From: an uncultured Bacteroidales bacterium
GTDB lineage: Bacteria; Bacteroidota; Bacteroidia; Bacteroidales; F082
Direction of reading: 5' to 3'
DNA: 64,000 nt
Assembly: GCA_900318265.1 (NCBI GenBank)
Contig: ONKA01000013.1
Span: forward strand, 37,515 to 101,514
The notes below the pieces were generated by a model. The model saw only the letters and a list, made by a program, of their open reading frames with translations. It was not told the origin of the DNA and searched no databases. Made by a program: the position numbers and the translations under genes. Below are positions 1-64,000 of this stretch, piece after piece (positions within the stretch are counted from its first letter, which is position 1; every line of letters starts with the position of its first letter).

Positions 1-2893
1 TTTGGAATTCCGTGGCCGTGACCACCCAGTGGGGGACGGTGTCGGTGGCATCCATGGGGTAGATTTGGGTCGGATGAGGTGTATACCCAAGAGTGATTGT
101 CTGGCTTACAAGGCTGTCGCAACCGTATTGGTTTTGGTAGGTACGGTGATAAGTGCCCGACATGGTATAAACGAGGTCTTCATGGTCAGTGTAAGTGATT
201 TCGTGGCCTTCGGGATCCCAGAAATATTCGTCGCAGGCTTCCACGTCAGGAGCATCCACTTCATCGTGGTCGTTGATGGTGAGGTAGAGTGTCACCTCGC
301 TGTCGCAGCCATAGCTGTTGACGTAAGGATGCGTGTACACCGTACTATGGTCAAAGGTTATGTCCACGTTATAAGTGTCGTTTTGCCAGCGGTAGGAGTC
401 GCAGCTGGTTTGTCTCTCTTCAATGCTGTAGCTGGGTCGGAGCTCAAGGTTGAGCACTAAGGTGCTGTCGCATAAACCAGCGTATGAAAGGGTGTCGTAA
501 TAGGTTCCAGTCTCGTAATAGGTGACTCCATTGGAGGCCCAAGTGTATTCCGTTGCACATAACGACACGTTATAAGTCTTGGAGTTATAGTCAGATTGGT
601 CGACATGGAGCATTACCACGCTGTCGCAGCCCAAGGTGGTCTCGAAGAGATAGGTGTAGGGATAGGTGCTGGGTTGCAGGTAGTCTCCTTGGTAATAATA
701 GCCGGGGCCACCTTCGCAGGTCGATTCCCAAAGCTCCACTTCGTAACTCGGGTCCTGGATGAGGTTGAGCTTGATGATGCTGTCGCAACCGTGTACCGAT
801 TCAAGCATGTGGTAATAGATACCTGATGCGCTGAGGGCTTGGTCGAAGAACATATAGTGTTCGCCTTGACAGAAATGGTCGGTGATAGGTGTCTCATAGA
901 TATTCCAGTTGTCAAGGTGCAAGTGGATAGTGCTGTCGCAGCCGTACTGCGTCTGGATGGTATGGTCATACACACCTGGAGTCTGCAGGTCTTCGCCGAA
1001 GAAGTTGTAAATGTCGTTCTCACAAATGGTTTGGTAGATGTCGGATTCTTCGTTGGGGTGAACCATGATGGTCACATTGACATTTTGGTTGGTGATGCCG
1101 TCGCTGACGGTGCAGGTATAAGTGGTAGTGCCAACAGGAGGGGTGGCGACAGGATTCTGTGAGGTAGGATTGCTCAATGTATTGGCAGGAGTCCAGTTGA
1201 AGGTGTAGTTGCCTGTTCCACCAGAGGGCTGGACGTGCAGTGTGGTCGACTCGCCTTCGCAGAGCTCATAAGCATCGGCAGAGGCCAAGGCGGTCATGTT
1301 GGAGCCTTCCATGCTGACCGTGACTTGAGCGGTGCTGCTACAGCCGCCTTGGGGGTTGGTGACGGTGACGGTGAAGGTTTGAGTGGCTTGCAACGCCACG
1401 GTCTGCGTGGTTTGTGCATTGGGATTGACCACCATATTGGCGGGCTCCCAATGGAAGTTGAACGATCCTGTGGTTCCTGCAGAAGCTGTAAGAGTAGCTG
1501 TGCCACCATACATGACAGTATTGGGCGTTGCCGTAGCCGATGCCACGGGAGCGGCATAGACGGGGACGGTTTGCGTCTTCGTGCTTGTGCAATGCCCGTT
1601 GCCACAAGAGGTGGTGAGCGTCACAGTGTAGTTGCCTGCGTTAGCGTAGGTGTGCGTGACGTTTTGTCCGCTTCCTGTCTGTCCATCGCCAAAGTTCCAT
1701 TGGAAGCTTTGGATTTGCTGGCCGCTGGGGTTGGTGGTGGAGGTGCTGGTGAATTGGGTTGGTGTGCCGCGACAAACAGAGGTGTAATTGAAGTTGGCTG
1801 TTGGTTGGGGATAGATGACGACAGCCTCGGTGGTGGCGCTGTTGCTTTGTGAACCAACAGTAATGGTGCAAGTGTAGGTGCCAGCCATATTCAAGGTGCA
1901 GTTCGGACGCGTGGGGTTCTGTTGGGTGCTGGTAAATCCTCCAGGACCGGTCCAACTGTATGTGGCACCTGCCTGGCCTTGGGCAGTCAGGTAGATGGTC
2001 TCGCCTACGCAGTATGGACCACCACCGCTGACCAACGGAGGCAGAATGCCGCAGTCGGTGGTACCAGTACCCGCAACTTTACTGAACGAAATATTGGTCG
2101 TTTGGTTCGAATAGTTAGTGATGACGAGGATGTAGTACTCTCCAGTCTGAGCGGTAGCAGGAATCAAGCAGTGCTCGGTATGGGCTGCGGCATAACTGCA
2201 ACTGACAACCTTATTGGATGTCAATCCATTGGGACAAGGAGAAGACGGGTCCGTGAAAGGTCCCCAACAACAGAAGTCGATGTCGACACTTGGCGTGCTG
2301 TACATGTAGATGTCGATGTTGCCTGGATTCAAGATACGCATATAGTACCAGGCAGGGTTAGGTGTGGTGTAGAGGCAGTCGTAATCAGGGCCAGACTCGC
2401 CGCTACCCGCATTTACGCCAGCGGGGAACTCATACATGCCGTTGTCGGTACAGAACGGGTCGGCATTGGCACAGGTGTTGTTCTGCCTCGAACGGATGTA
2501 ATAATCCATCATCAGCGAAGAGACAAACTCAAAAGGAAGTGCTCCCTTATATTCTGCAGCTACTTCAGCGGCTTGCTCCTTGCTCATGCTAGAGAAGTCG
2601 CTGGCGTTTTGCTCACGGAAGTCAGCAAAGGTTTCCGCTAAATTGATGCCTTCGTAGCTGTTGCTTGCACTAATGACAAAGAAGCCATCTTGTTCGCCAT
2701 GGATGACGTCGAAGCGACCGTCGGTCATCAGATTGTAAAGGAAGAAGACGCGCTCGTCGAAGTTGGCGATGTTGGTGATGTCGAACGAAATCGTTGGCTC
2801 GTTCACAGTTGTTCTGTTCGGCTGGGCCATTGACTTCAAGGGCAATAACGCCAAAAGCAATGCTGCCACAAATAATTTGATGAGCTTATTCAT
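1..2893 (-). CDS. Large secreted PKD/Ig-repeat protein, 3' end cut by window edge
   Basis: The frame is open from the ATG at 2891-2893 to base 1, giving at least 964 residues with no stop, so the C-terminus lies outside the window. Residues 1-23 are a signal peptide (basic start, Leu/Ala-rich core, ending SMA). A beta-rich region resembling a pre-peptidase C-terminal (PPC) domain lies near 160-280, an Ig-like domain near 280-365, and a PKD domain near 360-430 with the WNFGDG core. Two more Ig-like modules run to about 610. From about 615 there are six cysteine-bearing modules, most ending in GCDS, the same module seen in three other proteins here. It starts 34 bases after the C25 peptidase gene and probably shares its transcript. 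A T9SS sorting domain beyond the edge is likely but unseen. Inference: surface-exposed or secreted adhesin-like protein; substrate unknown. Confidence 0.85.
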   Translation of the reverse strand, partial: MNKLIKLFVAALLLALLPLKSMAQPNRTTVNEPTISFDITNIANFDERVFFLYNLMTDGRFDVIHGEQDGFFVISASNSYEGINLAETFADFREQNASDFSSMSKEQAAEVAAEYKGALPFEFVSSLMMDYYIRSRQNNTCANADPFCTDNGMYEFPAGVNAGSGESGPDYDCLYTTPNPAWYYMRILNPGNIDIYMYSTPSVDIDFCCWGPFTDPSSPCPNGLTSNKVVSCSYAAAHTEHCLIPATAQTGEYYILVITNYSNQTTNISFSKVAGTGTTDCGILPPLVSGGGPYCVGETIYLTAQGQAGATYSWTGPGGFTSTQQNPTRPNCTLNMAGTYTCTITVGSQSNSATTEAVVIYPQPTANFNYTSVCRGTPTQFTSTSTTNPSGQQIQSFQWNFGDGQTGSGQNVTHTYANAGNYTVTLTTSCGNGHCTSTKTQTVPVYAAPVASATATPNTVMYGGTATLTASAGTTGSFNFHWEPANMVVNPNAQTTQTVALQATQTFTVTVTNPQGGCSSTAQVTVSMEGSNMTALASADAYELCEGESTTLHVQPSGGTGNYTFNWTPANTLSNPTSQNPVATPPVGTTTYTCTVSDGITNQNVNVTIMVHPNEESDIYQTICENDIYNFFGEDLQTPGVYDHTIQTQYGCDSTIHLHLDNWNIYETPITDHFCQGEHYMFFDQALSASGIYYHMLESVHGCDSIIKLNLIQDPSYEVELWESTCEGGPGYYYQGDYLQPSTYPYTYLFETTLGCDSVVMLHVDQSDYNSKTYNVSLCATEYTWASNGVTYYETGTYYDTLSYAGLCDSTLVLNLELRPSYSIEERQTSCDSYRWQNDTYNVDITFDHSTVYTHPYVNSYGCDSEVTLYLTINDHDEVDAPDVEACDEYFWDPEGHEITYTDHEDLVYTMSGTYHRTYQNQYGCDSLVSQTITLGYTPHPTQIYPMDATDTVPHWVVTATEFQ

Positions 2894-2926
2894 ATTTCTT
2901 TGGTTTGTTTGTTGATATTCGATGAA

Positions 2927-5900
2927 TTATTGCATTACGTTCACGCGTTTGACAAGGATGCCATCTGTCGTGTAGATGCGGATGAGGTAGCTGCCTACGC
3001 CGAATTGTGCCATCTCAATTTGGGCTTTGTCGCCTTCCACTTCGTGGTCGTAGACGGTCTGGCCGAGGATGTTCATCACGGTCAGGCGTTGCAGACCTTC
3101 AACCTCGATGTTCACGATGCCGTTGGTCGGGTTGGGGTAGATCTTGGCTTCGATGCCAAACTCCGCAAGGTTGGTGGAATTCTTCACGTTGACAGTCAAC
3201 GACTGCTCCGATAGGCCGCATTCGTTTTCGCCCTTCACGCTGATGTTGGCCTCGCCTTTGTAAGTCTCGCTCCATGTGACAGTGATTTGGCCATTGTTGG
3301 CCTCGATGCTACCCGCGTCTTGAGGCTCGATGCTCCAAGTGCAAACCATTGTAGACAATGGGTTCTCGTCTGTGGTGGAATAGGAGCTGACAGGCGTCAG
3401 GCGCACGTCCACTTCATTGTCGCCATCGATGGATTCGAGTGCGGGCGAGTAATTCATGCTCAGGTTCAGGTTGACGATACTGTCACAACCCATAGCGTTG
3501 GTGAACGATTGCTCGTAGACTCCGCTTTGGGTATAGACTGTGCCGTTCCAGTCGTAGCTGTCGCAGGCTTCTGCAATGAGTTCGACGGTTGAAATGTCAT
3601 TGATGGTCAAATGCATCACCACGGTCGAGTCGCAACCATGGATGGAGGAGAAGGTCTTCTCATAGATACCGCTCGTGGTGAAGGTCTCGCCGTCCCATTC
3701 ATAGCTGCCGCAGGCGGTTTCTTCCGTTTCCACATTGTAGCTGTCGATGAAGCTAAGGTGCATGACCACGGTCGAGTCGCAACCATAGACGCTTGGTAGC
3801 ACTTGTTCGTAGTCACCGTCTTCGGTGTATTCGATGCCGTTCCAAGTGTATGAGCCGCAAGCACTCATCTCAAACTCGGTGTTTTGCAAAGGATGGATGG
3901 TAAGAGCCATGTCTTGTGAAGCATCGCCGCAGCCGTAAGGCGAGGTGGCAGTGAGGGTCAGCGTGACGTAGCCGTTGGCTTTGTCTTGTTCGCCAGGGGT
4001 GTAGTTGGCGTTGACGTCAGTGGGACGGTCGAAGCTTCCGTCGCCCGAGGTGGCCCAACTGACATTGCCAGCCTCATCGACTATGGCGTTGACTTCGTAA
4101 GTCTCGCCTTCACAGATACTGGCTTCGGTTTCCATCTCGATACTCGCGGCAGCGTGGAAGTTGATGATAACGTCATCGCTGAGGGTCTCTCCAGCTTCGT
4201 TGGTGGCGGTGAGACTCAAAGTGACGGTCTTGTTGGCTAAGTCTTGCTCACCAGGTGTATAAACGGGGTTGAGGATGTCGGTTTCGTTGAAGCTGCCGTC
4301 GCCGTTGGAAGACCAACTCAAGGTCTCATAGCCAATTACATTGGCTTCCAACTGTGCAGCCACTTGGCAAAGGTCTTGGTCGGCGCCGGCGTTGCAGGCA
4401 AATGAGATGTGGCGGACGGGAAGGACGACCTCGTCGATAAATACATGGTCGCTACCTGCCGTACCGCTGCCGTCTTTCACGTATTTCCATGTGAACACGT
4501 GCTCGCCTTGGGTGACGGTGAAACTCGCCTCGCGCCAGATGAGGTTGCCGTTCCATGCTTGCATTTCCGTGCCGTCGATGTAGAATTTGAGGTAGTCGCT
4601 GTTATCGCAGTCGGTCTTTCTGTAGAAACGGATTTCATCAGTCTCGTTCTCCACTTCGAAAGGTAGGCTCAAGGTCGAGGTGGCATTGAGGCCGATGACA
4701 CCCGATTGCAGGCAGTATTGTCCAGAATAGGGGTCGGTGGTGGTGATGGTCCATGGATGGTCGGGGTCGTTTTCCCAGCCCAAGTCGCCCATGCCGTTTT
4801 CAAAGGTGGCGTTTTCAAGACCTACGCGGTGCGAGAAGTTGCCTTCGTTGGCATAGTTGCCTGCTTGGGCTTGTAGCGTGAATTGAGCCGTCTCACCTCT
4901 AGGCATGGTGGCTGCCACACTGACGACGAACGACAGTTCGATGGTTTCACCAGCGTCGACGGTGGCAGTGGTGACTGCGGGATTGCTGATGGTGATGTAC
5001 TCTTGTGTGGCGGTGGTCAAGGTGGCCACGACGTTGTGGGCCATGGAACCGCCGTTGTTGGTGTAGCTAAAAGTAAGTTCGGCGTTCTCGCCAGGGTCAA
5101 GGCGACCATTGGCGTTGCCTTTGTTGATGATCCCGTCATCGATGGTCATGTGGTCGGAGACTTTCAGGTTGGGTGCATAGGCGTTGATTGTGAAGTTGTC
5201 CGTCCATGTGTGGCTGCCGCTGACCATGGTCAATACAAACTCGAGACGGGTGTCGTTGGGAATGGCGTCAGAGACGGTGATGCCAAACACCTCGGTTAAG
5301 TCGACGGTTTGGTTGGGGTTCAGCGCCGGGATGGTCGTTGTGTTCTCGTTGATGGTCACATACAGCGGTTGTCTTACGGTGAGGGTGGCGTTGGCCAGTG
5401 TCGAAGCGATGTTGCCCGTGTTTTTGATGGTCATGTCGAAGGCGGCCTGTTCGCCGTATTCGAGTTGACCGTTGTTGCCGTCGTTGACCGACACTTCGTT
5501 GAGGACAAGGTTAGGCTCGCTAATGACGTGGATGGTGCCCACATAACGGAGTTTGTCTTGCTTGGTGGCAACAATGGTGATGTTGGTATTGGAAGGTTGT
5601 GCCTGGAAAGTGATGCTTTGTTGGTTGCCAGTGGCAGTGGCCACGGCGAGGATGTTATTGTCACGGGTCAGGGCGATGACGGCACCTGCAGTGGCCGTGA
5701 CGTTGATGCTGGTGGTGGCTGCCGTGATTTGCGTCGGATGGTTGACCGTCAAGGCGGTAGGCACTTGCGTGTAAAGCGTCAAGAAGGCGTCGCAGTGTGC
5801 GGTGAACATCTTATAAGTGATAGCCTTGTTGTCGTAGTTGTAAGGCCATGAGCTTTGGCGCAAGAAATATTTACCTGCAACATTACCAAAAGCGGGTCTC

Positions 5901-7702
5901 CAGTTGCCTTCGTAGTTGGCGTAGGGACCGTAGTCGGGCATGAATTGAGGATCATATTGGTCATACATGCCCCAGGCGTAGGCGTCGTTCACAAAAGAGT
6001 AGGAGGTCTGGGTGGGTCCGATACAGCCCACGGCACCAGCGTTCTGTCCGTTGGAGGTGCGGCGCATAAAGGCTTCGATGAGGCATTCGGGAGTGTGGTC
6101 AAAGGTACCCGTCTGGCAGTTAATTGTGTTGACGAAGGTCATCTTGCCTACATTGTTCATCTGGGCCACGTTGCTTGTGCTGAAGTCGGGTTCGCCCCAG
6201 CCTTGGTAGTAGCCGTGGTCGCGATGTTGAAGCAGCATGGAGCCGCTATTGACGGCGTTCACGACTTGTGCGGCGGTGCCGCCCGTCCATCCACCGAGTT
6301 CGCTTGGTGTGGCAGGGATGTAGCCCATCCCGTTAGGTCCGAAATAGTTGACGACCATATAGGTGTTCTGGTTGCTCGACCATTGGTTGCCTGGGTTGCC
6401 TTGGTAAATGGCGTTGATGCGCACGGGGTGCTTGCCTTGGTTGCGCCAATAGCCACCGACCACTTCGGAGCAGATTTGGAACCAGCGTTGGGTCTGCCAA
6501 CCCAAAGCGGTGATGGGTTGGTCGTAGGTGGAAGGTTCCATGTTGGGGTTGGTGAATTCGTATTCGAGTTGCTTGCTTACCATCATCTGGGCTTCGTTGG
6601 CATTGGCTGCAACCAAACGCGAGAAGGCCATCTCGGGCATCATATCGCCGTCGACGTCGGAGTAGGCATTGTCAGTGATGCAGTTGCCATAACTTGACGA
6701 GTGGTAGGTGTATTCGGCGGGGATACCCACGCTCATGTTGCTGTTGTGGTCACCAAGGAGCAAAACAGCAACGGGTGGGATGTCCCATGTGTTGTAGGCA
6801 TTATGGAAATAGGCCTTCATTTGGTCGGTCGTGGTACAGCCCATGTCGCTGAGGCTCTTCACTTCGGTGAGGATGCCTTGTTGGATACGGTAGTCACGCA
6901 GTTGGTTGGCATAAGTGCGGAAGCTCTCGTTGTTGGGGATGACGATGAGGTATTCGCAACCCGTGGGGCGGTCGTTCACCCAATGTTGCATGCGTGCTTC
7001 ATAGTCCACAGTAGGCAGTTGGTTGTAGTTGGCCAAGTTCTGCATGAGGATGGGGTCCCAATAAGGTGAACGCAGGCGGGCGTCGCCAAACTCGCCGTTG
7101 CCACCGTCGAAGCGCACATCGAACTGGAGGTCGTCAAAAACGCGAAGTTCCTTCGTCACAGGGTTGTATTGGAAGGGTATCACGGTGATGGCCACGGTCT
7201 GCACGCCACGAAGACTGAAGGGCTCCGAAATGGTGATGGGCTGTTCAGGGAAAAAGGCGTTCTTGTTGTATACGTTGAGGTTCTTTTCGTACGTATCGGC
7301 ACTGTCGTCGGTGTCGAACTTGATAGGTGCTGCAGGCAACAGGTCAACGTTGGCAACGGTGATCATGCTGCGGTAGCCCATCTCAATGTGGGCGGTGGCA
7401 CCGTTGGGGACTGCCACGAAACGGCTGAAAGCGGGCAGGTTGGGGTCGCCAGGGTTGGCGGGCAAGACAACGCCCGTGCCACCTTGGATGACATCGCCGG
7501 TATAGCCGTTGTCAGTGATGTTGAGGATGCTCATCTGCTTTAAGGCATGACGCATCGAGAGGTTGGAACGAGTGTTTTGCACAACGCTAAGACCTTCTTT
7601 CTCGGCTGAGTTGTTGAAGGTGAAATCGCGCGTCTGTGCATTCAACGCCATGGCCGAAATCAGCAGGATGGCGACGGTTAAGATACGGAAAGAGAACTTC
7701 AT
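2927..7702 (-). CDS. Gingipain-like C25 cysteine peptidase with T9SS sorting domain
   Basis: A 1591-residue multidomain secreted peptidase. The ATG at 7702 is chosen because it begins a clean signal peptide (MKFSFRILTVAILL...ALNAQ); an in-frame extension to 7819 reads through the promoter region. A C25-type propeptide spans about 25-240 and the peptidase domain about 248-600. His496 in HRDHG and Cys529 in NTINCQTG are 33 residues apart, the spacing of the gingipain RgpB His211/Cys244 pair. The peptidase Ig-like domain follows (about 645-725), then CARDB-like modules, a jelly-roll-like region near 960-1110 (ENDPDHPW), two Ig-like modules and three GCDS modules near 1270-1420. Residues about 1517-1591 (IYPNPTNG...) are a type A T9SS sorting domain. 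Likely a surface-anchored or released endopeptidase; specificity cannot be read from sequence. Confidence 0.93.
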   Translation of the reverse strand: MKFSFRILTVAILLISAMALNAQTRDFTFNNSAEKEGLSVVQNTRSNLSMRHALKQMSILNITDNGYTGDVIQGGTGVVLPANPGDPNLPAFSRFVAVPNGATAHIEMGYRSMITVANVDLLPAAPIKFDTDDSADTYEKNLNVYNKNAFFPEQPITISEPFSLRGVQTVAITVIPFQYNPVTKELRVFDDLQFDVRFDGGNGEFGDARLRSPYWDPILMQNLANYNQLPTVDYEARMQHWVNDRPTGCEYLIVIPNNESFRTYANQLRDYRIQQGILTEVKSLSDMGCTTTDQMKAYFHNAYNTWDIPPVAVLLLGDHNSNMSVGIPAEYTYHSSSYGNCITDNAYSDVDGDMMPEMAFSRLVAANANEAQMMVSKQLEYEFTNPNMEPSTYDQPITALGWQTQRWFQICSEVVGGYWRNQGKHPVRINAIYQGNPGNQWSSNQNTYMVVNYFGPNGMGYIPATPSELGGWTGGTAAQVVNAVNSGSMLLQHRDHGYYQGWGEPDFSTSNVAQMNNVGKMTFVNTINCQTGTFDHTPECLIEAFMRRTSNGQNAGAVGCIGPTQTSYSFVNDAYAWGMYDQYDPQFMPDYGPYANYEGNWRPAFGNVAGKYFLRQSSWPYNYDNKAITYKMFTAHCDAFLTLYTQVPTALTVNHPTQITAATTSINVTATAGAVIALTRDNNILAVATATGNQQSITFQAQPSNTNITIVATKQDKLRYVGTIHVISEPNLVLNEVSVNDGNNGQLEYGEQAAFDMTIKNTGNIASTLANATLTVRQPLYVTINENTTTIPALNPNQTVDLTEVFGITVSDAIPNDTRLEFVLTMVSGSHTWTDNFTINAYAPNLKVSDHMTIDDGIINKGNANGRLDPGENAELTFSYTNNGGSMAHNVVATLTTATQEYITISNPAVTTATVDAGETIELSFVVSVAATMPRGETAQFTLQAQAGNYANEGNFSHRVGLENATFENGMGDLGWENDPDHPWTITTTDPYSGQYCLQSGVIGLNATSTLSLPFEVENETDEIRFYRKTDCDNSDYLKFYIDGTEMQAWNGNLIWREASFTVTQGEHVFTWKYVKDGSGTAGSDHVFIDEVVLPVRHISFACNAGADQDLCQVAAQLEANVIGYETLSWSSNGDGSFNETDILNPVYTPGEQDLANKTVTLSLTATNEAGETLSDDVIINFHAAASIEMETEASICEGETYEVNAIVDEAGNVSWATSGDGSFDRPTDVNANYTPGEQDKANGYVTLTLTATSPYGCGDASQDMALTIHPLQNTEFEMSACGSYTWNGIEYTEDGDYEQVLPSVYGCDSTVVMHLSFIDSYNVETEETACGSYEWDGETFTTSGIYEKTFSSIHGCDSTVVMHLTINDISTVELIAEACDSYDWNGTVYTQSGVYEQSFTNAMGCDSIVNLNLSMNYSPALESIDGDNEVDVRLTPVSSYSTTDENPLSTMVCTWSIEPQDAGSIEANNGQITVTWSETYKGEANISVKGENECGLSEQSLTVNVKNSTNLAEFGIEAKIYPNPTNGIVNIEVEGLQRLTVMNILGQTVYDHEVEGDKAQIEMAQFGVGSYLIRIYTTDGILVKRVNVMQ

Positions 7703-7752
7703 GATATTGTTGTTTTGATTGTTTGACAACTTATTTATAATAAAAAAGCGCG

Positions 7753-7760
7753 TAAAGATA
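7753..7760 (-). promoter_or_regulatory. Possible -7 element for the C25 peptidase gene
   Basis: TATCTTTA on the minus strand is one mismatch from the Bacteroidetes -7 consensus TAnnTTTG and lies about 50 bases before the chosen ATG at 7702. Moderate support only. Confidence 0.4.
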
Positions 7761-7841
7761 CGCACTTTTTTGGAATAATGAAGCTTTTTTCCGCTGAAAT
7801 GCAGATTTTTTTGCTTCAAATAGATGATTTTTAATGCTTTT

Positions 7842-10800
7842 CTACATTTTTATGATCCTTCTGCTTCGACGTACCCCGTTTTGCTCCACCACGATGTGGT
7901 ACATGCCAGCGGGACGGTTTTTAAAGGAAACGACCTTGGAGTTATGCCCAGTAAGTACGAGACGTCCGTTTGCGTCGTATACCTGCACAGTGAAGCCGCC
8001 ATCCTGCTCCAAGTCAAGGGTGACCTGGTTGGTGGTGGGGTTGGGGTGAATGTCGAGCGGCAGGTCGGCCTGTTCGGCGGTCTCGTCCAAATGATAGGGC
8101 AGCATAAGGTAGTCAATCCATACGGCATCCATGCCTCCGTTGACGGAGTTGTCCTTGGTGTAGCGCCATGTGTAGGTGTGGCGACCGGGCAAGACTCTGA
8201 AACTGTGTTCGGTCCAGGTGTGCTCGCCCGACCAACTGCCTTCTTCAATGCCGTCTATGAAGAATGAAAACCAGTCCCAACTGTTTTCGGTCGACACTTT
8301 ACAGTAAAAGGTGAAGTAGCCGATATCGTCAGAGGTGTATGTGAAACTCAATAGGGTCGTTTCTTCGTGTGTGATGGCACCCGACTTGGCACTATAGTCG
8401 CCGTGATAGGCTATCGTGTTGTCGATCGTCCAAGGATGGTCGGGGTCGTTGGTCCAAAAGCCAGGCTCGAAATAGCCATTCTCGAAGCTTTCTTCCACGA
8501 AACCCACAGGACAGGCATACTCGAGGTCCTCGATAAGCCCTTTGGTGGAGGCTTGCAAGGTGAGATGGATGTAAGGCGATTCGCCAGCGATGTATTCTAC
8601 AAAGAGGTCGAAACTAACCTCGGTAAAGGTGCCTACGGGGATGTCGTCTAAGCTCACTTCTGGGGTGATGATGCGCACATAGCCTTCATCGTTGTTTAAG
8701 GCAATGGTTGGGTGTTCGGCTATGTAGTGGCCCTCATTGGAGATGCGGAAGGTGAGTGTGGCATATTCGCCTGGGTCGAGATGATGGTCCCCGTTGCCTG
8801 TGGCGTCATCAATGTTAATGAGTTGTACTGCGAGGTGAGGGGACTCGATGGCGAATTCATAGTTCCTCTCATGGCTGCCGTAGCCGAAATGCGTGGTAAT
8901 GGTGATGGGGATGCGGGTCATGTCGGGAACTGCATCGCTGATGTCGAAACGGAAGGCGTCTTCGAGAAACATGGAAGCACCGCCAGCCAAGGCGCCTATG
9001 GGCATTTCGCCTTGAATAATGTCTATGAATTCTGAATCCGAGGATAAGACAACCGAACCGGCTTCACTGGGGTTGAGGCCCACATTGGTTAGATGGATGT
9101 CAGCCGTGACCGTTTCGCCATAGTGTAAGGTTAGGCCACCATTGTTTACTGCGAGGCTGTCGACCACCACAAGAGGCTGACCGTAAGGGTCGATGGGAAT
9201 GTCTTCTTCAAGACGCAGCAGGTTGAGTCCTGTGATGGTGAGGTGAATGGCGTCGCCAAAGACATATTCAGATACGTCGATGGTTTGCTCCTCGCCCGTT
9301 CCTGTAGCAGTAGCAAGGATCTTCACATGGCCTTCTTCGACAGAGGTCAGTGCAATCTGTGAACCTTCGGGTGCGGTCACATGGAAGGGCACAAAACACG
9401 AGAATGAGGGATCGTGTTGCGCCACAATGGGTTGGGGTACCTCGGTGAAGATGCGTAAGAAGGGGTCGCCGTGGGTGTGGAAGGTGACGTAGGTGCAAGA
9501 GCGCATCGATTCGTTGGTACTGGGAAACACCTGCATCTCCAAGAAGTATTTGCCTGCCACATTGGCGAACGAAGGCATCCATGTATCGGCATGAGTGGCA
9601 AAGGGACCATAGTCGGGGAGGAAGCTGGAGTCTAAAAGGTCCCAAAGGCCATAAAGGTAGATGTCGTTGGCGTAGGAGTAGGTTTGGGCTGCTGGTGCAA
9701 TGGCGCCCACGATGCCGGCCTTGTGGCTGTTGCGGGTCATGCGGAGCAGTCCTTCAAGGAAACAGGTTTCCGAAGTATAGTATTGTCCAGTACGGCAGTT
9801 GACGGAGATGAGATAGCTCATTTTGTCCGCATTTTGGATGCCGTCGAAGTCACTGACGAGTATGTTAGGCTGATACCATTTGTGATTCCACCCATGGTCA
9901 CGGTGCTGGATGAGGTAGCATCCGTTATTGATGGCATCGATCACTTGTTGTGCGTTGCCACCTGTCCATCCGCCCAACTCGGCAGGCGTGGCAGGGATGT
10001 AGCCTAAGCCGTCGGGACCGAAATAAGACACCAAGGCGGCGGTGCCTGGCGCTGTCGACCAGTCGTGACCAAGGTCGCCGGCATAGATTTCGTTGATGCG
10101 CGACGGTATCTTGCCATGTTGGGTCAGGAAGCCGCTCACTGTGGCGATGCTGATCATGAACCACTTGTCGTTTTGCCACCCCGCTGCCGTCAGCGGATGA
10201 CCATAGTAATACTCGTCCATGACGGGGTTGGTGTATTCATAATCTATCTGCTTGTCGATGAGGAGCGAAAGGTCTTCGTAGGATTGCGCAATGATGCGCG
10301 TGAAGCACATGTCGGGCAACTCGTCATCGTTGACGTCGGCGTAGGGATTGTCGGAATAGATGTAGTTGTCCTTGGGGTGTGGCGTCCAATATCCGGGTAC
10401 GTTGGTCTGCGTGTCTTCGTTGCACTCACCAACGAGGCACACCGCCACGGGCGGGATGTCCCAGTTATGGTAAATGTTTCTGAAGCCTTGCCTGATGGAG
10501 CTCTGGTCGGTGCCAATCTCTGTGATGCGCATCACTTGGGTGACAATGCCTTGACGTCGGCGGTAGTCGGCGAGCTCCTGGACGGAGTTGTAGTAAACGT
10601 CGTCATCGGGGGTGACGATGAGGTATTCGCAGCCCATCGGTCGGCTCTGTGACCAACGTTGCATCCTTGCTTCATAGTCAATGGAGGGCAGACAGTCAAA
10701 GTTGAGGATGTTGTTCTTTAAGATGGGATCCCAATAGGGCGAACGTAAGCGGTCGTCACCGAAGTGTCCGTTGCCACCCTCAAAACGGATGTCTATGTCC

Positions 10801-11324
10801 AAATTATGGTGGACTACCAATTCACGGGTGGCAGGGTTGTATTGTACGGGGCAGAGGCCGAGATGAATGACGTCAACGCCGCGCAACTGCTGCGGTTCGG
10901 CCACGCTGAAGGTCATGTCGGGGAACAGGGCGTTGGTGTTGTAACATACAGGGTCTTTATAGAAAGGCAGTGAAGGGTCGTTTTCGCACTGGCTACCCAC
11001 GGCCGGCCTGAGGTTGATGCCGGAAAGGCATTCGTCACGGCTTGTCCTCACCTCGACAACAGCTCTTGCACCTTGTGGTATGGCCACAAAGCGACTGAAG
11101 GTAGGTACATCGGGCTGCCCGTATTCGTTGGGTGCCACAATGCCTCGCGTGGAGATACTATGCATCAGTTCACCTTCAATACTTACCGTATCGATGCTGA
11201 ATGTGTCCAACCCGAAATGCAGGCTGAGGTGACTTTCGTCAGAAGCCGTGATGGTAAAGGTCTGGCCAATGGAAAACAACGGTAAGGCCATAAGCAAAAA
11301 CAAAGCGAATATAGGGCGTTTCAT
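7842..11324 (-). CDS. Second gingipain-like C25 cysteine peptidase with T9SS sorting domain
   Basis: A 1160-residue paralogue of the neighbouring C25 gene. The ATG at 11324 starts a typical signal peptide (MKRPIFALFLLMALPLFSIGQ); the frame extends to 11390 without a better start. The propeptide covers about 25-225 and the C25 domain about 228-575, with His477 in HRDHG and Cys510 in SVNCRTG, again 33 residues apart. Downstream are the peptidase Ig-like domain, two CARDB-like modules and a jelly-roll-like module (TNDPDHPW) also found in its neighbour. It lacks the GCDS modules. The last 70 or so residues (IHPNPTTN...RRIIKM) are a T9SS sorting domain. Shared domain order and the motif GCEYLIV at the start of the peptidase domain point to tandem duplication followed by C-terminal module gain or loss. 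Confidence 0.92.
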   Translation of the reverse strand: MKRPIFALFLLMALPLFSIGQTFTITASDESHLSLHFGLDTFSIDTVSIEGELMHSISTRGIVAPNEYGQPDVPTFSRFVAIPQGARAVVEVRTSRDECLSGINLRPAVGSQCENDPSLPFYKDPVCYNTNALFPDMTFSVAEPQQLRGVDVIHLGLCPVQYNPATRELVVHHNLDIDIRFEGGNGHFGDDRLRSPYWDPILKNNILNFDCLPSIDYEARMQRWSQSRPMGCEYLIVTPDDDVYYNSVQELADYRRRQGIVTQVMRITEIGTDQSSIRQGFRNIYHNWDIPPVAVCLVGECNEDTQTNVPGYWTPHPKDNYIYSDNPYADVNDDELPDMCFTRIIAQSYEDLSLLIDKQIDYEYTNPVMDEYYYGHPLTAAGWQNDKWFMISIATVSGFLTQHGKIPSRINEIYAGDLGHDWSTAPGTAALVSYFGPDGLGYIPATPAELGGWTGGNAQQVIDAINNGCYLIQHRDHGWNHKWYQPNILVSDFDGIQNADKMSYLISVNCRTGQYYTSETCFLEGLLRMTRNSHKAGIVGAIAPAAQTYSYANDIYLYGLWDLLDSSFLPDYGPFATHADTWMPSFANVAGKYFLEMQVFPSTNESMRSCTYVTFHTHGDPFLRIFTEVPQPIVAQHDPSFSCFVPFHVTAPEGSQIALTSVEEGHVKILATATGTGEEQTIDVSEYVFGDAIHLTITGLNLLRLEEDIPIDPYGQPLVVVDSLAVNNGGLTLHYGETVTADIHLTNVGLNPSEAGSVVLSSDSEFIDIIQGEMPIGALAGGASMFLEDAFRFDISDAVPDMTRIPITITTHFGYGSHERNYEFAIESPHLAVQLINIDDATGNGDHHLDPGEYATLTFRISNEGHYIAEHPTIALNNDEGYVRIITPEVSLDDIPVGTFTEVSFDLFVEYIAGESPYIHLTLQASTKGLIEDLEYACPVGFVEESFENGYFEPGFWTNDPDHPWTIDNTIAYHGDYSAKSGAITHEETTLLSFTYTSDDIGYFTFYCKVSTENSWDWFSFFIDGIEEGSWSGEHTWTEHSFRVLPGRHTYTWRYTKDNSVNGGMDAVWIDYLMLPYHLDETAEQADLPLDIHPNPTTNQVTLDLEQDGGFTVQVYDANGRLVLTGHNSKVVSFKNRPAGMYHIVVEQNGVRRSRRIIKM

Positions 11325-11361
11325 ATTAGGACGTTTTTGTAAAAACCACAAAATGAGGCTG

Positions 11362-11369
11362 TAAAAGTA
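11362..11369 (-). promoter_or_regulatory. Possible -7 element for the second C25 gene
   Basis: TACTTTTA on the minus strand is one mismatch from TAnnTTTG and lies about 40 bases upstream of the ATG at 11324. A short palindrome (CTTGTTATTTACAAG) follows at 11378-11392. Confidence 0.4.
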
Positions 11370-11403
11370 CAACTTTCTTGTAAATAACAAGAAAAAAACA
11401 AAA

Positions 11404-11431
11404 AAAAGAGCTGCCAGCAGGCAGCTCTTTT
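11404..11431 (-). terminator. Rho-independent terminator of the rnf operon
   Basis: The arms AGAGCTGCC and GGCAGCTCT enclose a 4-base loop. On the minus strand the stem is followed by a run of seven T, and on the plus strand by TTTT, so it could work both ways. It lies downstream of rnfA and upstream of the second C25 gene. The stretch 11432-11557 between it and rnfA holds two small hairpins (arms GTCCC/GGGAC at 11442-11454 and GCAGG/CCTGC near 11470-11490) but no gene I can support. Confidence 0.75.
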
Positions 11432-11557
11432 GCTATATCTAGTCCCATAGGGACGCCATATCCGTAAGCAGGCGACGTGAGTCCCTGCTTTTACGCATGG
11501 CCCGCGACCGTACAGGGCGAATAGCCTACACGGCCGCGCGGCCATATAGATCACAGA

Positions 11558-12098
11558 TCACACAATCCCCGTAAATCCCATAAACGCCAAGGCCAGAATG
11601 CCGGCGGTAATCAGGGCGATAGGGGTACCCTTCATGCCCTTGGGAGGCTCCATCAGGTCGATGTGCTCACGGATGCCGGCAAAGATGACCAAGGCCATAG
11701 CGAAGCCGAGGGCGATGCCGACGGCATAGACGATGGACTCACCGAGGCTCAGCATGTGGGCCACGCCGCCATAGTTGAACTCCTTGGTGACCACGGTCAG
11801 CGACACGCCGAGGACGGCGCAGTTGGTCGTAATCAGCGGCAGGAACACGCCCAAGGCAGTGTACAATGACGGACTGATTTTCTTCAGGATGATCTCCACC
11901 ATCTGCACCAAAGCGGCGATGATGAGGATGAAGGCGATGGTCTGCAAGAAGGTCAGCTTCAAGGGAGACGGCTGCGCCCATACCCAATGCGGTCGAGGTC
12001 TTCTTAGAGGTGCCCAGGAAGGGGCAGATACCCAGGAACTGGGAGAAGATCACATTGTTGACCAAGATGGTCGATAAGATAATGATGAGGTATTTCAT
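11558..12098 (-). pseudogene. rnfA: RnfA, ion-translocating electron transport subunit, broken by internal deletion and frameshift
   Basis: RnfA is a six-helix membrane subunit of the Rnf ferredoxin:NAD+ oxidoreductase, normally about 190 residues. Here it lies in two frames. The first 45 or so codons from the ATG at 12098 are normal (LVNNVIFSQFLGICPFLG, then ALGMGAAV), after which the frame turns to junk. The rest resumes in another frame from about 11968 (SPLKLTFLQTIAFI...) through the conserved PLITTNCAVLG to the stop at 11558. Against the family, the segment between GMGAAV and the PL..LQTIAF motif is missing about 20 residues, most of the second membrane helix. Both halves are otherwise undecayed, so this is a recent deletion of roughly 60 bp or an assembly error. 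It is the last gene of rnfBCDGEA, 3 bases after rnfE. Confidence 0.85.
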
Positions 12099-12101
12099 GG
12101 C

Positions 12102-12695
12102 TTAGTGACTTTCTTTTTTGAGTTTGTTGACGATAGCGATGACGAAACCGAGGCAGATGAAAGCGCCAGGAGGCAGGATGAACACCAGAATGTTGGCCGT
12201 CTCAGGCAGGATGCCGAATCCGAAGATGGAGCCGCTGCCGAGGAACTCACGGATGCAGCCCAACAGGGTCAGGGCGAAGGTGAAGCCCAAGCCCATGCCA
12301 AGGCCGTCCAACAGCGAAGGCCACACGGGGTTCTTGGATGCGAAAGCCTCAGCACGACCCAGCACGATACAGTTCACCACGATGAGGGGGATGAACAGGC
12401 CGAGGGTCTCATAGATGTCGGGCACGTAGGCCTGCATGACGAGTTGCACCACCGTCACGAAGGAGGCGATGACCACGATGAAGCAGGGGATACGCACCTT
12501 GTCAGGGATGAAGCCCTTCAGCAAGGAGATGAAGATGTTGGACAGCACCAACACGAAGGTGGTGGCCAAGCCCATCGACATGCCGTTGATGGCACTGGTG
12601 GTCGTTGCCAAGGTCGGGCAGCAGCCCAACAGCAGCACCAGGATGGGGTTTTCTTTGATGAGGCCTTTGGTAAAGGTTTGCAGGTTGTTACTCAT
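12102..12695 (-). CDS. rnfE: RnfE, electron transport complex membrane subunit
   Basis: A 197-residue integral membrane protein, homologous to RnfA and forming a membrane pair with it in the Rnf complex, which couples ferredoxin oxidation and NAD+ reduction to Na+ or H+ export. The start at 12695 (MSNNLQTF) is preferred over an in-frame ATG at 12719 because GGAGGA lies 8 bases before it at 12703-12708. Family motifs are present: ENPILVLLLGCCPTLATTTS near the N-terminus, with the Cys pair expected at the membrane [2Fe-2S] site, and PLIVVNCIVLGRAEAF in the middle. It overlaps the end of rnfG by 8 bases, indicating translational coupling. Length is normal. Confidence 0.95.
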   Translation of the reverse strand: MSNNLQTFTKGLIKENPILVLLLGCCPTLATTTSAINGMSMGLATTFVLVLSNIFISLLKGFIPDKVRIPCFIVVIASFVTVVQLVMQAYVPDIYETLGLFIPLIVVNCIVLGRAEAFASKNPVWPSLLDGLGMGLGFTFALTLLGCIREFLGSGSIFGFGILPETANILVFILPPGAFICLGFVIAIVNKLKKESH

Positions 12696-13362
12696 TGCTT
12701 TGTCCTCCTTCCGTTTCATTGTTCTCCTCAGCTGGAGCCGCTTCCACAGCGGGAGCTGCTTCCTTGGCGGGAGCGTTGTTCATGAATTGTGCCTTGTTGG
12801 CCATGAAGGCTTGGTAGGCCTTGTCGACCGCCTTCGAGAAGGCTCTCGAGGTGATGGTGGCCGCGGTGATGGCGTCGACATCGCCGCCGTCTTTCTTGAC
12901 GATCAGCTTGAAGCCAGCGGGGTTCTTGTCGACGAATTGGTCCTTGAACTTACCGGTCATGTTGGCACCGAGGCCTGGGGTCTCAGAGTGCGACAATACA
13001 TCAGTGCCTTTGATGGTGCCGTCGGCGAGGAAGCCGACCATCATGTCGATCTTGCCACCGAAGCCGCCTTCGCTGGCCTTGACAGCGGCACCCATGAAGT
13101 TGCCGTTGGCATCGTAGGCGAGGTTGCAGGGGAAGGTCATGTCGACACCTTCATAAGTGAATTGCATCGTGTCGGACTTGTAGGTAATCTCGCCCTCCAA
13201 TGGCAAAACTTTTTGGATGGCTGCTTCGTTCTTCTTCTGGTCGACTTGGGCGATGGTGTCTTTGGTCACGCCATACACCAAGCCGAGCACACCGCCCGAC
13301 ACCGCTGCGATGACGAGCAGTGCCACGAGCATATTAATTAAAGTGGATGGTTTCTTTGCCAT
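12688..13362 (-). CDS. rnfG: RnfG, covalent-FMN subunit of the Rnf complex
   Basis: A 224-residue protein with one N-terminal membrane helix (about 8-31) and a large domain outside the membrane. The FMN-binding signature reads DAITAATITS, with Thr169 as the expected phosphoester attachment site. The ETPGLGA motif typical of RnfG/NqrC FMN domains is also present. After about residue 195 the protein has an Ala/Pro/Glu-rich tail (KEAAPAVEAAPAEENN) that looks disordered. It lies 5 bases after rnfD and overlaps rnfE. The role is electron transfer within the Rnf complex. Confidence 0.95.
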   Translation of the reverse strand: MAKKPSTLINMLVALLVIAAVSGGVLGLVYGVTKDTIAQVDQKKNEAAIQKVLPLEGEITYKSDTMQFTYEGVDMTFPCNLAYDANGNFMGAAVKASEGGFGGKIDMMVGFLADGTIKGTDVLSHSETPGLGANMTGKFKDQFVDKNPAGFKLIVKKDGGDVDAITAATITSRAFSKAVDKAYQAFMANKAQFMNNAPAKEAAPAVEAAPAEENNETEGGQSNE

Positions 13363-13367
13363 GGCGA

Positions 13368-14363
13368 TTAGTTTTTAGAGGGTTTGACAACACCGAACAC
13401 TTTGGGCTTGAAGGCCTTGTTGATGAGCGGCGTGAAGGCATTCATGATCAGAATGGCGAACGACACACCCTCGGGATAGGCACCCCACAGTCGGATGACG
13501 ACTGTGATGACACCGATGCCAAAGCCAAACAAAAGTTTGCCTCGTATCGTCATCGGCGAGGTCACCATGTCGGTAGCCATGAAGAAGGCACCGAGGATGA
13601 GACCGCCGTATACCAGATGATACCAAGGAGCGATGTACTGCGTCGGGTCAATGAGATAGCAGATGCCCGTGAAGACGAACACGGTGAGCAAGATGCTCAA
13701 TGGGGTAACGATTTCGATGACCTTGCGGCAAATGAGGTAGATGGCGCCGAGCAACAAGGCGATGGCACAGACCTCGCCGAAGGCACCTCCACGGTTACCT
13801 AAAACCATGTCGAGGAACTGCAGGTTGCCAGCTTCGGCCAACGAACCGACGCCCGCTTCTTTCAAGATGCCGAGCGGGGTGGGACCCGTGACGGCGTCAG
13901 CGAAGAAGCCTTTGTCAAATATAGGTGCGGCCTGCGGCCAGGTGGTCATGGCGGTCGGGAACGACACAAGCATGAACACACGGCCTACCAAGGCGGGGTT
14001 GAAGGGATTCTTACCCAAGCCACCGAAAGCCATCTTACCGATGCCTATGGCAACAATGCTACCCACGATGGCCATCCAGATGGGAAGGTTGGCGGGCACG
14101 TTGAAGGCCAACAAGAGACCCGTCAGTGCGGCCGAACCGTCGTTGATGGTCAAGGGGCCTTTGATGAGAAATTTCTGAATGAGCCATTCGGTCAGCATGC
14201 AGGTGGCCATCGTAATGAGGGTCAGGCGAAGGGCATACCAGCCGAAATAGTAAATGGCCACAAGCAAGGCGGGAACCAAGGCGAGGAGTACACGATACAT
14301 GATCTTCCTCGTGTTTTCCGTCGAATGCACATGCGGCGAACCTGATATTGTGTATTTATTCAT
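13368..14363 (-). CDS. rnfD: RnfD, covalent-FMN membrane subunit of the Rnf complex
   Basis: A 331-residue multi-helix membrane protein of the NqrB/RnfD family. It begins MNKYTISGSPHVHS, close to the usual RnfD start, and contains GKNPFNPALVGRVFM and TAMTTWP, both hallmarks. The expected FMN attachment threonine is Thr162 in the sequence DAVTGPTPLG. The later region YGGLILGAFFMATDMVTSP is also typical. It follows rnfC by 30 bases of AT-rich sequence and precedes rnfG by 5 bases. Function: membrane electron carrier and likely part of the ion path of the Rnf complex. Confidence 0.95.
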   Translation of the reverse strand: MNKYTISGSPHVHSTENTRKIMYRVLLALVPALLVAIYYFGWYALRLTLITMATCMLTEWLIQKFLIKGPLTINDGSAALTGLLLAFNVPANLPIWMAIVGSIVAIGIGKMAFGGLGKNPFNPALVGRVFMLVSFPTAMTTWPQAAPIFDKGFFADAVTGPTPLGILKEAGVGSLAEAGNLQFLDMVLGNRGGAFGEVCAIALLLGAIYLICRKVIEIVTPLSILLTVFVFTGICYLIDPTQYIAPWYHLVYGGLILGAFFMATDMVTSPMTIRGKLLFGFGIGVITVVIRLWGAYPEGVSFAILIMNAFTPLINKAFKPKVFGVVKPSKN

Positions 14364-14393
14364 ATTTCAAATTTAAGATTTAAAATTCAAAAT

Positions 14394-15749
14394 TCATTTC
14401 TGATTACGCGCACGGATAATGGCACCGGTCTTGGCCTTGCCGTAACGGATGTAGTCGAGCAGCGGAATATTGGCGGGGCAGGTGAACTCGCAGGATCCGC
14501 ATTCGATGCAGTCCATGATGTGGTTCTTCTCGGTCTCGTCAAAATCGTTCTGCTTGGCCACCTTGTGGAGCAGGAAGGGCTGCAATCCCATGGGGCAGGC
14601 TATGGCACAGCGGCCACAGCGGATACAGTTGGTCTGACGACGGTCTTGTGCTTCCTTGAGGGTCATCAATAGGATGCCCGACGTGCCTTTCATGCAGGGG
14701 AAGTTGGTGACCGACACTGACTTGCCCATCATGGGACCGCCGTTGATGACATCGGTGATGTCCTCTGGTAGACCGCCTGCGGCCTCAATGAGGAGGTCGG
14801 CAGGGGTGCCGAAGCGCACGCGGAAGTTGCCCGGGTTTTTGACCGACTTGCCCGTGACGGTGACGATACGCTCAATCAAGGGCTTGTTTTTCTGCACGGC
14901 TTCGTAGATGGCGTAGGTCGAAGCCACGTTGACTACGACGCAACCCGTCTCGATGGGTAGCTTGCCCGACGGCACTTCGCGGCCAGTGATGGCTTTGATG
15001 ATCTGTTTTTCGCCGCCTTGTGGGTATTTGGTCTTCAAGGGCTGCACCTCGATGCCAGCGTACAAGTCCTTATGTTCGTTGATGGTCTTGTCGAGCAGCT
15101 CGATGGCTTTCATCTTGTTGGTCTCGATACCGATGATGCCTTTCTCGGTGCCCACGCCTTTCATCACGATCTTCACACCCATGAGGAACTCTTGGGTCTT
15201 TTCGAGAAGAAGGCGGTAGTCGCAAGTCAGGTAAGGTTCGCATTCGGCCGCGTTGATGATGACATATTCGGCTTTCTTGCCTTCAGGAACCATCATCTTG
15301 ATATGGGTGGGGAAGGTGGCGCCGCCCATGCCGACGATACCGCATTCCTTTACTTTATCGATGATTTGTTTGGAGTCCAACTTGATGTCGGTGAGCAACT
15401 CGTCGGTGACGAGGATGCCATCAGCCCATTCGTCTTGCTCTTCACGGTCGATGAAGACGGCGGGTTTGTAGTAGCCAGTGTGGTCCATCACCACGTCGAC
15501 TTTGGCGACGGTGCCGGTGGCAGGGGAGTGGACGTTGGCAGAGACAAAGCCCTTGGCCGTGCCGATGAGCTGACCCGTCAGCACGCGGTCGCCTTTGTTG
15601 ACGATGCATTCAGCCGGTGCGCCGAGGCATTGTCCGAGCGGGACGATGATCTGCTTGGGCATCGGGAAGTCTTGTATGGGCTTGTCGGCCGAAAGTTTGT
15701 TCTCTTCCGGATGGACGCCGCCCTTCTTAAAGGTCTTTATCGGGTTCAT
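14394..15749 (-). CDS. rnfC: RnfC, NADH-side subunit of the Rnf complex
   Basis: A 451-residue peripheral subunit that binds FMN and NAD(H) and carries two [4Fe-4S] clusters. The N-terminal RnfC domain begins with the typical GGVHPEENK. The NuoF-like central domain contains GIVGMGGATFPTHIK and an INAAECEPYLTCDYR motif. The clusters are near the C-terminus, CIRCGRCAIACP (about 371-382) and CIECGSCEFTCP (about 411-422). Its ATG overlaps the rnfB stop (15746-15749), so the two are translationally coupled. Length is normal and no defect is seen. Confidence 0.96.
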   Translation of the reverse strand: MNPIKTFKKGGVHPEENKLSADKPIQDFPMPKQIIVPLGQCLGAPAECIVNKGDRVLTGQLIGTAKGFVSANVHSPATGTVAKVDVVMDHTGYYKPAVFIDREEQDEWADGILVTDELLTDIKLDSKQIIDKVKECGIVGMGGATFPTHIKMMVPEGKKAEYVIINAAECEPYLTCDYRLLLEKTQEFLMGVKIVMKGVGTEKGIIGIETNKMKAIELLDKTINEHKDLYAGIEVQPLKTKYPQGGEKQIIKAITGREVPSGKLPIETGCVVVNVASTYAIYEAVQKNKPLIERIVTVTGKSVKNPGNFRVRFGTPADLLIEAAGGLPEDITDVINGGPMMGKSVSVTNFPCMKGTSGILLMTLKEAQDRRQTNCIRCGRCAIACPMGLQPFLLHKVAKQNDFDETEKNHIMDCIECGSCEFTCPANIPLLDYIRYGKAKTGAIIRARNQK

Positions 15750-16693
15750 GCTGTGACGGTGTTTTCGGGTTTGACTTCAGTTTTCACTTCCACAGGCTTT
15801 GCCTCGGGTTGGGGCTGAGGCTTGACGGCCGGTTCGGCACCTTGCAATGCCTTGGGGTCTTCGGCCTTGGGTGCAGGGAAGTTGACGGTGTGGATGCTAC
15901 CACGAGGACATACTTTGGCGCACTTGCCGCAGGCCTTGCACTTGGCCGGGTCGATGTAGGCCAGGTTGCCACGCATCTCGATGGCCTCGAAGGGGCATTC
16001 TTTCAGGCACTTCTGACAACCGATGCAACCCACCGAACAGTTCTTGACCACCAAGGCGCCCTTGTCGGTGTTGGAGCAGCACACATAGACGCGGCGGTCT
16101 TTCTTGCCACGCGGGCGGATCTCGATGATGCCGCGTGGGCAGGTCTTGGCGCATACGCCACAACCCACGCACTTGTCGGGGTCGACAACGGGCAATCCCG
16201 TCTCCTTGTCGATGTGCAACGCTCCGAAGTTACATTTCTTCACGCAGTCGCCCAGTCCGAGGCAGCCTTTCGAGCAGCCGCCCTTGCCAGCGTAGAGGGT
16301 GCTGGCGAAAGCGCAGATATCGGCGCCTTCATAATGCACCTTGGCGGGTGAGTTTTGGCAGCTGCCGTTGCAGCGCACCACGGCGATCTTAGGCTCGAAG
16401 GTGCCGGCGGTCAGCCCAAGGACGGCAGCCACCTTGCCCATGTCAGTGCCAGGACAGGCCAGTCCGTCGATGTTGCCCTTCTCGGCGGCTTGCTTCACAC
16501 AAGCCTCGGCCAAGGCGCGGCAGCCTGCAAAGCCGCAACCGCCGCAGTTGGCGCCGGGCAGACAGGCCTCCGCCTCATCAATCAATGGGTTCTCTTCCAC
16601 CTTGAACTTCTGTGCCACGAAGTACAGAACCACGGCGAGCACGCCGCCCAGGATTCCGAGAACCGCAAGGGAAATTAGTAAAGTATTACTCAT
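15746..16693 (-). CDS. rnfB: RnfB, ferredoxin-side multi-cluster iron-sulfur subunit
   Basis: A 315-residue protein. One N-terminal membrane helix (about 5-27) is followed by the Fes domain with CLPGANCGGCGFAGC (about 44-58), binding a [4Fe-4S] cluster, and then by ferredoxin-type cysteine motifs including CVGCGVCAKTCP, CIGCQKCLKECP and CKACGKCAKVCP. The C-terminus is a Pro/Glu/Lys-rich tail of about 45 residues. It is expected to accept electrons from reduced ferredoxin. It is the first gene of the rnf operon, with a TATTTTTG promoter box about 40 bases upstream at 16733-16740. Confidence 0.96.
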   Translation of the reverse strand: MSNTLLISLAVLGILGGVLAVVLYFVAQKFKVEENPLIDEAEACLPGANCGGCGFAGCRALAEACVKQAAEKGNIDGLACPGTDMGKVAAVLGLTAGTFEPKIAVVRCNGSCQNSPAKVHYEGADICAFASTLYAGKGGCSKGCLGLGDCVKKCNFGALHIDKETGLPVVDPDKCVGCGVCAKTCPRGIIEIRPRGKKDRRVYVCCSNTDKGALVVKNCSVGCIGCQKCLKECPFEAIEMRGNLAYIDPAKCKACGKCAKVCPRGSIHTVNFPAPKAEDPKALQGAEPAVKPQPQPEAKPVEVKTEVKPENTVTA

Positions 16694-16732
16694 CTGTATA
16701 GAATTTTGAGTTTGTTTTCGATTTCAAACCTG

Positions 16733-16740
16733 CAAAAATA
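16733..16740 (-). promoter_or_regulatory. -7 promoter element of the rnf operon
   Basis: TATTTTTG on the minus strand matches TAnnTTTG exactly, in the gap between rseC and rnfB. It indicates that rnfB to rnfA can be transcribed separately from rseC. Confidence 0.65.
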
Positions 16741-16779
16741 CGGAAACTCCTTTTTTTGACAAAGGATTTTTTCGGTTTT

Positions 16780-17196
16780 TTATTCAATGGTATATTCGAA
16801 CCGTTTCTTGAGTTGGTCGCGCTTTAGGTAAAGCACAATATAATAAGGTACAAGCGCAACGATACTGATGAGGGCGGCTAGGCCTTCGTTCAAGCCGAGT
16901 CCGAGACAGGCAAAGAGCACGGCCAAAAGCAAAACTATTGGAATCAGATACGCCAAGATGGCCGCTTTGTTGCCTTGCCCAATGGCCATCCTTACATTGA
17001 CCCTCTGGTTGAGGTCAAAGGTTCTGTTTTTTGGACGTGGCACGGTGAGGATCTTTTCGGCTTGTTCGCCCATGCCGCAGGCGCTCTTGGCATGACAAGC
17101 TGCGCAGGCACTTTGTGCCAGTATCTTGATTTCCAGTTCGTCGTCGGTGATTTTGGTGACGACACCCTCGTGGGAGATGGTTTCTGTGTTTTTCAT
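16780..17196 (-). CDS. rseC: RseC/MucC-family membrane protein
   Basis: A 138-residue SoxR-reducing-system RseC family protein. The N-terminal soluble part carries four cysteines (SACAACHAKSACGMG, about 29-43), suggesting a redox or metal site. Two membrane helices follow (about 80-100 and 104-124), with a basic C-terminal tail. In enterobacteria RseC works with the rsx/rnf complex in keeping SoxR reduced, and RseC homologues often sit next to rnf genes in Bacteroidetes. Here it lies directly upstream of rnfB on the same strand with its own promoter. Its molecular role in this phylum is not known. Confidence 0.88.
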   Translation of the reverse strand: MKNTETISHEGVVTKITDDELEIKILAQSACAACHAKSACGMGEQAEKILTVPRPKNRTFDLNQRVNVRMAIGQGNKAAILAYLIPIVLLLAVLFACLGLGLNEGLAALISIVALVPYYIVLYLKRDQLKKRFEYTIE

Positions 17197-17200
17197 GCCG

Positions 17201-17208
17201 CAAAATTA
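17201..17208 (-). promoter_or_regulatory. -7 promoter element of rseC
   Basis: TAATTTTG on the minus strand matches TAnnTTTG and ends only 4 bases before the rseC ATG at 17196, which predicts a leaderless or nearly leaderless mRNA. Confidence 0.6.
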
Positions 17209-17238
17209 CTTTTTTTTCATCATTCAACCAAAAACCAT

Positions 17239-17246
17239 TATTTTTG
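17239..17246 (+). promoter_or_regulatory. -7 promoter element of the YihY gene
   Basis: TATTTTTG lies 20 bases before the ATG at 17267 and is divergent from the rseC promoter. Confidence 0.65.
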
Positions 17247-17266
17247 CAGGTTATAATCATTGCATT

Positions 17267-18592
17267 ATGCCCCAAAAAGAAAAGAAAGACGGTAAGCTGA
17301 AGACCTGGTTTCAGACCAAGGTGAAGGCGGTGACGGATTGGTACAACAAGGACGACAACTTCCTGAGGAGGGTGCGTTTCCCTGGTACCAGGTTGCCTCT
17401 CTTGACGGTGTTGATCAACTTCCTCAAGTTGTTCACCAAAGGCCGTACCATCGACCGTGCCGCTGGCGTGGCGTTCAACTTCTTCGTGGCCTTGTTCCCG
17501 CTGGTTCTGTTCTTCTTTACGCTGATACCCTATATTCCCATTCCTCACCTCTATGAGCGTGTGATGATGCTCCTCAACGACTTCCTCATTCCTTCTGGAA
17601 CGCTCGACTTCGTGAAAGAAACCATCGACGGCATCATGAAACAACCGCACGATGGATTGCTCTCCATCAGTATTGTTTTGTGTTTGATCTTCGGTTCAGG
17701 GGGTGTCGTAGCATTCTTCAATGGTTTCCGCAATGTGTATGCCGACTATGTCACTTCGAGAGGCTTGGGCGTTAAGGGATGGATTATCCAACGCATTTTT
17801 GCTCTTGTCATGCTCATCGTTATCGGTTTGCTAATCATCATTTCGGTGCTGTTGATTTCGTTGGGCGGCAGGGCCATCAAATATTTGGTGGACAGCAATA
17901 TCATTGAATGGGGCTCGTTTACCTTCTTCCTATTCATCGTATTGCGATGGGTGGTCGGTATCTTTGCCTTGAGTTTCGGTATCGCTTTGCTATATTATTT
18001 TGGCAATGTGAGGTTCAATGAGCACTACCGTAAGGAACTCAAGCGCCCGAGGGCCAGCGGCAAGAAATTCCGCGAGTTTGTCATTTTTAGTCCAGGAACT
18101 ATCCTCGCTACCACGCTCTTCATCCTTGGCACGGTAGCTTTTAACACGTATATCTCTAACTTTTCGCGCTACAACGTGTTGTATGGCTCCATCGGCACAC
18201 TCATCATTCTCTTGCTTTGGATTTGGGTCGTCGCTATCCTGATTTTGGCTGGCAACGACTTGAACTCTGGCATCCGCCGCGAGGCCATGAAGCTGAGCTC
18301 GGCCGAGGATGAGACGCGCCGCAAGAAGATCGTCATCGATGACTTGAGGAAGCATATCGTGGCTTATCAAGCCGCCAATGAGAGTCGGAATGCCAGAATC
18401 GAGGAACTGAAAAAGTCGGTCGAAGAAAAACAAGCCTTGATCCGTGATATGGAGGAGAAGAATAAGGATTACGAGCTGATTATCAAGGCGTATCAGGACT
18501 ATGCTGAGCACGAACGCCAAAGTTCCGACGAACAGTATAACATAGGCTTCGAAGAAGAGGACGAGGCCAATGAGCCAGTATACCAAGATTAG
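17267..18592 (+). CDS. YihY/virulence factor BrkB family inner-membrane protein
   Basis: A 441-residue membrane protein. The ATG at 17267 is chosen because it follows the promoter box; the frame runs upstream into the divergent gene. About six membrane helices lie between residues 65 and 345, with the family hallmark AAGVAFNFFVALFPLVLFF near the first helix and LLLWIWVVAILILAGNDLNS at the last. The final 80 residues are a charged, probably coiled-coil tail (RIEELKKSVEEKQALIRDMEE) ending in an acidic stretch, longer than in many family members. The family was once called ribonuclease BN, but its function is unknown. It precedes the flippase gene by 9 bases, so they are probably co-transcribed. 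Confidence 0.9.
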   Translation: MPQKEKKDGKLKTWFQTKVKAVTDWYNKDDNFLRRVRFPGTRLPLLTVLINFLKLFTKGRTIDRAAGVAFNFFVALFPLVLFFFTLIPYIPIPHLYERVMMLLNDFLIPSGTLDFVKETIDGIMKQPHDGLLSISIVLCLIFGSGGVVAFFNGFRNVYADYVTSRGLGVKGWIIQRIFALVMLIVIGLLIIISVLLISLGGRAIKYLVDSNIIEWGSFTFFLFIVLRWVVGIFALSFGIALLYYFGNVRFNEHYRKELKRPRASGKKFREFVIFSPGTILATTLFILGTVAFNTYISNFSRYNVLYGSIGTLIILLLWIWVVAILILAGNDLNSGIRREAMKLSSAEDETRRKKIVIDDLRKHIVAYQAANESRNARIEELKKSVEEKQALIRDMEEKNKDYELIIKAYQDYAEHERQSSDEQYNIGFEEEDEANEPVYQD

Positions 18593-18601
18593 ACTGTTGT
18601 C

Positions 18602-20131
18602 ATGGGTATCGTAGCACGACAAAGCATCAAAGGCACCATTGCCACCTACATTGGGGTGGCGGTGGGCATTGTTACGACCTTCTTCGTGCAGACCAAATAC
18701 CTGACCACGGAAGAGATTGGCCTTGTCGACGTGCTTCTCCAGTCCGCTCTGCTTTTTTCTGGGTTGGCGCAGTTGGGTACCAACACCTCGGCGATGCGCT
18801 ATTATCCCTATTTCAAGGACGAGGAACACCGCGATCACGGCTTCTTTGGCTGGACGCTCATTGTTCCCTTGATTGGTTTTGCCATTTTCCTTGGTTGTTT
18901 CTTTGCCCTTCGCAGTCCTATTGCGTCGTTTTTCTCTGAGAAGTCGGCCTTGTTCATCGATTACATCTACTATGTGATCCCGTTGGCCTTCTTCATGCTC
19001 TACATCTCGGTGTTCGAGACCAACTCCAACCTGTTGATGCGCATTGTGGTGCCCCGCTTCATCCGTGAGGTGGGTTTGCGGGTGCTGACATTGGTCATCT
19101 ATCTGCTCTATGGTTTCCATGTCCTCTCGCTGACGGGTATGGTCGTCGCGTTCTGTGTGTCATACGGTTTGGCCACCATAATCAACATCGTATATCTGCT
19201 GACTTTGCATCGGGTTTCTTTCCGCATTGAGAAGAAATATATCACCCCCAAGCTGAAGCGCGACTTCCTCATTTATACGGTTTTCCTCATCACTTCTGCT
19301 TTGGCGGGCAATATCACGCCGTTGCTTAACCGTTATTTCGTCGCAGGCAAGCAGGGCCTTGCCGTGGGTGGTATCTTGACCATTGCCATCTATATTGCAA
19401 CGTTAGTCGAGATGCCCTATCGGTCGTTGGGCTCCATCAGCAAACCTCAAATCTCTCAGGCTATGGCCGATGGCAACGTAAAGGAAGCCGATCGCATCTG
19501 CAAAAGCGTCGCCTTGCACCAGTTCCTTGCAGGAGCTTTGGTGTTTTTCTTTATTTGGATCAATATCGACACAATCTTTGCTTTGTTACCCAACGGTAAG
19601 GTGTTTGCTGCAGGCAAATGGGCAGTGCTCATTTTGGGTCTCAGCCGCCTGATTAACTCAACGCTGAATGTGGGTGTCACCGTGCTGAGCTATTCCAAAA
19701 TCTACTATTACTCGCTGTTTTTCACCATCTTGCTGACCGTCTTGGCCTGGTGGCTTAATGCGCGATGGGTAGGCGAGTGGGGCGTCAATGGCGCGGCGTT
19801 TGCCACCTTGGTGGCCTATTTGGTGCATTATACACTTCTCTTGGCTTTGATTCGTTGGAAAATTGGCACATTGCCTTTGTCGGCAAAACAATTGCTTGTC
19901 CTTTTGGTCGTGGGCGTCATGTTTGGCCTCGATTGGCTGTGGTCGAAGACGCTGACGCCTTGGTTCGTTGGATGTTTTTCCAAACCTGTTTACGGTTTGG
20001 TCGTAGATTCACTGCTGAAGTCATTGCTCTTCTTGACCTTGGGTTTGTTCTCGGTTTACAAACTGAAGATTTCCAAATCGGTCAACAGACTGATCGATAA
20101 TGGATTGAAAGTGGTGAAGCTAAAGCGCTGA
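18602..20131 (+). CDS. Wzx-like polysaccharide flippase (MOP/MATE superfamily)
   Basis: A 509-residue protein with about 12-14 predicted membrane helices and the usual start of oligosaccharide flippases (SIKGTIATYIGVAVGIVTTFFV). A polysaccharide-biosynthesis C-terminal domain follows. Proteins of this type move undecaprenyl-linked glycan units across the inner membrane. It lies 9 bases after the YihY gene. Glycosyltransferases and LicD genes lie 6 kb away and may use the same glycan, but the link is inferred. A weak hairpin (AATGGTG/CACCATT, 20138-20162) separates it from the convergent secreted-protein gene. Confidence 0.88.
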   Translation: MGIVARQSIKGTIATYIGVAVGIVTTFFVQTKYLTTEEIGLVDVLLQSALLFSGLAQLGTNTSAMRYYPYFKDEEHRDHGFFGWTLIVPLIGFAIFLGCFFALRSPIASFFSEKSALFIDYIYYVIPLAFFMLYISVFETNSNLLMRIVVPRFIREVGLRVLTLVIYLLYGFHVLSLTGMVVAFCVSYGLATIINIVYLLTLHRVSFRIEKKYITPKLKRDFLIYTVFLITSALAGNITPLLNRYFVAGKQGLAVGGILTIAIYIATLVEMPYRSLGSISKPQISQAMADGNVKEADRICKSVALHQFLAGALVFFFIWINIDTIFALLPNGKVFAAGKWAVLILGLSRLINSTLNVGVTVLSYSKIYYYSLFFTILLTVLAWWLNARWVGEWGVNGAAFATLVAYLVHYTLLLALIRWKIGTLPLSAKQLLVLLVVGVMFGLDWLWSKTLTPWFVGCFSKPVYGLVVDSLLKSLLFLTLGLFSVYKLKISKSVNRLIDNGLKVVKLKR

Positions 20132-20154
20132 GTCCACAATGGTGCTATGCAACA

Positions 20155-22326
20155 TCACCATTCCCAGTTATATATTCCGTATGAACTAGACGTCTCTTTG
20201 ATGACTTTTTTGGTCACCTTTTCAAAACGGTTTATTACTTTGATCATATAGACGCCAGCCGCCTTGCCGGCCAAAGAGTAAGGTATGGTAGTACCCTCTA
20301 AATCGGTGTTGACGCTGAAGCGGTCAATGAATTGTCCGAGATAGTCGTAGACCACGATGACGGCTTCACCTTGCATGCCATAGAGAACAATGTTGAACTC
20401 GCCCTTTGTGGGATTGGGATAGATGACGATGTCGGGTCGTGCGTCATGGTTGATATAAATGCTTCGTTCGATGTAACCGCATTCGGTATAGATGCGCACT
20501 TTCAGCGTAGCTGTGCCAGGCGCGTTGATGTTGACCGTGCATTCCGGCGAGTCGGGCGATGTGTCGATGCGCCAAGGTCCATCGATACTCCATTCGTAGC
20601 CGAAACAGCCTGGCACAGGGTCGATGCTGTAGGCATATTCACCCGAGGTCTGATAGTAGATGAGATTCTCGCCGTGAATTTGGCTGATATGAGTTGAGTT
20701 TTTGATGGTCAGGTCAAGGAGTACAATGCTATCGCAGCCTTGTGCCGAGGTGAAAGTCTGTTCGTAAAGGCCGCTCTCGGTGTAGGTCGTTTCATTCCAA
20801 GTGTAGCTGTCGCAAGTGCTTACGGCAAAGCTATTCATTATCTGCTCCCCAACATTCAGGTAAAGCGTGACGATGCTATCGCAGCCTTGTGCCGAGGAGA
20901 ATGTCTGCTGGTAGACGCCTGATTCGTCGTAGGTTATCCCGTTCCATGTATATGGCTTACAGTCGCTTTTGTGTTGAATGACGTGAACGGTGTCGCCCAA
21001 TTGAACATGGATTGTCAAAAGCGTGTCGCAGCCCATGGGGTTTTCAATAAGATATTCATAGTCTCCGCTTTCGGAGTAGGTTGCATCATGGTAGGTGTAG
21101 GTCTCGCAGCCCTCGCCATAAAGCTCTGCTTCAACAACACAGCAAGGCTCGCTCCAAACGGGTCTTACGGGGAACGATGACGTCTTGGTGAAATCTTTCA
21201 AAATGCCTTCGGTATATGGATTGTCGCCGAAATTGATGGCCCAGGCGTTTTCGCGTGAGCATTCAGTGCTAGCCCAATAGTAGTCGTCTGACAAAGTGGA
21301 TCCACCATTCCTGATAAGGATGGTCTCAATGAAAGGTAATGCGGCATAAAGCTTTGAAAGCTGACCCGCTGAAGGGATATGCCAACTGTTGTTTAGGTCA
21401 ATATTTGAAGAGGCGTATTGTGGCGATGTCCCCATGGCCTCTTTCATATATAATGTGGCATCGTAACCGCAGAACACGCCGTGTAGTGTTACAAATTGGT
21501 CGTATGCGTTGTAGTTGTTAAGTCTGGCGATGTCGGTTTCTGGCCCCCAATTGTATGTGCGGGGCAAGTCGTTCAATGCCACCAGCCAATAGGAGCCGTC
21601 TTCTGGAGATGTGTAAAAAACAACGCCTCTCTGCCCATTTGGTGTTGTGACCACATCGCCAATGTGATAGCTTGTGTCTTGAATCGTAAAGGTCTTGACG
21701 GCCCTGACACCGATTTCATATTCTCCAATGTAATTCCATTTTGGATAGTTACCCACCGATCCTGTTTGGCTGATGACGACGGCATGGGCTCCCGTCCTCT
21801 CGGTAGAGGACCAGTACCACCTCGGATGGTCGTAAACGAACATCTCTCCGTTGACGGCAGCAAGCGAGGCATTGATTTCGTTAATGTACGCTATCAGCCA
21901 CCTCAATTGTCCTGCGGCGGGCAGATACCATCCGTGGTCAAAATCAACGCACCAAGCGGCAGGATACCAGTCGGCACCATGGGTGCTTCTAATGATATCC
22001 GTGTTGTTGTAGCCGTCAAGGTCATAGATGGCCTCTCTCGAATACTCGAAGTTCTCTAGCATCGGAATGTCGTACCATTCTTCATAATGTGTTTGGGTTA
22101 CCCAATGCGTATTGACGGCTTGGCATTCCAAACTGACGGCCCATCCTTGCTGACTGTCGCTGTCAACAAAAAACACAACGCCCTCGGCTGTCTTTCCCAA
22201 AGAGGCAAATTGCTCTGGCCTGACGGTGCTGCCGTCGGTGCAAAGGATGTCGCCAATGCTAACGTTTTGCCCAAAACAAAGTCGGGTGAGCATTATTAAA
22301 ATAGGCAGCAAATAGTTCTTTTTCAT
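20155..22326 (-). CDS. T9SS-secreted protein with tandem DUF1566-like domains and GCDS repeats
   Basis: A 723-residue secreted protein. After the signal peptide (1-19, ending CFG) come two related domains (about 20-215 and 215-395), each with a VFFVDSDSQQGWAVSL-like strand and a WYLPAAGQL ... YWSSTE motif, as in DUF1566/Lcl-type domains. Three GCDS modules cover about 400-545 and an Ig-like segment follows. A T9SS sorting domain starts near 632 (IYPNPTKGEF). The protein continues about 13 residues past the usual KKVIK end of that domain (ETSSSYGIYNWEW), which is unusual. It is a paralogue of the larger upstream gene and follows it by 19 bases. Function unknown; surface binding is a guess. Confidence 0.85.
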   Translation of the reverse strand: MKKNYLLPILIMLTRLCFGQNVSIGDILCTDGSTVRPEQFASLGKTAEGVVFFVDSDSQQGWAVSLECQAVNTHWVTQTHYEEWYDIPMLENFEYSREAIYDLDGYNNTDIIRSTHGADWYPAAWCVDFDHGWYLPAAGQLRWLIAYINEINASLAAVNGEMFVYDHPRWYWSSTERTGAHAVVISQTGSVGNYPKWNYIGEYEIGVRAVKTFTIQDTSYHIGDVVTTPNGQRGVVFYTSPEDGSYWLVALNDLPRTYNWGPETDIARLNNYNAYDQFVTLHGVFCGYDATLYMKEAMGTSPQYASSNIDLNNSWHIPSAGQLSKLYAALPFIETILIRNGGSTLSDDYYWASTECSRENAWAINFGDNPYTEGILKDFTKTSSFPVRPVWSEPCCVVEAELYGEGCETYTYHDATYSESGDYEYLIENPMGCDTLLTIHVQLGDTVHVIQHKSDCKPYTWNGITYDESGVYQQTFSSAQGCDSIVTLYLNVGEQIMNSFAVSTCDSYTWNETTYTESGLYEQTFTSAQGCDSIVLLDLTIKNSTHISQIHGENLIYYQTSGEYAYSIDPVPGCFGYEWSIDGPWRIDTSPDSPECTVNINAPGTATLKVRIYTECGYIERSIYINHDARPDIVIYPNPTKGEFNIVLYGMQGEAVIVVYDYLGQFIDRFSVNTDLEGTTIPYSLAGKAAGVYMIKVINRFEKVTKKVIKETSSSYGIYNWEW

Positions 22327-22345
22327 CTTGTTGGTGGCTTGGCTT

Positions 22346-25300
22346 TTAGTGTGTTACGCTCAGTTTCAGTCGGGCCTTGCCCCGATCGGTGATTACCTCT
22401 ATGGTGTAAAGGCTCTGCGGCAAGTCCAGCAGGTCGATCTCAATGGTGTCGGAAGCAAAGCCTTCTTGCGCTTTGATGAGTCGTCCTTGCATATTGTAGA
22501 CCTTGACGCACTTGATGCTTTCGGCCACTATGTAAGCCCTGTCGCTCGAAGGATTAGGATATAAGGCAACGGGAATATTGTCGTGGTCGTCAAGGTCATA
22601 GAATCCTGCATGGATTTCAATCGTCTGCTCGGTCATGCCGCATTCATTCCAAGCCTTGACCTTCAGAGTGGCTACGCCTTTTGAGATGACCCAAAGGTGG
22701 CAGTCCAAACCTGTCGTATCCATGGGCCAGTCGGCGCCGTCGAGTTCCCATTCGTAGCGCGTGGCATGGCCGACGGGGTTGACGTGATATTGGTAGTGAC
22801 CCGAGAAGAAGTCGGTGCAAACATAAACCTCGGTCAAGCCTTGGATTTCAGGGATGGGGTCGGGGTAGGGGTTGACGGTGAGGTACAGGTGGACAAGCGA
22901 GTCGCAGCCGCCAGAGGTGACGAATAGGCTATCGTATATACCAGATTGAGTGTAAAGGTTCCCGTTCCAAGAATAGCTGTCACAGGCCGTGGTGTCGACA
23001 TCGACTTCCAAGGCGTCGGAGAAGGCGAGATGCAGGGTGACGATGCTGTCGCACTCTTGCGAGGTGACGAATTCCTGCACATAGTCGCCCGGATCGGTGT
23101 AGGTGGTGTCGTTCCATTTGTATCGGTCGCAGGCCACTATCGACCATTCGTGATAAATAGGTCCTGTGATGGTGAGATGAAGCGTAACGATGCTGTCACA
23201 GCCTTGTGGTGTCACGAACGACTGGGTGTAGTCACCGCTTTCGGTGTAGATGGTGCCGTTCCAATTGTATTGTTTGCATCGTGTCCGCTCAATCTCTCGC
23301 GTGATGGTGTCGGCGATGGTGAGGTGGAGCGTGACGATACTGTCGCAGCCGTTGGAGCCCTCGAAGGTCTGCTGGTAGTTGCCGGTTTCGTAGTAAGTGC
23401 TATCGTTCCATGTAAAGTGATCGCATCGGGTTTTCCATAAATGGAAGGTGATGGGCTGTCCCAGTTCGACTTCGATGAGGTAGAGTGTGTCGCAGCCGTC
23501 GGGCGATTCGATGAGTTGCTCGTAGTGACCACTCTCGGTGTATTCTATCCCATTGAAAGTGAAGGAAGAGCAGTCGCTTCCTTGGATGCTGATTTCTGTA
23601 GGAAGACCAGGGTTGTAGGGTTCGCCTTGGGGTGTGATGTAATATGCCTGTTGCAGGAAGTTGTTGTATGGCCTACGAATGGTGCCGTCAGATCCTGTGA
23701 AGACGGTGGCCTTGTTGAAACAGAAGGTGGGTATGGTGAGGTCTTCGTTGACGTTGGTGACGTGGTACATGTATTGGTTCCAGACAGGGCGTGCGGGCGA
23801 CCAGTTGCCTGGGCTGCCAAAGATGAAAATGCCACCATAGCCGACTTCTTGTGTTGAGTTCAAGAGACCAGTTGCCACAATCTCAGCGAATCCGTCGCCA
23901 TTGACGTCGGCCACAATGGGATACTCAACACCTGTACCTGCACTCATCCTTCTGCTGTAAAGGTCGTATGGTCGTATGGTGTCGTTGCCAGTGATGTGAC
24001 TCTTCCCGCTGCCGTTGAGGATACGCAGGTTCTTGTTGTCGCGGTACACGAGTTCCATGATGCCGTCTTGGTTGAAGTCGAATAGTGTGAGTCCCGTTTG
24101 CCCCGATGAATCGTTGTGTTCTTGTTCCCACACGGTGGTAAGCCCATCATTGGCCGTATAACGCCAGCAGAACAGCTTTGCAGGGTTATAGAGTTGTTTC
24201 TCGAGCAATACGATTTCGGGATAAGGGTCTTCGTCGATGTTGCCAACGAAAGGGTAGCTTGTGCAATAGGCATGGTGCGCCTTTTGGAATATGATTTGCC
24301 CGTTGGAAGGCTTGTAGGCATAAATGTAGATGTAGCCAAGAGTGTGGTCGTCGGTGTTGTCGCGTAGCACTAATACTTCGCTCTCGCCGTCGAGGTCGAA
24401 GTCGGCAACGAGAACATGACCGTCTTGTGAAAAGCCTGATGGCGGCGCGATGGTCTTGTTGACAGTGATGGAGTTTTGGCTTGGGTTGGTGCGGCTGACG
24501 ATATCCACGTTGTAGATGGTATTGCCGCATATCAACTCTTGCTTCGTGTCATCCAGAGCATTGTAAGCCAATGACATGGCGTAATAAGTATGGTGGGTAT
24601 TCACGGCTGTTTGAAGCGGCGGGCCTCTGAAGCCAAGGCCTTTATTGCCGTTTGCAGGTCCCGAACACAGCCATCGCAGCGTGGCGGCGTCGAAGATGTC
24701 GCTGCCAGAATAGATCTCAGGGAAACCGTCGCCGTTGAAATCGGCGAGTGAGAGCATTCCGTCGCACGAGGTGGGTTGGTCGGAAACTCTCAGCAACGTG
24801 CCGTCGATGGTATAAGCTCGGATGTATTTGTCGTAGGTATGGACGAAGATGGCACCTTGCATCTCCCCATTGGACAAAGGATAGCGCCCGATGGCATAAC
24901 CATTGTAATTATACAGGGTGTCGGGGATATTGATGATGGATTGTACATCTAAGTCAAGCCCACTAAAAACATACAAGCCATTCGAATGGTAGGCATTGTC
25001 GGTGTATCTGGCCACCACAATGTCGGTCACGCCGTTGGCGTCAATGTCGCCCGCCAAAACGGGGGAATAGGATGCGATGTCGTTTTCGGCGCTTGAATGA
25101 AGCAATTCTATGTTCCAAGGCGAGCCTTCCAAGGATTGGTTGCAGTCGCTTTCAATGATGTTATCGGGTAAGGTAGGGTCGGGCAGGGGTGGATTGGAAA
25201 AACTTAGGTTGCGGACCTCACGTACCCTATAGTTCGATGTCTTGTCACGACGTACAAAATGCCCAGCCCTGATATTGGCACTTGGGACACAACTCAAGGT

Positions 25301-26386
25301 AAATGCTTCTTCGCCGTTGGCCTCCGAACTTGACCAATACTCGGCTTGAGCCAGGGTGCTGCCATGGGTTTGCAATGGGTCTTCGACGAATGGTAGTGCC
25401 CAAAAGAGCTTCGACAACTGACCCGCTGTGGGCAGGTACCAGCCATGCTCGTAGTCGACGACGTTGGCGGCGGTGTTCAACCCGTTTTGATAGCCTCTGA
25501 GGGTGCCGGTGTTGGCGAAGCCGTCGGTCTCGTCCAGCAGCCTTCCATAAGGCGAGGAGTAGGTTTGGTTGGTCAGCCCAGGCACGTCACCATTGCCCCA
25601 TGACACGGATGTGGAGGCGTCATTCAGTGCGACCATCCAGCCCTCGGTTTGATCGGGAGTGACATAAAACAGGATGCCTTGGCTGCCATCGTCGTTGGTG
25701 ATGAGGTCGCCGATGTGATAGGTGGGATGGACAGGATTGGGGATGGTGAAGTCTCTGATTTGGCGCACACCAACACCGTTTTGGGGATAGTTGACGTGGT
25801 TATCCTTGACATAATCACCAATGCTTCCGCCTGCATTCATGTCGAAGGCGTGAAAACTGGAATGCTCGGTCGACGACCACCAGTAGTTGTTGTCGTGATA
25901 GGGAAGAGAAGTTCCGCCCACTACTTGAAGTGAAGCGTTGATTTCAGGAGCGTAGGAGTAAAGATACCGCAGTTGGCCGGCACTGGGCAAATACCAGCCG
26001 TTGTCGTAGTCGACCGCCCATGCGGCTGGGAAGTCGGAGCTGTTGCCGCTATTTCGGATAATGCCAGTGTTTTCTAAACCGTTGAGGTCGTGCATGGCGA
26101 CACGGGCATCGGCATAATTGGCCAAATCAGGGATGTCGTATCCGTAATTGTTTTCACTGCACCACTGGATGGAAGCGCCTTGGCTGTCAAGCGAAATGGC
26201 CCAGCCGTGAGTGTCGGTGTCGTCGACATAGAACACGATGCCCTGTGCTGTCCTGCCCGAAGAGGGGAAAGCCTCACGGCTGACAATGCTCCCGTCGGTG
26301 CAAAGGATGTCGCCAATGGACACGGTTTGCCCCCACGCGAAAAGCGGCAACAAAAACAATGCTATGAGAAAACGACAAGGTCTCAT
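22346..26386 (-). CDS. T9SS-secreted protein with DUF1566-like, FG-GAP and GCDS repeats
   Basis: A 1346-residue secreted protein. The signal peptide (1-19, ending AWG) is followed by two DUF1566-like domains (about 20-205 and 210-400) closely matching the downstream paralogue. Residues about 430-840 form an FG-GAP/VCBS-type region with at least six calcium-loop-like motifs (GDIDANGVTD, ADFNGDGFPE, ADFDLDGESE, GNIDEDPYPE, FDFNQDGIME, ADVNGDGFAE), probably a beta-propeller. Five GCDS modules follow, then an Ig-like segment and a T9SS sorting domain (LYPNPSSDRAY...). Compared with its neighbour it has gained the propeller. A TATTTTTG box lies 23 bases upstream. Likely a cell-surface binding protein; the ligand is unknown. 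Confidence 0.87.
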   Translation of the reverse strand: MRPCRFLIALFLLPLFAWGQTVSIGDILCTDGSIVSREAFPSSGRTAQGIVFYVDDTDTHGWAISLDSQGASIQWCSENNYGYDIPDLANYADARVAMHDLNGLENTGIIRNSGNSSDFPAAWAVDYDNGWYLPSAGQLRYLYSYAPEINASLQVVGGTSLPYHDNNYWWSSTEHSSFHAFDMNAGGSIGDYVKDNHVNYPQNGVGVRQIRDFTIPNPVHPTYHIGDLITNDDGSQGILFYVTPDQTEGWMVALNDASTSVSWGNGDVPGLTNQTYSSPYGRLLDETDGFANTGTLRGYQNGLNTAANVVDYEHGWYLPTAGQLSKLFWALPFVEDPLQTHGSTLAQAEYWSSSEANGEEAFTLSCVPSANIRAGHFVRRDKTSNYRVREVRNLSFSNPPLPDPTLPDNIIESDCNQSLEGSPWNIELLHSSAENDIASYSPVLAGDIDANGVTDIVVARYTDNAYHSNGLYVFSGLDLDVQSIINIPDTLYNYNGYAIGRYPLSNGEMQGAIFVHTYDKYIRAYTIDGTLLRVSDQPTSCDGMLSLADFNGDGFPEIYSGSDIFDAATLRWLCSGPANGNKGLGFRGPPLQTAVNTHHTYYAMSLAYNALDDTKQELICGNTIYNVDIVSRTNPSQNSITVNKTIAPPSGFSQDGHVLVADFDLDGESEVLVLRDNTDDHTLGYIYIYAYKPSNGQIIFQKAHHAYCTSYPFVGNIDEDPYPEIVLLEKQLYNPAKLFCWRYTANDGLTTVWEQEHNDSSGQTGLTLFDFNQDGIMELVYRDNKNLRILNGSGKSHITGNDTIRPYDLYSRRMSAGTGVEYPIVADVNGDGFAEIVATGLLNSTQEVGYGGIFIFGSPGNWSPARPVWNQYMYHVTNVNEDLTIPTFCFNKATVFTGSDGTIRRPYNNFLQQAYYITPQGEPYNPGLPTEISIQGSDCSSFTFNGIEYTESGHYEQLIESPDGCDTLYLIEVELGQPITFHLWKTRCDHFTWNDSTYYETGNYQQTFEGSNGCDSIVTLHLTIADTITREIERTRCKQYNWNGTIYTESGDYTQSFVTPQGCDSIVTLHLTITGPIYHEWSIVACDRYKWNDTTYTDPGDYVQEFVTSQECDSIVTLHLAFSDALEVDVDTTACDSYSWNGNLYTQSGIYDSLFVTSGGCDSLVHLYLTVNPYPDPIPEIQGLTEVYVCTDFFSGHYQYHVNPVGHATRYEWELDGADWPMDTTGLDCHLWVISKGVATLKVKAWNECGMTEQTIEIHAGFYDLDDHDNIPVALYPNPSSDRAYIVAESIKCVKVYNMQGRLIKAQEGFASDTIEIDLLDLPQSLYTIEVITDRGKARLKLSVTH

Positions 26387-26408
26387 TGCGGCAAGGGTTA
26401 TAATGCCG

Positions 26409-26416
26409 CAAAAATA
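26409..26416 (-). promoter_or_regulatory. -7 promoter element of the FG-GAP protein gene
   Basis: TATTTTTG on the minus strand, 23 bases before the ATG at 26386. It probably drives both paralogous secreted-protein genes. Confidence 0.6.
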
Positions 26417-26467
26417 TCAATTATTTCTAAACTTAATAAGTTGATAGGTCTTTTTTTTTGAGAAAAC

Positions 26468-27622
26468 CTACTTGGAATGGCCGATGGCTGACAGAGCTTC
26501 GCGGAGTTGGCTGCTACTGGTGCCTTGGGTGTAGGGAAAATAGATGATTTTCACACCTTTGTCAGCAAAAATCTGCTCATAACGGTTGAAGCGCTCTGTG
26601 CCTTTGTAGTCGGAGCCTACAAAGAGGTAGTCGTATTTCACAATGCCTTTGAGGTAGACATCGCAGTCTTCTCTTTCCGAAGGAATCACCTCGTCAACAT
26701 ATTTGATGCTCTTGACGATTTCGCAACGTTCTTCAAATGAGATGAAGGTGCTCTTGCCCTTATGGGAGGCGTCTTTGTGCACACCAACGACCAGATAGTC
26801 ACAATATTCTTTGGCGCGGCGCAACAGGTTGAGATGACCGATATGGAACAGGTCGAACGTGCCGCTCAGGTATCCGATTTTCAGTTGTGGTTTGCTGCTG
26901 GTGCGTCCACTGGCTTGCTTGTATTGATAACTGTCCAACCCGAATTGGCGCGGGTCATTGTGATAGCGTTCGAGTACACCTTTGTAAACTTCTTCATATT
27001 GCGGAATATAGAGCGTCTGCCTTTGCTCCATTTGGTCGATGATGGCTTTCGCCAAGGCTTCAGTTTGACTCAGGTCGTTGCTTCCACCGTTGAATTGCGT
27101 GCCTTTGATGGATCCGGGCGAGACGTTCAAGATACGATTCTCGGTTCCGGCCATCTCCAATTCCACGTTCAGGCTTTCGATGGCCTTGCAAAGTGCGGCT
27201 TTGGTGGCCCCGTAAGTGGCAAACAAGGGCGAACTGATGAGTCCAGCAATGCTTCCCATCACGGCGCAACGGAATGAGGCCTTTTCTTTCATCCTGGGGA
27301 AGAAGAAATGAAGTGTCTTGATGACTGCAATGCTGTTGACCTGAAAGTTGTTCTGAATCTCTTGTTCCAGAATGTCTTCGAAAGGTGCGATGCGACCAAA
27401 TCCGGCAGTGATGACGAGGGTGTCGATGTCTTTGTATTGCTCTAAAAAGGAAAAGTCTGTATTGAGAAGATTGGCTTGACAGAAACGGATATTGTCGTAT
27501 TGATCAAGTGTGTCGTTTTTCACTTTGTCGACAACATGTACGAAATGGCCTTTTTTCTGCAATTCCAAAGCGATGGCTAAACCTATGCCGTTGCTTCCAC
27601 CAATGACTAAAGATTCTTTCAT
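26468..27622 (-). CDS. Fused short-chain dehydrogenase and cytidylyltransferase, putative CDP-alditol synthase
   Basis: A 384-residue two-domain enzyme. The ATG at 27622 (MKESLVIGGSNGIGLA) puts the dinucleotide motif GGSNGIG at residues 8-14; a longer frame starts in the promoter region. Residues 1-235 are an SDR domain with the active-site pair Tyr137 and Lys141 (YGATK). Residues about 250-384 are a nucleotidyltransferase of the TagD/glycerol-3-phosphate cytidylyltransferase type, with GTFDLFHIGHLNLL (HxGH) and a TQGTSSSQ segment in the place of TagD's RTxGISTT. The layout recalls the Haemophilus bifunctional ribitol-5-phosphate cytidylyltransferase/reductase, but with a different cytidylyltransferase fold and reversed domain order. 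Inference: reduces a ketose phosphate and activates the alditol phosphate with CTP. Two LicD genes diverge from it. Confidence 0.85.
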   Translation of the reverse strand: MKESLVIGGSNGIGLAIALELQKKGHFVHVVDKVKNDTLDQYDNIRFCQANLLNTDFSFLEQYKDIDTLVITAGFGRIAPFEDILEQEIQNNFQVNSIAVIKTLHFFFPRMKEKASFRCAVMGSIAGLISSPLFATYGATKAALCKAIESLNVELEMAGTENRILNVSPGSIKGTQFNGGSNDLSQTEALAKAIIDQMEQRQTLYIPQYEEVYKGVLERYHNDPRQFGLDSYQYKQASGRTSSKPQLKIGYLSGTFDLFHIGHLNLLRRAKEYCDYLVVGVHKDASHKGKSTFISFEERCEIVKSIKYVDEVIPSEREDCDVYLKGIVKYDYLFVGSDYKGTERFNRYEQIFADKGVKIIYFPYTQGTSSSQLREALSAIGHSK

Positions 27623-27658
27623 GGGTCTCAGAATGAGTTGTTGGGTTGAAATGAGGTG

Positions 27659-27666
27659 CAAAATTA
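27659..27666 (-). promoter_or_regulatory. -7 promoter element of the SDR-cytidylyltransferase gene
   Basis: TAATTTTG on the minus strand matches TAnnTTTG, 37 bases before the ATG at 27622. It is divergent from the licD promoter 31 bases away. Confidence 0.6.
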
Positions 27667-27697
27667 GAAAAAAAGTCCCAACAACATCAAATTTGCC

Positions 27698-27705
27698 TAT
27701 TTTTG
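27698..27705 (+). promoter_or_regulatory. -7 promoter element of the licD pair
   Basis: TATTTTTG, 22 bases before the ATG at 27727. A TTG-initiated frame from 27703 overlaps this box and is rejected for that reason. Confidence 0.65.
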
Positions 27706-27726
27706 CAGCTGAAATCCTTTCTTGAT

Positions 27727-28539
27727 ATGATTGATACCTCGGGATTAAGGCAGAAATATTCTCCAGATGGCTCGCCGTTAAGGAATCTCCAATTGCTATT
27801 GTTGGAGGAAGTAATGGTTCTCGACGAGATTTGTAGGGAAAACGGGCTTACTTATTTCCTTACGGGAGGGAGTGCTCTAGGTGCGGTCCGACATCAGGGT
27901 TTTATTCCATGGGACGATGATGTGGATATTGCTTTGTACGAAGAGGATTACAAGAAACTAGTAAGGATTTTGCTGGAAAAGGAGTCTGATAAATTCGTTT
28001 TGCATTCTAGGAAAACTGATTTTAACTACACCTTTGGCTTCCCAAAATACAGGGCCAAGGAAGGTAATCTGTTGGGCTGTTTCCCCGCTCGGGGCGTCTT
28101 GTATAAGTACAAGGGCTATGGAATTGATGTTTTTTGCGTTTCTAAGCATAGCTATATCAGGGCTTGGATGTGCGCCAAAGCACGAGCTGCCTTGCTCAAT
28201 TGGATGTATAGGTTGAAAAACGACAGACTTAGGAAGCTGGTTACTAAGGTCAATTGGTTTGTTTATGACTGTTTTCAGCCGCTTACCTTCCCGTTGGATG
28301 TGTTTAGGAAAAAAGGGGAGATGCACTATGATTTGGGTAAGGGAACGCCATATCATGATATGCGGTTTTCAGAGGTCTTTCCAGTGAAAAGGGTGCCTTT
28401 CGAGGGAAAAGAGCTGCCGATTCCTGGCAATGCCGATGCATTTCTTACCCGCATCTTTGGCGATTATATGACACTACCTTCTGAGGAACAGATCAAAAAA
28501 GACGTCCATTCCAAGGATTTTCTGCAATTCAACCAATGA
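27727..28539 (+). CDS. LicD-family phosphotransferase (1)
   Basis: A 270-residue LicD/fukutin-family protein. The family signature is clear: FLTGGSALGAVRHQGFIPWD followed by the acidic cluster Asp63-Asp64-Asp65-Val-Asp67, which binds metal and nucleotide in this nucleotidyltransferase-fold group. A substrate-side segment GIDVFCVSKH follows. LicD transfers phosphocholine from CDP-choline to surface glycans, and the related eukaryotic fukutin and FKRP transfer ribitol phosphate from CDP-ribitol. The divergent SDR-cytidylyltransferase gene makes a polyol-phosphate donor more likely here than choline; that is inference. Start at 27727, after the promoter. The second licD follows after 22 bases. 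Confidence 0.88.
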   Translation: MIDTSGLRQKYSPDGSPLRNLQLLLLEEVMVLDEICRENGLTYFLTGGSALGAVRHQGFIPWDDDVDIALYEEDYKKLVRILLEKESDKFVLHSRKTDFNYTFGFPKYRAKEGNLLGCFPARGVLYKYKGYGIDVFCVSKHSYIRAWMCAKARAALLNWMYRLKNDRLRKLVTKVNWFVYDCFQPLTFPLDVFRKKGEMHYDLGKGTPYHDMRFSEVFPVKRVPFEGKELPIPGNADAFLTRIFGDYMTLPSEEQIKKDVHSKDFLQFNQ

Positions 28540-28561
28540 TTAAACGATATTAAAAGTCATA

Positions 28562-29299
28562 ATGATGAGTGAACATAGCTTTTTAAGGGATACGGCAGTG
28601 AAGGCGGCTGTCAAACTGGGCATTTATCCCAAGATTGTGGCTCTTCTGAACCGTCAAATTGCAAAACGAGAGGCGGCTTCGATTAAAAAGCACGGATTGG
28701 AGGTCTTGGCCAAGGTTGACGAGGTGCTGACGAAGGAAGGCATTACCCCGTTTTTCGTGTTTGGCCTTTTGTTGGGTGCCTATCGCGAGAAAGGTTTTAT
28801 CCCTTATGACTATGACCTTGATATTGGTATTATGGAGTCAGAACGACCTGATAATCTGATAGATATTATGCTAAAGAACGGCTTTGTCCTCAAGCGCCAG
28901 TTCTATTTCAAGGAAGATGGGAGAATAACGATTGAGCAGTTTGAATACAATAAGGTTCCGGTAGACTTTTATTATTTCTTTGAAAAAGACGAGAACACCA
29001 TCGCGACCATAGTCTCCTATAAGCACGAATACAAGGATTGGAAAGAGGCCAACGAGTCGGATGGGTTCCCTAGCGAAATCATCACTGCAGAGAAGACTAC
29101 TTTCTCTCGTCAGGATTTCCTTGGCATCCAGTTCTATATGCCTGACAAAGCGGCTTCATGGCTTTCAGGTTTCTATGGCAAGGACTTTATGACGCCTGTG
29201 AAGAATTGGTCTTCAGAGAAGAGTGAGACTTGCCGCCGTCCATATCCTGTACGACAGTATAGGAATCTTGAGATTGTCCGTCAAAAGGCGCCGAAATAA
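28562..29299 (+). CDS. LicD-family phosphotransferase (2), divergent
   Basis: A 245-residue protein distantly related to the preceding LicD. The core reads FFVFGLLLGAYREKGFIPYD followed by Asp83-Tyr-Asp85-Leu-Asp87, so one Asp of the usual DDDxD is Tyr while the outer acidic residues remain. A later VPVDFYYFFEKD segment matches the position of the GIDVF strand in the first LicD. It is probably co-transcribed with that gene and may use the same CDP-linked donor on a different acceptor. Two ATGs lie in tandem at the start (28562 and 28565). Confidence 0.78.
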   Translation: MMSEHSFLRDTAVKAAVKLGIYPKIVALLNRQIAKREAASIKKHGLEVLAKVDEVLTKEGITPFFVFGLLLGAYREKGFIPYDYDLDIGIMESERPDNLIDIMLKNGFVLKRQFYFKEDGRITIEQFEYNKVPVDFYYFFEKDENTIATIVSYKHEYKDWKEANESDGFPSEIITAEKTTFSRQDFLGIQFYMPDKAASWLSGFYGKDFMTPVKNWSSEKSETCRRPYPVRQYRNLEIVRQKAPK

Positions 29300-29304
29300 T
29301 GCTA

Positions 29305-30399
29305 CTAGTCGAACAAGACTTTCCGCATTTTTTCTGACAAGGTTGATTCTGAATATCTCTCCAAATACAATTGGCGAGAGTAATTGTTGAATCTAGGGCG
29401 AGGCGAGGCAATGAAGTCATTGATTTTTCCGATGAAATCGTCCGCTGTATTGCATTTGCCTCCAATGCGGTCGTAATCAGCATCATAGCCTTCAAAGGCT
29501 TCGTCGGTTCCAAGGATGTTCTTGCCGAACATCAATGACTCACAGGTCTTGACTTTCATGCCGCTACCCTTGAAGATGGGAAGAATCATGATGTCCGCTT
29601 CGTTGATGTAAGGCGTTAGGTCTGGTACGCTACCGATGACTTCAACGTCATGCATGATTGGCTCATCCTCTTTGATTTTTTCCATGCCTTTCCCTACCAC
29701 TTTAAAGCTGATTTCAACATGCGGAAGTACATTTCGGACAAACCATAGGAGTCCTTCGTTGTTTGGGGCGAAATAACTGCCGAGAAACAGGCATTCTGGT
29801 TTGGCTTTGGTAAACGCCTCGCTTTGGTGCTCAGGCTTGAATCTGTCGCGGAAAACGATGGGAATCAATATGTCGGCATGCCTTTGGTATCGCTCAAACA
29901 GTTTGTCGTCGTCTCTTCGGTTCAAAGCAATGACCTTGTCGGCGAATCGGCATGAATAGGCATCGTTATGGTCGGCGCTTTTGATGATGACGTTCCTGAA
30001 GGGGATGCGTTTTGAGATCTTGGCATCAAAATACAATGCCTCCACGTTATGGAAGAAAACGATGACTCTTCCTTTGTAATGGTTTTCTTTCAACTTTTTG
30101 GCAATGATGCCGAAGACGCTGCGGTCAATAAAGACAATGTCGAAATTTTGAGCCAACTGGCATATTTGCTTGACTTTCTTTGGGGTCAAACCAAAATGAT
30201 AGTCAAATGGAAAATACATGGCTCCACGTAGGTAATCCAGAATCGACCGTTTCTTGTCTTGCTTGTGGATATAGCAGGTCTCGACATTGTCTTCTCCCAC
30301 CAGTTGGGTCAAAGTGTCATAATGCATCTCGGTGACTTGTTCGCCACCGTCCAAAATCCCGTTGTTTTTCTTGTATCTTATGAATAAGACCTTGGTCAT
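29305..30399 (-). CDS. Glycosyltransferase family 4-like protein
   Basis: A 364-residue GT-B fold glycosyltransferase. The C-terminal half carries the usual pattern: ECLFLGSYFAPNNEGLLWFV, a KVVGKGMEKI segment, and a MILPIFKGSGMKVKTCESLM motif in which the nucleotide-sugar-binding Glu is expected. The N-terminus (MTKVLFIRYKKNNGILDGGEQ) fits the acceptor domain. Its ATG overlaps the stop of the YfhO-like gene (30396-30399), so they are coupled. Probable role: cytoplasmic step of surface glycan assembly; donor and acceptor unknown. It converges on the second licD gene with a 5-base gap. Confidence 0.87.
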   Translation of the reverse strand: MTKVLFIRYKKNNGILDGGEQVTEMHYDTLTQLVGEDNVETCYIHKQDKKRSILDYLRGAMYFPFDYHFGLTPKKVKQICQLAQNFDIVFIDRSVFGIIAKKLKENHYKGRVIVFFHNVEALYFDAKISKRIPFRNVIIKSADHNDAYSCRFADKVIALNRRDDDKLFERYQRHADILIPIVFRDRFKPEHQSEAFTKAKPECLFLGSYFAPNNEGLLWFVRNVLPHVEISFKVVGKGMEKIKEDEPIMHDVEVIGSVPDLTPYINEADIMILPIFKGSGMKVKTCESLMFGKNILGTDEAFEGYDADYDRIGGKCNTADDFIGKINDFIASPRPRFNNYSRQLYLERYSESTLSEKMRKVLFD

Positions 30400-32921
30400 G
30401 CCGGTTTTTCCTTCTTCTTGACTAGGGCGAGAACAATCGTGGCGACAGCAAACAAGATGATGGTCAGCGAACTCACCAGCGAAACAATACCGCCCACCTT
30501 CCAGATTTTGGGCTCATAGCGCATCACGATTTCGTGCTGTCCGGCGGGCACCATGGCGGCACGCAACAGGTAGTTGGCGCGCAACAAGGGGCTTTCTTGT
30601 CCGTCGATTCGCATCGTCCAGCCTTTGCTGGTCCAGATCTCGGAGAAGACCACCAGTTTGTTTTCGCTGGCAGAGAAGCTATAGGTCAGCTGGTTGGGCT
30701 TGTAATCGGTGAGGGTGATGCTTCCATCCTCTGCCTGAGGTCGATAGCTTGCCACTTCTTGTTCGAATTCTTTGCCGATGATGGCTGTGCGGTGCAAGTC
30801 TGAGGTGGCCAATGCATTAAACTCATCGTTTGGCGTGTTGGCAATCTGGACGTCGTTCACCATCCAGGCGTTGCCGTAGGCAAACGGGTTTTCAAACGGC
30901 TGGCTCTGTGGGTTGAAGATGATGTATTTGGTGTTCAACATGTTGAGCACTTCCTGTTGTGCCAACTGTCTCGCCATGTCTTCGGCGGTCTTCGCGCTGC
31001 GGAGTCGGTTGAGTCCAGGCCCAAGGTATTGGGTGATGACGTCTTGATAGCGGCGGAGTTTGGCGCCCGAGTAGCCGCCAATCGACTTGTGGAAATAGCA
31101 GGTGCTGGCGTCGTTGAACATGTCTCTGGTGATGTCGGCCACCCTGTAACTCAAAGCCTTATCGTTGAGGATGTATTGGTTGGCAGGAGAAGCCACAAAG
31201 GGGTTGTCGAACTTCGCCTTGTCGATGAAGTTGTCGTTGTTGAGGTAGCGCTTGTCAATGGGGAACATGTCGACAAGGATGAGTGCTGCCAGGACGGCAA
31301 AGGCGGGCACGGCTTTCAGTTTGCCTTTGACGTAGAGGAACAACGGCACGGCAGCCAGGATGATGAAGATGAGGCTGCGCAGGGCGTCCTTGCGGAAGAT
31401 GGCCACGCGGACGTCTTCAAGTTGCGATGCAAATTGGGCGTAGATGGCGCCGTCCTTGCCCGCGCTCATGGACGCGAATTGTTTGGCTTCTTCCTGGCTG
31501 AGGAAGTTGAAGAAGGTCTTGGGCATGAGATAGAAGAGTAGGCAGAAGCCTGCAGTGACACCCAAGGCGATGAAGAATTTCGTCATGTTCTTCTTGGCGT
31601 TCTCAGGGCTCTTGACCATCTCGGCCAAACCTAAGAAACCTAGCAAAGGCATGGTCACCTCAGCGATGACCAAGGTCATGCTGACGGCCCGGAACTTGTC
31701 GTAGCCGGGAATGTAGTCCAGGAAGAAGTTGGTGAAGCCCATGAAGTTCTTGCCCCAGCTGAGTAGGATGGAGAGTACGGTGGCTATCAGCAAGGCCCAT
31801 TTCAGTTTGCCTTTCACCGTCAAGGCACCCAAAACGAAAAGGAACACCACAATGGCGCCTACGTAGACGGGGCCACTGGTGCCAGGTTGGTCGCCCCAGT
31901 AAGCGTTGCTCTGCGCAATGCTGTCCTTGAACTGGCGGTCGGCTTTTTCCAAAACAGGGTTTTGCTTTCCGATATAGGCCGATGCCCCGCCTTTGGCGTT
32001 GGGGATCATAAGGCTCCATGTCTCACCCTTGCCATAACTCCACTGCGTGATGTAATCGCGGTCGAGGCCCTTGGTTTGGTTGCTTTCGTTGCTGGTCAAC
32101 ACGGGTTTGCCACGGGTCGTTTCTTTTCCGAATTCGTAGTTGGCGTATAGCTTGGTGGAGAAGGTGAGGACGCTAATGACGGCCACCAACACCAACATCA
32201 GGCTCGCCTTGACGAAATGCAGCAGTTTCTTCTGTCGGATGTCGGAGATGAATTCTGCAATGACGATGACGACAAGGATCAATATGAGATAATAGGTGAT
32301 TTGCAGGTGGTTGGCATACAATTCCAAAGAAGCGGCGATGGCGGTCAGCACCAGACCCCAGAGGTATTTGCCTTTATAGGTCAGCAACACGCCGGCGATG
32401 ACGGGAGCCATATAGGCCATGGCAACGGCTTTGGCGTTGTGGCCGGCGCCAATGATGATGTAGAGGTAGGAGGTGAACCCGTATGCGATGGCGCCTAAGG
32501 CACTCACCCATACGCCGACATCCAGGACAAGCAAAAGGATGAAGAAACCTAACATGCTGATAAACACGCTTCCCAAGGGACTTGGAAGGCCTATGGACAG
32601 CACTTTATGGACATATTGGAAGAGGTTGGTCTTTTGTGGTGCCGAGATGTTCCATGCGGGCATGCCGCTGAAGGCCGAGTTGGTCCAAAGCGCGGTTTCG
32701 CCCGTGCTTTCGCGGTACTGCGTCAGCTCCTGGGCCATGCCTTTGTGCATCTCCATGTCGTGTTGCTTCACGCGTTTGCCTTGCATCACGGGATAGAAGT
32801 ATACCCAAGAGATGACCGCAAAGATAGCAATGGCTATAACAATGGGCCAAAATTTAGGTCCCTGAGCCTGTCGAAGGGCCGCTGCAGTTTTGTTTTCTTT
32901 TGATGTTATAGTGGTTTTCAT
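30396..32921 (-). CDS. YfhO-family multi-spanning membrane protein
   Basis: An 841-residue membrane protein of the YfhO family, GT-C-like proteins linked to glycosylation of surface polymers. About 12-13 helices fill residues 25-540, followed by a long extracytoplasmic region and one last helix before a basic KKKEKPA tail. The first loop (HDMEMHKGMAQELTQYRE) and the SGMPAW segment are typical of the family. The N-terminal tail contains LRQAQGP (residues 16-22), which is the translation of a dispersed 24-bp repeat (32857-32880) just before the first helix. It is transcribed with the GT2, DUF4834 and GT4 genes. Specific function unknown. Confidence 0.85.
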   Translation of the reverse strand: MKTTITSKENKTAAALRQAQGPKFWPIVIAIAIFAVISWVYFYPVMQGKRVKQHDMEMHKGMAQELTQYRESTGETALWTNSAFSGMPAWNISAPQKTNLFQYVHKVLSIGLPSPLGSVFISMLGFFILLLVLDVGVWVSALGAIAYGFTSYLYIIIGAGHNAKAVAMAYMAPVIAGVLLTYKGKYLWGLVLTAIAASLELYANHLQITYYLILILVVIVIAEFISDIRQKKLLHFVKASLMLVLVAVISVLTFSTKLYANYEFGKETTRGKPVLTSNESNQTKGLDRDYITQWSYGKGETWSLMIPNAKGGASAYIGKQNPVLEKADRQFKDSIAQSNAYWGDQPGTSGPVYVGAIVVFLFVLGALTVKGKLKWALLIATVLSILLSWGKNFMGFTNFFLDYIPGYDKFRAVSMTLVIAEVTMPLLGFLGLAEMVKSPENAKKNMTKFFIALGVTAGFCLLFYLMPKTFFNFLSQEEAKQFASMSAGKDGAIYAQFASQLEDVRVAIFRKDALRSLIFIILAAVPLFLYVKGKLKAVPAFAVLAALILVDMFPIDKRYLNNDNFIDKAKFDNPFVASPANQYILNDKALSYRVADITRDMFNDASTCYFHKSIGGYSGAKLRRYQDVITQYLGPGLNRLRSAKTAEDMARQLAQQEVLNMLNTKYIIFNPQSQPFENPFAYGNAWMVNDVQIANTPNDEFNALATSDLHRTAIIGKEFEQEVASYRPQAEDGSITLTDYKPNQLTYSFSASENKLVVFSEIWTSKGWTMRIDGQESPLLRANYLLRAAMVPAGQHEIVMRYEPKIWKVGGIVSLVSSLTIILFAVATIVLALVKKKEKPA
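32857..32880. repeat. 24-bp dispersed repeat, copy 1, inside the YfhO-like gene
   Basis: An imperfect palindrome with ends GGTCCCT and AGGGCC around AGCCTGTCGA. Related copies lie at 43886-43927 and 53532-53555. This copy is in frame in the cytoplasmic N-terminal tail. Confidence 0.8.
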
Positions 32922-32936
32922 TGTGTATAATGTTTT

Positions 32937-33152
32937 CTATTCAACTTCTTCAAAATCAGTATATTCTCCTATATTGGGATTGATGCGGGGATTCTTCGGC
33001 GTTTCTGTTTCTGTATTTGTCTTCTCCTGTCCGAATTGCTCCAGCTGTTCCTCGAACTTTCTCATTTTCCTTCTAAATATCCACTTGATAATCAGATAAA
33101 AAACGTAGAAAATCAGAACGGCAATCAGCAGTATTTTCCAAAATGCCCCCAT
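32937..33152 (-). CDS. DUF4834-like small membrane protein
   Basis: A 71-residue protein with one N-terminal membrane helix (about 4-25), a basic stretch (IIKWIFRRKMRK) and an acidic, polar tail ending in YTDFEEVE. This matches the DUF4834 layout common in Bacteroidetes. It lies 15 bases before the YfhO-like gene and 27 bases after the GT2 gene on the same strand. No function is known. Confidence 0.72.
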   Translation of the reverse strand: MGAFWKILLIAVLIFYVFYLIIKWIFRRKMRKFEEQLEQFGQEKTNTETETPKNPRINPNIGEYTDFEEVE

Positions 33153-33179
33153 GTTTAATTTTAATAAGGTGCTGCGAAA

Positions 33180-34190
33180 TTACGATTTTTCCGTTTGCGA
33201 TGACCGTTTTTTCCTGAAAAACGCTCCGATGAACCCGAGGCCATAGCCGAAGAGTTGGCAATAAGCTGCTGGAACTGAGAGCAATGCGACTTTTAGGTTC
33301 TTGTTTTTAATGAGTGAGTCAACAAATACCATCATGGCATAGAGTAGGATGGGTGCGAGCCATAGCAAAGCCCACCATGAGAACCTTCCCGTAAGGATAA
33401 ACGCCAGAATGAGATGCACCAAGCAAGCCAACACCAGCAAAACATTGCCAACCACAAAGGCGGCGGGCAAGATGTGGACGAGTTTGAAAGTCTCGGGGTA
33501 TTTGTCCTTTAGGACGATACGCGCCTCACCCGAGTGCTTCACTTGGCGGAAAAACGAGTTGAATTTGACACGTCGTTTGTGATAGACGAAGGCCTCAGGG
33601 AAGAGGCGGCAGCTGTATCCTCCGTTGAAGATCCTGGTGCTCAGGTCGATGTCCTCGCCATAACGCATGGGAGCGAAGCCGCCCAAGGCTTCGTAAACAT
33701 TTTTCCTGATGCCGAGGTTGAAGCTACGGGGATAGAACTTGTCCATTTTCTTTTTGCCGCCACGGATGCCACCCGTGGTGAAGAATGAGGTCATCGAATA
33801 GTTGATGGCTTTCTGTATGGGCGTGAACGAGGCATGGGCACGGTCGGGACCTCCGAAGGCGTCGCAAGGCTCGCGGTTCAACTCATGCTGGACGGTCTCC
33901 AAGTAGTTTTCGGGCACGATGACGTCGGAATCCAAGATAATGAGGTATTCGCCTTGGCTGCGTTCGGCGCCGAAGTTGCGCGAGGGACCAGGACCCGAGT
34001 TGGGCTTGAAATGGTAGCTCAAGGCCAATCTGTCCTTGTATTTCTCGCAGACTGTGTCGCATTTCTCCGTCGAGCCGTCTTCCACCACCACGACCTCAAA
34101 GTCCTTGATGGTCTGATGGCACAGGCTCTCCAGTAGCTCGTCGACTTCCTGAGGCCGGTTGTAGACGGGTATGATGATCGAAAACCGCAT
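33180..34190 (-). CDS. Glycosyltransferase family 2 with C-terminal membrane helices
   Basis: A 336-residue GT-A fold enzyme. The preferred start is MRFSIIIPVYNRPQE at 34190; an ATG two codons upstream (34196) is also possible. Motifs in order: VVVEDGS, the acidic DSDV standing in for DXD, GAERSQGEYLIILDSD, and GFAPMRYGEDIDLSTR, where GED is the family's catalytic-base region. About two to three membrane helices lie near 255-320. It is the first gene of the GT2-DUF4834-YfhO-GT4 operon. Likely adds a sugar to a lipid-linked or surface glycan at the inner face of the membrane. Confidence 0.88.
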   Translation of the reverse strand: MRFSIIIPVYNRPQEVDELLESLCHQTIKDFEVVVVEDGSTEKCDTVCEKYKDRLALSYHFKPNSGPGPSRNFGAERSQGEYLIILDSDVIVPENYLETVQHELNREPCDAFGGPDRAHASFTPIQKAINYSMTSFFTTGGIRGGKKKMDKFYPRSFNLGIRKNVYEALGGFAPMRYGEDIDLSTRIFNGGYSCRLFPEAFVYHKRRVKFNSFFRQVKHSGEARIVLKDKYPETFKLVHILPAAFVVGNVLLVLACLVHLILAFILTGRFSWWALLWLAPILLYAMMVFVDSLIKNKNLKVALLSVPAAYCQLFGYGLGFIGAFFRKKRSSQTEKS

Positions 34191-34205
34191 TTTCATTATT
34201 TTTTG

Positions 34206-34213
34206 CAAAGATA
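34206..34213 (-). promoter_or_regulatory. -7 promoter element of the GT2-YfhO operon
   Basis: TATCTTTG on the minus strand, 9-15 bases before the candidate ATGs, predicting a very short leader. Confidence 0.6.
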
Positions 34214-34226
34214 GGGATTCTTTCCT

Positions 34227-34234
34227 TATTTTTG
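34227..34234 (+). promoter_or_regulatory. -7 promoter element of the methyltransferase gene
   Basis: TATTTTTG, 24 bases before the ATG at 34259, divergent from the GT2 promoter. Confidence 0.65.
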
Positions 34235-34258
34235 CGCTATCAAATGTGATTATCTTTC

Positions 34259-35026
34259 ATGAAGAAACTCATCTCTTTTTTCACCAAGATTTTTCCCCGC
34301 CAGTGGCTCATCAAGTTGAGTTATCTGTTCAGCTTTTTGATCCGGCCTTTCTATTTGGGTAATAAGGTGGAATGTCCCGTCTGCGGCAAGCATTTCCGGA
34401 AGTTTTTGCCGTATGGCTATGGGGTGGCTGGAGACAACAGGTTGTGTCCAAAGTGTTTGTCGCTCGAAAGACATCGTCTATTGTGGCTATACTTGAAAGA
34501 GAAGACTGATTTTTTCACTGCCCCGCTCAAGGTCTTGCATTTTGCGCCAGAACAGCCATTCCTGAAACGGTTCCGTGCCCTGAAGAACCTTGATTACACC
34601 ACCGCCGACCTTGATTCGCCTATTGCCGACCTGCATCTCGATGTCACTGCCATCGACCAGCCGAGCGACACCTACGATGTGGTCATCTGCAACCATGTGC
34701 TGGAGCATGTCAGCGACGCGAACAAGGCGTTCTCGGAAATCAAAAGAATCCTGAAGCCAGGCGGTTGGGCGATTCTCCTCGTGCCCATCAACCCTGATGT
34801 CGACACCTTCGAAGATCCAAGCATCACCGACCCAAAGGAGCGTCAGCGTCTTTTTGGACAGTACGACCACGTGCGCCAATTCGGCCGCGACTATGCCGAG
34901 GTGTTGCGAAAAGCAGGCTTCAAGGTTACGGAAGACAGGCTGTATTATGAGATTTCAGAGGAACAGCGCGAACGCATGCATCTTGCGCGCAGGGGAGAGG
35001 AGATCATTTACCGCTGTGAAAAATGA
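34259..35026 (+). CDS. SAM-dependent methyltransferase with N-terminal zinc-ribbon-like motif
   Basis: A 255-residue protein. A hydrophobic N-terminal stretch (about 15-33) is followed by CPVCGKHFRKF and CPKCLSLERHR, two CxxC pairs 24 residues apart that probably bind zinc. A class I methyltransferase domain follows, with VLHFAPEQPF in place of the glycine-rich motif I, DYTTADLD as motif II, and VVICNHVLEHVSD as motif IV. Proteins of this type often sit in surface-polysaccharide loci of Bacteroidetes. The substrate is unknown. It is transcribed away from the GT2 operon. Confidence 0.83.
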   Translation: MKKLISFFTKIFPRQWLIKLSYLFSFLIRPFYLGNKVECPVCGKHFRKFLPYGYGVAGDNRLCPKCLSLERHRLLWLYLKEKTDFFTAPLKVLHFAPEQPFLKRFRALKNLDYTTADLDSPIADLHLDVTAIDQPSDTYDVVICNHVLEHVSDANKAFSEIKRILKPGGWAILLVPINPDVDTFEDPSITDPKERQRLFGQYDHVRQFGRDYAEVLRKAGFKVTEDRLYYEISEEQRERMHLARRGEEIIYRCEK

Positions 35027-35027
35027 T

Positions 35028-35057
35028 TGTAGAGACGCGCCATGGCACGTCTCTACA
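35028..35057. repeat. 30-bp near-perfect palindrome
   Basis: The arms TGTAGAGACG and CGTCTCTACA flank a GCCATGGC palindrome. It starts 2 bases after the methyltransferase stop. It has no T-run, so it is a dispersed palindromic unit or a transcript 3' end stabiliser rather than a clear terminator. Confidence 0.7.
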
Positions 35058-35070
35058 ATATAAACAACAA

Positions 35071-35097
35071 AAGGCGATCCCCCAACGGGGTCGCCTT
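35071..35097 (-). terminator. Likely terminator of rpmH
   Basis: The stem AAGGCGA/TCGCCTT with inner CCCC/GGGG pairing is followed on the minus strand by TTTTGTTGTTT. It lies about 55 bases after the rpmH stop and may also serve the methyltransferase gene from the other side. Confidence 0.55.
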
Positions 35098-35150
35098 CGT
35101 TACCTTAAATGAGAAATATAACGGCTTCTGTTCCGTTTTCACGGAAAGGA

Positions 35151-35297
35151 TTAATATTCGTCAGAAACTGTAAGTTTCTTTCTGCCTTTAGCTCTTCTGC
35201 GGGCCAAAACCTTACGGCCATTAGCCGTCGACATTCTCTCTCTGAAACCGTGTTTGTTTCTACGTTTTCTGTTCGAAGGTTGATAAGTGCGCTTCAT
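35151..35297 (-). CDS. rpmH: 50S ribosomal protein L34
   Basis: A 48-residue, very basic protein read directly from the sequence: it begins [20 protein letters not shown], continues [20 protein letters not shown], and ends KLTVSDEY before TAA. The first half is the near-invariant L34 start. It is slightly shorter than the 50 or so residues seen in many relatives but complete. It stands alone, not next to rnpA as in many other phyla. The promoter box TACTTTTG at 35351-35358 lies about 54 bases upstream. Confidence 0.97.
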
Positions 35298-35350
35298 CTC
35301 TGTATCTGTTTATTTGTTATTTTTCGCTAAAATCCCTCTGAATTGGGCTG

Positions 35351-35358
35351 CAAAAGTA
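35351..35358 (-). promoter_or_regulatory. -7 promoter element of rpmH
   Basis: TACTTTTG on the minus strand matches TAnnTTTG, between the pepD terminator and rpmH. Confidence 0.65.
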
Positions 35359-35400
35359 CAAAGATTTTCCTTTGCTCCAACATTTTTCTTGAAAAAAATA

Positions 35401-35435
35401 AAAAAGGCAAAACCAAATTTGATTTTGCCTTTTTC
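35401..35435 (-). terminator. Terminator between pepD and rpmH
   Basis: AAAAAGGCAAAA pairs with ATTTTGCCTTTTT around a 9-base loop. On the minus strand it follows the pepD stop by about 22 bases and is A/T-flanked on both sides, so it is a good intrinsic terminator. Confidence 0.75.
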
Positions 35436-35456
35436 AAATTACTGATAATTAGTTGA

Positions 35457-36926
35457 TTATGCAATCACTTCTTTTTCGGGGATGTTTCTCAGCGTCTCAA
35501 CGAGGAAGTCCCAGAAGGGCTGCACGCTCTCGATGAGGAGGGCTTCGTCTGGTGAATGTGGGTGCACCAAGGTGGGGCCGAAGCTCACCATATCCCAATT
35601 CGGGTACTTCGAGCCGAGGATGCCGCATTCCAAGCCAGCGTGGATAACCATGACCTTGGGCTCCTTGCCGAACTTCTCCATATAAACCTTCTTCATCAGG
35701 TTGAGGATGGTTGAGTTGATGTTGGGCTTCCAACCGGGATAGTCGCCGGTGGAGTAGGCCTCGGCACCATTGTCGGTGAGGTTCTTGCGGATCTGCTCAG
35801 CAAGCTTGTCCTTGGCGGCGTCGACGAGGCTGCGGGTCAGCGATGCGGTCGTGATCTTGCCGTTGTCCATCTTCCAAGTGGCCAGGTTGCTCGAGGTCTC
35901 GGTGGTGCCTTCAAAGTCTTCCGACATGGCGATGACGCCATTGGGATAGCGGGCGATGGCGCAGAACATGTTGTCTTGCGTCTTCACGTCGATGACTTGT
36001 TTGGGCATCTCAGCGCCTTCGCAGAGGATGGCCAGCTCGGGCTCGACTTCGGCAAACTCTTCCTTGCAGATGCCCTCATATTCGGCGGCATATTGTTTGA
36101 ATTCCTCTTCCTTGTCGGCTGGGACGACCACGATGGCTTCAGCTTCTCTTGGGATGGCGTTGCGCAAGCTACCGCCATCAATGCAGGCAAGGCGCAGGCC
36201 GTATTTCTCTGCTGCCATCAGCAGCATGGTGTTCAGCACCTTGTTGGCGTTGGCGCGACCCAGGTTGATGTCCATGCCTGAGTGACCGCCTTTCAGGCCC
36301 TTCACGAAGAGGCGATAGGCTTTCATGCCAGCGGGTACGGCTTCGAAGGTGGGCGTCCAGGTGCCGATATTGTCGACACCGCCGGCGCAACCGACATAGA
36401 GTTCACCTTCGGTTTCTGAGTCCATATTCATCAGGATATCGCCTTTCAGCACGCCGGGCTGCAACTTGTTGGCGCCCGTCATGCCTGTTTCTTCGTCGAT
36501 GGTGAAAAGGGCTTCGATGGGACCGTGTTGAAGGTCGGTGGCTTCGAGGACTGCCATGGCGGCAGCGGCACCCAAACCGTCGTCGGCGCCGAGGGTGGTG
36601 CCATTGGCCTTCACCCAGCCGTCTTCGATGTGGGTCTCAATCGGGTCGTTTTCAAAATCGTGCACCTTGTCGGCGTTCTTTTGCGGGACCATGTCCAAGT
36701 GGGCTTGCAGGATGACACCTTTACGGTTCTCCATGCCTGGAGTGGCGGGTTTGCGCATGATGACGTTGCCGCATTCGTCGACGATGGTTTCAAGGCCGTG
36801 CTCTTCGCCCCATTGCTTCATGAAGGCGATCACTTTGGCTTCTTTCTTCGAAGGGCGCGGAATCTGGGTGAGACTGTAGAAGTTTCTCCACACGCCATTC
36901 GGTTCTAAATCTTTGATAGAGCTCAT
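35457..36926 (-). CDS. pepD: PepD-type aminoacyl-histidine dipeptidase (M20 family)
   Basis: A 489-residue cytosolic dinuclear-zinc dipeptidase that cleaves Xaa-His and other dipeptides. Metal-site motifs are in place: the first His in LQAHLDMVPQ (about 89-98), the bridging Asp in TTLGADDGLG, and the EE pair in FTIDEETGMTGA. The later MHSG-type lid segment reads GLKGGHSGMDINLGRANA. Length is normal for the family (about 485). It is a single-gene unit with a terminator downstream; no exact TAnnTTTG box was found upstream. Confidence 0.95.
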   Translation of the reverse strand: MSSIKDLEPNGVWRNFYSLTQIPRPSKKEAKVIAFMKQWGEEHGLETIVDECGNVIMRKPATPGMENRKGVILQAHLDMVPQKNADKVHDFENDPIETHIEDGWVKANGTTLGADDGLGAAAAMAVLEATDLQHGPIEALFTIDEETGMTGANKLQPGVLKGDILMNMDSETEGELYVGCAGGVDNIGTWTPTFEAVPAGMKAYRLFVKGLKGGHSGMDINLGRANANKVLNTMLLMAAEKYGLRLACIDGGSLRNAIPREAEAIVVVPADKEEEFKQYAAEYEGICKEEFAEVEPELAILCEGAEMPKQVIDVKTQDNMFCAIARYPNGVIAMSEDFEGTTETSSNLATWKMDNGKITTASLTRSLVDAAKDKLAEQIRKNLTDNGAEAYSTGDYPGWKPNINSTILNLMKKVYMEKFGKEPKVMVIHAGLECGILGSKYPNWDMVSFGPTLVHPHSPDEALLIESVQPFWDFLVETLRNIPEKEVIA

Positions 36927-37010
36927 GTTTAAATGGTTTTATTTGTAATGATTGTTCAAATTTTAGTCGGCTAAATTACGGTTTTTTTCTCAAATCGAAA
37001 CAAAAAGTCG

Positions 37011-37018
37011 TATTTTTG
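37011..37018 (+). promoter_or_regulatory. -7 promoter element of a lipoprotein gene
   Basis: TATTTTTG, 20 bases before the ATG at 37039. Confidence 0.65.
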
Positions 37019-37038
37019 CACACTAAAACTTTAATAAA

Positions 37039-37395
37039 ATGAAAAAAGTATTACCGCTTTTATTGTTTGTCCTGTTGGCTTTTGCCAGCTGCCAGAGAGG
37101 CCCTGCCATCTATCAAATGTCTGAGAATCCGAAAGAAATGGCCGACAACGCCGAGAAGTTTGCCAAGCAAACCATGAAGCGTGCTTCAAGCTATTCTGAC
37201 GAGGAATGGAAGGTGGCTGTCGACCAGTTTGTCGCCATGTCAAAGGATTTTGTGGAAAAAAAGCGTACGATGAGCGAACAGGATGTGTTTCGCGTTGATG
37301 CTGCCCGTCTGCAGTTCATCAAGGCCGTCTCCGATAACGGTAACGAGGAACTTGTGGCTGAAATCAAGTCGCTCTACAGCGAAATCAACAGGTGA
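37039..37395 (+). CDS. Small lipoprotein of unknown function
   Basis: A 118-residue protein with a lipoprotein signal peptide. The lipobox LAFASC places the lipidated Cys at residue 18. The mature part is charged and looks helical (NAEKFAKQTMKRASSYSDEE...), with no recognised domain. It has its own promoter at 37011-37018, and the next gene has another at 37461-37468, so it is probably monocistronic. Location: periplasmic face of a membrane. Function unknown. Confidence 0.75.
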   Translation: MKKVLPLLLFVLLAFASCQRGPAIYQMSENPKEMADNAEKFAKQTMKRASSYSDEEWKVAVDQFVAMSKDFVEKKRTMSEQDVFRVDAARLQFIKAVSDNGNEELVAEIKSLYSEINR

Positions 37396-37460
37396 TTACC
37401 GCTTCGGTTAGCTTTTTGCGCCGTTGGGTGAAAACTGTTCGTCGTATTGTTTATTCTTCC

Positions 37461-37468
37461 TATTTTTG
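37461..37468 (+). promoter_or_regulatory. -7 promoter element of the steroid-reductase-like cluster
   Basis: TATTTTTG, 20 bases before the ATG at 37488. It is the only clear promoter box before 41364, supporting one transcript for the four genes downstream. Confidence 0.65.
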
Positions 37469-37487
37469 AAAACTATTTACGACGATT

Positions 37488-38255
37488 ATGACACTTCACA
37501 CATTCTATTTATTCCTTATTGTCATGGCCGTGGTGGCCTTGGCCGTATATGTGAGCCTTTTCTTTGTCGATGCAGGCTACGGCAAGTTCTATGACCCAAA
37601 ATGGGGTCCCGCCGTCAACAACAAACTCGGTTGGGTGCTCATGGAGTCGCCTGTGTTTGTCGCCATGCTGCTTCTGTGGCTCCTTTCCGACCGCCGTGAC
37701 GATCTGGTTAGGCTGGCTTTCCTTTTCGTGTTTGAATTGCACTATATCCAGCGCTCCTTCGTGTTTCCGCTTCGTATGCGAGGCCATAGTGTGATGCCGC
37801 TTTCCATCGTCGTCATGGGCGTCACTTTCAACGTGCTCAATGCCTTGATGCAAGGCGGTTGGATTTTCTACTTTTCACCTGAAGACTATTATCCTGCCGA
37901 TTGGTTGACGGATCCCAGGTTCATCGCTGGTTTTTTGGTGTTTATCATCGGCATGTACATCAACATCCAGTCTGACGATATCATCCGCAACCTGCGTAAG
38001 GAGGGCGACACCAAGCATTATTTGCCCAAGCAAGGGATGTTCCGCTATGTCACTTCGGCGAATTATTTTGGGGAGTTTATTGAATGGGTGGGTTTTGCCA
38101 TCCTCACATGGTCGTGGGCGGGTGCTGTTTTCGCATGGTGGACCTTCGCCAACCTCGCCCCGCGTGCTCATAGGATTTACGATGCCTATAGGAAGGAGTT
38201 CGGCGCTGAACTAGATACGAAAAAGACAAAACGTTTTATTCCTTTCATTTGGTAA
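37488..38255 (+). CDS. Steroid 5-alpha-reductase-like membrane oxidoreductase
   Basis: A 255-residue protein with about six membrane helices, of the 3-oxo-5-alpha-steroid 4-dehydrogenase family. The C-terminal NADPH-binding signature is strong: TSANYFGEFIEWVGFAILTW (about 185-204), then ANLAPRAHRIYDAYRKEF and a final RFIPFIW, the usual family ending. Such enzymes reduce the delta-4 double bond of 3-oxo steroids to the 5-alpha product. Gut Bacteroidales carry homologues acting on 3-oxo-delta-4 bile acids and steroids. The next two genes, an OYE-type reductase and an SDR, fit the same chemistry. The steroid substrate is inferred from family and context; lipid enone reduction is an alternative. 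Confidence 0.85.
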   Translation: MTLHTFYLFLIVMAVVALAVYVSLFFVDAGYGKFYDPKWGPAVNNKLGWVLMESPVFVAMLLLWLLSDRRDDLVRLAFLFVFELHYIQRSFVFPLRMRGHSVMPLSIVVMGVTFNVLNALMQGGWIFYFSPEDYYPADWLTDPRFIAGFLVFIIGMYINIQSDDIIRNLRKEGDTKHYLPKQGMFRYVTSANYFGEFIEWVGFAILTWSWAGAVFAWWTFANLAPRAHRIYDAYRKEFGAELDTKKTKRFIPFIW

Positions 38256-38267
38256 TACAATTTGATT

Positions 38268-39497
38268 ATGGAATCACAGATTTTCACTCCTTGCCAAATC
38301 GGTCCCATCACCTTGCGCAACAGGGTGATACGTTCGGCTGCTTTCGAGAATATGGCTTACGGCAACCGCCCCTCAGAGGATTTGTTCAACTATCATACGG
38401 CTGTGGCGCGTGGCGGTGTCGGTATGACGACGGTGGCTTATGCTGCTGTCAACCAGTCGGGCTTGTCGTTCGATGGCCAGTTGTGGATGCGTGAGGAGAT
38501 TGTTCCCGAATTGAAACGCCTCACAGATGCCGTCCATTCATACGGCGCCAAGGCTTCCATTCAATTGGGGCACTGCGGCAACATGACGCACCGCGCCACT
38601 TGTGGTTGCATGCCTGTGGGTGCCTCGAGTGGCTTCAACTTGTATTCGCCTACATTTCATAGGAAACTGAAGAAAGAAGAGATTTACGGGTTGGTGAAAG
38701 ACTTCGGTAAGGCTGTCAACTTGGCGCGTGAGGCAGGCTTCGACTGTGTGGAGATCCATGCCGGTCATGGCTACTTGATTAGCCAGTTTCTGTCGCCTTA
38801 CACCAACCGCCGCCACGATGAGTTTGGTGGCTCTTTGAAGAATAGGATGCGTTTTATGCGTCTCGTCATCGAGGAGGTGATGCGTGCCGCTGGCGATGAT
38901 ATGGCCGTGGTGGTCAAAGTGAATATGCACGACGGTTTCCGTCGTGGCATGCAGCGCGAAGAGTGCATCAAAGTGGCGCAGGAGCTGGAACGTCTTGGTG
39001 TGCACGCCCTTGTGCTCACGGCAGGTTTCGTCAGCAAGGCACCTATGGAGGTGATGCGTGGTGCGATGCCGCTCAAGACTTTGCGTTATTACATGGATAT
39101 GAAGAAGTTCTGGTGGCTGAAGGCAGGTCTTGCCTTTGCCGGCAGGCTGTTGATACCCACCGTGCCGTTCAGCGAAGGCTATTTCCTGGAGGATGCCAAG
39201 GAGTTCCGCGCAGCCCTTAAGATGCCTCTCATTTATGTTGGCGGCATGGTCTCGAAGGAAAAAATGGAAGAGGTGCTCGGCTCGGGTTTCGTGGCCCTGC
39301 AGATGGCTCGTGCCTTGGTCAACGACACCGATTTCATCAACAAGTTGCAAAGGGGCGAGGTGACGCGCAGCGAGTGTAAACACTCCAACTATTGCATCGG
39401 ACGCATGTATACTTTGGAGATGAAGTGCCATCATTGTGTGGAGCACCTGCCTGAACGCTTGCGAAAAGAGGTGAACGAAGCTGAGAGGAAAGGATGA
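38268..39497 (+). CDS. Old Yellow Enzyme-family NADH:flavin oxidoreductase
   Basis: A 409-residue FMN-dependent TIM-barrel enzyme. The ATG at 38268 is used; a TTG two codons earlier is less likely. The substrate-binding pair His164 and His167 lies in HAGHGYLISQFLSP, followed by the family signature NRRHDEFGGSLKNRMRF. The barrel ends with VGGMVSKEKMEEVL and the FMN-phosphate region. The C-terminal FAD/NAD domain of the longer BaiCD/2,4-dienoyl-CoA reductase type is absent. Four late cysteines (370, 376, 387, 390) are spaced C-x5-C-x10-C-x2-C, unlike the C-x2-C-x3-C-x11-C of Fe-S members. In context a 5-beta-reductase-like role on 3-oxo-delta-4 steroids is plausible. Confidence 0.85.
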   Translation: MESQIFTPCQIGPITLRNRVIRSAAFENMAYGNRPSEDLFNYHTAVARGGVGMTTVAYAAVNQSGLSFDGQLWMREEIVPELKRLTDAVHSYGAKASIQLGHCGNMTHRATCGCMPVGASSGFNLYSPTFHRKLKKEEIYGLVKDFGKAVNLAREAGFDCVEIHAGHGYLISQFLSPYTNRRHDEFGGSLKNRMRFMRLVIEEVMRAAGDDMAVVVKVNMHDGFRRGMQREECIKVAQELERLGVHALVLTAGFVSKAPMEVMRGAMPLKTLRYYMDMKKFWWLKAGLAFAGRLLIPTVPFSEGYFLEDAKEFRAALKMPLIYVGGMVSKEKMEEVLGSGFVALQMARALVNDTDFINKLQRGEVTRSECKHSNYCIGRMYTLEMKCHHCVEHLPERLRKEVNEAERKG

Positions 39498-39510
39498 CCA
39501 TGACCAATGC

Positions 39511-39549
39511 CCCTGACCCTGGCCAGTTTTCTGACGGTCAGGGTCAGGG
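39511..39549. repeat. Inverted repeat inside the steroid-reductase-like cluster
   Basis: The 11-bp arms CCCTGACCCTG and CAGGGTCAGGG match perfectly around a 17-base loop. A third GGGTCAGGG copy follows at about 39554-39562. It fills most of the 82-base gap between the OYE and SDR genes. There is no T-run, so complete termination is not expected. Confidence 0.7.
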
Positions 39550-39579
39550 TTTTGGGTCAGGGTCGACAAACCAAAAACA

Positions 39580-40395
39580 ATGAACAAAACAAAATGGATA
39601 AATAGGTTTCAGGAGTCTCAAGGGCGTTTGCCTTGGGCGCTAGTGACGGGCGGAAGCTCGGGCATGGGTCTGGAGTATGCACGTCAACTGGCTGAAATCG
39701 GCTGCAACCTGCTGTTGGTCAGCAATCAAGAAGAGGAATTGCAAAAAGCCGCTGAGGAACTGAGACAAGGCCGAACCATTCAAGTCATACCGCATTACCA
39801 GAACTTGGCTACGGATACGGCCGCAGAGGAGTTGCTGGCCTATTGCCAATCGGAAGGCTTGCAAATTGACATCCTCATCAACAATGCTGGGATGTTCTTC
39901 TTCGAGGAGTTGACCACTGAAAACGAAGCCAAGGCTTTGACGATGATGCGCTTGCATATCCTGACACCCACGAGGTTGTGTGTCGTTTTCGGTGAAGAGA
40001 TGAAGAAAAGGGGCAATGGTTACATCGTCAACATGTCGTCGATGGCGGCTACCTTGCCTTGTCCGGGCATCACGATCTACTCGGCCACCAAGGCTTATCT
40101 GAAGAGTTTCGGCAAATCCCTGTTTTTTGAGATGAAGCCATACGGCGTGGGTGTGACCACGGTCTGCCCGGCAGCCATCGCCACACCGCTATATAAATTA
40201 AAACCCAATTTGTTGAAGTTTGGCGTGAAAATTGGACTGATAGGTACACCACAATGGTTGGTGCGGAAGGCTTTGAAAGGCATGATGAAGAAGAAAAGGG
40301 TAGTGAAGCCAGGATTGATGAATCATTATCTGCCGCCTTTGATTGCCGTTCTGCCCCACGGATTAGTGAATAAGCTATGGCAAAAATTCAAGTAA
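39580..40395 (+). CDS. Short-chain dehydrogenase, hydroxysteroid-dehydrogenase-like
   Basis: A 271-residue classical SDR. Cofactor motif TGGSSGMG near the N-terminus (about 24-31), NNAG in the middle, Ser153/Ser154 in NMSSMAA, and the catalytic Tyr167 and Lys171 in YSATK. The C-terminal segment (KPNLLKFGVKIGLIGTPQWLVRKALKGM) resembles the 17-beta-HSD/3-ketoacyl reductase branch. In this cluster a 3-keto or 3-hydroxy steroid oxidoreductase role is plausible; a fatty-acyl ketoreductase is the main alternative. Its last 19 bases overlap the start of the next gene. Confidence 0.85.
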   Translation: MNKTKWINRFQESQGRLPWALVTGGSSGMGLEYARQLAEIGCNLLLVSNQEEELQKAAEELRQGRTIQVIPHYQNLATDTAAEELLAYCQSEGLQIDILINNAGMFFFEELTTENEAKALTMMRLHILTPTRLCVVFGEEMKKRGNGYIVNMSSMAATLPCPGITIYSATKAYLKSFGKSLFFEMKPYGVGVTTVCPAAIATPLYKLKPNLLKFGVKIGLIGTPQWLVRKALKGMMKKKRVVKPGLMNHYLPPLIAVLPHGLVNKLWQKFK

Positions 40396-41324
40396 CGATA
40401 TTGTTTTTGTTGGCCTGCCTGACGGCTTCGGCACAACGCTACGAGAAGGTGCCTTTTGGCGACTTCGAGCATTGGACGGTGCGTTATGTCACCGAATCGC
40501 AAGTCATTGGTGGACAAGAGAAAGTGCTCTATGTGATAGGTCCTACGGATACCATCCGCGGTAACGACCCTTATAAATACCAGAACACGATTTGGTCTTC
40601 GTCGAATGCCTTCGCCAAGGTGATGGGCGTGGTGAAGACGTGTACCAATGTCACTCCCGATAATGGCCCGACGGGCAAATGTGCCAAACTGGCTACGGAG
40701 TTTGCCTCCTGCAAGGCGGCGGGACTTATTAATATAAAGGTGTTGGCGGCGGGTTCCATCTATTGGGGCAAGATGCTTGAACCCATCACGGGCGTCAGCG
40801 ACCCATACGCCTTCATGGACTGGGGTATCCCTTTTACAAAGCGACCTAAAGCACTTGTACTCAACTATAAAGCCACCATCCCAAATACGGGCAAGCTGGT
40901 GAAAGGCACCACGTTCCGCACCACGGAATTCAACGGCTACGATGCTGCTGAGATCCTCTTCATCTTGCAAAACCGTTGGGAGGACGAGAAAGGCAACATC
41001 CATGCGAAAAGGGTAGGGACGGCTGTGTGCCATATCGACAAAAGCTCCAACGGGTGGCAAAGCAATTTCAGAATTCCAGTCATCTATGGCGATGCCCGAA
41101 AGGCGAAGGAATATAAGCCTTTTATGGATCTCATTTCGGGCGACAAAACCATGTATGCCTTGAACAAGAAAGGCAAGAAAAGAGTCATCCAGGAAGAGGC
41201 TTGGGCCGAAGCGGATTGTCCTGTCACTCATGCCATCATGATGATTACCTCCGGCAGTCAAGGGGCTTTCACAGGCGCCGAAGGCAACGTACTTTGGGTG
41301 GATGAAATCCGGCTGGAGTATTGA
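40377..41324 (+). CDS. Secreted PCMD-like beta-sandwich protein
   Basis: A 315-residue protein with a signal peptide (1-19, ending TASA before QRYEK). The mature part resembles the putative carbohydrate metabolism (PCMD) domain of Bacteroidetes: a PFGDFEHW start, a GKCAKLAT strand, the central KPKALVLNYKA-type strand (here RPKALVLNYKATIP), and an ending with VLWVDEIRLEY. The start codon lies inside the SDR gene (19-base overlap), so it is translated with the cluster. Why an exported sugar-binding-like protein is coupled to steroid-type reductases is unclear. Confidence 0.75.
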   Translation: MAKIQVTILFLLACLTASAQRYEKVPFGDFEHWTVRYVTESQVIGGQEKVLYVIGPTDTIRGNDPYKYQNTIWSSSNAFAKVMGVVKTCTNVTPDNGPTGKCAKLATEFASCKAAGLINIKVLAAGSIYWGKMLEPITGVSDPYAFMDWGIPFTKRPKALVLNYKATIPNTGKLVKGTTFRTTEFNGYDAAEILFILQNRWEDEKGNIHAKRVGTAVCHIDKSSNGWQSNFRIPVIYGDARKAKEYKPFMDLISGDKTMYALNKKGKKRVIQEEAWAEADCPVTHAIMMITSGSQGAFTGAEGNVLWVDEIRLEY

Positions 41325-41363
41325 GTGATTTTTCATTTTTTGATTGCGTTTTTAAAAATTTCC

Positions 41364-41371
41364 TATTTTTG
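41364..41371 (+). promoter_or_regulatory. -7 promoter element of the DUF5606 gene
   Basis: TATTTTTG, 30 bases before the ATG at 41402, with a TTG about 19 bases further upstream as a possible -33 element. Confidence 0.65.
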
Positions 41372-41401
41372 CAGCCGTTTTTGAAAAAAAAGTATTGAAC
41401 T

Positions 41402-41854
41402 ATGGATTTAAGCAAGATTGTATCGATATCCGGTAAACCTGGACTTTATGTAGTTAAATCTCAAGCCATTGGAAGGCTTATTGTGGAATCTGTGCTCGAC
41501 GGCAAGTGCTCTCCCGCTTTTGCCCGCGACCGTATGAGCTCGCTTGAGGAGATCTCGATTTTCTCCACCGACGATGACCGCCCGCTGAAGGAAGTCTTTA
41601 TGATGATCCACGACAAGATGGGCGACAAGGTCGACTTCGACTTTAAGAAGGCATCGAACGAAGAGTTGCGTGAGAAGTTCGCCTTCGTCATGCCCGACTA
41701 CGATGAGGAAGCCGTCTATCCTTCCGACATGAAGAAGGTCTTCGCTTGGTATCAAATGCTGAACGACAAGGGTCTGCTCGACTTCACGGTGGAGGAAGAA
41801 AAACCCGAGGCTGAGGATGAAACACCCGCCGATGCCTCTGCTGAAAAAGAATAA
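41402..41854 (+). CDS. DUF5606-like conserved Bacteroidetes protein
   Basis: A 150-residue soluble protein. It begins MDLSKIVSISGKPGLYVVKS and carries an EEISIFSTDDDRPLKEVF segment, both typical of this Bacteroidetes-wide family. The last 25 residues are acidic and Ala/Pro-rich and look disordered. It is expressed from its own promoter and closed by a strong terminator. No function is established. Confidence 0.82.
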   Translation: MDLSKIVSISGKPGLYVVKSQAIGRLIVESVLDGKCSPAFARDRMSSLEEISIFSTDDDRPLKEVFMMIHDKMGDKVDFDFKKASNEELREKFAFVMPDYDEEAVYPSDMKKVFAWYQMLNDKGLLDFTVEEEKPEAEDETPADASAEKE

Positions 41855-41882
41855 GTTTTTTCATGGCATATAATTAATTGTT

Positions 41883-41908
41883 AAAAGCCGCTTTTGCGGC
41901 TTTTTTTT
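41883..41908 (+). terminator. Intrinsic terminator after the DUF5606 gene
   Basis: AAAAGCCGC pairs with GCGGCTTTT, followed by a T-run. It is immediately upstream of the pyrK promoter box. Confidence 0.85.
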
Positions 41909-41909
41909 G

Positions 41910-41917
41910 TATCTTTG
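41910..41917 (+). promoter_or_regulatory. -7 promoter element of pyrK-pyrD
   Basis: TATCTTTG directly after the terminator T-run. It predicts a leader of about 120 bases that contains the palindromic repeat at 41934-42016. Confidence 0.6.
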
Positions 41918-41933
41918 TCCCGTGAACCTTGTA

Positions 41934-42016
41934 GTCATTGCGAGGAGGCACGACGAAGCAATCTAGACATGAAACAGGTATTCACTCTAGGATTGCTTTG
42001 CTTCGCTCGCAATGAC
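41934..42016. repeat. 83-bp palindromic repeat in the pyrK leader
   Basis: The ends GTCATTGCGAG and CTCGCAATGAC are perfect inverted repeats. Inner arms (ACGAAGCAATC and GATTGCTTTGCTTCG) pair imperfectly. This resembles a palindromic repeat scattered through many bacterial genomes. It lies between the promoter and the pyrK ATG, so it is transcribed as a 5' hairpin. Confidence 0.75.
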
Positions 42017-42042
42017 GAAAGTACCATAGTAATGACAATGTT

Positions 42043-42804
42043 ATGAAGCAAATAATAGACTTTAAACTCGTTGGGAAGCAGGACTTCGGCCGTTCGGTGC
42101 TGCTGCAGTTGCACGCGGAATGCGCCTTGCCCGACATGGCTCCCGGACAGTTTGTGCAGGTGCGCGTCGACGGCTCGCCGTCTACCTACCTGCGTCGCCC
42201 CATCTCCATTCACGATGTGGACTTCCAAAACCATGAAATCACCCTTTTGGTGCAACAAATAGGCGAGGGGACAAGACATTTGGCCTCGGCTGAAATAGGC
42301 GATACCATCAATGTGGTGCTGCCACTTGGGAATGGCTTCAGCATGCCCGAGAAAGGGGAGAAGTGCCTGCTCGTCGGTGGCGGCATCGGTATCGCACCTT
42401 TGTTTTATTTCGCCAAGATGCTGGTCGAGAAAGGGATTCGACCCGCTTTGCTTCTGGGAGGTAAATCCAAGTCCGACCTGATTCGTTTGGAGGATTACCA
42501 GCGATTTGGAGAGTCTTTCGTCACCACCGAGGACGGCACGTTGGGCGAGAAAGGCTTCGTCACCCAACATTCGGTATGGCAAAAGCAAAGCTTCGACAAG
42601 ATCTATGTCTGTGGTCCGAAACCGATGATGAAGGCCGTGGCGAAACTGGCCTCCGAAAAGAAAAATTGGTGTGAGGTCTCGCTTGAGAATTTGATGGCCT
42701 GCGGTCTGGGTGCTTGCCTCTGCTGCGTGGAGGACACCATCGACGGCAATATGTGCGTCTGCAAGGAAGGTCCGGTATTTAACACAAGGAGGTTGAAATG
42801 GTGA
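42043..42804 (+). CDS. pyrK: Dihydroorotate dehydrogenase electron transfer subunit
   Basis: A 253-residue FAD and [2Fe-2S] protein that passes electrons from PyrD to NAD+. The FAD-binding strand [11 protein letters not shown] is near 48-58, the nucleotide-binding motif [13 protein letters not shown] near 108-120, and CGPKPMM in the NAD domain. The cluster is bound by the C-terminal cysteines in CGLGACLCC and the last Cys of [11 protein letters not shown]. It overlaps pyrD by 7 bases, so the two subunits are translationally coupled. Length is normal. Confidence 0.95.
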
Positions 42805-43712
42805 ACATGACGATTGACTTGGGTCGCGGCTTGGTGCTGCGCAACCCCGTGATGACGGCTTCGGGTACCTTCGGCTATGGCGAGGAGTACACCGACTTCG
42901 TGGACTTAGCCCAACTGGGCGGTATCATCGTGAAAGGCACTACGCTTCATCCACGTGAGGGCAATCCTTATCCGCGCATGGCCGAAACGCCTTCGGGGAT
43001 GCTGAACTGTGTCGGGCTGCAAAACAAAGGCGTCCAGTACTTTATCGACACGATTTATCCCCGCATCAAGGACTTTGATACCAATGTGTTGCTCAACCTC
43101 TCGGGTTCCACCTTGGAGGACTATGTGAAAGGTGCCGAGATGGTGGATGCCTTGGACAAGATTCCTGCCATTGAGTTGAATGTGTCTTGCCCCAATGTGA
43201 AGCAAGGCGGCATGGCCTTTGGCGTGACCACTACGGGCATCTCGCAAGTGGTTTCCGAGGTGCGCAAGGTGTATCATAAGCACTTGATGGTGAAGCTGTC
43301 GCCCAATGTGACCAATATCGCTGAAATTGCGCTGGCCGCCGAGGCTGCTGGTGCTGATTCGGTGTCACTTATCAACACGCTGATGGGTATGGCCATCGAT
43401 GCGGAGCAACGCAAACCGAAACTGTCAGTGATTACGGGCGGTCTTTCGGGTGCCTGCGTGAAGCCAGTGGCCTTGCGCATGGTTTGGCAGGTGGCTAAGG
43501 CGGTGAAGATTCCCGTAGTGGGCTTGGGTGGCATCTCCAACGCCACCGATGCCGTGGAGTTCATGCTCGCTGGTGCCTCGGCCATCGAAATCGGCACGGC
43601 CAATTTCATCGATCCTGCGGTTTCGGCAAAGGTCGTTTGGGGTATCAATGAATATTGTGAGCGGCATGGGTTCCATAAGACAATGGATTTGATTGGGGCT
43701 TTAGAGGTTTAG
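42798..43712 (+). CDS. pyrD: Dihydroorotate dehydrogenase (NAD+), catalytic subunit, class 1B
   Basis: A 304-residue FMN enzyme that oxidises dihydroorotate to orotate in pyrimidine synthesis. Features of class 1[15 protein letters not shown] at the N-terminus, the catalytic Cys131 in [11 protein letters not shown], the Lys in VKLSPNVT, and phosphate-binding GLGGISN and [11 protein letters not shown] near the C-terminus. It pairs with the adjacent PyrK. Its stop overlaps the end of convergent murB (43709-43712). Confidence 0.96.
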
Positions 43713-44767
43713 ACGAAATTCACCTCCGGACTAATCCGAATCCCAAACTTTTCCTCCACGGAATCCTGGATTTTTTGTGCTAGTTCCACTATGTCTTCGC
43801 CTTTGCCGCCACCATAATGCACGAGGACGAGCGCTTGCTTGTCGTACACGCCCACCTGTTCATTGCGCCAGCCTTTCCAACTTGCGGTCCCTGCGGTTCC
43901 TGAGCCTGTCGAAGGAGTCGAAGGGCCGCAATGCTCGATGAGCCATCCCGCCGGGACTTTCACCTTGCCATTGGGCTCGTCGTAGTGCGGCATTGTGGGA
44001 TATTCCTTAAGCAAGGTCTCAAATTGCGCCCTTTCGATGACGGGGTTCTTGAAGAAACTGCCCGCGCTGCCGATCTGCTTCACATCGGGGAGCTTGGCAT
44101 CGCGGATGGCGCAGATGGCATCGTGGAGTTGCTGCAAAGTAGGATCCTTAATGCCGTTCTGCTCCAGATAGGCTTTGATGTTGCCGTATTCCAGGTTGAG
44201 CGGTGCGTCTTTCTTCAGTAGGAAGTCCACCGAGGTGATGACATACTGTCCTCTCAGCATGCCTTTGAAGATGCTGCTGCGGTAGCCAAACAGGCATTCC
44301 TTGTTGACGAAGGTGCGTTTCTTGCCCGTTTCGAGGTGGATGGCCTCGCATTGCACGAAGCTGTCCTTCAGTTCCATGCCGTAGGCACCGATGTTTTGTA
44401 CAGGTGCGGCTCCTACCTTGCCTGGGATGTTGGCGAGGTTCTCCACACCATGCAACCCTTTGGCGACTATCTGCTTGACGAACTCGGGCCAGTCCTCGCC
44501 GGCTTGGACGCGGAAAACGGCGTGATTGTCCTCATCCACAATTCGTTTGATGCCTTTGTTGTTCATGAAGACGACGATGCCGTCGAAGACTTCCTTTGTG
44601 AAAAGGATATTGTTGCCGCCGCTGAGGACAAGGACCTCCTTGTTCTTTAGTTGCCCTCTTCTGATGAGGGTTTGCAGTTCGTTCGCGTCGTTGATTTCAA
44701 CGAATTCTTTGGCCACGGCATCGAAGCCGAAACTGTTGTAGGTTTTGAGGTTGACGTTGGTTTTCAT
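43709..44767 (-). CDS. murB: UDP-N-acetylenolpyruvoylglucosamine reductase with in-frame repeat insertion
   Basis: A 352-residue FAD enzyme that makes UDP-N-acetylmuramate for peptidoglycan. Motifs: [15 protein letters not shown]-type loop [19 protein letters not shown], and the catalytic Ser in [10 protein letters not shown]. Residues 282-296 ([15 protein letters not shown]) have no counterpart in the family; they are encoded by an enlarged copy of the dispersed repeat at 43886-43927, inserted in frame between EHCG and [10 protein letters not shown]. The frame stays open and all core motifs remain, so the enzyme is probably active. A TATTTTTG box lies 5 bases before the ATG, predicting a leaderless transcript. 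Confidence 0.93.
43886..43927. repeat. Enlarged 42-bp copy of the dispersed repeat inside murB
   Basis: Relative to the 24-bp copies, each arm is lengthened by 9 bp: CGGTTCCTG follows GGTCCCTG on one side, and AGTCGAAGG follows TCGAAGG on the other. The insertion adds 15 codons in frame. Confidence 0.8.
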
Positions 44768-44772
44768 GACTG

Positions 44773-44780
44773 CAAAAATA
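44773..44780 (-). promoter_or_regulatory. -7 promoter element of murB
   Basis: TATTTTTG on the minus strand ends 5 bases before the ATG at 44767, suggesting a leaderless mRNA. Confidence 0.65.
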
Positions 44781-44821
44781 GTTATTATTCATCATTCCGC
44801 ATTCTGCATTCCTAATTTTCC

Positions 44822-44829
44822 TATTTTTG
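44822..44829 (+). promoter_or_regulatory. -7 promoter element of the glycosyltransferase pair
   Basis: TATTTTTG ends 4 bases before the ATG at 44834, again suggesting a leaderless mRNA; divergent from the murB box. Confidence 0.65.
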
Positions 44830-44833
44830 TCCC

Positions 44834-45949
44834 ATGAAACGCGCCATCGTATCGGTGATTAACGACTTGGTCACGGACCAAAGGGTCAACAAGTCTTGCC
44901 TGACCTTGCAAAAGGCTGGATACGAGGTGCTTTTGGTAGGACGGAAGCAACGTAAGAGTCCACCGATGGACCAGCGCCCATACGCCACGCACCGCATGAA
45001 ACTGCTCTTCGAGAAAGGACCGCTGTTCTATGCTGAGTACAACATCAGGCTCTTTTTCTTCTTGCTGTTTCATCGTGCCCATTTGCTGCTATCCAACGAC
45101 TTGGACACCATTCTGCCCAATTATTGCATCTCGCGTTTGAAAGGCAGCAAGATGATCTTTGATAGTCATGAGTATTTCACCGAGACGCCCGAGTTGGTCC
45201 ATCGACCCAAGGTGCAACGTGTGTGGAAACGGATAGAAGGCTACGTTGTGCCCAACCTGGATGAGATGATCACCGTTTGCGACAGCATCGCCGACTTGTT
45301 TCGAAAGAAATATGGTGTCAATTGCCACGTCATCCGTAACATACCACCACGTAAGGCCTTGCCTCCCAAAGGCGACAAACAGGCTTTGGGTTTGCCGACG
45401 AACAAGCATCTCCTAGTACTGCAAGGCTCGGGCATCAACATCCAGCGCGGGGCAGAGGAACTGGTGCAGTCCATGCAGTATTTGGACGACTGTTTCCTGA
45501 TGATTATCGGCGGCGGCGATGTGTTGCCCATCTTGAAGCAAATGGTTGAAGACCTGAAAATCAACGAACGTGTGCGCTTCTTCCCGCGTATGCCTTACCA
45601 GCAGATGATGGCCTACACCCAACTCGCCGAATTGGGCTTCTGTTTGGACAAGGACACCAACCTCAACTATCGTTTCAGTCTTCCCAACAAACTCTTCGAC
45701 TTTATCCAAGCCGGTGTACCGATTGTGGCTTCGCATCTAACTGAGATCGAGAAGATTATTCGACAATATGACCTTGGTTTGTTCATCGAAAACCATGAGC
45801 CTGCCACCATTGCAGCCACAATTCGGGAGGCCTTGTCGGACGAGGCGAGAAGGGAACAATGGCAACAAAACCTAGCCCTTGCGGCACAGGATTTGTGTTG
45901 GGAGAACGAGGAACAGAAACTGCTTGAAATCTACCGACATTATGAGTGA
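44834..45949 (+). CDS. Glycosyltransferase family 4-like protein
   Basis: A 371-residue GT-B fold protein. The N-terminal acceptor half includes HLLLSNDLDTILPN and FDSHEYFTETPELV, typical of Bacteroidetes glycosyltransferases. The donor half includes LLVLQGSGINIQRGAEELV, FLMIIGGGDVLP and a LPNKLFDFIQAGVPIVAS motif. It overlaps the next glycosyltransferase in the arrangement ATGAGTGA (45942-45949), so the two are translationally coupled. Probably part of cell-surface glycan synthesis; sugar unknown. Confidence 0.88.
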   Translation: MKRAIVSVINDLVTDQRVNKSCLTLQKAGYEVLLVGRKQRKSPPMDQRPYATHRMKLLFEKGPLFYAEYNIRLFFFLLFHRAHLLLSNDLDTILPNYCISRLKGSKMIFDSHEYFTETPELVHRPKVQRVWKRIEGYVVPNLDEMITVCDSIADLFRKKYGVNCHVIRNIPPRKALPPKGDKQALGLPTNKHLLVLQGSGINIQRGAEELVQSMQYLDDCFLMIIGGGDVLPILKQMVEDLKINERVRFFPRMPYQQMMAYTQLAELGFCLDKDTNLNYRFSLPNKLFDFIQAGVPIVASHLTEIEKIIRQYDLGLFIENHEPATIAATIREALSDEARREQWQQNLALAAQDLCWENEEQKLLEIYRHYE

Positions 45950-47060
45950 CCCTCATCTCCATATCATCTCCTTCGACGTGCCTTATCCAGCCAACTACGG
46001 CGGGGTTATCGACGTGTTCTATCGCGTGAAAGCCCTTTCGGAGGCGGGTGTCAAAGTGCATCTGCATTGCTTTGAGTACGGTCGCGGCACTCAGGAGATA
46101 CTGAACCGCTGCCATGAGGTGAAGTACTACAAGCGTGACACTTCCTTTGCCAAACAGCTGAGTATCACGCCGTTCATCGTCAACTCGCGCCGTTCTGAGG
46201 CTCTGGTTCAGGACCTGTTGCAGGATGATTATCCCATCCTTTGCGAAGGCTTGCACACTACCGCTATTTTGCTTGATAAGCGTTTGAAAGGCAGGAAGAT
46301 TTATGTCCGCGCCCACAATGTCGAGCATGACTATTACAACGGTCTGGGCGATACCGAGCGATGCGGTTGGAAGCGTTTGTTCTATCATGCAGAGGCTTGG
46401 AAACTAAGACGTTATGAGCCGGTTTTGAAAAAAGCGGCGGGCATTTTTGCTATCTCGCAAAAGGACAGGGATTACTTTTCACGACATTATAAAAATGTGG
46501 TGCTTGTTCCTGGCTTCAGTGCCACCGACTCGGTGTGCTCGGAAACGGGTAGGGGAGAATACGTGCTCTATCATGGCAACCTTTCGGTTCGTGAGAATGA
46601 AGAAGCCGCCAAGTGGCTGATAGAGAATGTCTTCTCTGAGCTGGATTTACATTGCATCTTGTCGGGTCTGAATCCTTCTGAAAAACTGGTGAAGTTGGCC
46701 GAGAAATACGCCAACGTGACCTTGGTGGCCAATCCCGACGATGCCGAGATGATCGATCTCTTGCGCCAGGCACAGGTGAATATTTTGGTGACCAACCAGC
46801 CTACAGGATTGAAGCTGAAACTGTTGAATGCACTTTACAACGGACGTTTCTGTCTGGTCAACACCGACATGGTGAAAGGCACTTCGTTGGAAAGCCTTTG
46901 CGTAGTGGCCGACGAGCCGGAGCAGATGATTGCCGAAATCAAACGTTTGATGGAAGAAGACTTCACCGAGGACGATATTGAGGAACGTGATGCTCAAATG
47001 CGGCAGTTGTATGACAATGAGGCCAATGCGCGAAAAATCGTTGAAGCTATAACCTTCTAA
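45942..47060 (+). CDS. Glycosyltransferase, GT-B type, second of a pair
   Basis: A 372-residue protein. The ATG at 45942 (MSDPHLHIISFDVPYPANYG) overlaps the preceding stop and is chosen over a frame extension inside the upstream gene. It has IYVRAHNVEHDYY in the acceptor domain, VLYHGNLSVRENEEAAKWL and a CILSGLNPSEKL strand in the donor domain, and a late TGLKLKLLNALYNGRFCLVN segment. It resembles family 4 mannosyl- or glucosyltransferases of Bacteroidetes. The substrate cannot be assigned. Confidence 0.85.
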   Translation: MSDPHLHIISFDVPYPANYGGVIDVFYRVKALSEAGVKVHLHCFEYGRGTQEILNRCHEVKYYKRDTSFAKQLSITPFIVNSRRSEALVQDLLQDDYPILCEGLHTTAILLDKRLKGRKIYVRAHNVEHDYYNGLGDTERCGWKRLFYHAEAWKLRRYEPVLKKAAGIFAISQKDRDYFSRHYKNVVLVPGFSATDSVCSETGRGEYVLYHGNLSVRENEEAAKWLIENVFSELDLHCILSGLNPSEKLVKLAEKYANVTLVANPDDAEMIDLLRQAQVNILVTNQPTGLKLKLLNALYNGRFCLVNTDMVKGTSLESLCVVADEPEQMIAEIKRLMEEDFTEDDIEERDAQMRQLYDNEANARKIVEAITF

Positions 47061-47084
47061 CTTACAACTCTCAACTATCCACTG

Positions 47085-47112
47085 ACTCTCAACTCTAAAC
47101 TCTCAACTCTAA
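47085..47112. repeat. 14-bp tandem repeat in the gap before the ftsE-like gene
   Basis: ACTCTCAACTCTAA occurs twice in tandem, inside a longer CT/AA-rich stretch starting near 47062, between convergent genes. Confidence 0.8.
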
Positions 47113-47113
47113 A

Positions 47114-47791
47114 CTATTCCATCTCCGAACACACCACCGTCCCATTCTTACAGTTGGCAATGCGGGAAGGGTATTTCTGCATGAGCGTGTAGTTGTGCGT
47201 GGCCATCAGCACGGCGGTGCCTCTCTCGCTGATGCTGCGCAGGAGTTTCATCACTTCGAGGGTCGTGTCGGGGTCGAGGTTGCCCGTGGGCTCGTCGGCG
47301 AGGATGACATCGGGAGCATTGAGCAGGGCGCGGGCGATGGCAACGCCTTGTTGCTCGCCGCCCGACATCTGGTGAGGCATGCTCTTGCGCTTGTCGGCCA
47401 ATCCCACCATAGCCAATACCTCATCGATGCGCTTGGAGATCTCCACCGAGTCGGTCCAACCCGTGGCGCCCAACACGAACGAGAGGTTTTTCTCCACCGT
47501 GCGGTCGGATAGGAGCTGGAAGTCCTGGAACACGATGCCGATCTTGCGGCGCAGGTAGGGGATGTCTTTCCGCTTCAGCTGGGTGAGGTCGTAGCCAGCC
47601 ACGTGTACGATGCCATCGCGTGCAGGCAATTCGCCGTACAAGGTCTTCAACAGAGAGGACTTGCCGCTTCCCGTGCGACCAATGAGATAAATGAACTCGC
47701 CCTTGTGGAGCGTCAGGTTGACGTTGCTTAGCACGAGGTTCTCCTGCTGGAATATCGAGGCGTTTTTGATTTCTATGATAGGTTCCGACAT
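47114..47791 (-). CDS. ftsE: FtsE-like cell-division ABC transporter ATPase
   Basis: A 225-residue ABC ATPase. Walker A GRTGSGKSS (about 38-46), Q-loop GIVFQDFQLL, signature MSGGEQQ, Walker B DVILADEPTGNLD and the switch His in ATHNYTL are all present. The close spacing and the FQDFQLLSDRTV segment match FtsE, which with FtsX controls septal peptidoglycan hydrolases. No ftsX lies beside it here. An MacB/LolD-type ATPase is the alternative. The region before its start contains an inverted copy of the 150-bp repeat family (47820-47971). Confidence 0.82.
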   Translation of the reverse strand: MSEPIIEIKNASIFQQENLVLSNVNLTLHKGEFIYLIGRTGSGKSSLLKTLYGELPARDGIVHVAGYDLTQLKRKDIPYLRRKIGIVFQDFQLLSDRTVEKNLSFVLGATGWTDSVEISKRIDEVLAMVGLADKRKSMPHQMSGGEQQGVAIARALLNAPDVILADEPTGNLDPDTTLEVMKLLRSISERGTAVLMATHNYTLMQKYPSRIANCKNGTVVCSEME

Positions 47792-47819
47792 GTTCGTTTG
47801 TAAATTGATTTTAATATTA

Positions 47820-47971
47820 TCACAAAACCTGCAAAACTCTCAAAACTATTTTTTTGTGTCTGTGGGAAGCATGCCAACTGGCTGCTTCCCGGCGACGCAC
47901 AGTTGTGCAGTCGCCACACACTACTCTTTGGAATTGTATTTTGGTTTTGCATTGTTTTGTTAGTTTTGTGA
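47820..47971 (-). mobile_element. Copy A of a 150-bp hairpin element with terminal inverted repeats
   Basis: The ends are TCACAAAAC and GTTTTGTGA, with AT-rich subterminal inverted repeats. The core has two adjacent hairpins: GGGAAGCA/TGCTTCCC (47864-47890) and GGCGAC-GCAC/GTGC-A-GTCGCC (47891-47915). Its reverse complement aligns over the full length with copies B (59458-59606) and C (62019-62166). No open frame; MITE-like or a structured RNA. Confidence 0.8.
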
Positions 47972-47980
47972 TTAAAAGAA

Positions 47981-48742
47981 TTACCAGCTTCCGCTAGCTC
48001 CGCCGCCGCCGAAGCCACCGCCGCCAAAGCCGCTGAAGCCACCGCCTCCGCCGCCTCCAAAACCTCCTCCGCCACCACCTCCCATGGGAATCCAGATGGT
48101 GCGTGAGCCTCTGCCTGTGTATGTCGAATTGGAGCTCCTGAAGATGAAGATGAGGGCGATGATGACCATGATGATGAGCCAAACAGGGATGGGACGGCCA
48201 CCTTGGACATATTCGTCTTGCGTGAACTTGCCCGAGCAGAGGTCCATCATCACGTTGACGGCATTGTCGATGCCTTGGTAGTAGTCGCCTTCCTTGAAAG
48301 CGGGGATCATCTCGTTCTCGATGATGTGTTTTCCTGTGGCGTCGGTGACGTATTCCTCGATGCCATAGCCGGTCTGTATAGTCACCTGACCTTTCTCGCT
48401 GCCTTTCTTGGGTTTGACCACGATGACCGCACCGTTGTTCTTGCCTTGTTGTCCAACGCCCCAGGCGTGTCCGATCTTCCTGCCATACTCATCGATACTG
48501 TAGCCTTGCAGGTCGTCGACAAGCAGGACGAGGAATTGGGTGGAGGTGCTGTCGTTGTAGGCTACCAACTTGTGCTCCAACGAGTTGATTTGTGATGGGC
48601 TCAAAGTGCCGGAATAATCGTTCACCAAGCGTGGGGGATAGGACGGACTTGGCAGTTGGGCTTTCAACGTCGTGCCAAAGGTGAGCAAAACGAGAAGCAG
48701 GCCAAGGAAAAGCGTATATCTTTGTCTGTCAGTTGTTTTCAT
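47981..48742 (-). CDS. TPM-domain membrane protein with Gly-rich tail (YgcG-like)
   Basis: A 253-residue protein. The ATG at 48742 (MKTTDRQRYTLFLG) is preferred over one four codons upstream. The signal peptide ends near residue 28 (LKAQ). The TPM domain (about 35-165) has VNDYSGTLSPSQ, a VLLVDDLQGYS strand and KNNGAVIVVKPKKG, and a membrane helix follows near 190-210. The last 45 residues are almost pure Gly/Phe/Ser, as in YgcG-type proteins. It overlaps the next TPM gene by 14 bases. TPM domains have been given phosphatase or chaperone-like roles; the role here is unknown. Confidence 0.88.
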   Translation of the reverse strand: MKTTDRQRYTLFLGLLLVLLTFGTTLKAQLPSPSYPPRLVNDYSGTLSPSQINSLEHKLVAYNDSTSTQFLVLLVDDLQGYSIDEYGRKIGHAWGVGQQGKNNGAVIVVKPKKGSEKGQVTIQTGYGIEEYVTDATGKHIIENEMIPAFKEGDYYQGIDNAVNVMMDLCSGKFTQDEYVQGGRPIPVWLIIMVIIALIFIFRSSNSTYTGRGSRTIWIPMGGGGGGGFGGGGGGGFSGFGGGGFGGGGASGSW

Positions 48743-49172
48743 AGGAGATGTCATCGGGGATTTCGTTGATGTCGTCGGATTGGTAGGGGAAATAGGTCTT
48801 CAGCTTCTCGCCACAGCGCATGATGCCTTGCTCAAGGCCTTCTACGAAACGGCCTTCCTTGAAGTGGCTCAGCATCAAGTCTTTGACGTCGTCCCAAAAG
48901 CCGTCCTCCACCACGTTGTTGATGCCTTCGTCGCCGAGGATGGCGAACTTGTGGTCCTTGATGGCGAGGTAGATGAGCACGCCGTTGCGAAGCTTGGTTT
49001 CGTTGAGTTTCAGGTGCTTGAAGACGACGAGGCTGCGCTTTTCCACATTGCCTCGACAGCGGGTTTCGATGTGCACTTTGATCTCGCCCGAGGTGTTGAG
49101 TTCGGCCTGCTTGATGGCCTCCACGACGCGGCGGTCTTCCTCATGGTTCAGTATAGTGATGGCGTTCGACAT
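48729..49172 (-). CDS. TPM-domain protein
   Basis: A 147-residue protein with a TPM domain but no signal peptide. The ATG at 49172 (MSNAITILNHEEDRRVVEAI) follows the promoter box; the longer frame from 49235 crosses it. Motifs: AELNTSGEIKVHIETRC, NGVLIYLAIKDHKFAILGD and GINNVVEDGFWDDV. It is paired with the longer TPM protein, a common arrangement often accompanied by lemA, which is not present here. Confidence 0.87.
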   Translation of the reverse strand: MSNAITILNHEEDRRVVEAIKQAELNTSGEIKVHIETRCRGNVEKRSLVVFKHLKLNETKLRNGVLIYLAIKDHKFAILGDEGINNVVEDGFWDDVKDLMLSHFKEGRFVEGLEQGIMRCGEKLKTYFPYQSDDINEIPDDISYENN

Positions 49173-49191
49173 GATGTGTTTCTTTGAAATG

Positions 49192-49199
49192 CAAAAATA
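49192..49199 (-). promoter_or_regulatory. -7 promoter element of the TPM gene pair
   Basis: TATTTTTG on the minus strand, 20 bases before the ATG at 49172. Confidence 0.65.
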
Positions 49200-49386
49200 G
49201 TCATTTTCCGTAATACTGCATTTCAAAGTTGTCATATCCTGATTATTTTGTTTCTTTGCAATTCAATTCGTTCCAATGCCACCTCTGCGGAAGCAGCGAC
49301 CGCAACCGAGGACAAACGGTGCGGGCGGTGTGCTGCCGTCAGTAAAGCAAACCGAACATCCACGAAGAGACTTCTTTCAAAAACAA

Positions 49387-49420
49387 CATGACCGCTTCAA
49401 CAATCGTCAAAGCGGTCATG
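49387..49420 (-). terminator. Stem-loop downstream of htpG
   Basis: CATGACCGCTT pairs with AAGCGGTCATG around an 11-12 base loop, about 25 bases after the htpG stop. There is no strong T-run, so it may be a 3' end stem rather than a full terminator. The rest of the gap (49200-49386) shows no supported gene. Confidence 0.5.
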
Positions 49421-49445
49421 GTCATAGTCACAAGTCATTGTCGAA

Positions 49446-51365
49446 TTACAGCTTCTCCATATTCCTCTTCACAAACTCGCTCAAATCCTTGCCCTTCAGC
49501 AAATTCTTTGAGAGCAAGGCGAGGTCGTAGATCTGCCGAATCGTGGCTTCCTGCGTGGCTTCGTCCTTGTCCAAGAGGCCAGTGATGACGGGGCTGTTGG
49601 TGTTGAGCATCAGCGTGTAGCTGTCGGGCATCGAGCCGTAGAACGACATTGGGCCGCCGCCCATCTGCTCCATCTCCTTCATGCGGCGCATCCACTCGTT
49701 TTGGGTGACCTCCACGGGCGCGGCTTCAGCACCTTCGTTGCTGAACTCCACGTTGAACTTCACCTTGTCGATGACCTTCTCGAAGGCGGCCTTCACGGTC
49801 TCCTTCTGCTTGTCGTCGAGGCCCGAGGCGGCTTCCTTGTCGTCCTTCACGATGAGTTTGTCGATGGTGTTGGAGTCCACACGGGCAAACATCGCGCGGT
49901 TGTCGTCGCCCTTTTCGCCTTCCTTCTGCTCGTAGGCACTGATGAAATGCGGGTCGAGGATGCCGTCCATCATCAGGACGTTGTAGCCCTTGGCCTTGGC
50001 GTTCTCGATGTTGGTGTATTGGTCGTCCTTGTCGGTGGCGTACAGATAAACGAGTGCCTTGTTCTTGTCGGTCTGGTTTTCCTTAATCAAGGTCTTGTAT
50101 TCCTCGATGGTGTAGTATTTGTCGTCGGTGTCCTTGAAGAGGAAGAACTTCTCGGCGCGCTCGTAGAACTTCGGGTCGCTCATCATGCCGTATTCGATGA
50201 ACACGCGGATGTCGTCCCAGTTTTTCTCGTAGGCTTCGCGGTCTTTCTTGAAGAGTTCTTCCAGTTTCTCGGCCACCTTCTTGGTGATGTAGGTCGAGAT
50301 TTTCTTCACATTCTGGTCGCTTTGCAGGAACGAGCGGCTGACGTTCAGCGGGATGTCGGGCGAGTCGATGACGCCGTGCAGCAGCGAGAGGAACTCGGGC
50401 AGGATGCCTTCTACGCTATCGGTGACGAAGACCTCGTTGCAGTAGAGTTGGATCTTGTTGCGCTGGAACTCGTAGCGGTTCTTCACCTTCGGGAAATAAA
50501 GGATGCCCGTGAGGTTGAAGGGGTAGTCCACGTTGAGGTGGATGTGGAACAGCGGCTCGCCAAAGTTCATCGGGTAGAGCGTGTGGTAGAAGTCGTTGTA
50601 TTCCTCGTCCTTGATGTCGGTCGGGGCTTTCTTCCACAGCGGCGCCACGTCGTTGATGATCCAAGGCTTCTCCACTTCCTTGGTCTTGGGCTTGCCGTCC
50701 TTGTCGGTTTCGCCTTCGATTTCTTCCTGCACCTTGCGCGTGCCGAACTGAATCGGAATGGGCAGGAACTTGCAGTATTTGTTGAGCAGTTCGCGGATGC
50801 GGCCTTCTTCGAGGAACTCGGCGGCATCGTCAGCGATGTAAAGGATGACGTCGGTGCCGCGGTCGCCCTTCGGGATTTCATTCATCGTGTACTCCGGGCT
50901 GCCGTCGCATTCCCAGATGACGCCGTTCGCGCCCTCTTCCTTGCAGGACTTCGAGATCAGCGACACCTTCGAGGAAACCATGAAGGCGGAGTAGAAGCCC
51001 AAGCCAAAATGTCCGATGATGTTGGCGGCTTCGGCCTCGCTTTGTGTCTTGAACTTGGCGATGAACTCCTCGGCACCCGAGAAGGCGATTTGGTTGATGT
51101 ACTTATCGACCTCTTCGGCGTTCATGCCGATGCCGCGGTCGCGGACGGTGAGGGTCTTTTTCTTCTTGTCGACTTCCACCTTGATGGTGAGGTCGCCTAA
51201 CTCGCCCTTGAACTCGCCCGAGGCGGCCAAGGCTTTCAGCTTTTGCGTGGCGTCCACGGCATTACTGATGATTTCGCGCAGGAAAATCTCCTGGTCCGAA
51301 TAGAGGAACTTCTTGATGACAGGGAAAATGTTTTCTGTCTTTACTCCAATGTTACCGGTTTGCAT
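49446..51365 (-). CDS. htpG: Hsp90-family chaperone HtpG
   Basis: A 639-residue cytosolic ATP-dependent chaperone. The GHKL ATPase domain shows the catalytic Glu and Asn in FLREIISNAVDA, the DRGIGM motif and GHFGLGFYSAFMV. The middle domain has the conserved FFHTLYPMNF-like region and LNVSRSFLQSD. The C-terminal dimerisation domain ends at KRNMEKL. Length is normal. No exact TAnnTTTG box lies upstream; instead the leader region holds a large palindrome (51407-51481). Confidence 0.97.
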   Translation of the reverse strand: MQTGNIGVKTENIFPVIKKFLYSDQEIFLREIISNAVDATQKLKALAASGEFKGELGDLTIKVEVDKKKKTLTVRDRGIGMNAEEVDKYINQIAFSGAEEFIAKFKTQSEAEAANIIGHFGLGFYSAFMVSSKVSLISKSCKEEGANGVIWECDGSPEYTMNEIPKGDRGTDVILYIADDAAEFLEEGRIRELLNKYCKFLPIPIQFGTRKVQEEIEGETDKDGKPKTKEVEKPWIINDVAPLWKKAPTDIKDEEYNDFYHTLYPMNFGEPLFHIHLNVDYPFNLTGILYFPKVKNRYEFQRNKIQLYCNEVFVTDSVEGILPEFLSLLHGVIDSPDIPLNVSRSFLQSDQNVKKISTYITKKVAEKLEELFKKDREAYEKNWDDIRVFIEYGMMSDPKFYERAEKFFLFKDTDDKYYTIEEYKTLIKENQTDKNKALVYLYATDKDDQYTNIENAKAKGYNVLMMDGILDPHFISAYEQKEGEKGDDNRAMFARVDSNTIDKLIVKDDKEAASGLDDKQKETVKAAFEKVIDKVKFNVEFSNEGAEAAPVEVTQNEWMRRMKEMEQMGGGPMSFYGSMPDSYTLMLNTNSPVITGLLDKDEATQEATIRQIYDLALLSKNLLKGKDLSEFVKRNMEKL

Positions 51366-51406
51366 ATCGTTAAGTGTTTAAAATTCGAGATTTAAGATTT
51401 ATAATT

Positions 51407-51481
51407 GGCCGATGGCTTATGGCTCATAGCCTATGGCTGCCTTGAAGTTGAGGCAAGCCATAGGCTATAGGCCATCGGCCA
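51407..51481. repeat. 75-bp palindrome of GGCTATGGC-type units
   Basis: Arms of about 30 bases built from GGCCGATGGC, ATGGCT, ATAGCCTATGGC and GCCT pair with the reverse complement around TGAAGTTG. It lies between htpG and the divergent lipoprotein gene. Confidence 0.75.
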
Positions 51482-51554
51482 TAGTCAAATAGTGTGCCAA
51501 TGGGAAAACTGACATTTTGGCAAGGAATTGTTGACTTGAATGATAGAAGTTTTC

Positions 51555-51562
51555 TATTTTTG
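51555..51562 (+). promoter_or_regulatory. -7 promoter element of a lipoprotein gene
   Basis: TATTTTTG, 19 bases before the ATG at 51582. Confidence 0.65.
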
Positions 51563-51581
51563 CAATCAAAATCTTTTTGGT

Positions 51582-52418
51582 ATGAAAAAAAACATGTTTG
51601 TATTGGCTTTTTGCCTTATTGTATTGGCGTTTTCATCTTGCTCGTCGTTGCGAAACACCACACCGAAGAATTTGCCTCCTTTGAGTGAAGTGTCGCCGAT
51701 TCTTGACAGCATCGTTGAGGAAGGATACCAATTGTATTATTCCGAAAGGGCAAATTGGATTGCAACAGACCTTGTGTTTGAAAGGTATGGGATGGACAAG
51801 CTTGGCAGATCCATTACATATCAGGCCGATAACAATCTTTGGACGGTTTGTTTCTTTGATAAAAACAATGAGAAATGTCTTTTGGAATGTCGATTTGATA
51901 TCAAGTCTGGTAATACTGTGACTTTGGATTCCATCCGTCCTATTTCTACTTTTGAAAAAGAACAATTGCAGCGAAAAGAGACAATGCTTAACGAGGCCAT
52001 CAGCAAGTATGGCTCTGAATTAAAGTTTGCTCCTGAAACATTTGGTAATCCGAACATTGATTTTGTTCGCATGAATGACCATCTGACGCGGGTGTATTTT
52101 CTTCAAGGTACAATAAGGCATGATGTGATACCTTTTGGAAATGATTATTCGATTGATTTTGATGAGAATTTGAAACCAATTGCTTTCCGTCGCTATCATC
52201 GATCGCTAATAGATAGCCCCACAAAAAATGACAAAGGTGAAGAAGCCAAATTTCTCTTTCACACCCATTTGAAAGACAATCCTTTTATTACTCCTACCGA
52301 TATTTGCAACTTTCTGCTTTATCGCCCGAAAAATATGGATGGTTTCATGGTTGCAAGCGAGGCGTACAACTGTATGTTTATGTTCTCTATTAACCAGCAC
52401 CGCATCGTCGTTCAGTAA
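51582..52418 (+). CDS. Putative lipoprotein of unknown function
   Basis: A 278-residue protein. The start at 51582 (MKKNMFVLAFCLIVLAF) follows the promoter; the lipobox LAFSSC puts the lipidated Cys at residue 20. The mature part has no domain I recognise. It alternates charged and aromatic strands (NNLWTVCFFDKNNEKCLLEC) and looks beta-rich. The DNA is more AT-rich than its neighbours, which could mark a more recent acquisition or weaker constraint. It stands alone. Confidence 0.7.
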   Translation: MKKNMFVLAFCLIVLAFSSCSSLRNTTPKNLPPLSEVSPILDSIVEEGYQLYYSERANWIATDLVFERYGMDKLGRSITYQADNNLWTVCFFDKNNEKCLLECRFDIKSGNTVTLDSIRPISTFEKEQLQRKETMLNEAISKYGSELKFAPETFGNPNIDFVRMNDHLTRVYFLQGTIRHDVIPFGNDYSIDFDENLKPIAFRRYHRSLIDSPTKNDKGEEAKFLFHTHLKDNPFITPTDICNFLLYRPKNMDGFMVASEAYNCMFMFSINQHRIVVQ

Positions 52419-52614
52419 GAAAGAATCATAAAGCTACTATACGCTACTTTTCATTGATTTTGATTGAAAATGCCTTTTATCTGCGGTAAAAACGTCGCTG
52501 AATAAAAGCATGTTTTGATGATTCGAGGATTGGAAAACCTTGTTTTAATGTGTTGATAATAACAGAATTATGTATAATTATTCTGTTTTGTGTCCACGGA
52601 AACAAAATACTTTC

Positions 52615-52622
52615 TACTTTTG
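52615..52622 (+). promoter_or_regulatory. -7 promoter element of a methyltransferase gene
   Basis: TACTTTTG matches TAnnTTTG, 71 bases before the ATG at 52694. The leader between them is the 15-bp tandem repeat. Confidence 0.55.
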
Positions 52623-52633
52623 TAATAATTCTA

Positions 52634-52682
52634 TTACTAAGTAGTTTGTTACTAAGCGAGTTATTACTAAGTGGTTTATTAC
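52634..52682. repeat. Three 15-bp tandem repeats in a methyltransferase leader
   Basis: Three units starting TTACTAAG at 52634, 52649 and 52664, plus a partial TTAC, differ only in their last seven bases (TAGTTTG, CGAGTTA, TGGTTTA). The rest of 52419-52614 is AT-rich without a supported gene. Confidence 0.8.
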
Positions 52683-52693
52683 ATATCACAACT

Positions 52694-53518
52694 ATGAGCG
52701 AAATCTACGACTTCTATAACAACGGTGCAGAGATAGGCCGCTTGGAGCGCGGCCTGGGCATCGTGGAGTTTCATAGGACAAAGGAAATCCTGGCACGCTA
52801 CATTGATGGCGGCAAGGTGATTTATGACATCGGAGGCGGCATCGGGATGTATGCGGCTTGGCTGGCAAAGAAAGGCAACGAGGTGCATCTGATTGAGTTG
52901 GCAGAAAGTGCCGTGGATTATGCCAAAGCCAATATGATGCAGGATTGCACTTTCATTGCCGAGACGGGTAATGCCTTGCAAGTCAATCGCCCCGACGAGA
53001 GTGCCGATGTGGTGCTACTGATGGGGCCACAGTACCATCTGCGCGATAGGGAAGAGCGTTTGCAATCGTTACGCGAGGCGTTTCGCGTGTTGAAGAAAGG
53101 TGGTCTCCTGGTGGTGGCGGGCATCTCCAAGTTCAGTTCTATGACGTGGGCTTTGTCGGTGTATGGCGAGAAAAAGAATGCCTCACTCATGGAATTCCTC
53201 GATGACCCTGTGTTTTTCAATATGATTAAGGGCGAGATGACCACGGGTGACCATATTCGGCCTGCGGAATACCCAAAGTTCATCGCGGAATCGTATTTCA
53301 CTACGGCGGAAGAGATGAAATCGGAAATCGATGAAGCGGGATTTATGGTGGAGAAAGCCCTCGCCGTGGAAGGTTGTATCTGGTTTACGCCGCACCTCAC
53401 GGAGAAATGGGAGGATGAGGCCAGCCGTGAACGCCTCCTCGACATTGTCCGCATCACAGAATCGGAGCCCGAGATGATGGGCATGAGCCCGCATTTTTTG
53501 GTGGTTGCAAGGAAATAA
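52694..53518 (+). CDS. SAM-dependent methyltransferase
   Basis: A 274-residue class I methyltransferase. The ATG at 52694 (MSEIYDFYNNGAEIGRLERG) is preferred; a frame extension to 52550 passes through the tandem repeats and yields an artefactual Leu-rich stretch. Motif I is VIYDIGGGIGMYAAWLAKKG, motif II HLIELAE, motif IV ADVVLLMGPQYHL and post-motif LKKGGLLVVAG. Similar proteins in Bacteroidetes are annotated only as methyltransferases; a small-molecule substrate is likely. Single-gene unit. Confidence 0.87.
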   Translation: MSEIYDFYNNGAEIGRLERGLGIVEFHRTKEILARYIDGGKVIYDIGGGIGMYAAWLAKKGNEVHLIELAESAVDYAKANMMQDCTFIAETGNALQVNRPDESADVVLLMGPQYHLRDREERLQSLREAFRVLKKGGLLVVAGISKFSSMTWALSVYGEKKNASLMEFLDDPVFFNMIKGEMTTGDHIRPAEYPKFIAESYFTTAEEMKSEIDEAGFMVEKALAVEGCIWFTPHLTEKWEDEASRERLLDIVRITESEPEMMGMSPHFLVVARK

Positions 53519-53531
53519 ATGTGATGAAGAC

Positions 53532-53555
53532 GGCCCTTCGACGGGCTCAGGGACC
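53532..53555. repeat. 24-bp dispersed repeat, copy 3, intergenic
   Basis: Reverse-orientation copy of the repeat at 32857-32880, with one difference (GACGGGCTC for GACAGGCTC). It lies 13 bases after the methyltransferase stop. Confidence 0.78.
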
Positions 53556-53604
53556 TGCCCATTCATTTGTTTAAGAAAACTGTTAATTGTAACAAAACAA
53601 TCAT

Positions 53605-53612
53605 TATTTTTG
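53605..53612 (+). promoter_or_regulatory. -7 promoter element of the T9SS adhesin-like gene
   Basis: TATTTTTG, 48 bases before the ATG at 53661. Confidence 0.65.
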
Positions 53613-53660
53613 TGGGCAAATCATAGAACTAACGGAGATAAAAATCAAAGAAAACCAAAT

Positions 53661-56111
53661 ATGAAAAAACTGTACGCTTTTATTGCGATGTGGCTTCTTG
53701 CAGGAAGCGCCTTCGCCCAAGTGCTTGTCAACGAGACTTTTGAAAATGGTAACACGGGCTGGAAAGCAGGCATCACTATCCCTGATGACAACGAAGCCCG
53801 TGGCAGAAAGCCCCACACTGGCGACTGGTACATGTATGCCACCTATAACACCGACGTGTGGATTTACAAGGAAATCAACGTAACGGCAGGGGATTATTAC
53901 CGTGTTTCGTTTTGGTACGCCACTTGGCATGTCGATCACTTCAACCTGGAAGTGAAAGCCGGCGCATCCGCCAATCCTTCGGCGATGACGGAAACGGCGG
54001 TGCCGATGATGGTGGTCGCCAACGAGGAGTTTGAACAGACCTCGGGCGTGTTTCAGGCTACCAGTTCGGGTTCTTATTATGTAGGTTTCCACAGCGTGGC
54101 TGACAATGGGCCTTGGTATTTGTCCATTGATGATATCATCATCGAGCAGACTGCACAGTACAACTTCAATGTGGAGCAACTCACCGCCGACACGTCCGTT
54201 TATTTCGGTGAGCCTGCCTATCTGCGCTTCCGCCTCAGCAATACTGGCGAACAGTCAGATACTTATCAATTCAACAGCACGGGCAACTTGCCGATTGAGT
54301 TCTACCAGAATGGCACACAGGTGAACCAAATCAACGTGTCTTACAATAGTTCGGTGGAATTGGTGGCCAAGACGACTTTGCCGATGAATCTGAACAACAA
54401 CGAAGTTGTCCATGCCACCTTCGATGTGGTTTCCAACCATTCCGCTCCTACACAAAATGCTGACTTTGCCATCACAGCCTTGGCACCTTACGCTGATTTC
54501 CCTCTTGAGGAGGGCTTTGAGAATGACTTTGTGCCCTTTGGCTGGCAAAACAACATTACCAACGGGAACTATGCCTTCGACCGCATCACGGAAGGCTCCA
54601 CGCCGAGTGCGACGCCGCATGAAGGTAGCCAGTATATGGCGCGATTCTACACATACACCAATCCTTCAGGTGGTTCGGCTGAATTGGTCTCGCCCAAAAT
54701 GAATCTGAACGAACACGACAACATCGTCAGTTTCTGGATGTTCCGTAACAGCAACCCGAATATCAATAAGGACGACCGTATCAATGTGTATTACAACGCT
54801 GTGCCGCGTTCGGAAGGCGGACAATTGCTTGGCACTATCCACCGCTGCACCTATAAAGAACCCGTCGTCGCCGATGTGGATGACTGGTACGAATATGCCT
54901 TCACCTTCGATTGCCCCGACGACTATGGTTTCATCATCTTTGAGGGCGTCAGCGACTACGGATGGAACCTTTATCTCGATGACATCTTCATCAATAGTTC
55001 TTCGGAAGACCATGAGGCTCCCACGGTGATCGCTGTCAACGGTAACCAAACCTACGCCGATACTGAGATGAACCTCACTTTGCGTGTCCACGATGCATCC
55101 GACATGCCTGCTACGTTGGCAGCTACCTATACCATTTGGGGTCATTCCCATGATTTGACATTTACAAGGGCAGGCAAGGGCAACTATGACTATACAGCCA
55201 CCATTCCTGCATACGACAATCATACCCATGGCACTTTGACCGTGCAGCTTGTTGATGCCTTGGGTAACAGCGCAACGTCGGAGGAAATCCCGATTCGTTG
55301 GGATTATCAACGCCCGCTGCTCTATGAGACCTTTGAGGAATGCAGCAGCATGTTCTCCATGCCCGAAGGCTGGACCACAGACGGCAACCCGACATGGTGG
55401 GATTGGACGGTACAAGGTACGGTGTACTATACGGACTACTATGAAGAAAGCTTTGTTGTGAATCCCCATCGTGGCAATAAGCACGCTGTGCTGGAATGGG
55501 ACAGCAGCGAGAGTCCCGCGGCACAAGACCAGACTTTGATTACGCCTGTTTTGACCATCACGAGACCCACCGTTTTGCAGTTCTGGACTTGGGTGCAGTA
55601 TGGCACCGATGGCTATGATCGTTTTGTGGTCAGGGTGTACGACACCTACGACGGCACTTGGGACGACAAATGGGATGCCGCTGACATGCCTTACGGACAA
55701 ATCAACGCTTACGACGAGCCGATTTCCATCAACTTGGATGAGTATATCGGCCGTAACATCAAGATTGGATTCAGAGGTTACAACACCTTTGGCGAGTGGC
55801 TGGCCTACGACTGGTTTGTCGACGATGTGAAGGTCGTTCCGACCGACACTACCGATGTGAATGTGAATGAGTTGGCTGCCATGAAGTTTGATGTCTATCC
55901 CAATCCGGCAAAGGACAAAGTTGTCATCGAAGCACAAAGCAATATCCAGCAGGTGACGCTGATGGGCATCAAGGGTGAGATGCTGGAGGACAGAAAGGCC
56001 AATTCGAACAAGGTAGAACTGAACCTGGAAGGCTATTCCAAAGGCATATATGTCGTCCGCATCGTGACTGAAGACGGCGTGGCCACACAAAAAAACAACT
56101 TGATTGAATAG
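53661..56111 (+). CDS. T9SS-secreted cleaved-adhesin-like protein
   Basis: An 816-residue secreted protein. The signal peptide (1-19) ends GSAFA before QVLVNETFENG. Three jelly-roll domains of the choice-of-anchor/cleaved-adhesin type can be seen, near 22-170, 275-450 and 545-735, each with an F-E-N/E-G start and an aromatic WYLSIDDIII-, WNLYLDDIFI- or WFVDDVKV-type end strand. A CARDB-like and a HYR-like module lie between them. A T9SS sorting domain (VYPNPAKDKVVIEA...) forms the last 75 residues. In Porphyromonas such domains occur in haemagglutinins and gingipain adhesins. Likely binds host or dietary polymers; no catalytic motif seen. Confidence 0.87.
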   Translation: MKKLYAFIAMWLLAGSAFAQVLVNETFENGNTGWKAGITIPDDNEARGRKPHTGDWYMYATYNTDVWIYKEINVTAGDYYRVSFWYATWHVDHFNLEVKAGASANPSAMTETAVPMMVVANEEFEQTSGVFQATSSGSYYVGFHSVADNGPWYLSIDDIIIEQTAQYNFNVEQLTADTSVYFGEPAYLRFRLSNTGEQSDTYQFNSTGNLPIEFYQNGTQVNQINVSYNSSVELVAKTTLPMNLNNNEVVHATFDVVSNHSAPTQNADFAITALAPYADFPLEEGFENDFVPFGWQNNITNGNYAFDRITEGSTPSATPHEGSQYMARFYTYTNPSGGSAELVSPKMNLNEHDNIVSFWMFRNSNPNINKDDRINVYYNAVPRSEGGQLLGTIHRCTYKEPVVADVDDWYEYAFTFDCPDDYGFIIFEGVSDYGWNLYLDDIFINSSSEDHEAPTVIAVNGNQTYADTEMNLTLRVHDASDMPATLAATYTIWGHSHDLTFTRAGKGNYDYTATIPAYDNHTHGTLTVQLVDALGNSATSEEIPIRWDYQRPLLYETFEECSSMFSMPEGWTTDGNPTWWDWTVQGTVYYTDYYEESFVVNPHRGNKHAVLEWDSSESPAAQDQTLITPVLTITRPTVLQFWTWVQYGTDGYDRFVVRVYDTYDGTWDDKWDAADMPYGQINAYDEPISINLDEYIGRNIKIGFRGYNTFGEWLAYDWFVDDVKVVPTDTTDVNVNELAAMKFDVYPNPAKDKVVIEAQSNIQQVTLMGIKGEMLEDRKANSNKVELNLEGYSKGIYVVRIVTEDGVATQKNNLIE

Positions 56112-57405
56112 GAGAGAAGCACATAGAAAACGCATTCCGCTCTATGCCAAGATCTTACTGGGCATGGGCTTGGGTCTGGGCTTCGGCTTTCTGGCCATGG
56201 CCTTGCATTGGGAAGGCTTTGTGCACGACTGGGTGGCGCCTTGGGGCGACATCTTCATGCGCCTGCTTAAGTTGATTGCCGTGCCCTTGGTCCTGGTGTC
56301 GCTCATTTTGGGTGTCGTCAACCTGAAGGACATCCGCAACTTGTCGCGCATTGGACTGAAAACCATATTGATCTATGTCTGCACTACTATATTGGCTGTG
56401 AGCATAGGCTTGGGTATGGTCAGCGTTATCAAGCCAGGAAAGGTCTTCCCGAAAGACCGACAGACGGAGTTCATGGAGCGCTATCAGCAGACTGTCGTGG
56501 AGCGCGAGGCGCAGATGCAGCAGGTGAAGGATGAGTCACCCTTGCAGTTCGTGGTCGACATGGTGCCCGAGAACCTTTTCAAGGCCTTGGGCGACAACTC
56601 CAAGATGCTGCAAATCATCTTCTTCGCCTTGCTATTCGGCGTGGCTTTGATTGTCGTGGGACCTTCAAAAGTGCCCTCGCTGGTGCGTTTCTTCCAACAG
56701 TTGAATCTTGTTTTGCTCAAAATCATCGACTTCATCATGGCCTTTGCGCCATACGGCGTGTTTGCCCTAATGGCCGCCTTGATTGTGGACTATGCGGGCG
56801 ATGTGGGCATTTTCTCTGCTTTGGGTTTGTATGCCCTGACCGTGGTGCTAGCCTTGGCCGTCATTATCTTGCTGGTGTATCCCTTCATCATGCGGGTCTT
56901 TGGCAAGCGAACGATGAAGCAGTTCTTTAAGGCGGCGGCGCCCGTGCAGATGCTGGCCTTCACCACCAGCTCGAGCGCGGCCACTTTGCCCTTGACCATG
57001 GAACGCACGCAGAAGCATTTGGGTGTCTCTGAGGAAGTGTCGTCGTTTGTTCTGCCCGTGGGTGTGACCATCAACATGGATGGCACGAGTTGCTATCAGG
57101 CCGTGGCAGCGGTGTTTTTGGCACAGGTCTTAGGCCTGGACTTGACCTTCGGTCAGATGCTGCTCATTTTGGCCACAGCCACCATCTCATCCATTGGCAC
57201 ACCGGGCATCCCTGGAGGCTCTATCGTGATGTTGATGATTGTGCTTGATTCGGTCGGCATCCCGATTGAAGGCTTGGCACTCATCTTGGGCATCGACAGG
57301 CCTTTGGACATGTTGCGCACCGTGGTGAATGTGACGGGCGACATGACGGTGTCGTGCGTTGTCGATGAAGGCAACAAAACAAAAACGGCCGGTCACGAGG
57401 CGTGA
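56104..57405 (+). CDS. Dicarboxylate/amino acid:cation symporter (DAACS family)
   Basis: A 433-residue membrane transporter of the GltP/DctA family, importing glutamate, aspartate or C4-dicarboxylates with Na+ or H+. The serine-rich motif reads AFTTSSSAATLPLTM, the helix-7 motif is NMDGTSCYQ, and the helix-8 region has DRPLDMLRTVVNVTGD. The start is uncertain: there is no ATG before residue 21, yet the conserved RIPLYAKILLGMGLG begins upstream of that ATG (56164). A TTG at 56104, overlapping the preceding stop, is used here. An insert of about 40 charged residues (FPKDRQTEFMERYQ...) after helix 3 is typical of Bacteroidetes members. Confidence 0.88.
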   Translation: MNRREAHRKRIPLYAKILLGMGLGLGFGFLAMALHWEGFVHDWVAPWGDIFMRLLKLIAVPLVLVSLILGVVNLKDIRNLSRIGLKTILIYVCTTILAVSIGLGMVSVIKPGKVFPKDRQTEFMERYQQTVVEREAQMQQVKDESPLQFVVDMVPENLFKALGDNSKMLQIIFFALLFGVALIVVGPSKVPSLVRFFQQLNLVLLKIIDFIMAFAPYGVFALMAALIVDYAGDVGIFSALGLYALTVVLALAVIILLVYPFIMRVFGKRTMKQFFKAAAPVQMLAFTTSSSAATLPLTMERTQKHLGVSEEVSSFVLPVGVTINMDGTSCYQAVAAVFLAQVLGLDLTFGQMLLILATATISSIGTPGIPGGSIVMLMIVLDSVGIPIEGLALILGIDRPLDMLRTVVNVTGDMTVSCVVDEGNKTKTAGHEA

Positions 57406-57432
57406 CCAGCCGTTGTTTGTGATTTTGATGCT

Positions 57433-57825
57433 TTACTCGTCTAGGCTAAGGTCGCATCCCAGTTGTTCGGCTTTCTTTTGCGCTTTGTCGCTGAGGTCTT
57501 CGATGATCTTGTTGAATTGTTCTTTTTCTTTTTCGGTCATCTTCTCTTCAGCAGCGTAATCGTCGCCACCCAATTCAACGGCGAGTGCACCGAGGGCCAC
57601 GGCAAAAGCCGCTTCTTTCAGTTCTTCGCAATCCTTGGTGTCTTTGATCATCTTCTCAACCTCGTCGAAAGCTTCCTTCATTTCCGTAAATTGCTTGGAG
57701 GCTTTCACTGTTTTTGTTTCGGTCTTAGCCTTGTCGTCTTTTCCGTTTTCGTTTTTGCCGCCGCCGCACTGCGTGAAGGCGAACAGCATCATGCCCGCGA
57801 GGGCGATAATCAGCGTTTTCTTCAT
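57433..57825 (-). CDS. Small lipoprotein of unknown function
   Basis: A 130-residue protein. The ATG at 57825 (MKKTLIIALAGMMLF) follows a promoter box; the lipobox FAFTQC places the lipidated Cys at residue 20, followed by GGG and a charged linker. The rest is helical and highly charged (KEAFDEVEKMIKDTKDCEEL), with two further Cys. No domain recognised. It converges with the symporter gene, 27 bases away. Confidence 0.75.
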   Translation of the reverse strand: MKKTLIIALAGMMLFAFTQCGGGKNENGKDDKAKTETKTVKASKQFTEMKEAFDEVEKMIKDTKDCEELKEAAFAVALGALAVELGGDDYAAEEKMTEKEKEQFNKIIEDLSDKAQKKAEQLGCDLSLDE

Positions 57826-57860
57826 GATGTTGATGTTTAGTTGGTGTTTTTTAATCGCAA

Positions 57861-57868
57861 CAAAAATA
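57861..57868 (-). promoter_or_regulatory. -7 promoter element of a lipoprotein gene
   Basis: TATTTTTG on the minus strand, 35 bases before the ATG at 57825. The adjacent gap 57905-57960 contains the palindrome CTTTACACTGTAAAG and two GTTACAC copies that could be an operator for either side. Confidence 0.6.
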
Positions 57869-58056
57869 GAAAAAATACGAAAAAGGCAACTGGTTTTTGA
57901 ATAGAAGTCCACTTTACACTGTAAAGTTTTGTTACACCACTGTAAAATAATGTTACACTTTGATTTAAGTCTAATTTTTTAAATCTTTGAATATTAAATA
58001 GTTGTGTTTTTGGCATGCGATATGTTTTTGTTTGGCACAAAGAAAATATGTGTAAA

Positions 58057-59451
58057 ATGAAAGCTAAACATACCTTTTTCATTTTGATGATGTCGCTTGG
58101 AGCCTTGACATTGGTCAAGGCTCAGGACACCACTACCATGGACCTCAAAGCCTGCATGCGCTATGCCGTGGAACATTCCACCAAGATGCGCATTGCCCAA
58201 GCCGACAACCGCGATGCACAGATCGATCGCCGCGATGCCATCCTTGCGGCCTTCACGCCTACGATTGAAGGAAGCACCTACGCCTATTCCAACTTCGGCC
58301 GTAGCATCGACCCTGAGACCAACACCTATATCCGAACGACCTCGTTCCACAATGGTTATAGCCTCTCGGCGGGCATCAACCTCTTCAATGGATTTCAGGC
58401 GGTCAACAACCTGAAAATCACTAAGACGGCACAATTGATGGGCTTGACCAAAGAGCAACAAACCGAAGACCAGATCTGTCTCGCCACCATGGAAGCCTAC
58501 TGCAATGTGTTGTACTACACCGAGATGCAGGAAGCCCTGCAGGCGCAGGTGGCCACAGCGGAAAAGTCCGTGCAGTTGGCCACGAGGCAGGAACAACTGG
58601 GACAGAAATCCCATGCCGACGTGGTGCAGATGCAGAGCGACCTCGCCGAGCGACAGTACCAACTGACCACCTGTCGGAACAACCTCAATAATGCCATCGT
58701 CACCCTGAAGGATGTGATGTTTTGGCCGATTGAAAAACCGTTGAAAATTGACGAATCGTTTTCGCGGCTGCCGCAATGCGACAGCCCTACAAACGAAACG
58801 GCTGTAGGGCTGTCACACCGTGGCAGCCGAACGGATGAAATTTCCCAAATGGTGGAATTTGCCAAAACCAATATGCCTGCCGTCCTTTTGGCCGAAGGCA
58901 CGATGAAAACCGCCCGTCTCGCGCTGAAAACCGCCCGTTGGCAACTGCTGCCCCGACTCTCGCTCTACGGTGGCTGGTCGTCGAGTTACTTCACCTATCC
59001 GGGCATGGAAGGCTATGTGCCCACGCCGTATTTCGAACAGTTGAAGAACAACGGCGGCGAGTATGTGCAACTCTCGTTGAGCATCCCCATTTTCGACCGC
59101 CTCTCGAAACACTCCAACATCGCAAAGCGGAAGAATGCCTACGACCGTGCCCAAGCCGACTATGAGCAAGCCCTCCAAACGGTGGAGGCCGAGGTGCGCC
59201 GCGCCATTGCCGACCGCGACGGCAGCGCCGATGCCCTGCGCCAAGCCGACATCCGCGCCGAGTTGCAAGAGGAGGCTTTCTCCTTGAATACCAAACGTTT
59301 CGAGCAGGGATTGATTTCTTCTATCGAGTACCAAACGGCATCAAACAACTATCTCAACGCCCTTGCGGAACAATTGAACGCTAGGCTTCAATACTATATC
59401 AAGTGCAGCGTTGTAACTTATTATGGAGGGACACCGTATTTAGAACAATAG
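58057..59451 (+). CDS. TolC-family outer-membrane efflux protein with in-frame palindrome insertion
   Basis: A 464-residue TolC/OEP protein. The ATG at 58057 (MKAKHTFFILMMSLG) starts a signal peptide ending VKAQ; ATGs at 58048 and further upstream are less likely. Two OEP repeats of long helices follow (YAVEHSTKMRIAQADNRDAQ; and TARLALKTARWQLLPRLSLY). Between them, residues about 237-260 (SRLPQCDSPTNETAVGLSHR and on) correspond to a 65-bp palindrome (58765-58829) with no counterpart in the family. It forms the exit duct of the MacB-like system encoded downstream. Confidence 0.9.
   Translation: MKAKHTFFILMMSLGALTLVKAQDTTTMDLKACMRYAVEHSTKMRIAQADNRDAQIDRRDAILAAFTPTIEGSTYAYSNFGRSIDPETNTYIRTTSFHNGYSLSAGINLFNGFQAVNNLKITKTAQLMGLTKEQQTEDQICLATMEAYCNVLYYTEMQEALQAQVATAEKSVQLATRQEQLGQKSHADVVQMQSDLAERQYQLTTCRNNLNNAIVTLKDVMFWPIEKPLKIDESFSRLPQCDSPTNETAVGLSHRGSRTDEISQMVEFAKTNMPAVLLAEGTMKTARLALKTARWQLLPRLSLYGGWSSSYFTYPGMEGYVPTPYFEQLKNNGGEYVQLSLSIPIFDRLSKHSNIAKRKNAYDRAQADYEQALQTVEAEVRRAIADRDGSADALRQADIRAELQEEAFSLNTKRFEQGLISSIEYQTASNNYLNALAEQLNARLQYYIKCSVVTYYGGTPYLEQ
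58765..58829. repeat. 65-bp palindrome inserted in frame in tolC
   Basis: The outer arms CGGCTGCC and GGCAGCCG and inner arms GACAGCCCTACA and TGTAGGGCTGTC are perfect inverted repeats. The frame stays open through it. Confidence 0.85.
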
Positions 59452-59457
59452 TATTTA

Positions 59458-59606
59458 TCACAAAACCGACAAAACTTGCAAAACAATGAATAATTCCAAT
59501 GAACAGTGTATGGCGGCTCCACAACCGTGTCGCCGCTGGGAAGCAGCCGGTTGGCGTGCTTCCCACAACCCTAAAAACGGTTTTGAGGGTTTTGCAGGTT
59601 TTGTGA
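59458..59606 (+). mobile_element. Copy B of the 150-bp hairpin element
   Basis: TCACAAAAC...GTTTTGTGA ends. Hairpins: GCGGC-tc-CAC/GTG-tc-GCCGC (59513-59536) and GGGAAGCA/TGCTTCCC (59538-59564) with loop GCCGGTTGGCG. It fills most of the gap between tolC and the permease gene. Confidence 0.82.
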
Positions 59607-59642
59607 TTAACAATTAAACGATTAAACAAACAACAATCAACA

Positions 59643-62012
59643 ATGAATAGCATCTCTGACAAATTAATCAAAATCCTATCGTTGGGCATAGGTCTCGCCA
59701 TCGGCATCGTGCTGATTGCCAAGGTGTGCTTCGAATTGTCGTACGATAGTTTCTACAAGGATGTGGACCGAATCTATATGATTACGGAAAGTATCATCTT
59801 TCAGGAAGGTGGCGACCCCGATGACTTCTGGGGTACTTCGGGCGGCATTGCTCCGGGTTTCAAGGCTGAAGTGCCAGGCGTGGAAGCCGCTACACGTTAT
59901 TCCAACTTGCTCAATGGTAACCTTTATGACGAAAACGACAACCTCATCACGGGTCTTTGCATCGGTGCCGATACCTGTTTTTTCGACTTTTTCAACCGAG
60001 AATTTCTTGCTGGCGACCCGATGCAGGCCTTGCAGGAGTACAATGGCGACATTGCCGTCAGCCGCAGCTTTGCGGAGAAGTTGGGTGGCGTGAACGAGGC
60101 CATAGGCAAACAAATCTATAGTGAAGTTTGGGGGCCGAAAACAAGACTGACCGTGGTGGGTGTTTTTGAGGATTTTCCGAAAAACGGTAGCATCCAATGT
60201 GACATCGTGACAACTATTGCTGCATTCGGTGAGTGGAGCATTAACAATTGGCTGGGCAACGACCGCTATCGCGGTTTTGTCAAACTGGCGCCTAATGTGG
60301 ATCCCAACAGCCTGAAAGATGCCATCCGCAAGATGCAGGAAGCGCACCAGCCTTTGGAGGAATTGGAGCGTGACGGCTCCACGATTTGGTACACGCTGAC
60401 CCCTCTCGCGACCATGCATCGCCATGAGCCTACTATCAAAAACTATGTGCTGATTCTGTCGGTGGTGGCGGCCTTGCTGCTTTTGGTCTCGGTGCTCAAC
60501 TACCTGTTGATGGCGGTTTCGGATGTGGTGCGCCGTTCCAAGGAGATGGGCGTTAGGAAATGCTACGGTGCCAGCGCAGGCAGCATCTACGGAATGCTCA
60601 TCAAGGAGACGGCCTTGAATTTGTTGGCTTCGTTGGCCGTGGCAGCCTTGCTGATATGGGCTTTCAGCGGGGTCATCGAGTCGCTGTTGGGCGTGCCAGT
60701 TGCCAGCCTTATGGTGCCGCAAACCCGTTGGGTGCTTGTCGGTATCATCGCTTTCATCTTCCTGGTCTCTGCTCTCATCCCAGCGATGATGTTCGTCAGG
60801 ATTCCTGTCTCGACAGCCTTCAGTGGATACAGGGAAAACAAGCGTCGTTGGAAACTCACATTGCTGATGGTGCAAGTTGGCATCAATGTCATCTTGCTGC
60901 CTTTGGTCATCGTGGCTGATAGGCAATACAACTCTGCGATGAACGCTGATATGGGCTACGATTACGAGCAGTTGCTGTATGTCCCGTTGGAAGGAGCGGA
61001 CAAGGACAATTTGATACTGATTACAGAAAAACTGCGGCAATATCCCGAAGTGGAGGCAGCAGAGCTGACCTATAGCATCCCATTGGACAAGACGTCTGGT
61101 AACAATATCATGCTGCCCGACAACCCGACGAAGTATCTAATGGGCGTGTGCGACCAATACATGGCGACGGAGGGTTTCTTCGACTTGATGGGCTTCCGTT
61201 TGACAGAGGGCAAAGCGCCTTCAAAGCCGAAGGATGTGGCCGTGAGCCAAAGTTTCGTGAAGGAGATGAACCTTTATGCCGACTGGAGCGACGGCGCAGT
61301 GGGCAAGGACATCCTGATTTCGGAGCACAGCGATGGCGACGATGATGTTTACACCATTTGTGGCGTTTATGAAGATTATGTCATCGGCTCGATGTTGGGC
61401 AACGACGACCGTGCGAGCATCCGCTTCTGTGGGAACATGGATTGGAACTATGGCCGCGAAGACTGGTCGATGGTGATGAACACCTTGGTGGTGAAGGTGC
61501 GTGAGGTGAATCCCGAAGCCATCGCCAAGGTGAAAGCAGTCATCGAGGAATGTCTGCCCGAGCGGAACAATGTCGAAGTGACGCCTTATACCGAGTTGGT
61601 CAAGAAGGAATACACCCACCTGTATCAGATGCGGCGCACATTCATAATAGGAGCCTTGTTTGCTTTGGCGATTGCCTTGTTTGGTCTGATAGGCTTTGTG
61701 CGCGACGAGGCTAACCGCCGCAGCAAGGAGGTAGCCATCCGCAAGGTGAACGGGGCAGTGGCGGGCGAAATCATCCGTATGTTCGTGGCGGATGTGCTGA
61801 AACTGGCTGTGATTGCCGCCTTAATTGGCGTGGCGATAGCCTATTTCCTCGCCGACAAATGGCTGGAGTTGTTCGCCATGCGCATCGGCCTCTCGCCGCT
61901 CTATTTCATCATCGGCGCGGTGTCGGTCTTGCTTATCGTGACTGCCGTGGTCGTCATGAGCAGCAACCGCGTTGCCCGAATGAATCCTGTTAAGTCTTTG
62001 AAGAATAATTGA
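59643..62012 (+). CDS. ABC transporter permease, MacB/FtsX type with two FtsX domains
   Basis: A 789-residue inner-membrane permease. Helix 1 lies near 8-27, followed by a MacB-type periplasmic domain (YDSFYKDVDRIYMITE...), an FtsX domain near 265-390 with the SKEMGVRKCYGAS signature, a second periplasmic domain (about 425-660), and a second FtsX domain near 670-785 with SKEVAIRKVNGA. It ends RMNPVKSLKNN, typical of Bacteroidetes members. Such two-module permeases export peptides, lipoproteins or drugs together with an HlyD adaptor, TolC and a separate ATPase, all encoded here in order. Confidence 0.9.
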   Translation: MNSISDKLIKILSLGIGLAIGIVLIAKVCFELSYDSFYKDVDRIYMITESIIFQEGGDPDDFWGTSGGIAPGFKAEVPGVEAATRYSNLLNGNLYDENDNLITGLCIGADTCFFDFFNREFLAGDPMQALQEYNGDIAVSRSFAEKLGGVNEAIGKQIYSEVWGPKTRLTVVGVFEDFPKNGSIQCDIVTTIAAFGEWSINNWLGNDRYRGFVKLAPNVDPNSLKDAIRKMQEAHQPLEELERDGSTIWYTLTPLATMHRHEPTIKNYVLILSVVAALLLLVSVLNYLLMAVSDVVRRSKEMGVRKCYGASAGSIYGMLIKETALNLLASLAVAALLIWAFSGVIESLLGVPVASLMVPQTRWVLVGIIAFIFLVSALIPAMMFVRIPVSTAFSGYRENKRRWKLTLLMVQVGINVILLPLVIVADRQYNSAMNADMGYDYEQLLYVPLEGADKDNLILITEKLRQYPEVEAAELTYSIPLDKTSGNNIMLPDNPTKYLMGVCDQYMATEGFFDLMGFRLTEGKAPSKPKDVAVSQSFVKEMNLYADWSDGAVGKDILISEHSDGDDDVYTICGVYEDYVIGSMLGNDDRASIRFCGNMDWNYGREDWSMVMNTLVVKVREVNPEAIAKVKAVIEECLPERNNVEVTPYTELVKKEYTHLYQMRRTFIIGALFALAIALFGLIGFVRDEANRRSKEVAIRKVNGAVAGEIIRMFVADVLKLAVIAALIGVAIAYFLADKWLELFAMRIGLSPLYFIIGAVSVLLIVTAVVVMSSNRVARMNPVKSLKNN

Positions 62013-62018
62013 TTATTA

Positions 62019-62166
62019 TCACAAAACAAACAAAACTTGCAAAACAATGATAAAGTCCAAAGAAAGCGTGTGGCGGCACGCAACCGCGTTGCCGCCGGAA
62101 AGCGGGCCGGTTGGCCGCTTTCCCCAACCTAGGAAAAAGGTTTTGAGGGTTTTGCAGGTTTTGTGA
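62019..62166 (+). mobile_element. Copy C of the 150-bp hairpin element
   Basis: TCACAAAAC...GTTTTGTGA ends. Hairpins: GGCGGCACGC/GCGT-t-GCCGCC (62072-62096) and GGAAAGCG/CGCTTTCC (62097-62123) with loop GGCCGGTTGGC. Relative to copies A and B, the second stem differs on both arms with pairing kept. It lies between the permease and adaptor genes. Confidence 0.82.
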
Positions 62167-62200
62167 CCAAAGAAATAAACAATTAAATAACTCTACGAAT

Positions 62201-63469
62201 ATGGAACACTCAATGGATCGTAAAATCGAACAGAAAAAAGGCATTCGTCGCGCGTTCACCAAGAAGGCGCTACCGTTCTGGGGCGGGGCGTTGCTCCTCG
62301 TCTTCATCCTCTGGCTTATCTTCAGGGACGACTCGAAAAAACTCCGCATCGACGCGGACAACATCACCGTGAGCACCGTCACCTCGGGCGAGTTCAACGA
62401 CTACATCCGCATCAGCGGACAGGTCGCGCCGATGACGACCATCCAAATCAGCCCTTTGGAAGGCGGTGTGGTGCAACAGATTGTCACCGAGGAAGGTAGC
62501 CGTGTCAAGGCGGGCGATGTCATCCTCATTTTGAGCAACGAAAACCTGGATATGCAAATCCTCTCCTCCGAGGCCGACCTCGCCGAGAAGGAGAACATCC
62601 TGCGCAACACCATGATTCAGATGGAACAGCAGAAGCTGAGCGTGGAGCAGGAGAAGCTGCAACTGCAGATGGAGGTACAGCGCAACCGCCGCACCTACGA
62701 GGCGCAGAAGTCGCTCTACGACGACGGCCTCATCGCCCGCGAGGACTACCTGAAAGCCGAGGAGGACTTCACGCTCTCGAACAGCCGCCTGAAGTTGGTG
62801 GAGAACCGCGCCAAGCAGGACAGCCTCCACCGCTCGGTGGAAATAGACCGTATGCGTGAGAGCCTCGAGAATATGCGCGTCAACATGATGATGATCCGTA
62901 AGCGCAAGGAAAACCTGACCATCAAGGCACCCATCGATGGCGAGTTGGGGCTGTTGGATGTGGTGTTGGGCCAGTCGGTGGGCGCAGGCTCCAAGATCGG
63001 GCAAATCAACAACCTCGACAGTTACAAGATTGAGGCTCAGATCGATGAGCATTACATCGACCGCATCACGCCCGGCTTGGAGGCCACTTTTGAACGGCAG
63101 AGCGAGCGGTATCAGGCGCAGATCCGCAAGGTGTATCCCGAGGTGCGCGACGGCAAGTTCAAGGCCGACTTCAAGTTCATGGAACAGCAGCCCGAAAACA
63201 TCCGCAGCGGCCAGACTTATTACCTCAACCTGCAACTCGGTCAGCCCGTGGAGGCGGTGCTCATCCCGCGTGGCGCCTTCTACCAAAAGACGGGCGGCAA
63301 GTGGATTTATGTGCTCTCGTCCGACGGTAGCAAGGCCACCAAGCGCGATATCAAGATTGGGCGGCAAAACCCGCAGTATTACGAGGTCGTCGAAGGTCTG
63401 GAAGCTGGCGAGAAGGTGATCACTTCTTCCTATGACAACTTTGGCGAGAGTGAAGTGCTGGTGTTTTAA
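62201..63469 (+). CDS. HlyD/MacA-family periplasmic adaptor protein
   Basis: A 422-residue membrane-fusion protein. A basic cytoplasmic N-terminus precedes one membrane helix (about 25-44). A biotinyl-lipoyl half-motif (GGVVQQIVTEEGSRVKAGDV) flanks a long coiled-coil hairpin (about 110-215, MEQQKLSVEQEKLQLQMEVQ and on). The second lipoyl half has KAPIDGELGLLDVVLGQSVG. The beta-barrel and membrane-proximal domains follow and end at FGESEVLVF. It joins the inner-membrane permease to TolC. A different repeat element (63475-63627) separates it from the ATPase gene. Confidence 0.92.
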   Translation: MEHSMDRKIEQKKGIRRAFTKKALPFWGGALLLVFILWLIFRDDSKKLRIDADNITVSTVTSGEFNDYIRISGQVAPMTTIQISPLEGGVVQQIVTEEGSRVKAGDVILILSNENLDMQILSSEADLAEKENILRNTMIQMEQQKLSVEQEKLQLQMEVQRNRRTYEAQKSLYDDGLIAREDYLKAEEDFTLSNSRLKLVENRAKQDSLHRSVEIDRMRESLENMRVNMMMIRKRKENLTIKAPIDGELGLLDVVLGQSVGAGSKIGQINNLDSYKIEAQIDEHYIDRITPGLEATFERQSERYQAQIRKVYPEVRDGKFKADFKFMEQQPENIRSGQTYYLNLQLGQPVEAVLIPRGAFYQKTGGKWIYVLSSDGSKATKRDIKIGRQNPQYYEVVEGLEAGEKVITSSYDNFGESEVLVF

Positions 63470-63474
63470 TTTGG

Positions 63475-63627
63475 GAGATTCCCCTGCGGGGAAATCGAAG
63501 ATTCGACGGAGTCAATGGAGGTCAGGAGTTGTTGTTAACTGCGGCGGCCAGTGGCACTACAAATAGGCAACTTGTTCTTGCCGCCGCTGTATAAAATGAC
63601 AAACACTCCATTCCCGAAGGGAATCTC
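63475..63627. repeat. 153-bp element with terminal inverted repeats and a GC hairpin
   Basis: The ends GAGATTCCC and GGGAATCTC are perfect inverted repeats. Inside are a small CCCC/GGGG hairpin and a GCGGCGGC/GCCGCCGC pairing (63541-63587). It has about the same size and layout as the 150-bp family but unrelated ends. It begins 5 bases after the adaptor stop. Confidence 0.65.
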
Positions 63628-63684
63628 AAAACGACAAACAACAAATCAACAAAATATAAGTTTAACCATTAAAGACTAAAAGCA

Positions 63685-64000
63685 ATGATTAAAGTAGAAA
63701 ATCTCAGGAAGGTCTTCCGCAGCGAGGACATTGAAATCGAAACCATCGCATTGGACGGCGTTTCGTTCGAAATCAACGACGGCGAGTTTGTCGCCATCAT
63801 GGGGCCTTCGGGCTGCGGCAAGTCCACCTTGCTCAACATCCTCGGCCTCTTGGACAACCCCACCGAAGGCCGTTACGAACTCCTCGGCCATCAGGTCGGC
63901 GACCTCAAGGAGAAGGACCGCACCCAGTTCCGCAAGGGCAACATCGGCTTCGTGTTCCAGAGCTTCAACCTCATCGACGAACTCAATGTGTTTGAGAACA
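63685..64000 (+). CDS. ABC transporter ATP-binding protein, MacB/LolD type, cut by window edge
   Basis: The first 105 codons are present. It begins MIKVENLRKVFRSEDIEIET, has Walker A GPSGCGKST near residues 40-48 and the Q-loop region GFVFQSFNLIDELNV near the edge. The signature and Walker B motifs lie beyond the window. By position and type it is the ATPase of the efflux system whose TolC, permease and adaptor genes precede it. The Arg-rich KDRTQFRKGNIGFVFQ segment is typical of the MacB/LolD group. Confidence 0.92.
   Translation, partial: MIKVENLRKVFRSEDIEIETIALDGVSFEINDGEFVAIMGPSGCGKSTLLNILGLLDNPTEGRYELLGHQVGDLKEKDRTQFRKGNIGFVFQSFNLIDELNVFEN

Follow-up and report, generated by a model that had tools for sequence, protein, structure and literature searches.

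The window, i.e. the whole stretch of 64,000 nucleotides that was analysed, carries three copies of a short element, here called A, B and C. An earlier note on this DNA had described three copies at these positions, aligning end to end with A inverted, and this is borne out by our comparison, as are the TCACAAAAC/GTTTTGTGA termini and the two hairpins, which were found in A, B and C alike. The AT-rich subterminal repeats of that note are also present, and they prove to be a regular array of three CAAAAC units per end, spaced by about 9 bp. The features are as follows.

47820..47971, minus strand: copy A, short element of 152 bp; hairpins at 47864-47915
47820..47846, minus strand: copy A, terminal nonamer array of one end (CAAAACnnn, three units)
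47944..47971, minus strand: copy A, terminal nonamer array of the opposite end
59458..59606, plus strand: copy B, short element of 149 bp
59458..59484, plus strand: copy B, left nonamer array
59512..59537, plus strand: copy B, hairpin H2 with GGCGGC stem and CAACCG loop box
59538..59564, plus strand: copy B, hairpin H1 with GGGAAGCA stem, loop box CCGGTTGG and one bulged base
59580..59606, plus strand: copy B, right nonamer array, inverted relative to the left array
62019..62166, plus strand: copy C, short element of 148 bp; hairpins at 62072-62123
62019..62045, plus strand: copy C, left nonamer array
62140..62166, plus strand: copy C, right nonamer array

The two genes that flank copy A lie on the minus strand and encode an FtsE-like ATPase and a TPM-domain-like protein. 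A TolC-like gene (58015-59451) has its stop 6 bp ahead of copy B, and a MacB/FtsX-like gene (59643-62012; the names of these four genes were read from the ORFs) begins 36 bp beyond this copy. Copy C in turn starts 6 bp past the end of the MacB/FtsX-like gene, at its stop, and is followed by an HlyD-like gene (62201-63469) that begins 34 bp downstream.

The element is dispersed in the genome from which the window comes, where there are 23 paired short copies of 135-211 bp (the three of the window included), along with a half copy at C29:123113, a solo end at C5:25240 and a single copy of 1.7 kb that holds a gene. The ends of the short element are inverted arrays of three 9-bp CAAAACnnn units each, and between them lie two GC-rich hairpins that mostly start with GGCGGC and with GGAAAGC or GGGAAGC; the own-genome copies of 175-211 bp retain the inner GCATCC/GGATGC hairpin of a longer form described below. 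Counting any match, the element is found in 28 of 60 genus genomes, the own genome included, and 25 have at least two matches. The pattern TCACAAAACNNNCAAAAC, searched with zero mismatches on both strands, occurs 25 times in G047, 15 times in G021 and 57 times in G024, and the reversed pattern, used as a control, occurs 0 times in each of them, i.e. its abundance is far above chance. Rfam gave 0 families at gathering score within the window. A hairpin model (R1, built from 55 of 66 sequences with the 3'-side bulge) was searched with strict filters in 247 genomes of the order; its matches were confined to two genomes of the genus, the own one and one more, and a third genome of the genus among the 247 gave none, so the hairpin pair looks genus-restricted. 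The copy set comprised 85 copies on named contigs and 23 own copies; the hairpin search over 100 loci gave 112 matches, 4 of which are the opposite strand of copies already counted. Being short, multi-copy, bounded by terminal inverted repeats and free of ORFs, the short element has the properties of a MITE.

The placement of the copies is far from random. A stop codon lies within 15 bp of an end in 87 of the 100 testable copies (those with 250 bp on both sides), as compared to 10.5% at random points; 51 of the 100 are stop-adjacent in the sense orientation, 24 in antisense only, and 12 have stops on both sides. Many short copies are common to several species by descent, the sites being kept across species, and 302 pairwise site comparisons, which are not independent, include 36 with opposite orientation and 22 without the element. 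An insertion of the integron attC or group II type was considered by reasoning on the post-stop position and the folded ends. The same placement, with copies often 7-45 bp ahead of starts, the excess of sense over antisense, the kept sites and the co-varying pairs described below, would agree with a host cis-regulatory intercistronic RNA in which the hairpin pair would serve the downstream gene as a leader, for processing or for attenuation. We hold this reading to be quite improbable, however, in view of the antisense-only copies, the inverted and empty sites, the rarity of wobble pairs and the unpaired array spacers; moreover, no common function was apparent by eye among the genes adjoining the own copies. 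Pairing of the two end arrays into an RNA stem was rejected, as the left and right 3-nt spacers do not match by eye.

The opposite orientations at matching sites of different genomes, together with the inverted-repeat boundaries, could also point to an invertible DNA switch (inverton) flipping upstream of genes, and one MAG has two duplicated, near-identical loci in which the bodies, 93% identical, are oppositely oriented. L140 and L237 are neighbouring stretches of one contig, and the inversion there is between duplicated loci. Most of the inverted comparisons among those listed show an element identity of only about 0.8, however, which is what one would expect if another copy had replaced the first, and no usual Bacteroides-type promoter was recognised by eye inside the element; we therefore regard a switch as very unlikely. 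Short-copy movement was not seen in the genome comparisons. Neither the flanks of the own copies nor the comparison with empty gaps revealed a target-site duplication, the flanks being diverged.

The hairpins were compared in an alignment of the non-redundant elements, of which there were 127; 2 that exceed 153 bp were omitted, and 4 of the remaining 125 (L155, L187, L201 and L244, with an insert or an odd core) were left out of the core alignment. A two-sided stem change had been noted between the window copies, GGGAAGCA/TGCTTCCC in A and B versus GGAAAGCG/CGCTTTCC in C; it is present, and the covariation first seen in three copies holds across 104 distinct sequences. In these, 96.4% of the pair cells are standard pairs, as compared to 85.3% after shuffling, and 215 pair cells are changed on both sides, as compared to 50.3; neither observed value was reached in any of 500 shuffles. 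The rate of change between orthologous copies is also lower in the stems (0.108) than in the linkers (0.238). In 108 orthologous comparisons, which are not independent, 104 two-sided changes kept Watson-Crick pairing and 3 kept G-U, 59 one-sided changes left G-U, and the pair was lost through 127 changes on one side and 31 on both. Uncompensated arm mutations, which the earlier note had named as an argument against a selected structure, are thus found in part, and the hairpin constraint is incomplete. G-U pairs make up 32 of 2,030 cells, a scarcity more in keeping with hairpins of DNA than with those of RNA, although RNA is still compatible with it.

Covariation of this kind could also be produced by mutation rather than by selection. 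Palindromes are prone to template switching, which might repeatedly perfect imperfect palindromes, and both the few G-U intermediates and the frequency of two-sided changes even among orthologous copies speak for it. We consider this somewhat unlikely: conservation extends to the loop boxes CAACY and RGTTG, similar hairpins are retained in the long form, and a single bulged base in H1, on either side, is retained in 103 of 121 elements.

The long form measures about 620-700 bp and shares the inverted nonamer arrays and the hairpins of the short one; its only gene lies between H2 and H1 and encodes a GxxExxY protein (TIGR04256/PF13366, PD-(D/E)XK fold). At L249 the element (1249-1893) consists of both arrays, H2, a 144-aa ORF and H1, and the ORF matches TIGR04256 with an E-value of 7.6e-38 and 129.5 bits (curated cut-off 35) and PF13366 with 3.8e-36. 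The lack of coding capacity that had been claimed for the element is therefore true of the short form and not of the long one. An HUH (Y1) transposase is absent from the long form. The clade to which its protein belongs (at least 67% identity) occurs in 12 of 60 genus genomes, one copy each, and all 12 proteins contain RLDFLV...(I/V)ELK(S/T), corresponding to the D ... (D/E)xK active-site residues of PD-(D/E)XK enzymes, i.e. it is a predicted nuclease. The 12 genes lie at three genomic sites and are all bracketed by CAAAAC arrays, with some irregularity (the right array of L272 has one changed unit and L280 is the most diverged locus), and CAAAAC ends were found at none of 18 fetched, more distant GxxExxY loci, where L285 gave one stray match on one side. 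Model R1 likewise matched all 12 clade loci, with modest scores of 24-29 bits (18 for L280), and none of the 18 distant ones at E-values up to 1.

The extent of the long form can be read from a comparison of two different sites, L269 and L277: the homology covers 1392-2046 of L269 and the element 1390-2034, so that it stops within about 12 bp of the arrays. Site I has ORF-deleted forms in two genomes (L358 and L361) and an empty 5-bp gap in two genomes; site junctions were taken from 16 of 30 loci, those readable and on the plus strand. The dN/dS values at site I are 0.02-0.10 (22 of 28 pairs, where computable). All 12 genomes with the nuclease clade are carriers of the element, and the chance of this overlap is about 2e-5 with 28 carriers and about 4e-6 with the 25 having at least two matches, values that are too optimistic on account of genome relatedness and genome size. 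Co-occurrence alone proves little, because the element also occurs together with a family of ATPases: relatives of these are present in 39 of 60 genus genomes, namely in 26 of 28 carriers and 13 of 32 non-carriers.

The short copies thus share their ends with a gene-bearing element, of which they are ORF-lacking relatives, and the long form is likely to be their parent, as far as the direction of descent can be judged from sequences. We consider it probable, on balance, that the copies of the window are MITE/REPIN-like and non-autonomous, and that they derive from a small mobile element with a single gene, that of a GxxExxY PD-(D/E)XK nuclease. The earlier proposal of a selected fold as opposed to the decay of a MITE stands with respect to the constraint on the hairpins (covariation, slower stems); the opposition to a MITE does not, as the element resembles a derivative of the nuclease element.

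The converse possibility is that a conventional transposase, unlinked to the element, acts in trans on an ordinary MITE, the GxxExxY gene being cargo captured in one copy. The terminal inverted repeats, the high copy number and the absence of an ORF would agree with this, and so would the many carrier genomes without the nuclease, which is seen in only 12 of 28. No gene of the clade was found in G018 (97% complete, 16 matches), G047 (100%, 17 matches) or the own genome (89% complete), and since these three carry copies, short copies persist without it. Nested cargo does exist: the own copy C26:49286-50996 encloses an ATPase_2 gene (PADLOC type PDC-S27), which we treat as such. The ATPase was rejected as the mover, as 0 of 29 ATPase loci fetched from other genomes had element ends (several were cut by contig ends) and a 90%-identical relative in G044 sits at a locus without the element. 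On the other hand, C26 is the only long paired copy of the own genome, and when gene-bearing copies were sought in the own genome, in three other, element-rich genomes and in 20 stretches fetched from these three around ends that lack a nearby exact partner, only L249 and C26 had two good, far-apart ends; most other fetched ends had a degenerate partner or none that could be seen (the stretches were judged by their ends, some single ends of G024 being left out). Target-site duplications were not seen, as mentioned, and other GxxExxY clades also lie inside inverted nonamer arrays whose unit tends to track the protein tree, which cargo would not bring about. Captured cargo is in our opinion unlikely.

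GxxExxY matches are present in 74 of 148 sampled Bacteroidota genomes, with up to 12 in one, and the genes outside the clade often have inverted nonamer arrays of differing sequence. A flank inverted-repeat score of at least 12 was obtained for 11 of 12 loci of the own clade, for 0.58 of the other genus loci (n=38) and for 0.59 of the phylum loci (n=29), as compared to 0.08 of swapped-control flanks (n=79; 79 of 80 loci were used, L342 being kept), i.e. about 4 in 10 flanks outside the clade are under the threshold. The repeat-unit class changes 19 times on the protein tree, as compared to 45.4 after shuffling (L307, L282 and L342 not included, L342 being the same own-genome gene as L302), so the unit appears to follow the protein tree as a tendency. 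CACRRATTNCACRRATT has just two occurrences in the own genome, and these form the arms on either side of a single GxxExxY gene. Dozens of short copies were seen only for the CAAAAC clade: the own genome has no CACRRATT array without a gene, a few such arrays away from any gene found are present in G027, G045, G010 and G042, and there is no CACRRATT array in G017, which has five GxxExxY genes. Close pairs of GxxExxY genes (at least 78% identity) are nearly all orthologous at one place, so their movement is rare.

Nuclease genes between inverted nonamer arrays suggest an undescribed type of mobile DNA. There is in our view an even chance that GxxExxY is the sole gene of an unrecognised class of bacterial mobile elements, made of an array, a small PD-(D/E)XK nuclease and an inverted array, inserted in gaps just past stops inside operons, with unit and nuclease co-evolving; the class would exist at least in Bacteroidota and perhaps in other phyla, and one rumen lineage would have given rise to dozens of hairpin-bearing short derivatives, including the three of the window. 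We infer that the nuclease is the mover. The nonamer arrays may be binding sites of the nuclease or its complex, and the hairpins may be extruded as DNA structures and then cut or copied. The nuclease, present as a single copy in those genomes where it was detected, would act in trans on the dispersed short copies, and repair or template copying would then spread, replace or flip them. We speculate, with less certainty, that nuclease and hairpins are retained because the pair is useful to the host, or stably parasitic on it, as proposed for REPIN-RAYT.

It is instructive to compare the element to known systems. As far as the available descriptions go, REPIN-RAYT systems are alike in having short extragenic units with two inverted hairpins, many per genome and long-persisting, and a linked chromosomal enzyme; the short element likewise has two inverted hairpins per unit and is extragenic and multi-copy. 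RAYT genes are single copy and under purifying selection. The enzymes differ, since RAYT is an HUH transposase and the enzyme here a PD-(D/E)XK GxxExxY protein, and so does the architecture, as the ends here are inverted nonamer arrays and the gene is inside a unit with the same ends. The GTAG or CGTC tag of REP systems, as given in the accessible text of PMC3733652, was not seen by eye beside the hairpins. Bacterial MITEs such as BrickBuilt and MITE464/PgRS of Porphyromonas gingivalis are, in the accessible part of PMC4596501, also short, intergenic and ORF-free with terminal inverted repeats, and the ends of BrickBuilt are closest to the insertion sequences ISPg1 and ISPg9, whereas the larger form here has only the GxxExxY nuclease. 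Unlike what is described for BrickBuilt there, our element has nonamer-array ends and no target-site duplication was found. Correia elements, ERIC and BOX are intergenic palindromic repeats of roughly 100-150 bp, alike in size, palindromes and position as far as descriptions go, and we know of no linked enzyme of the GxxExxY kind. The Rpn "recombination-promoting nucleases" are also PD-(D/E)XK enzymes; to our knowledge they have no flanking nonamer arrays. According to the accessible text of PMC5350276 they belong to PF04754, not GxxExxY, and in E. coli have been connected with a DNA transfer that is RecA-independent; they were later reported as toxin-antitoxin defence (PMC10327210, likewise available in part).

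The cognate inverted nonamer arrays turn the common GxxExxY annotation into a testable pair of enzyme and site, and a repeat family of rumen Bacteroidales gets an explanation. A REPIN-like system built on another nuclease fold would also allow the long persistence of such pairs to be compared across enzymes. We found no account of GxxExxY elements or of such short derivatives in the literature; in the accessible texts, searches with PF13366/PDDEXK_3 gave nothing related, searches with the nonamer sequences nothing relevant, and mentions of GxxExxY no function. One of these mentions, in the accessible part of PMC8934634, calls a GxxExxY gene adjacent to a reverse transcriptase.

The noted coordinates of the three short non-coding elements of the window proved right, and their alignment runs from end to end:

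Copy A, 47820-47971, short element, inverted
Copy B, 59458-59606, short element
Copy C, 62019-62166, short element

The window corresponds to C22:37515-101514 of its own genome (G000, 2.98 Mb), which holds 23 paired short copies in addition to a half copy, a solo end and a 1.7-kb copy with an ATPase gene inside; three of the 23 are clustered within 14.4 kb (47820-62166). With copy B as a DNA query, matches were found in 28 of 60 genus genomes, the own genome included and 3 of the 28 with a single weak match, and a pattern scan of the named genomes gave at least 117 stretches with the element. Among the matches listed, the record titles are uncultured Bacteroidales or Bacteroidia, or bacterium F082, and several come from rumen, abomasum or faeces. 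A covariance model of the hairpins, the kind of search that the earlier note had proposed, matched 2 of 247 genomes sampled across the order, both of the own genus. Copies B and C are 83% identical, whereas their apparent counterparts at another locus (L198:1842-1990 and L198:4373-4521, 2.5 kb apart) are identical to each other, which probably reflects recent gene conversion or replacement. The ATPase_2 gene and the palindrome preceding it (L049:3433-4902) lie inside an element at 49286-50996 of contig C26 of the own genome; the protein matches the PADLOC candidate defence family PDC-S27 (E 1.2e-182), and its relatives exceed 20 matches per genome in 4 of 60 genus genomes.

Each end of a short copy consists of three CAAAAC units with a spacing of about 9 bp, the two ends being mutually inverted. 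Of 200 ends, 182 have the third unit, which the search pattern did not demand. Among orthologous copies the 3-nt spacers are free to vary, at 0.312 substitutions per site, and those of the left and right ends do not match each other. Between the arrays lie two adjoining hairpins, whose loop boxes read CAACY in H2 and RGTTG in H1; the element as a whole is thus roughly palindromic. When 104 distinct cores were aligned with the model, a procedure that fits them to the structure and is hence biased towards it, standard pairing was found in 96.4% of 2,030 cells as against 85.3% after shuffling, and two-sided changes affected 17 of 20 pairs (7.9 shuffled) and 215 cells (50.3 shuffled); no slid structure came near the real pairing. 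A second alignment (MAFFT, 121 cores; H2 paired from its columns, H1 by a best-complement script) agrees with the first, pair 12-19 being G-C in 45, A-T in 44 and C-G in 30 of 120, and the single bulged base of H1 is retained, on either side, in 103 of 121.

Compensated changes had been claimed from the three window copies. Among orthologous copies the claim stands in part: a Watson-Crick pair was preserved through 104 two-sided changes, and pairing was lost through 127 one-sided and 31 two-sided ones. Since stems are also substituted more slowly than linkers and loops (0.108 vs 0.238 per site), the structure is constrained but not frozen. The scarcity of G-U pairs favours a DNA hairpin, and quasi-palindrome correction is a possible source of the paired changes. 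In three copies (L155:6511-6657, L244:4784-4931 and C13:100144-100300 of the own genome) a palindromic insert of CATTCCGAATCAAGTTCGGAATG type takes the place of the H1 loop, so that one repeat sits inside another's hairpin.

The short copies are positioned close to gene ends. Considering frames of at least 60 codons, a stop codon lies within 15 bp of an end in 87 of the 100 copies with enough flank, compared with 0.105 of 1,937 random points; the H2-H1 sense follows the stop-adjacent gene in 51, opposes it in 24, and stops lie on both sides in 12. Many sites are common to several genomes, and 302 pairwise site comparisons, which are not independent, gave the same orientation in 223, the opposite in 36, no element in 22 and an unclear result in 21. 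At one site the own genome has a 211-bp variant where another genome, with 96% identical flanks, has a 149-bp copy.

Seeking ends far apart revealed a 645-bp element in genome G021, in the order array, H2, second small hairpin, 144-aa ORF, GCATCC/GGATGC hairpin, H1, array. The ORF encodes a GxxExxY protein (TIGR04256, E 7.6e-38; PF13366 PDDEXK_3, E 3.8e-36) with a faint likeness to Cas4, under the cut-offs; a sequence search of solved structures gave no useful match. Relatives occur in 39 of 60 genus genomes, 12 of which carry one copy each of a clade with at least 67% identity. All 12 clade loci lie between CAAAAC arrays (one altered unit in the right array of L272, an altered outer tip GAAC at both ends of L277-L279, L280 the most diverged), and all 12 are matched by the hairpin model, eleven at 24-29 bits and L280 at 18 bits (E 0.076). 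Of the 18 more distant loci fetched, none is enclosed by such arrays and none is matched by the model. Eight clade loci occupy the same place (site I), whose flanking genes we read as helicase-like with an RGG tail and as menA-like; of the others, three share a second place and one has a third. Between L269 and L277, at different sites, homology (1392-2046 of L269) ends about where the element does (1390-2034); the long form is thus a self-contained unit and has changed its position. Of the 28 pairs compared at site I, 22 gave dN/dS values of 0.02-0.10, and the other six have saturated silent sites.

We read the short copies as derivatives of a GxxExxY element; copies of 175-211 bp in the own genome retain the GCATCC/GGATGC inner hairpin of the long form. 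The relation resembles the derivation of MITEs from insertion sequences and the dependence of REPINs on a RAYT gene. Because the arrays co-segregate with the nuclease, they are putative binding sites for it, and linkage, boundaries and conservation suggest that the nuclease may mobilise the short copies. The literature searched, with subscription journals mostly outside its coverage, contained no description of such elements.

Similar arms occur in the wider family (TIGR04256), which was matched in 74 of 148 sampled Bacteroidota genomes and in 8 plasmid records. Outside the clade, the fraction of loci with a flank inverted-repeat score of at least 12 was 0.58 in the genus (38 loci) and 0.59 in the phylum (29 loci), as against 0.08 of 79 swapped-flank controls. 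Many arms are phased units of CRRANN form (CAGATT, CGAATT, CAGAAA, CGAAAA, CAGAG, CAAAG), and at least two units per arm were found in inverted sense at 52 of 80 loci (11 of the own clade), a count that falls to 9 of 80 when the wrong sense is scored. The 9-bp spacing stands out clearly within the genus; across the phylum set, spacings of 9 and 10 are only a little commoner than the rest. On the protein tree, where a well supported branch sets off the CAAAAC clade, related proteins tend to have the same class of unit: 19 changes vs 45.4 shuffled (0 of 200 shuffles as low). Closely similar copies and common descent inflate this contrast, and 23 of the 76 rows had no class. At strong-arm loci a long-frame stop lies within 15 bp of the outer edge in 25 of 46 (10 of 10 in the own clade, 15 of 36 outside), compared with 0.088 of 920 random points. 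Close GxxExxY pairs are nearly all orthologous by descent; L304 and L306 have the element alone in common. The pattern CACRRATTNCACRRATT has just two occurrences in the own genome, one in each arm around a single GxxExxY gene; in G027, G045, G010 and G042 some arrays of this type are distant from any gene found, and G017 has no such array. Clear inverted arrays stand in operon gaps of Bacteroides finegoldii and Bernardetia, Sphingomonas has an array on a single side, as judged by eye, and Treponema has one unit only, barely above shuffled flanks. The flanks of Fusobacteria, Prevotella, Gemmatirosa and Persicobacter showed no excess over shuffled ones, gene ends being guessed for the last two.

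Site I itself is occupied in several ways. Thirty junctions were fetched, 16 of them readable in the printed stretch: the nuclease element is intact in 4 (8 when loci found earlier are counted), its ORF is mostly deleted in 2 (L358, L361), 2 have an empty 5-bp gap (L369, L372), 7, the own genome among them, carry a different AT-rich repeat element, and 1 a third kind. The AT-rich element (L351, L352, L360, L363, L364, L367, L368) is about 140 bp long, with AAAATC-type repeats and a GGATTCGCTTCGCGAAGAAATC-like hairpin, in the same operon gap upstream of the menA-like gene; the third kind, in that gap of L354, has a GGGGGATT palindrome. Within the menA-like gene, a stretch of about 50 bp (L269:2144-2194) is a repeat within a gene: the same genomes, the own one included, have matches to it of 84-100% identity at many other places.
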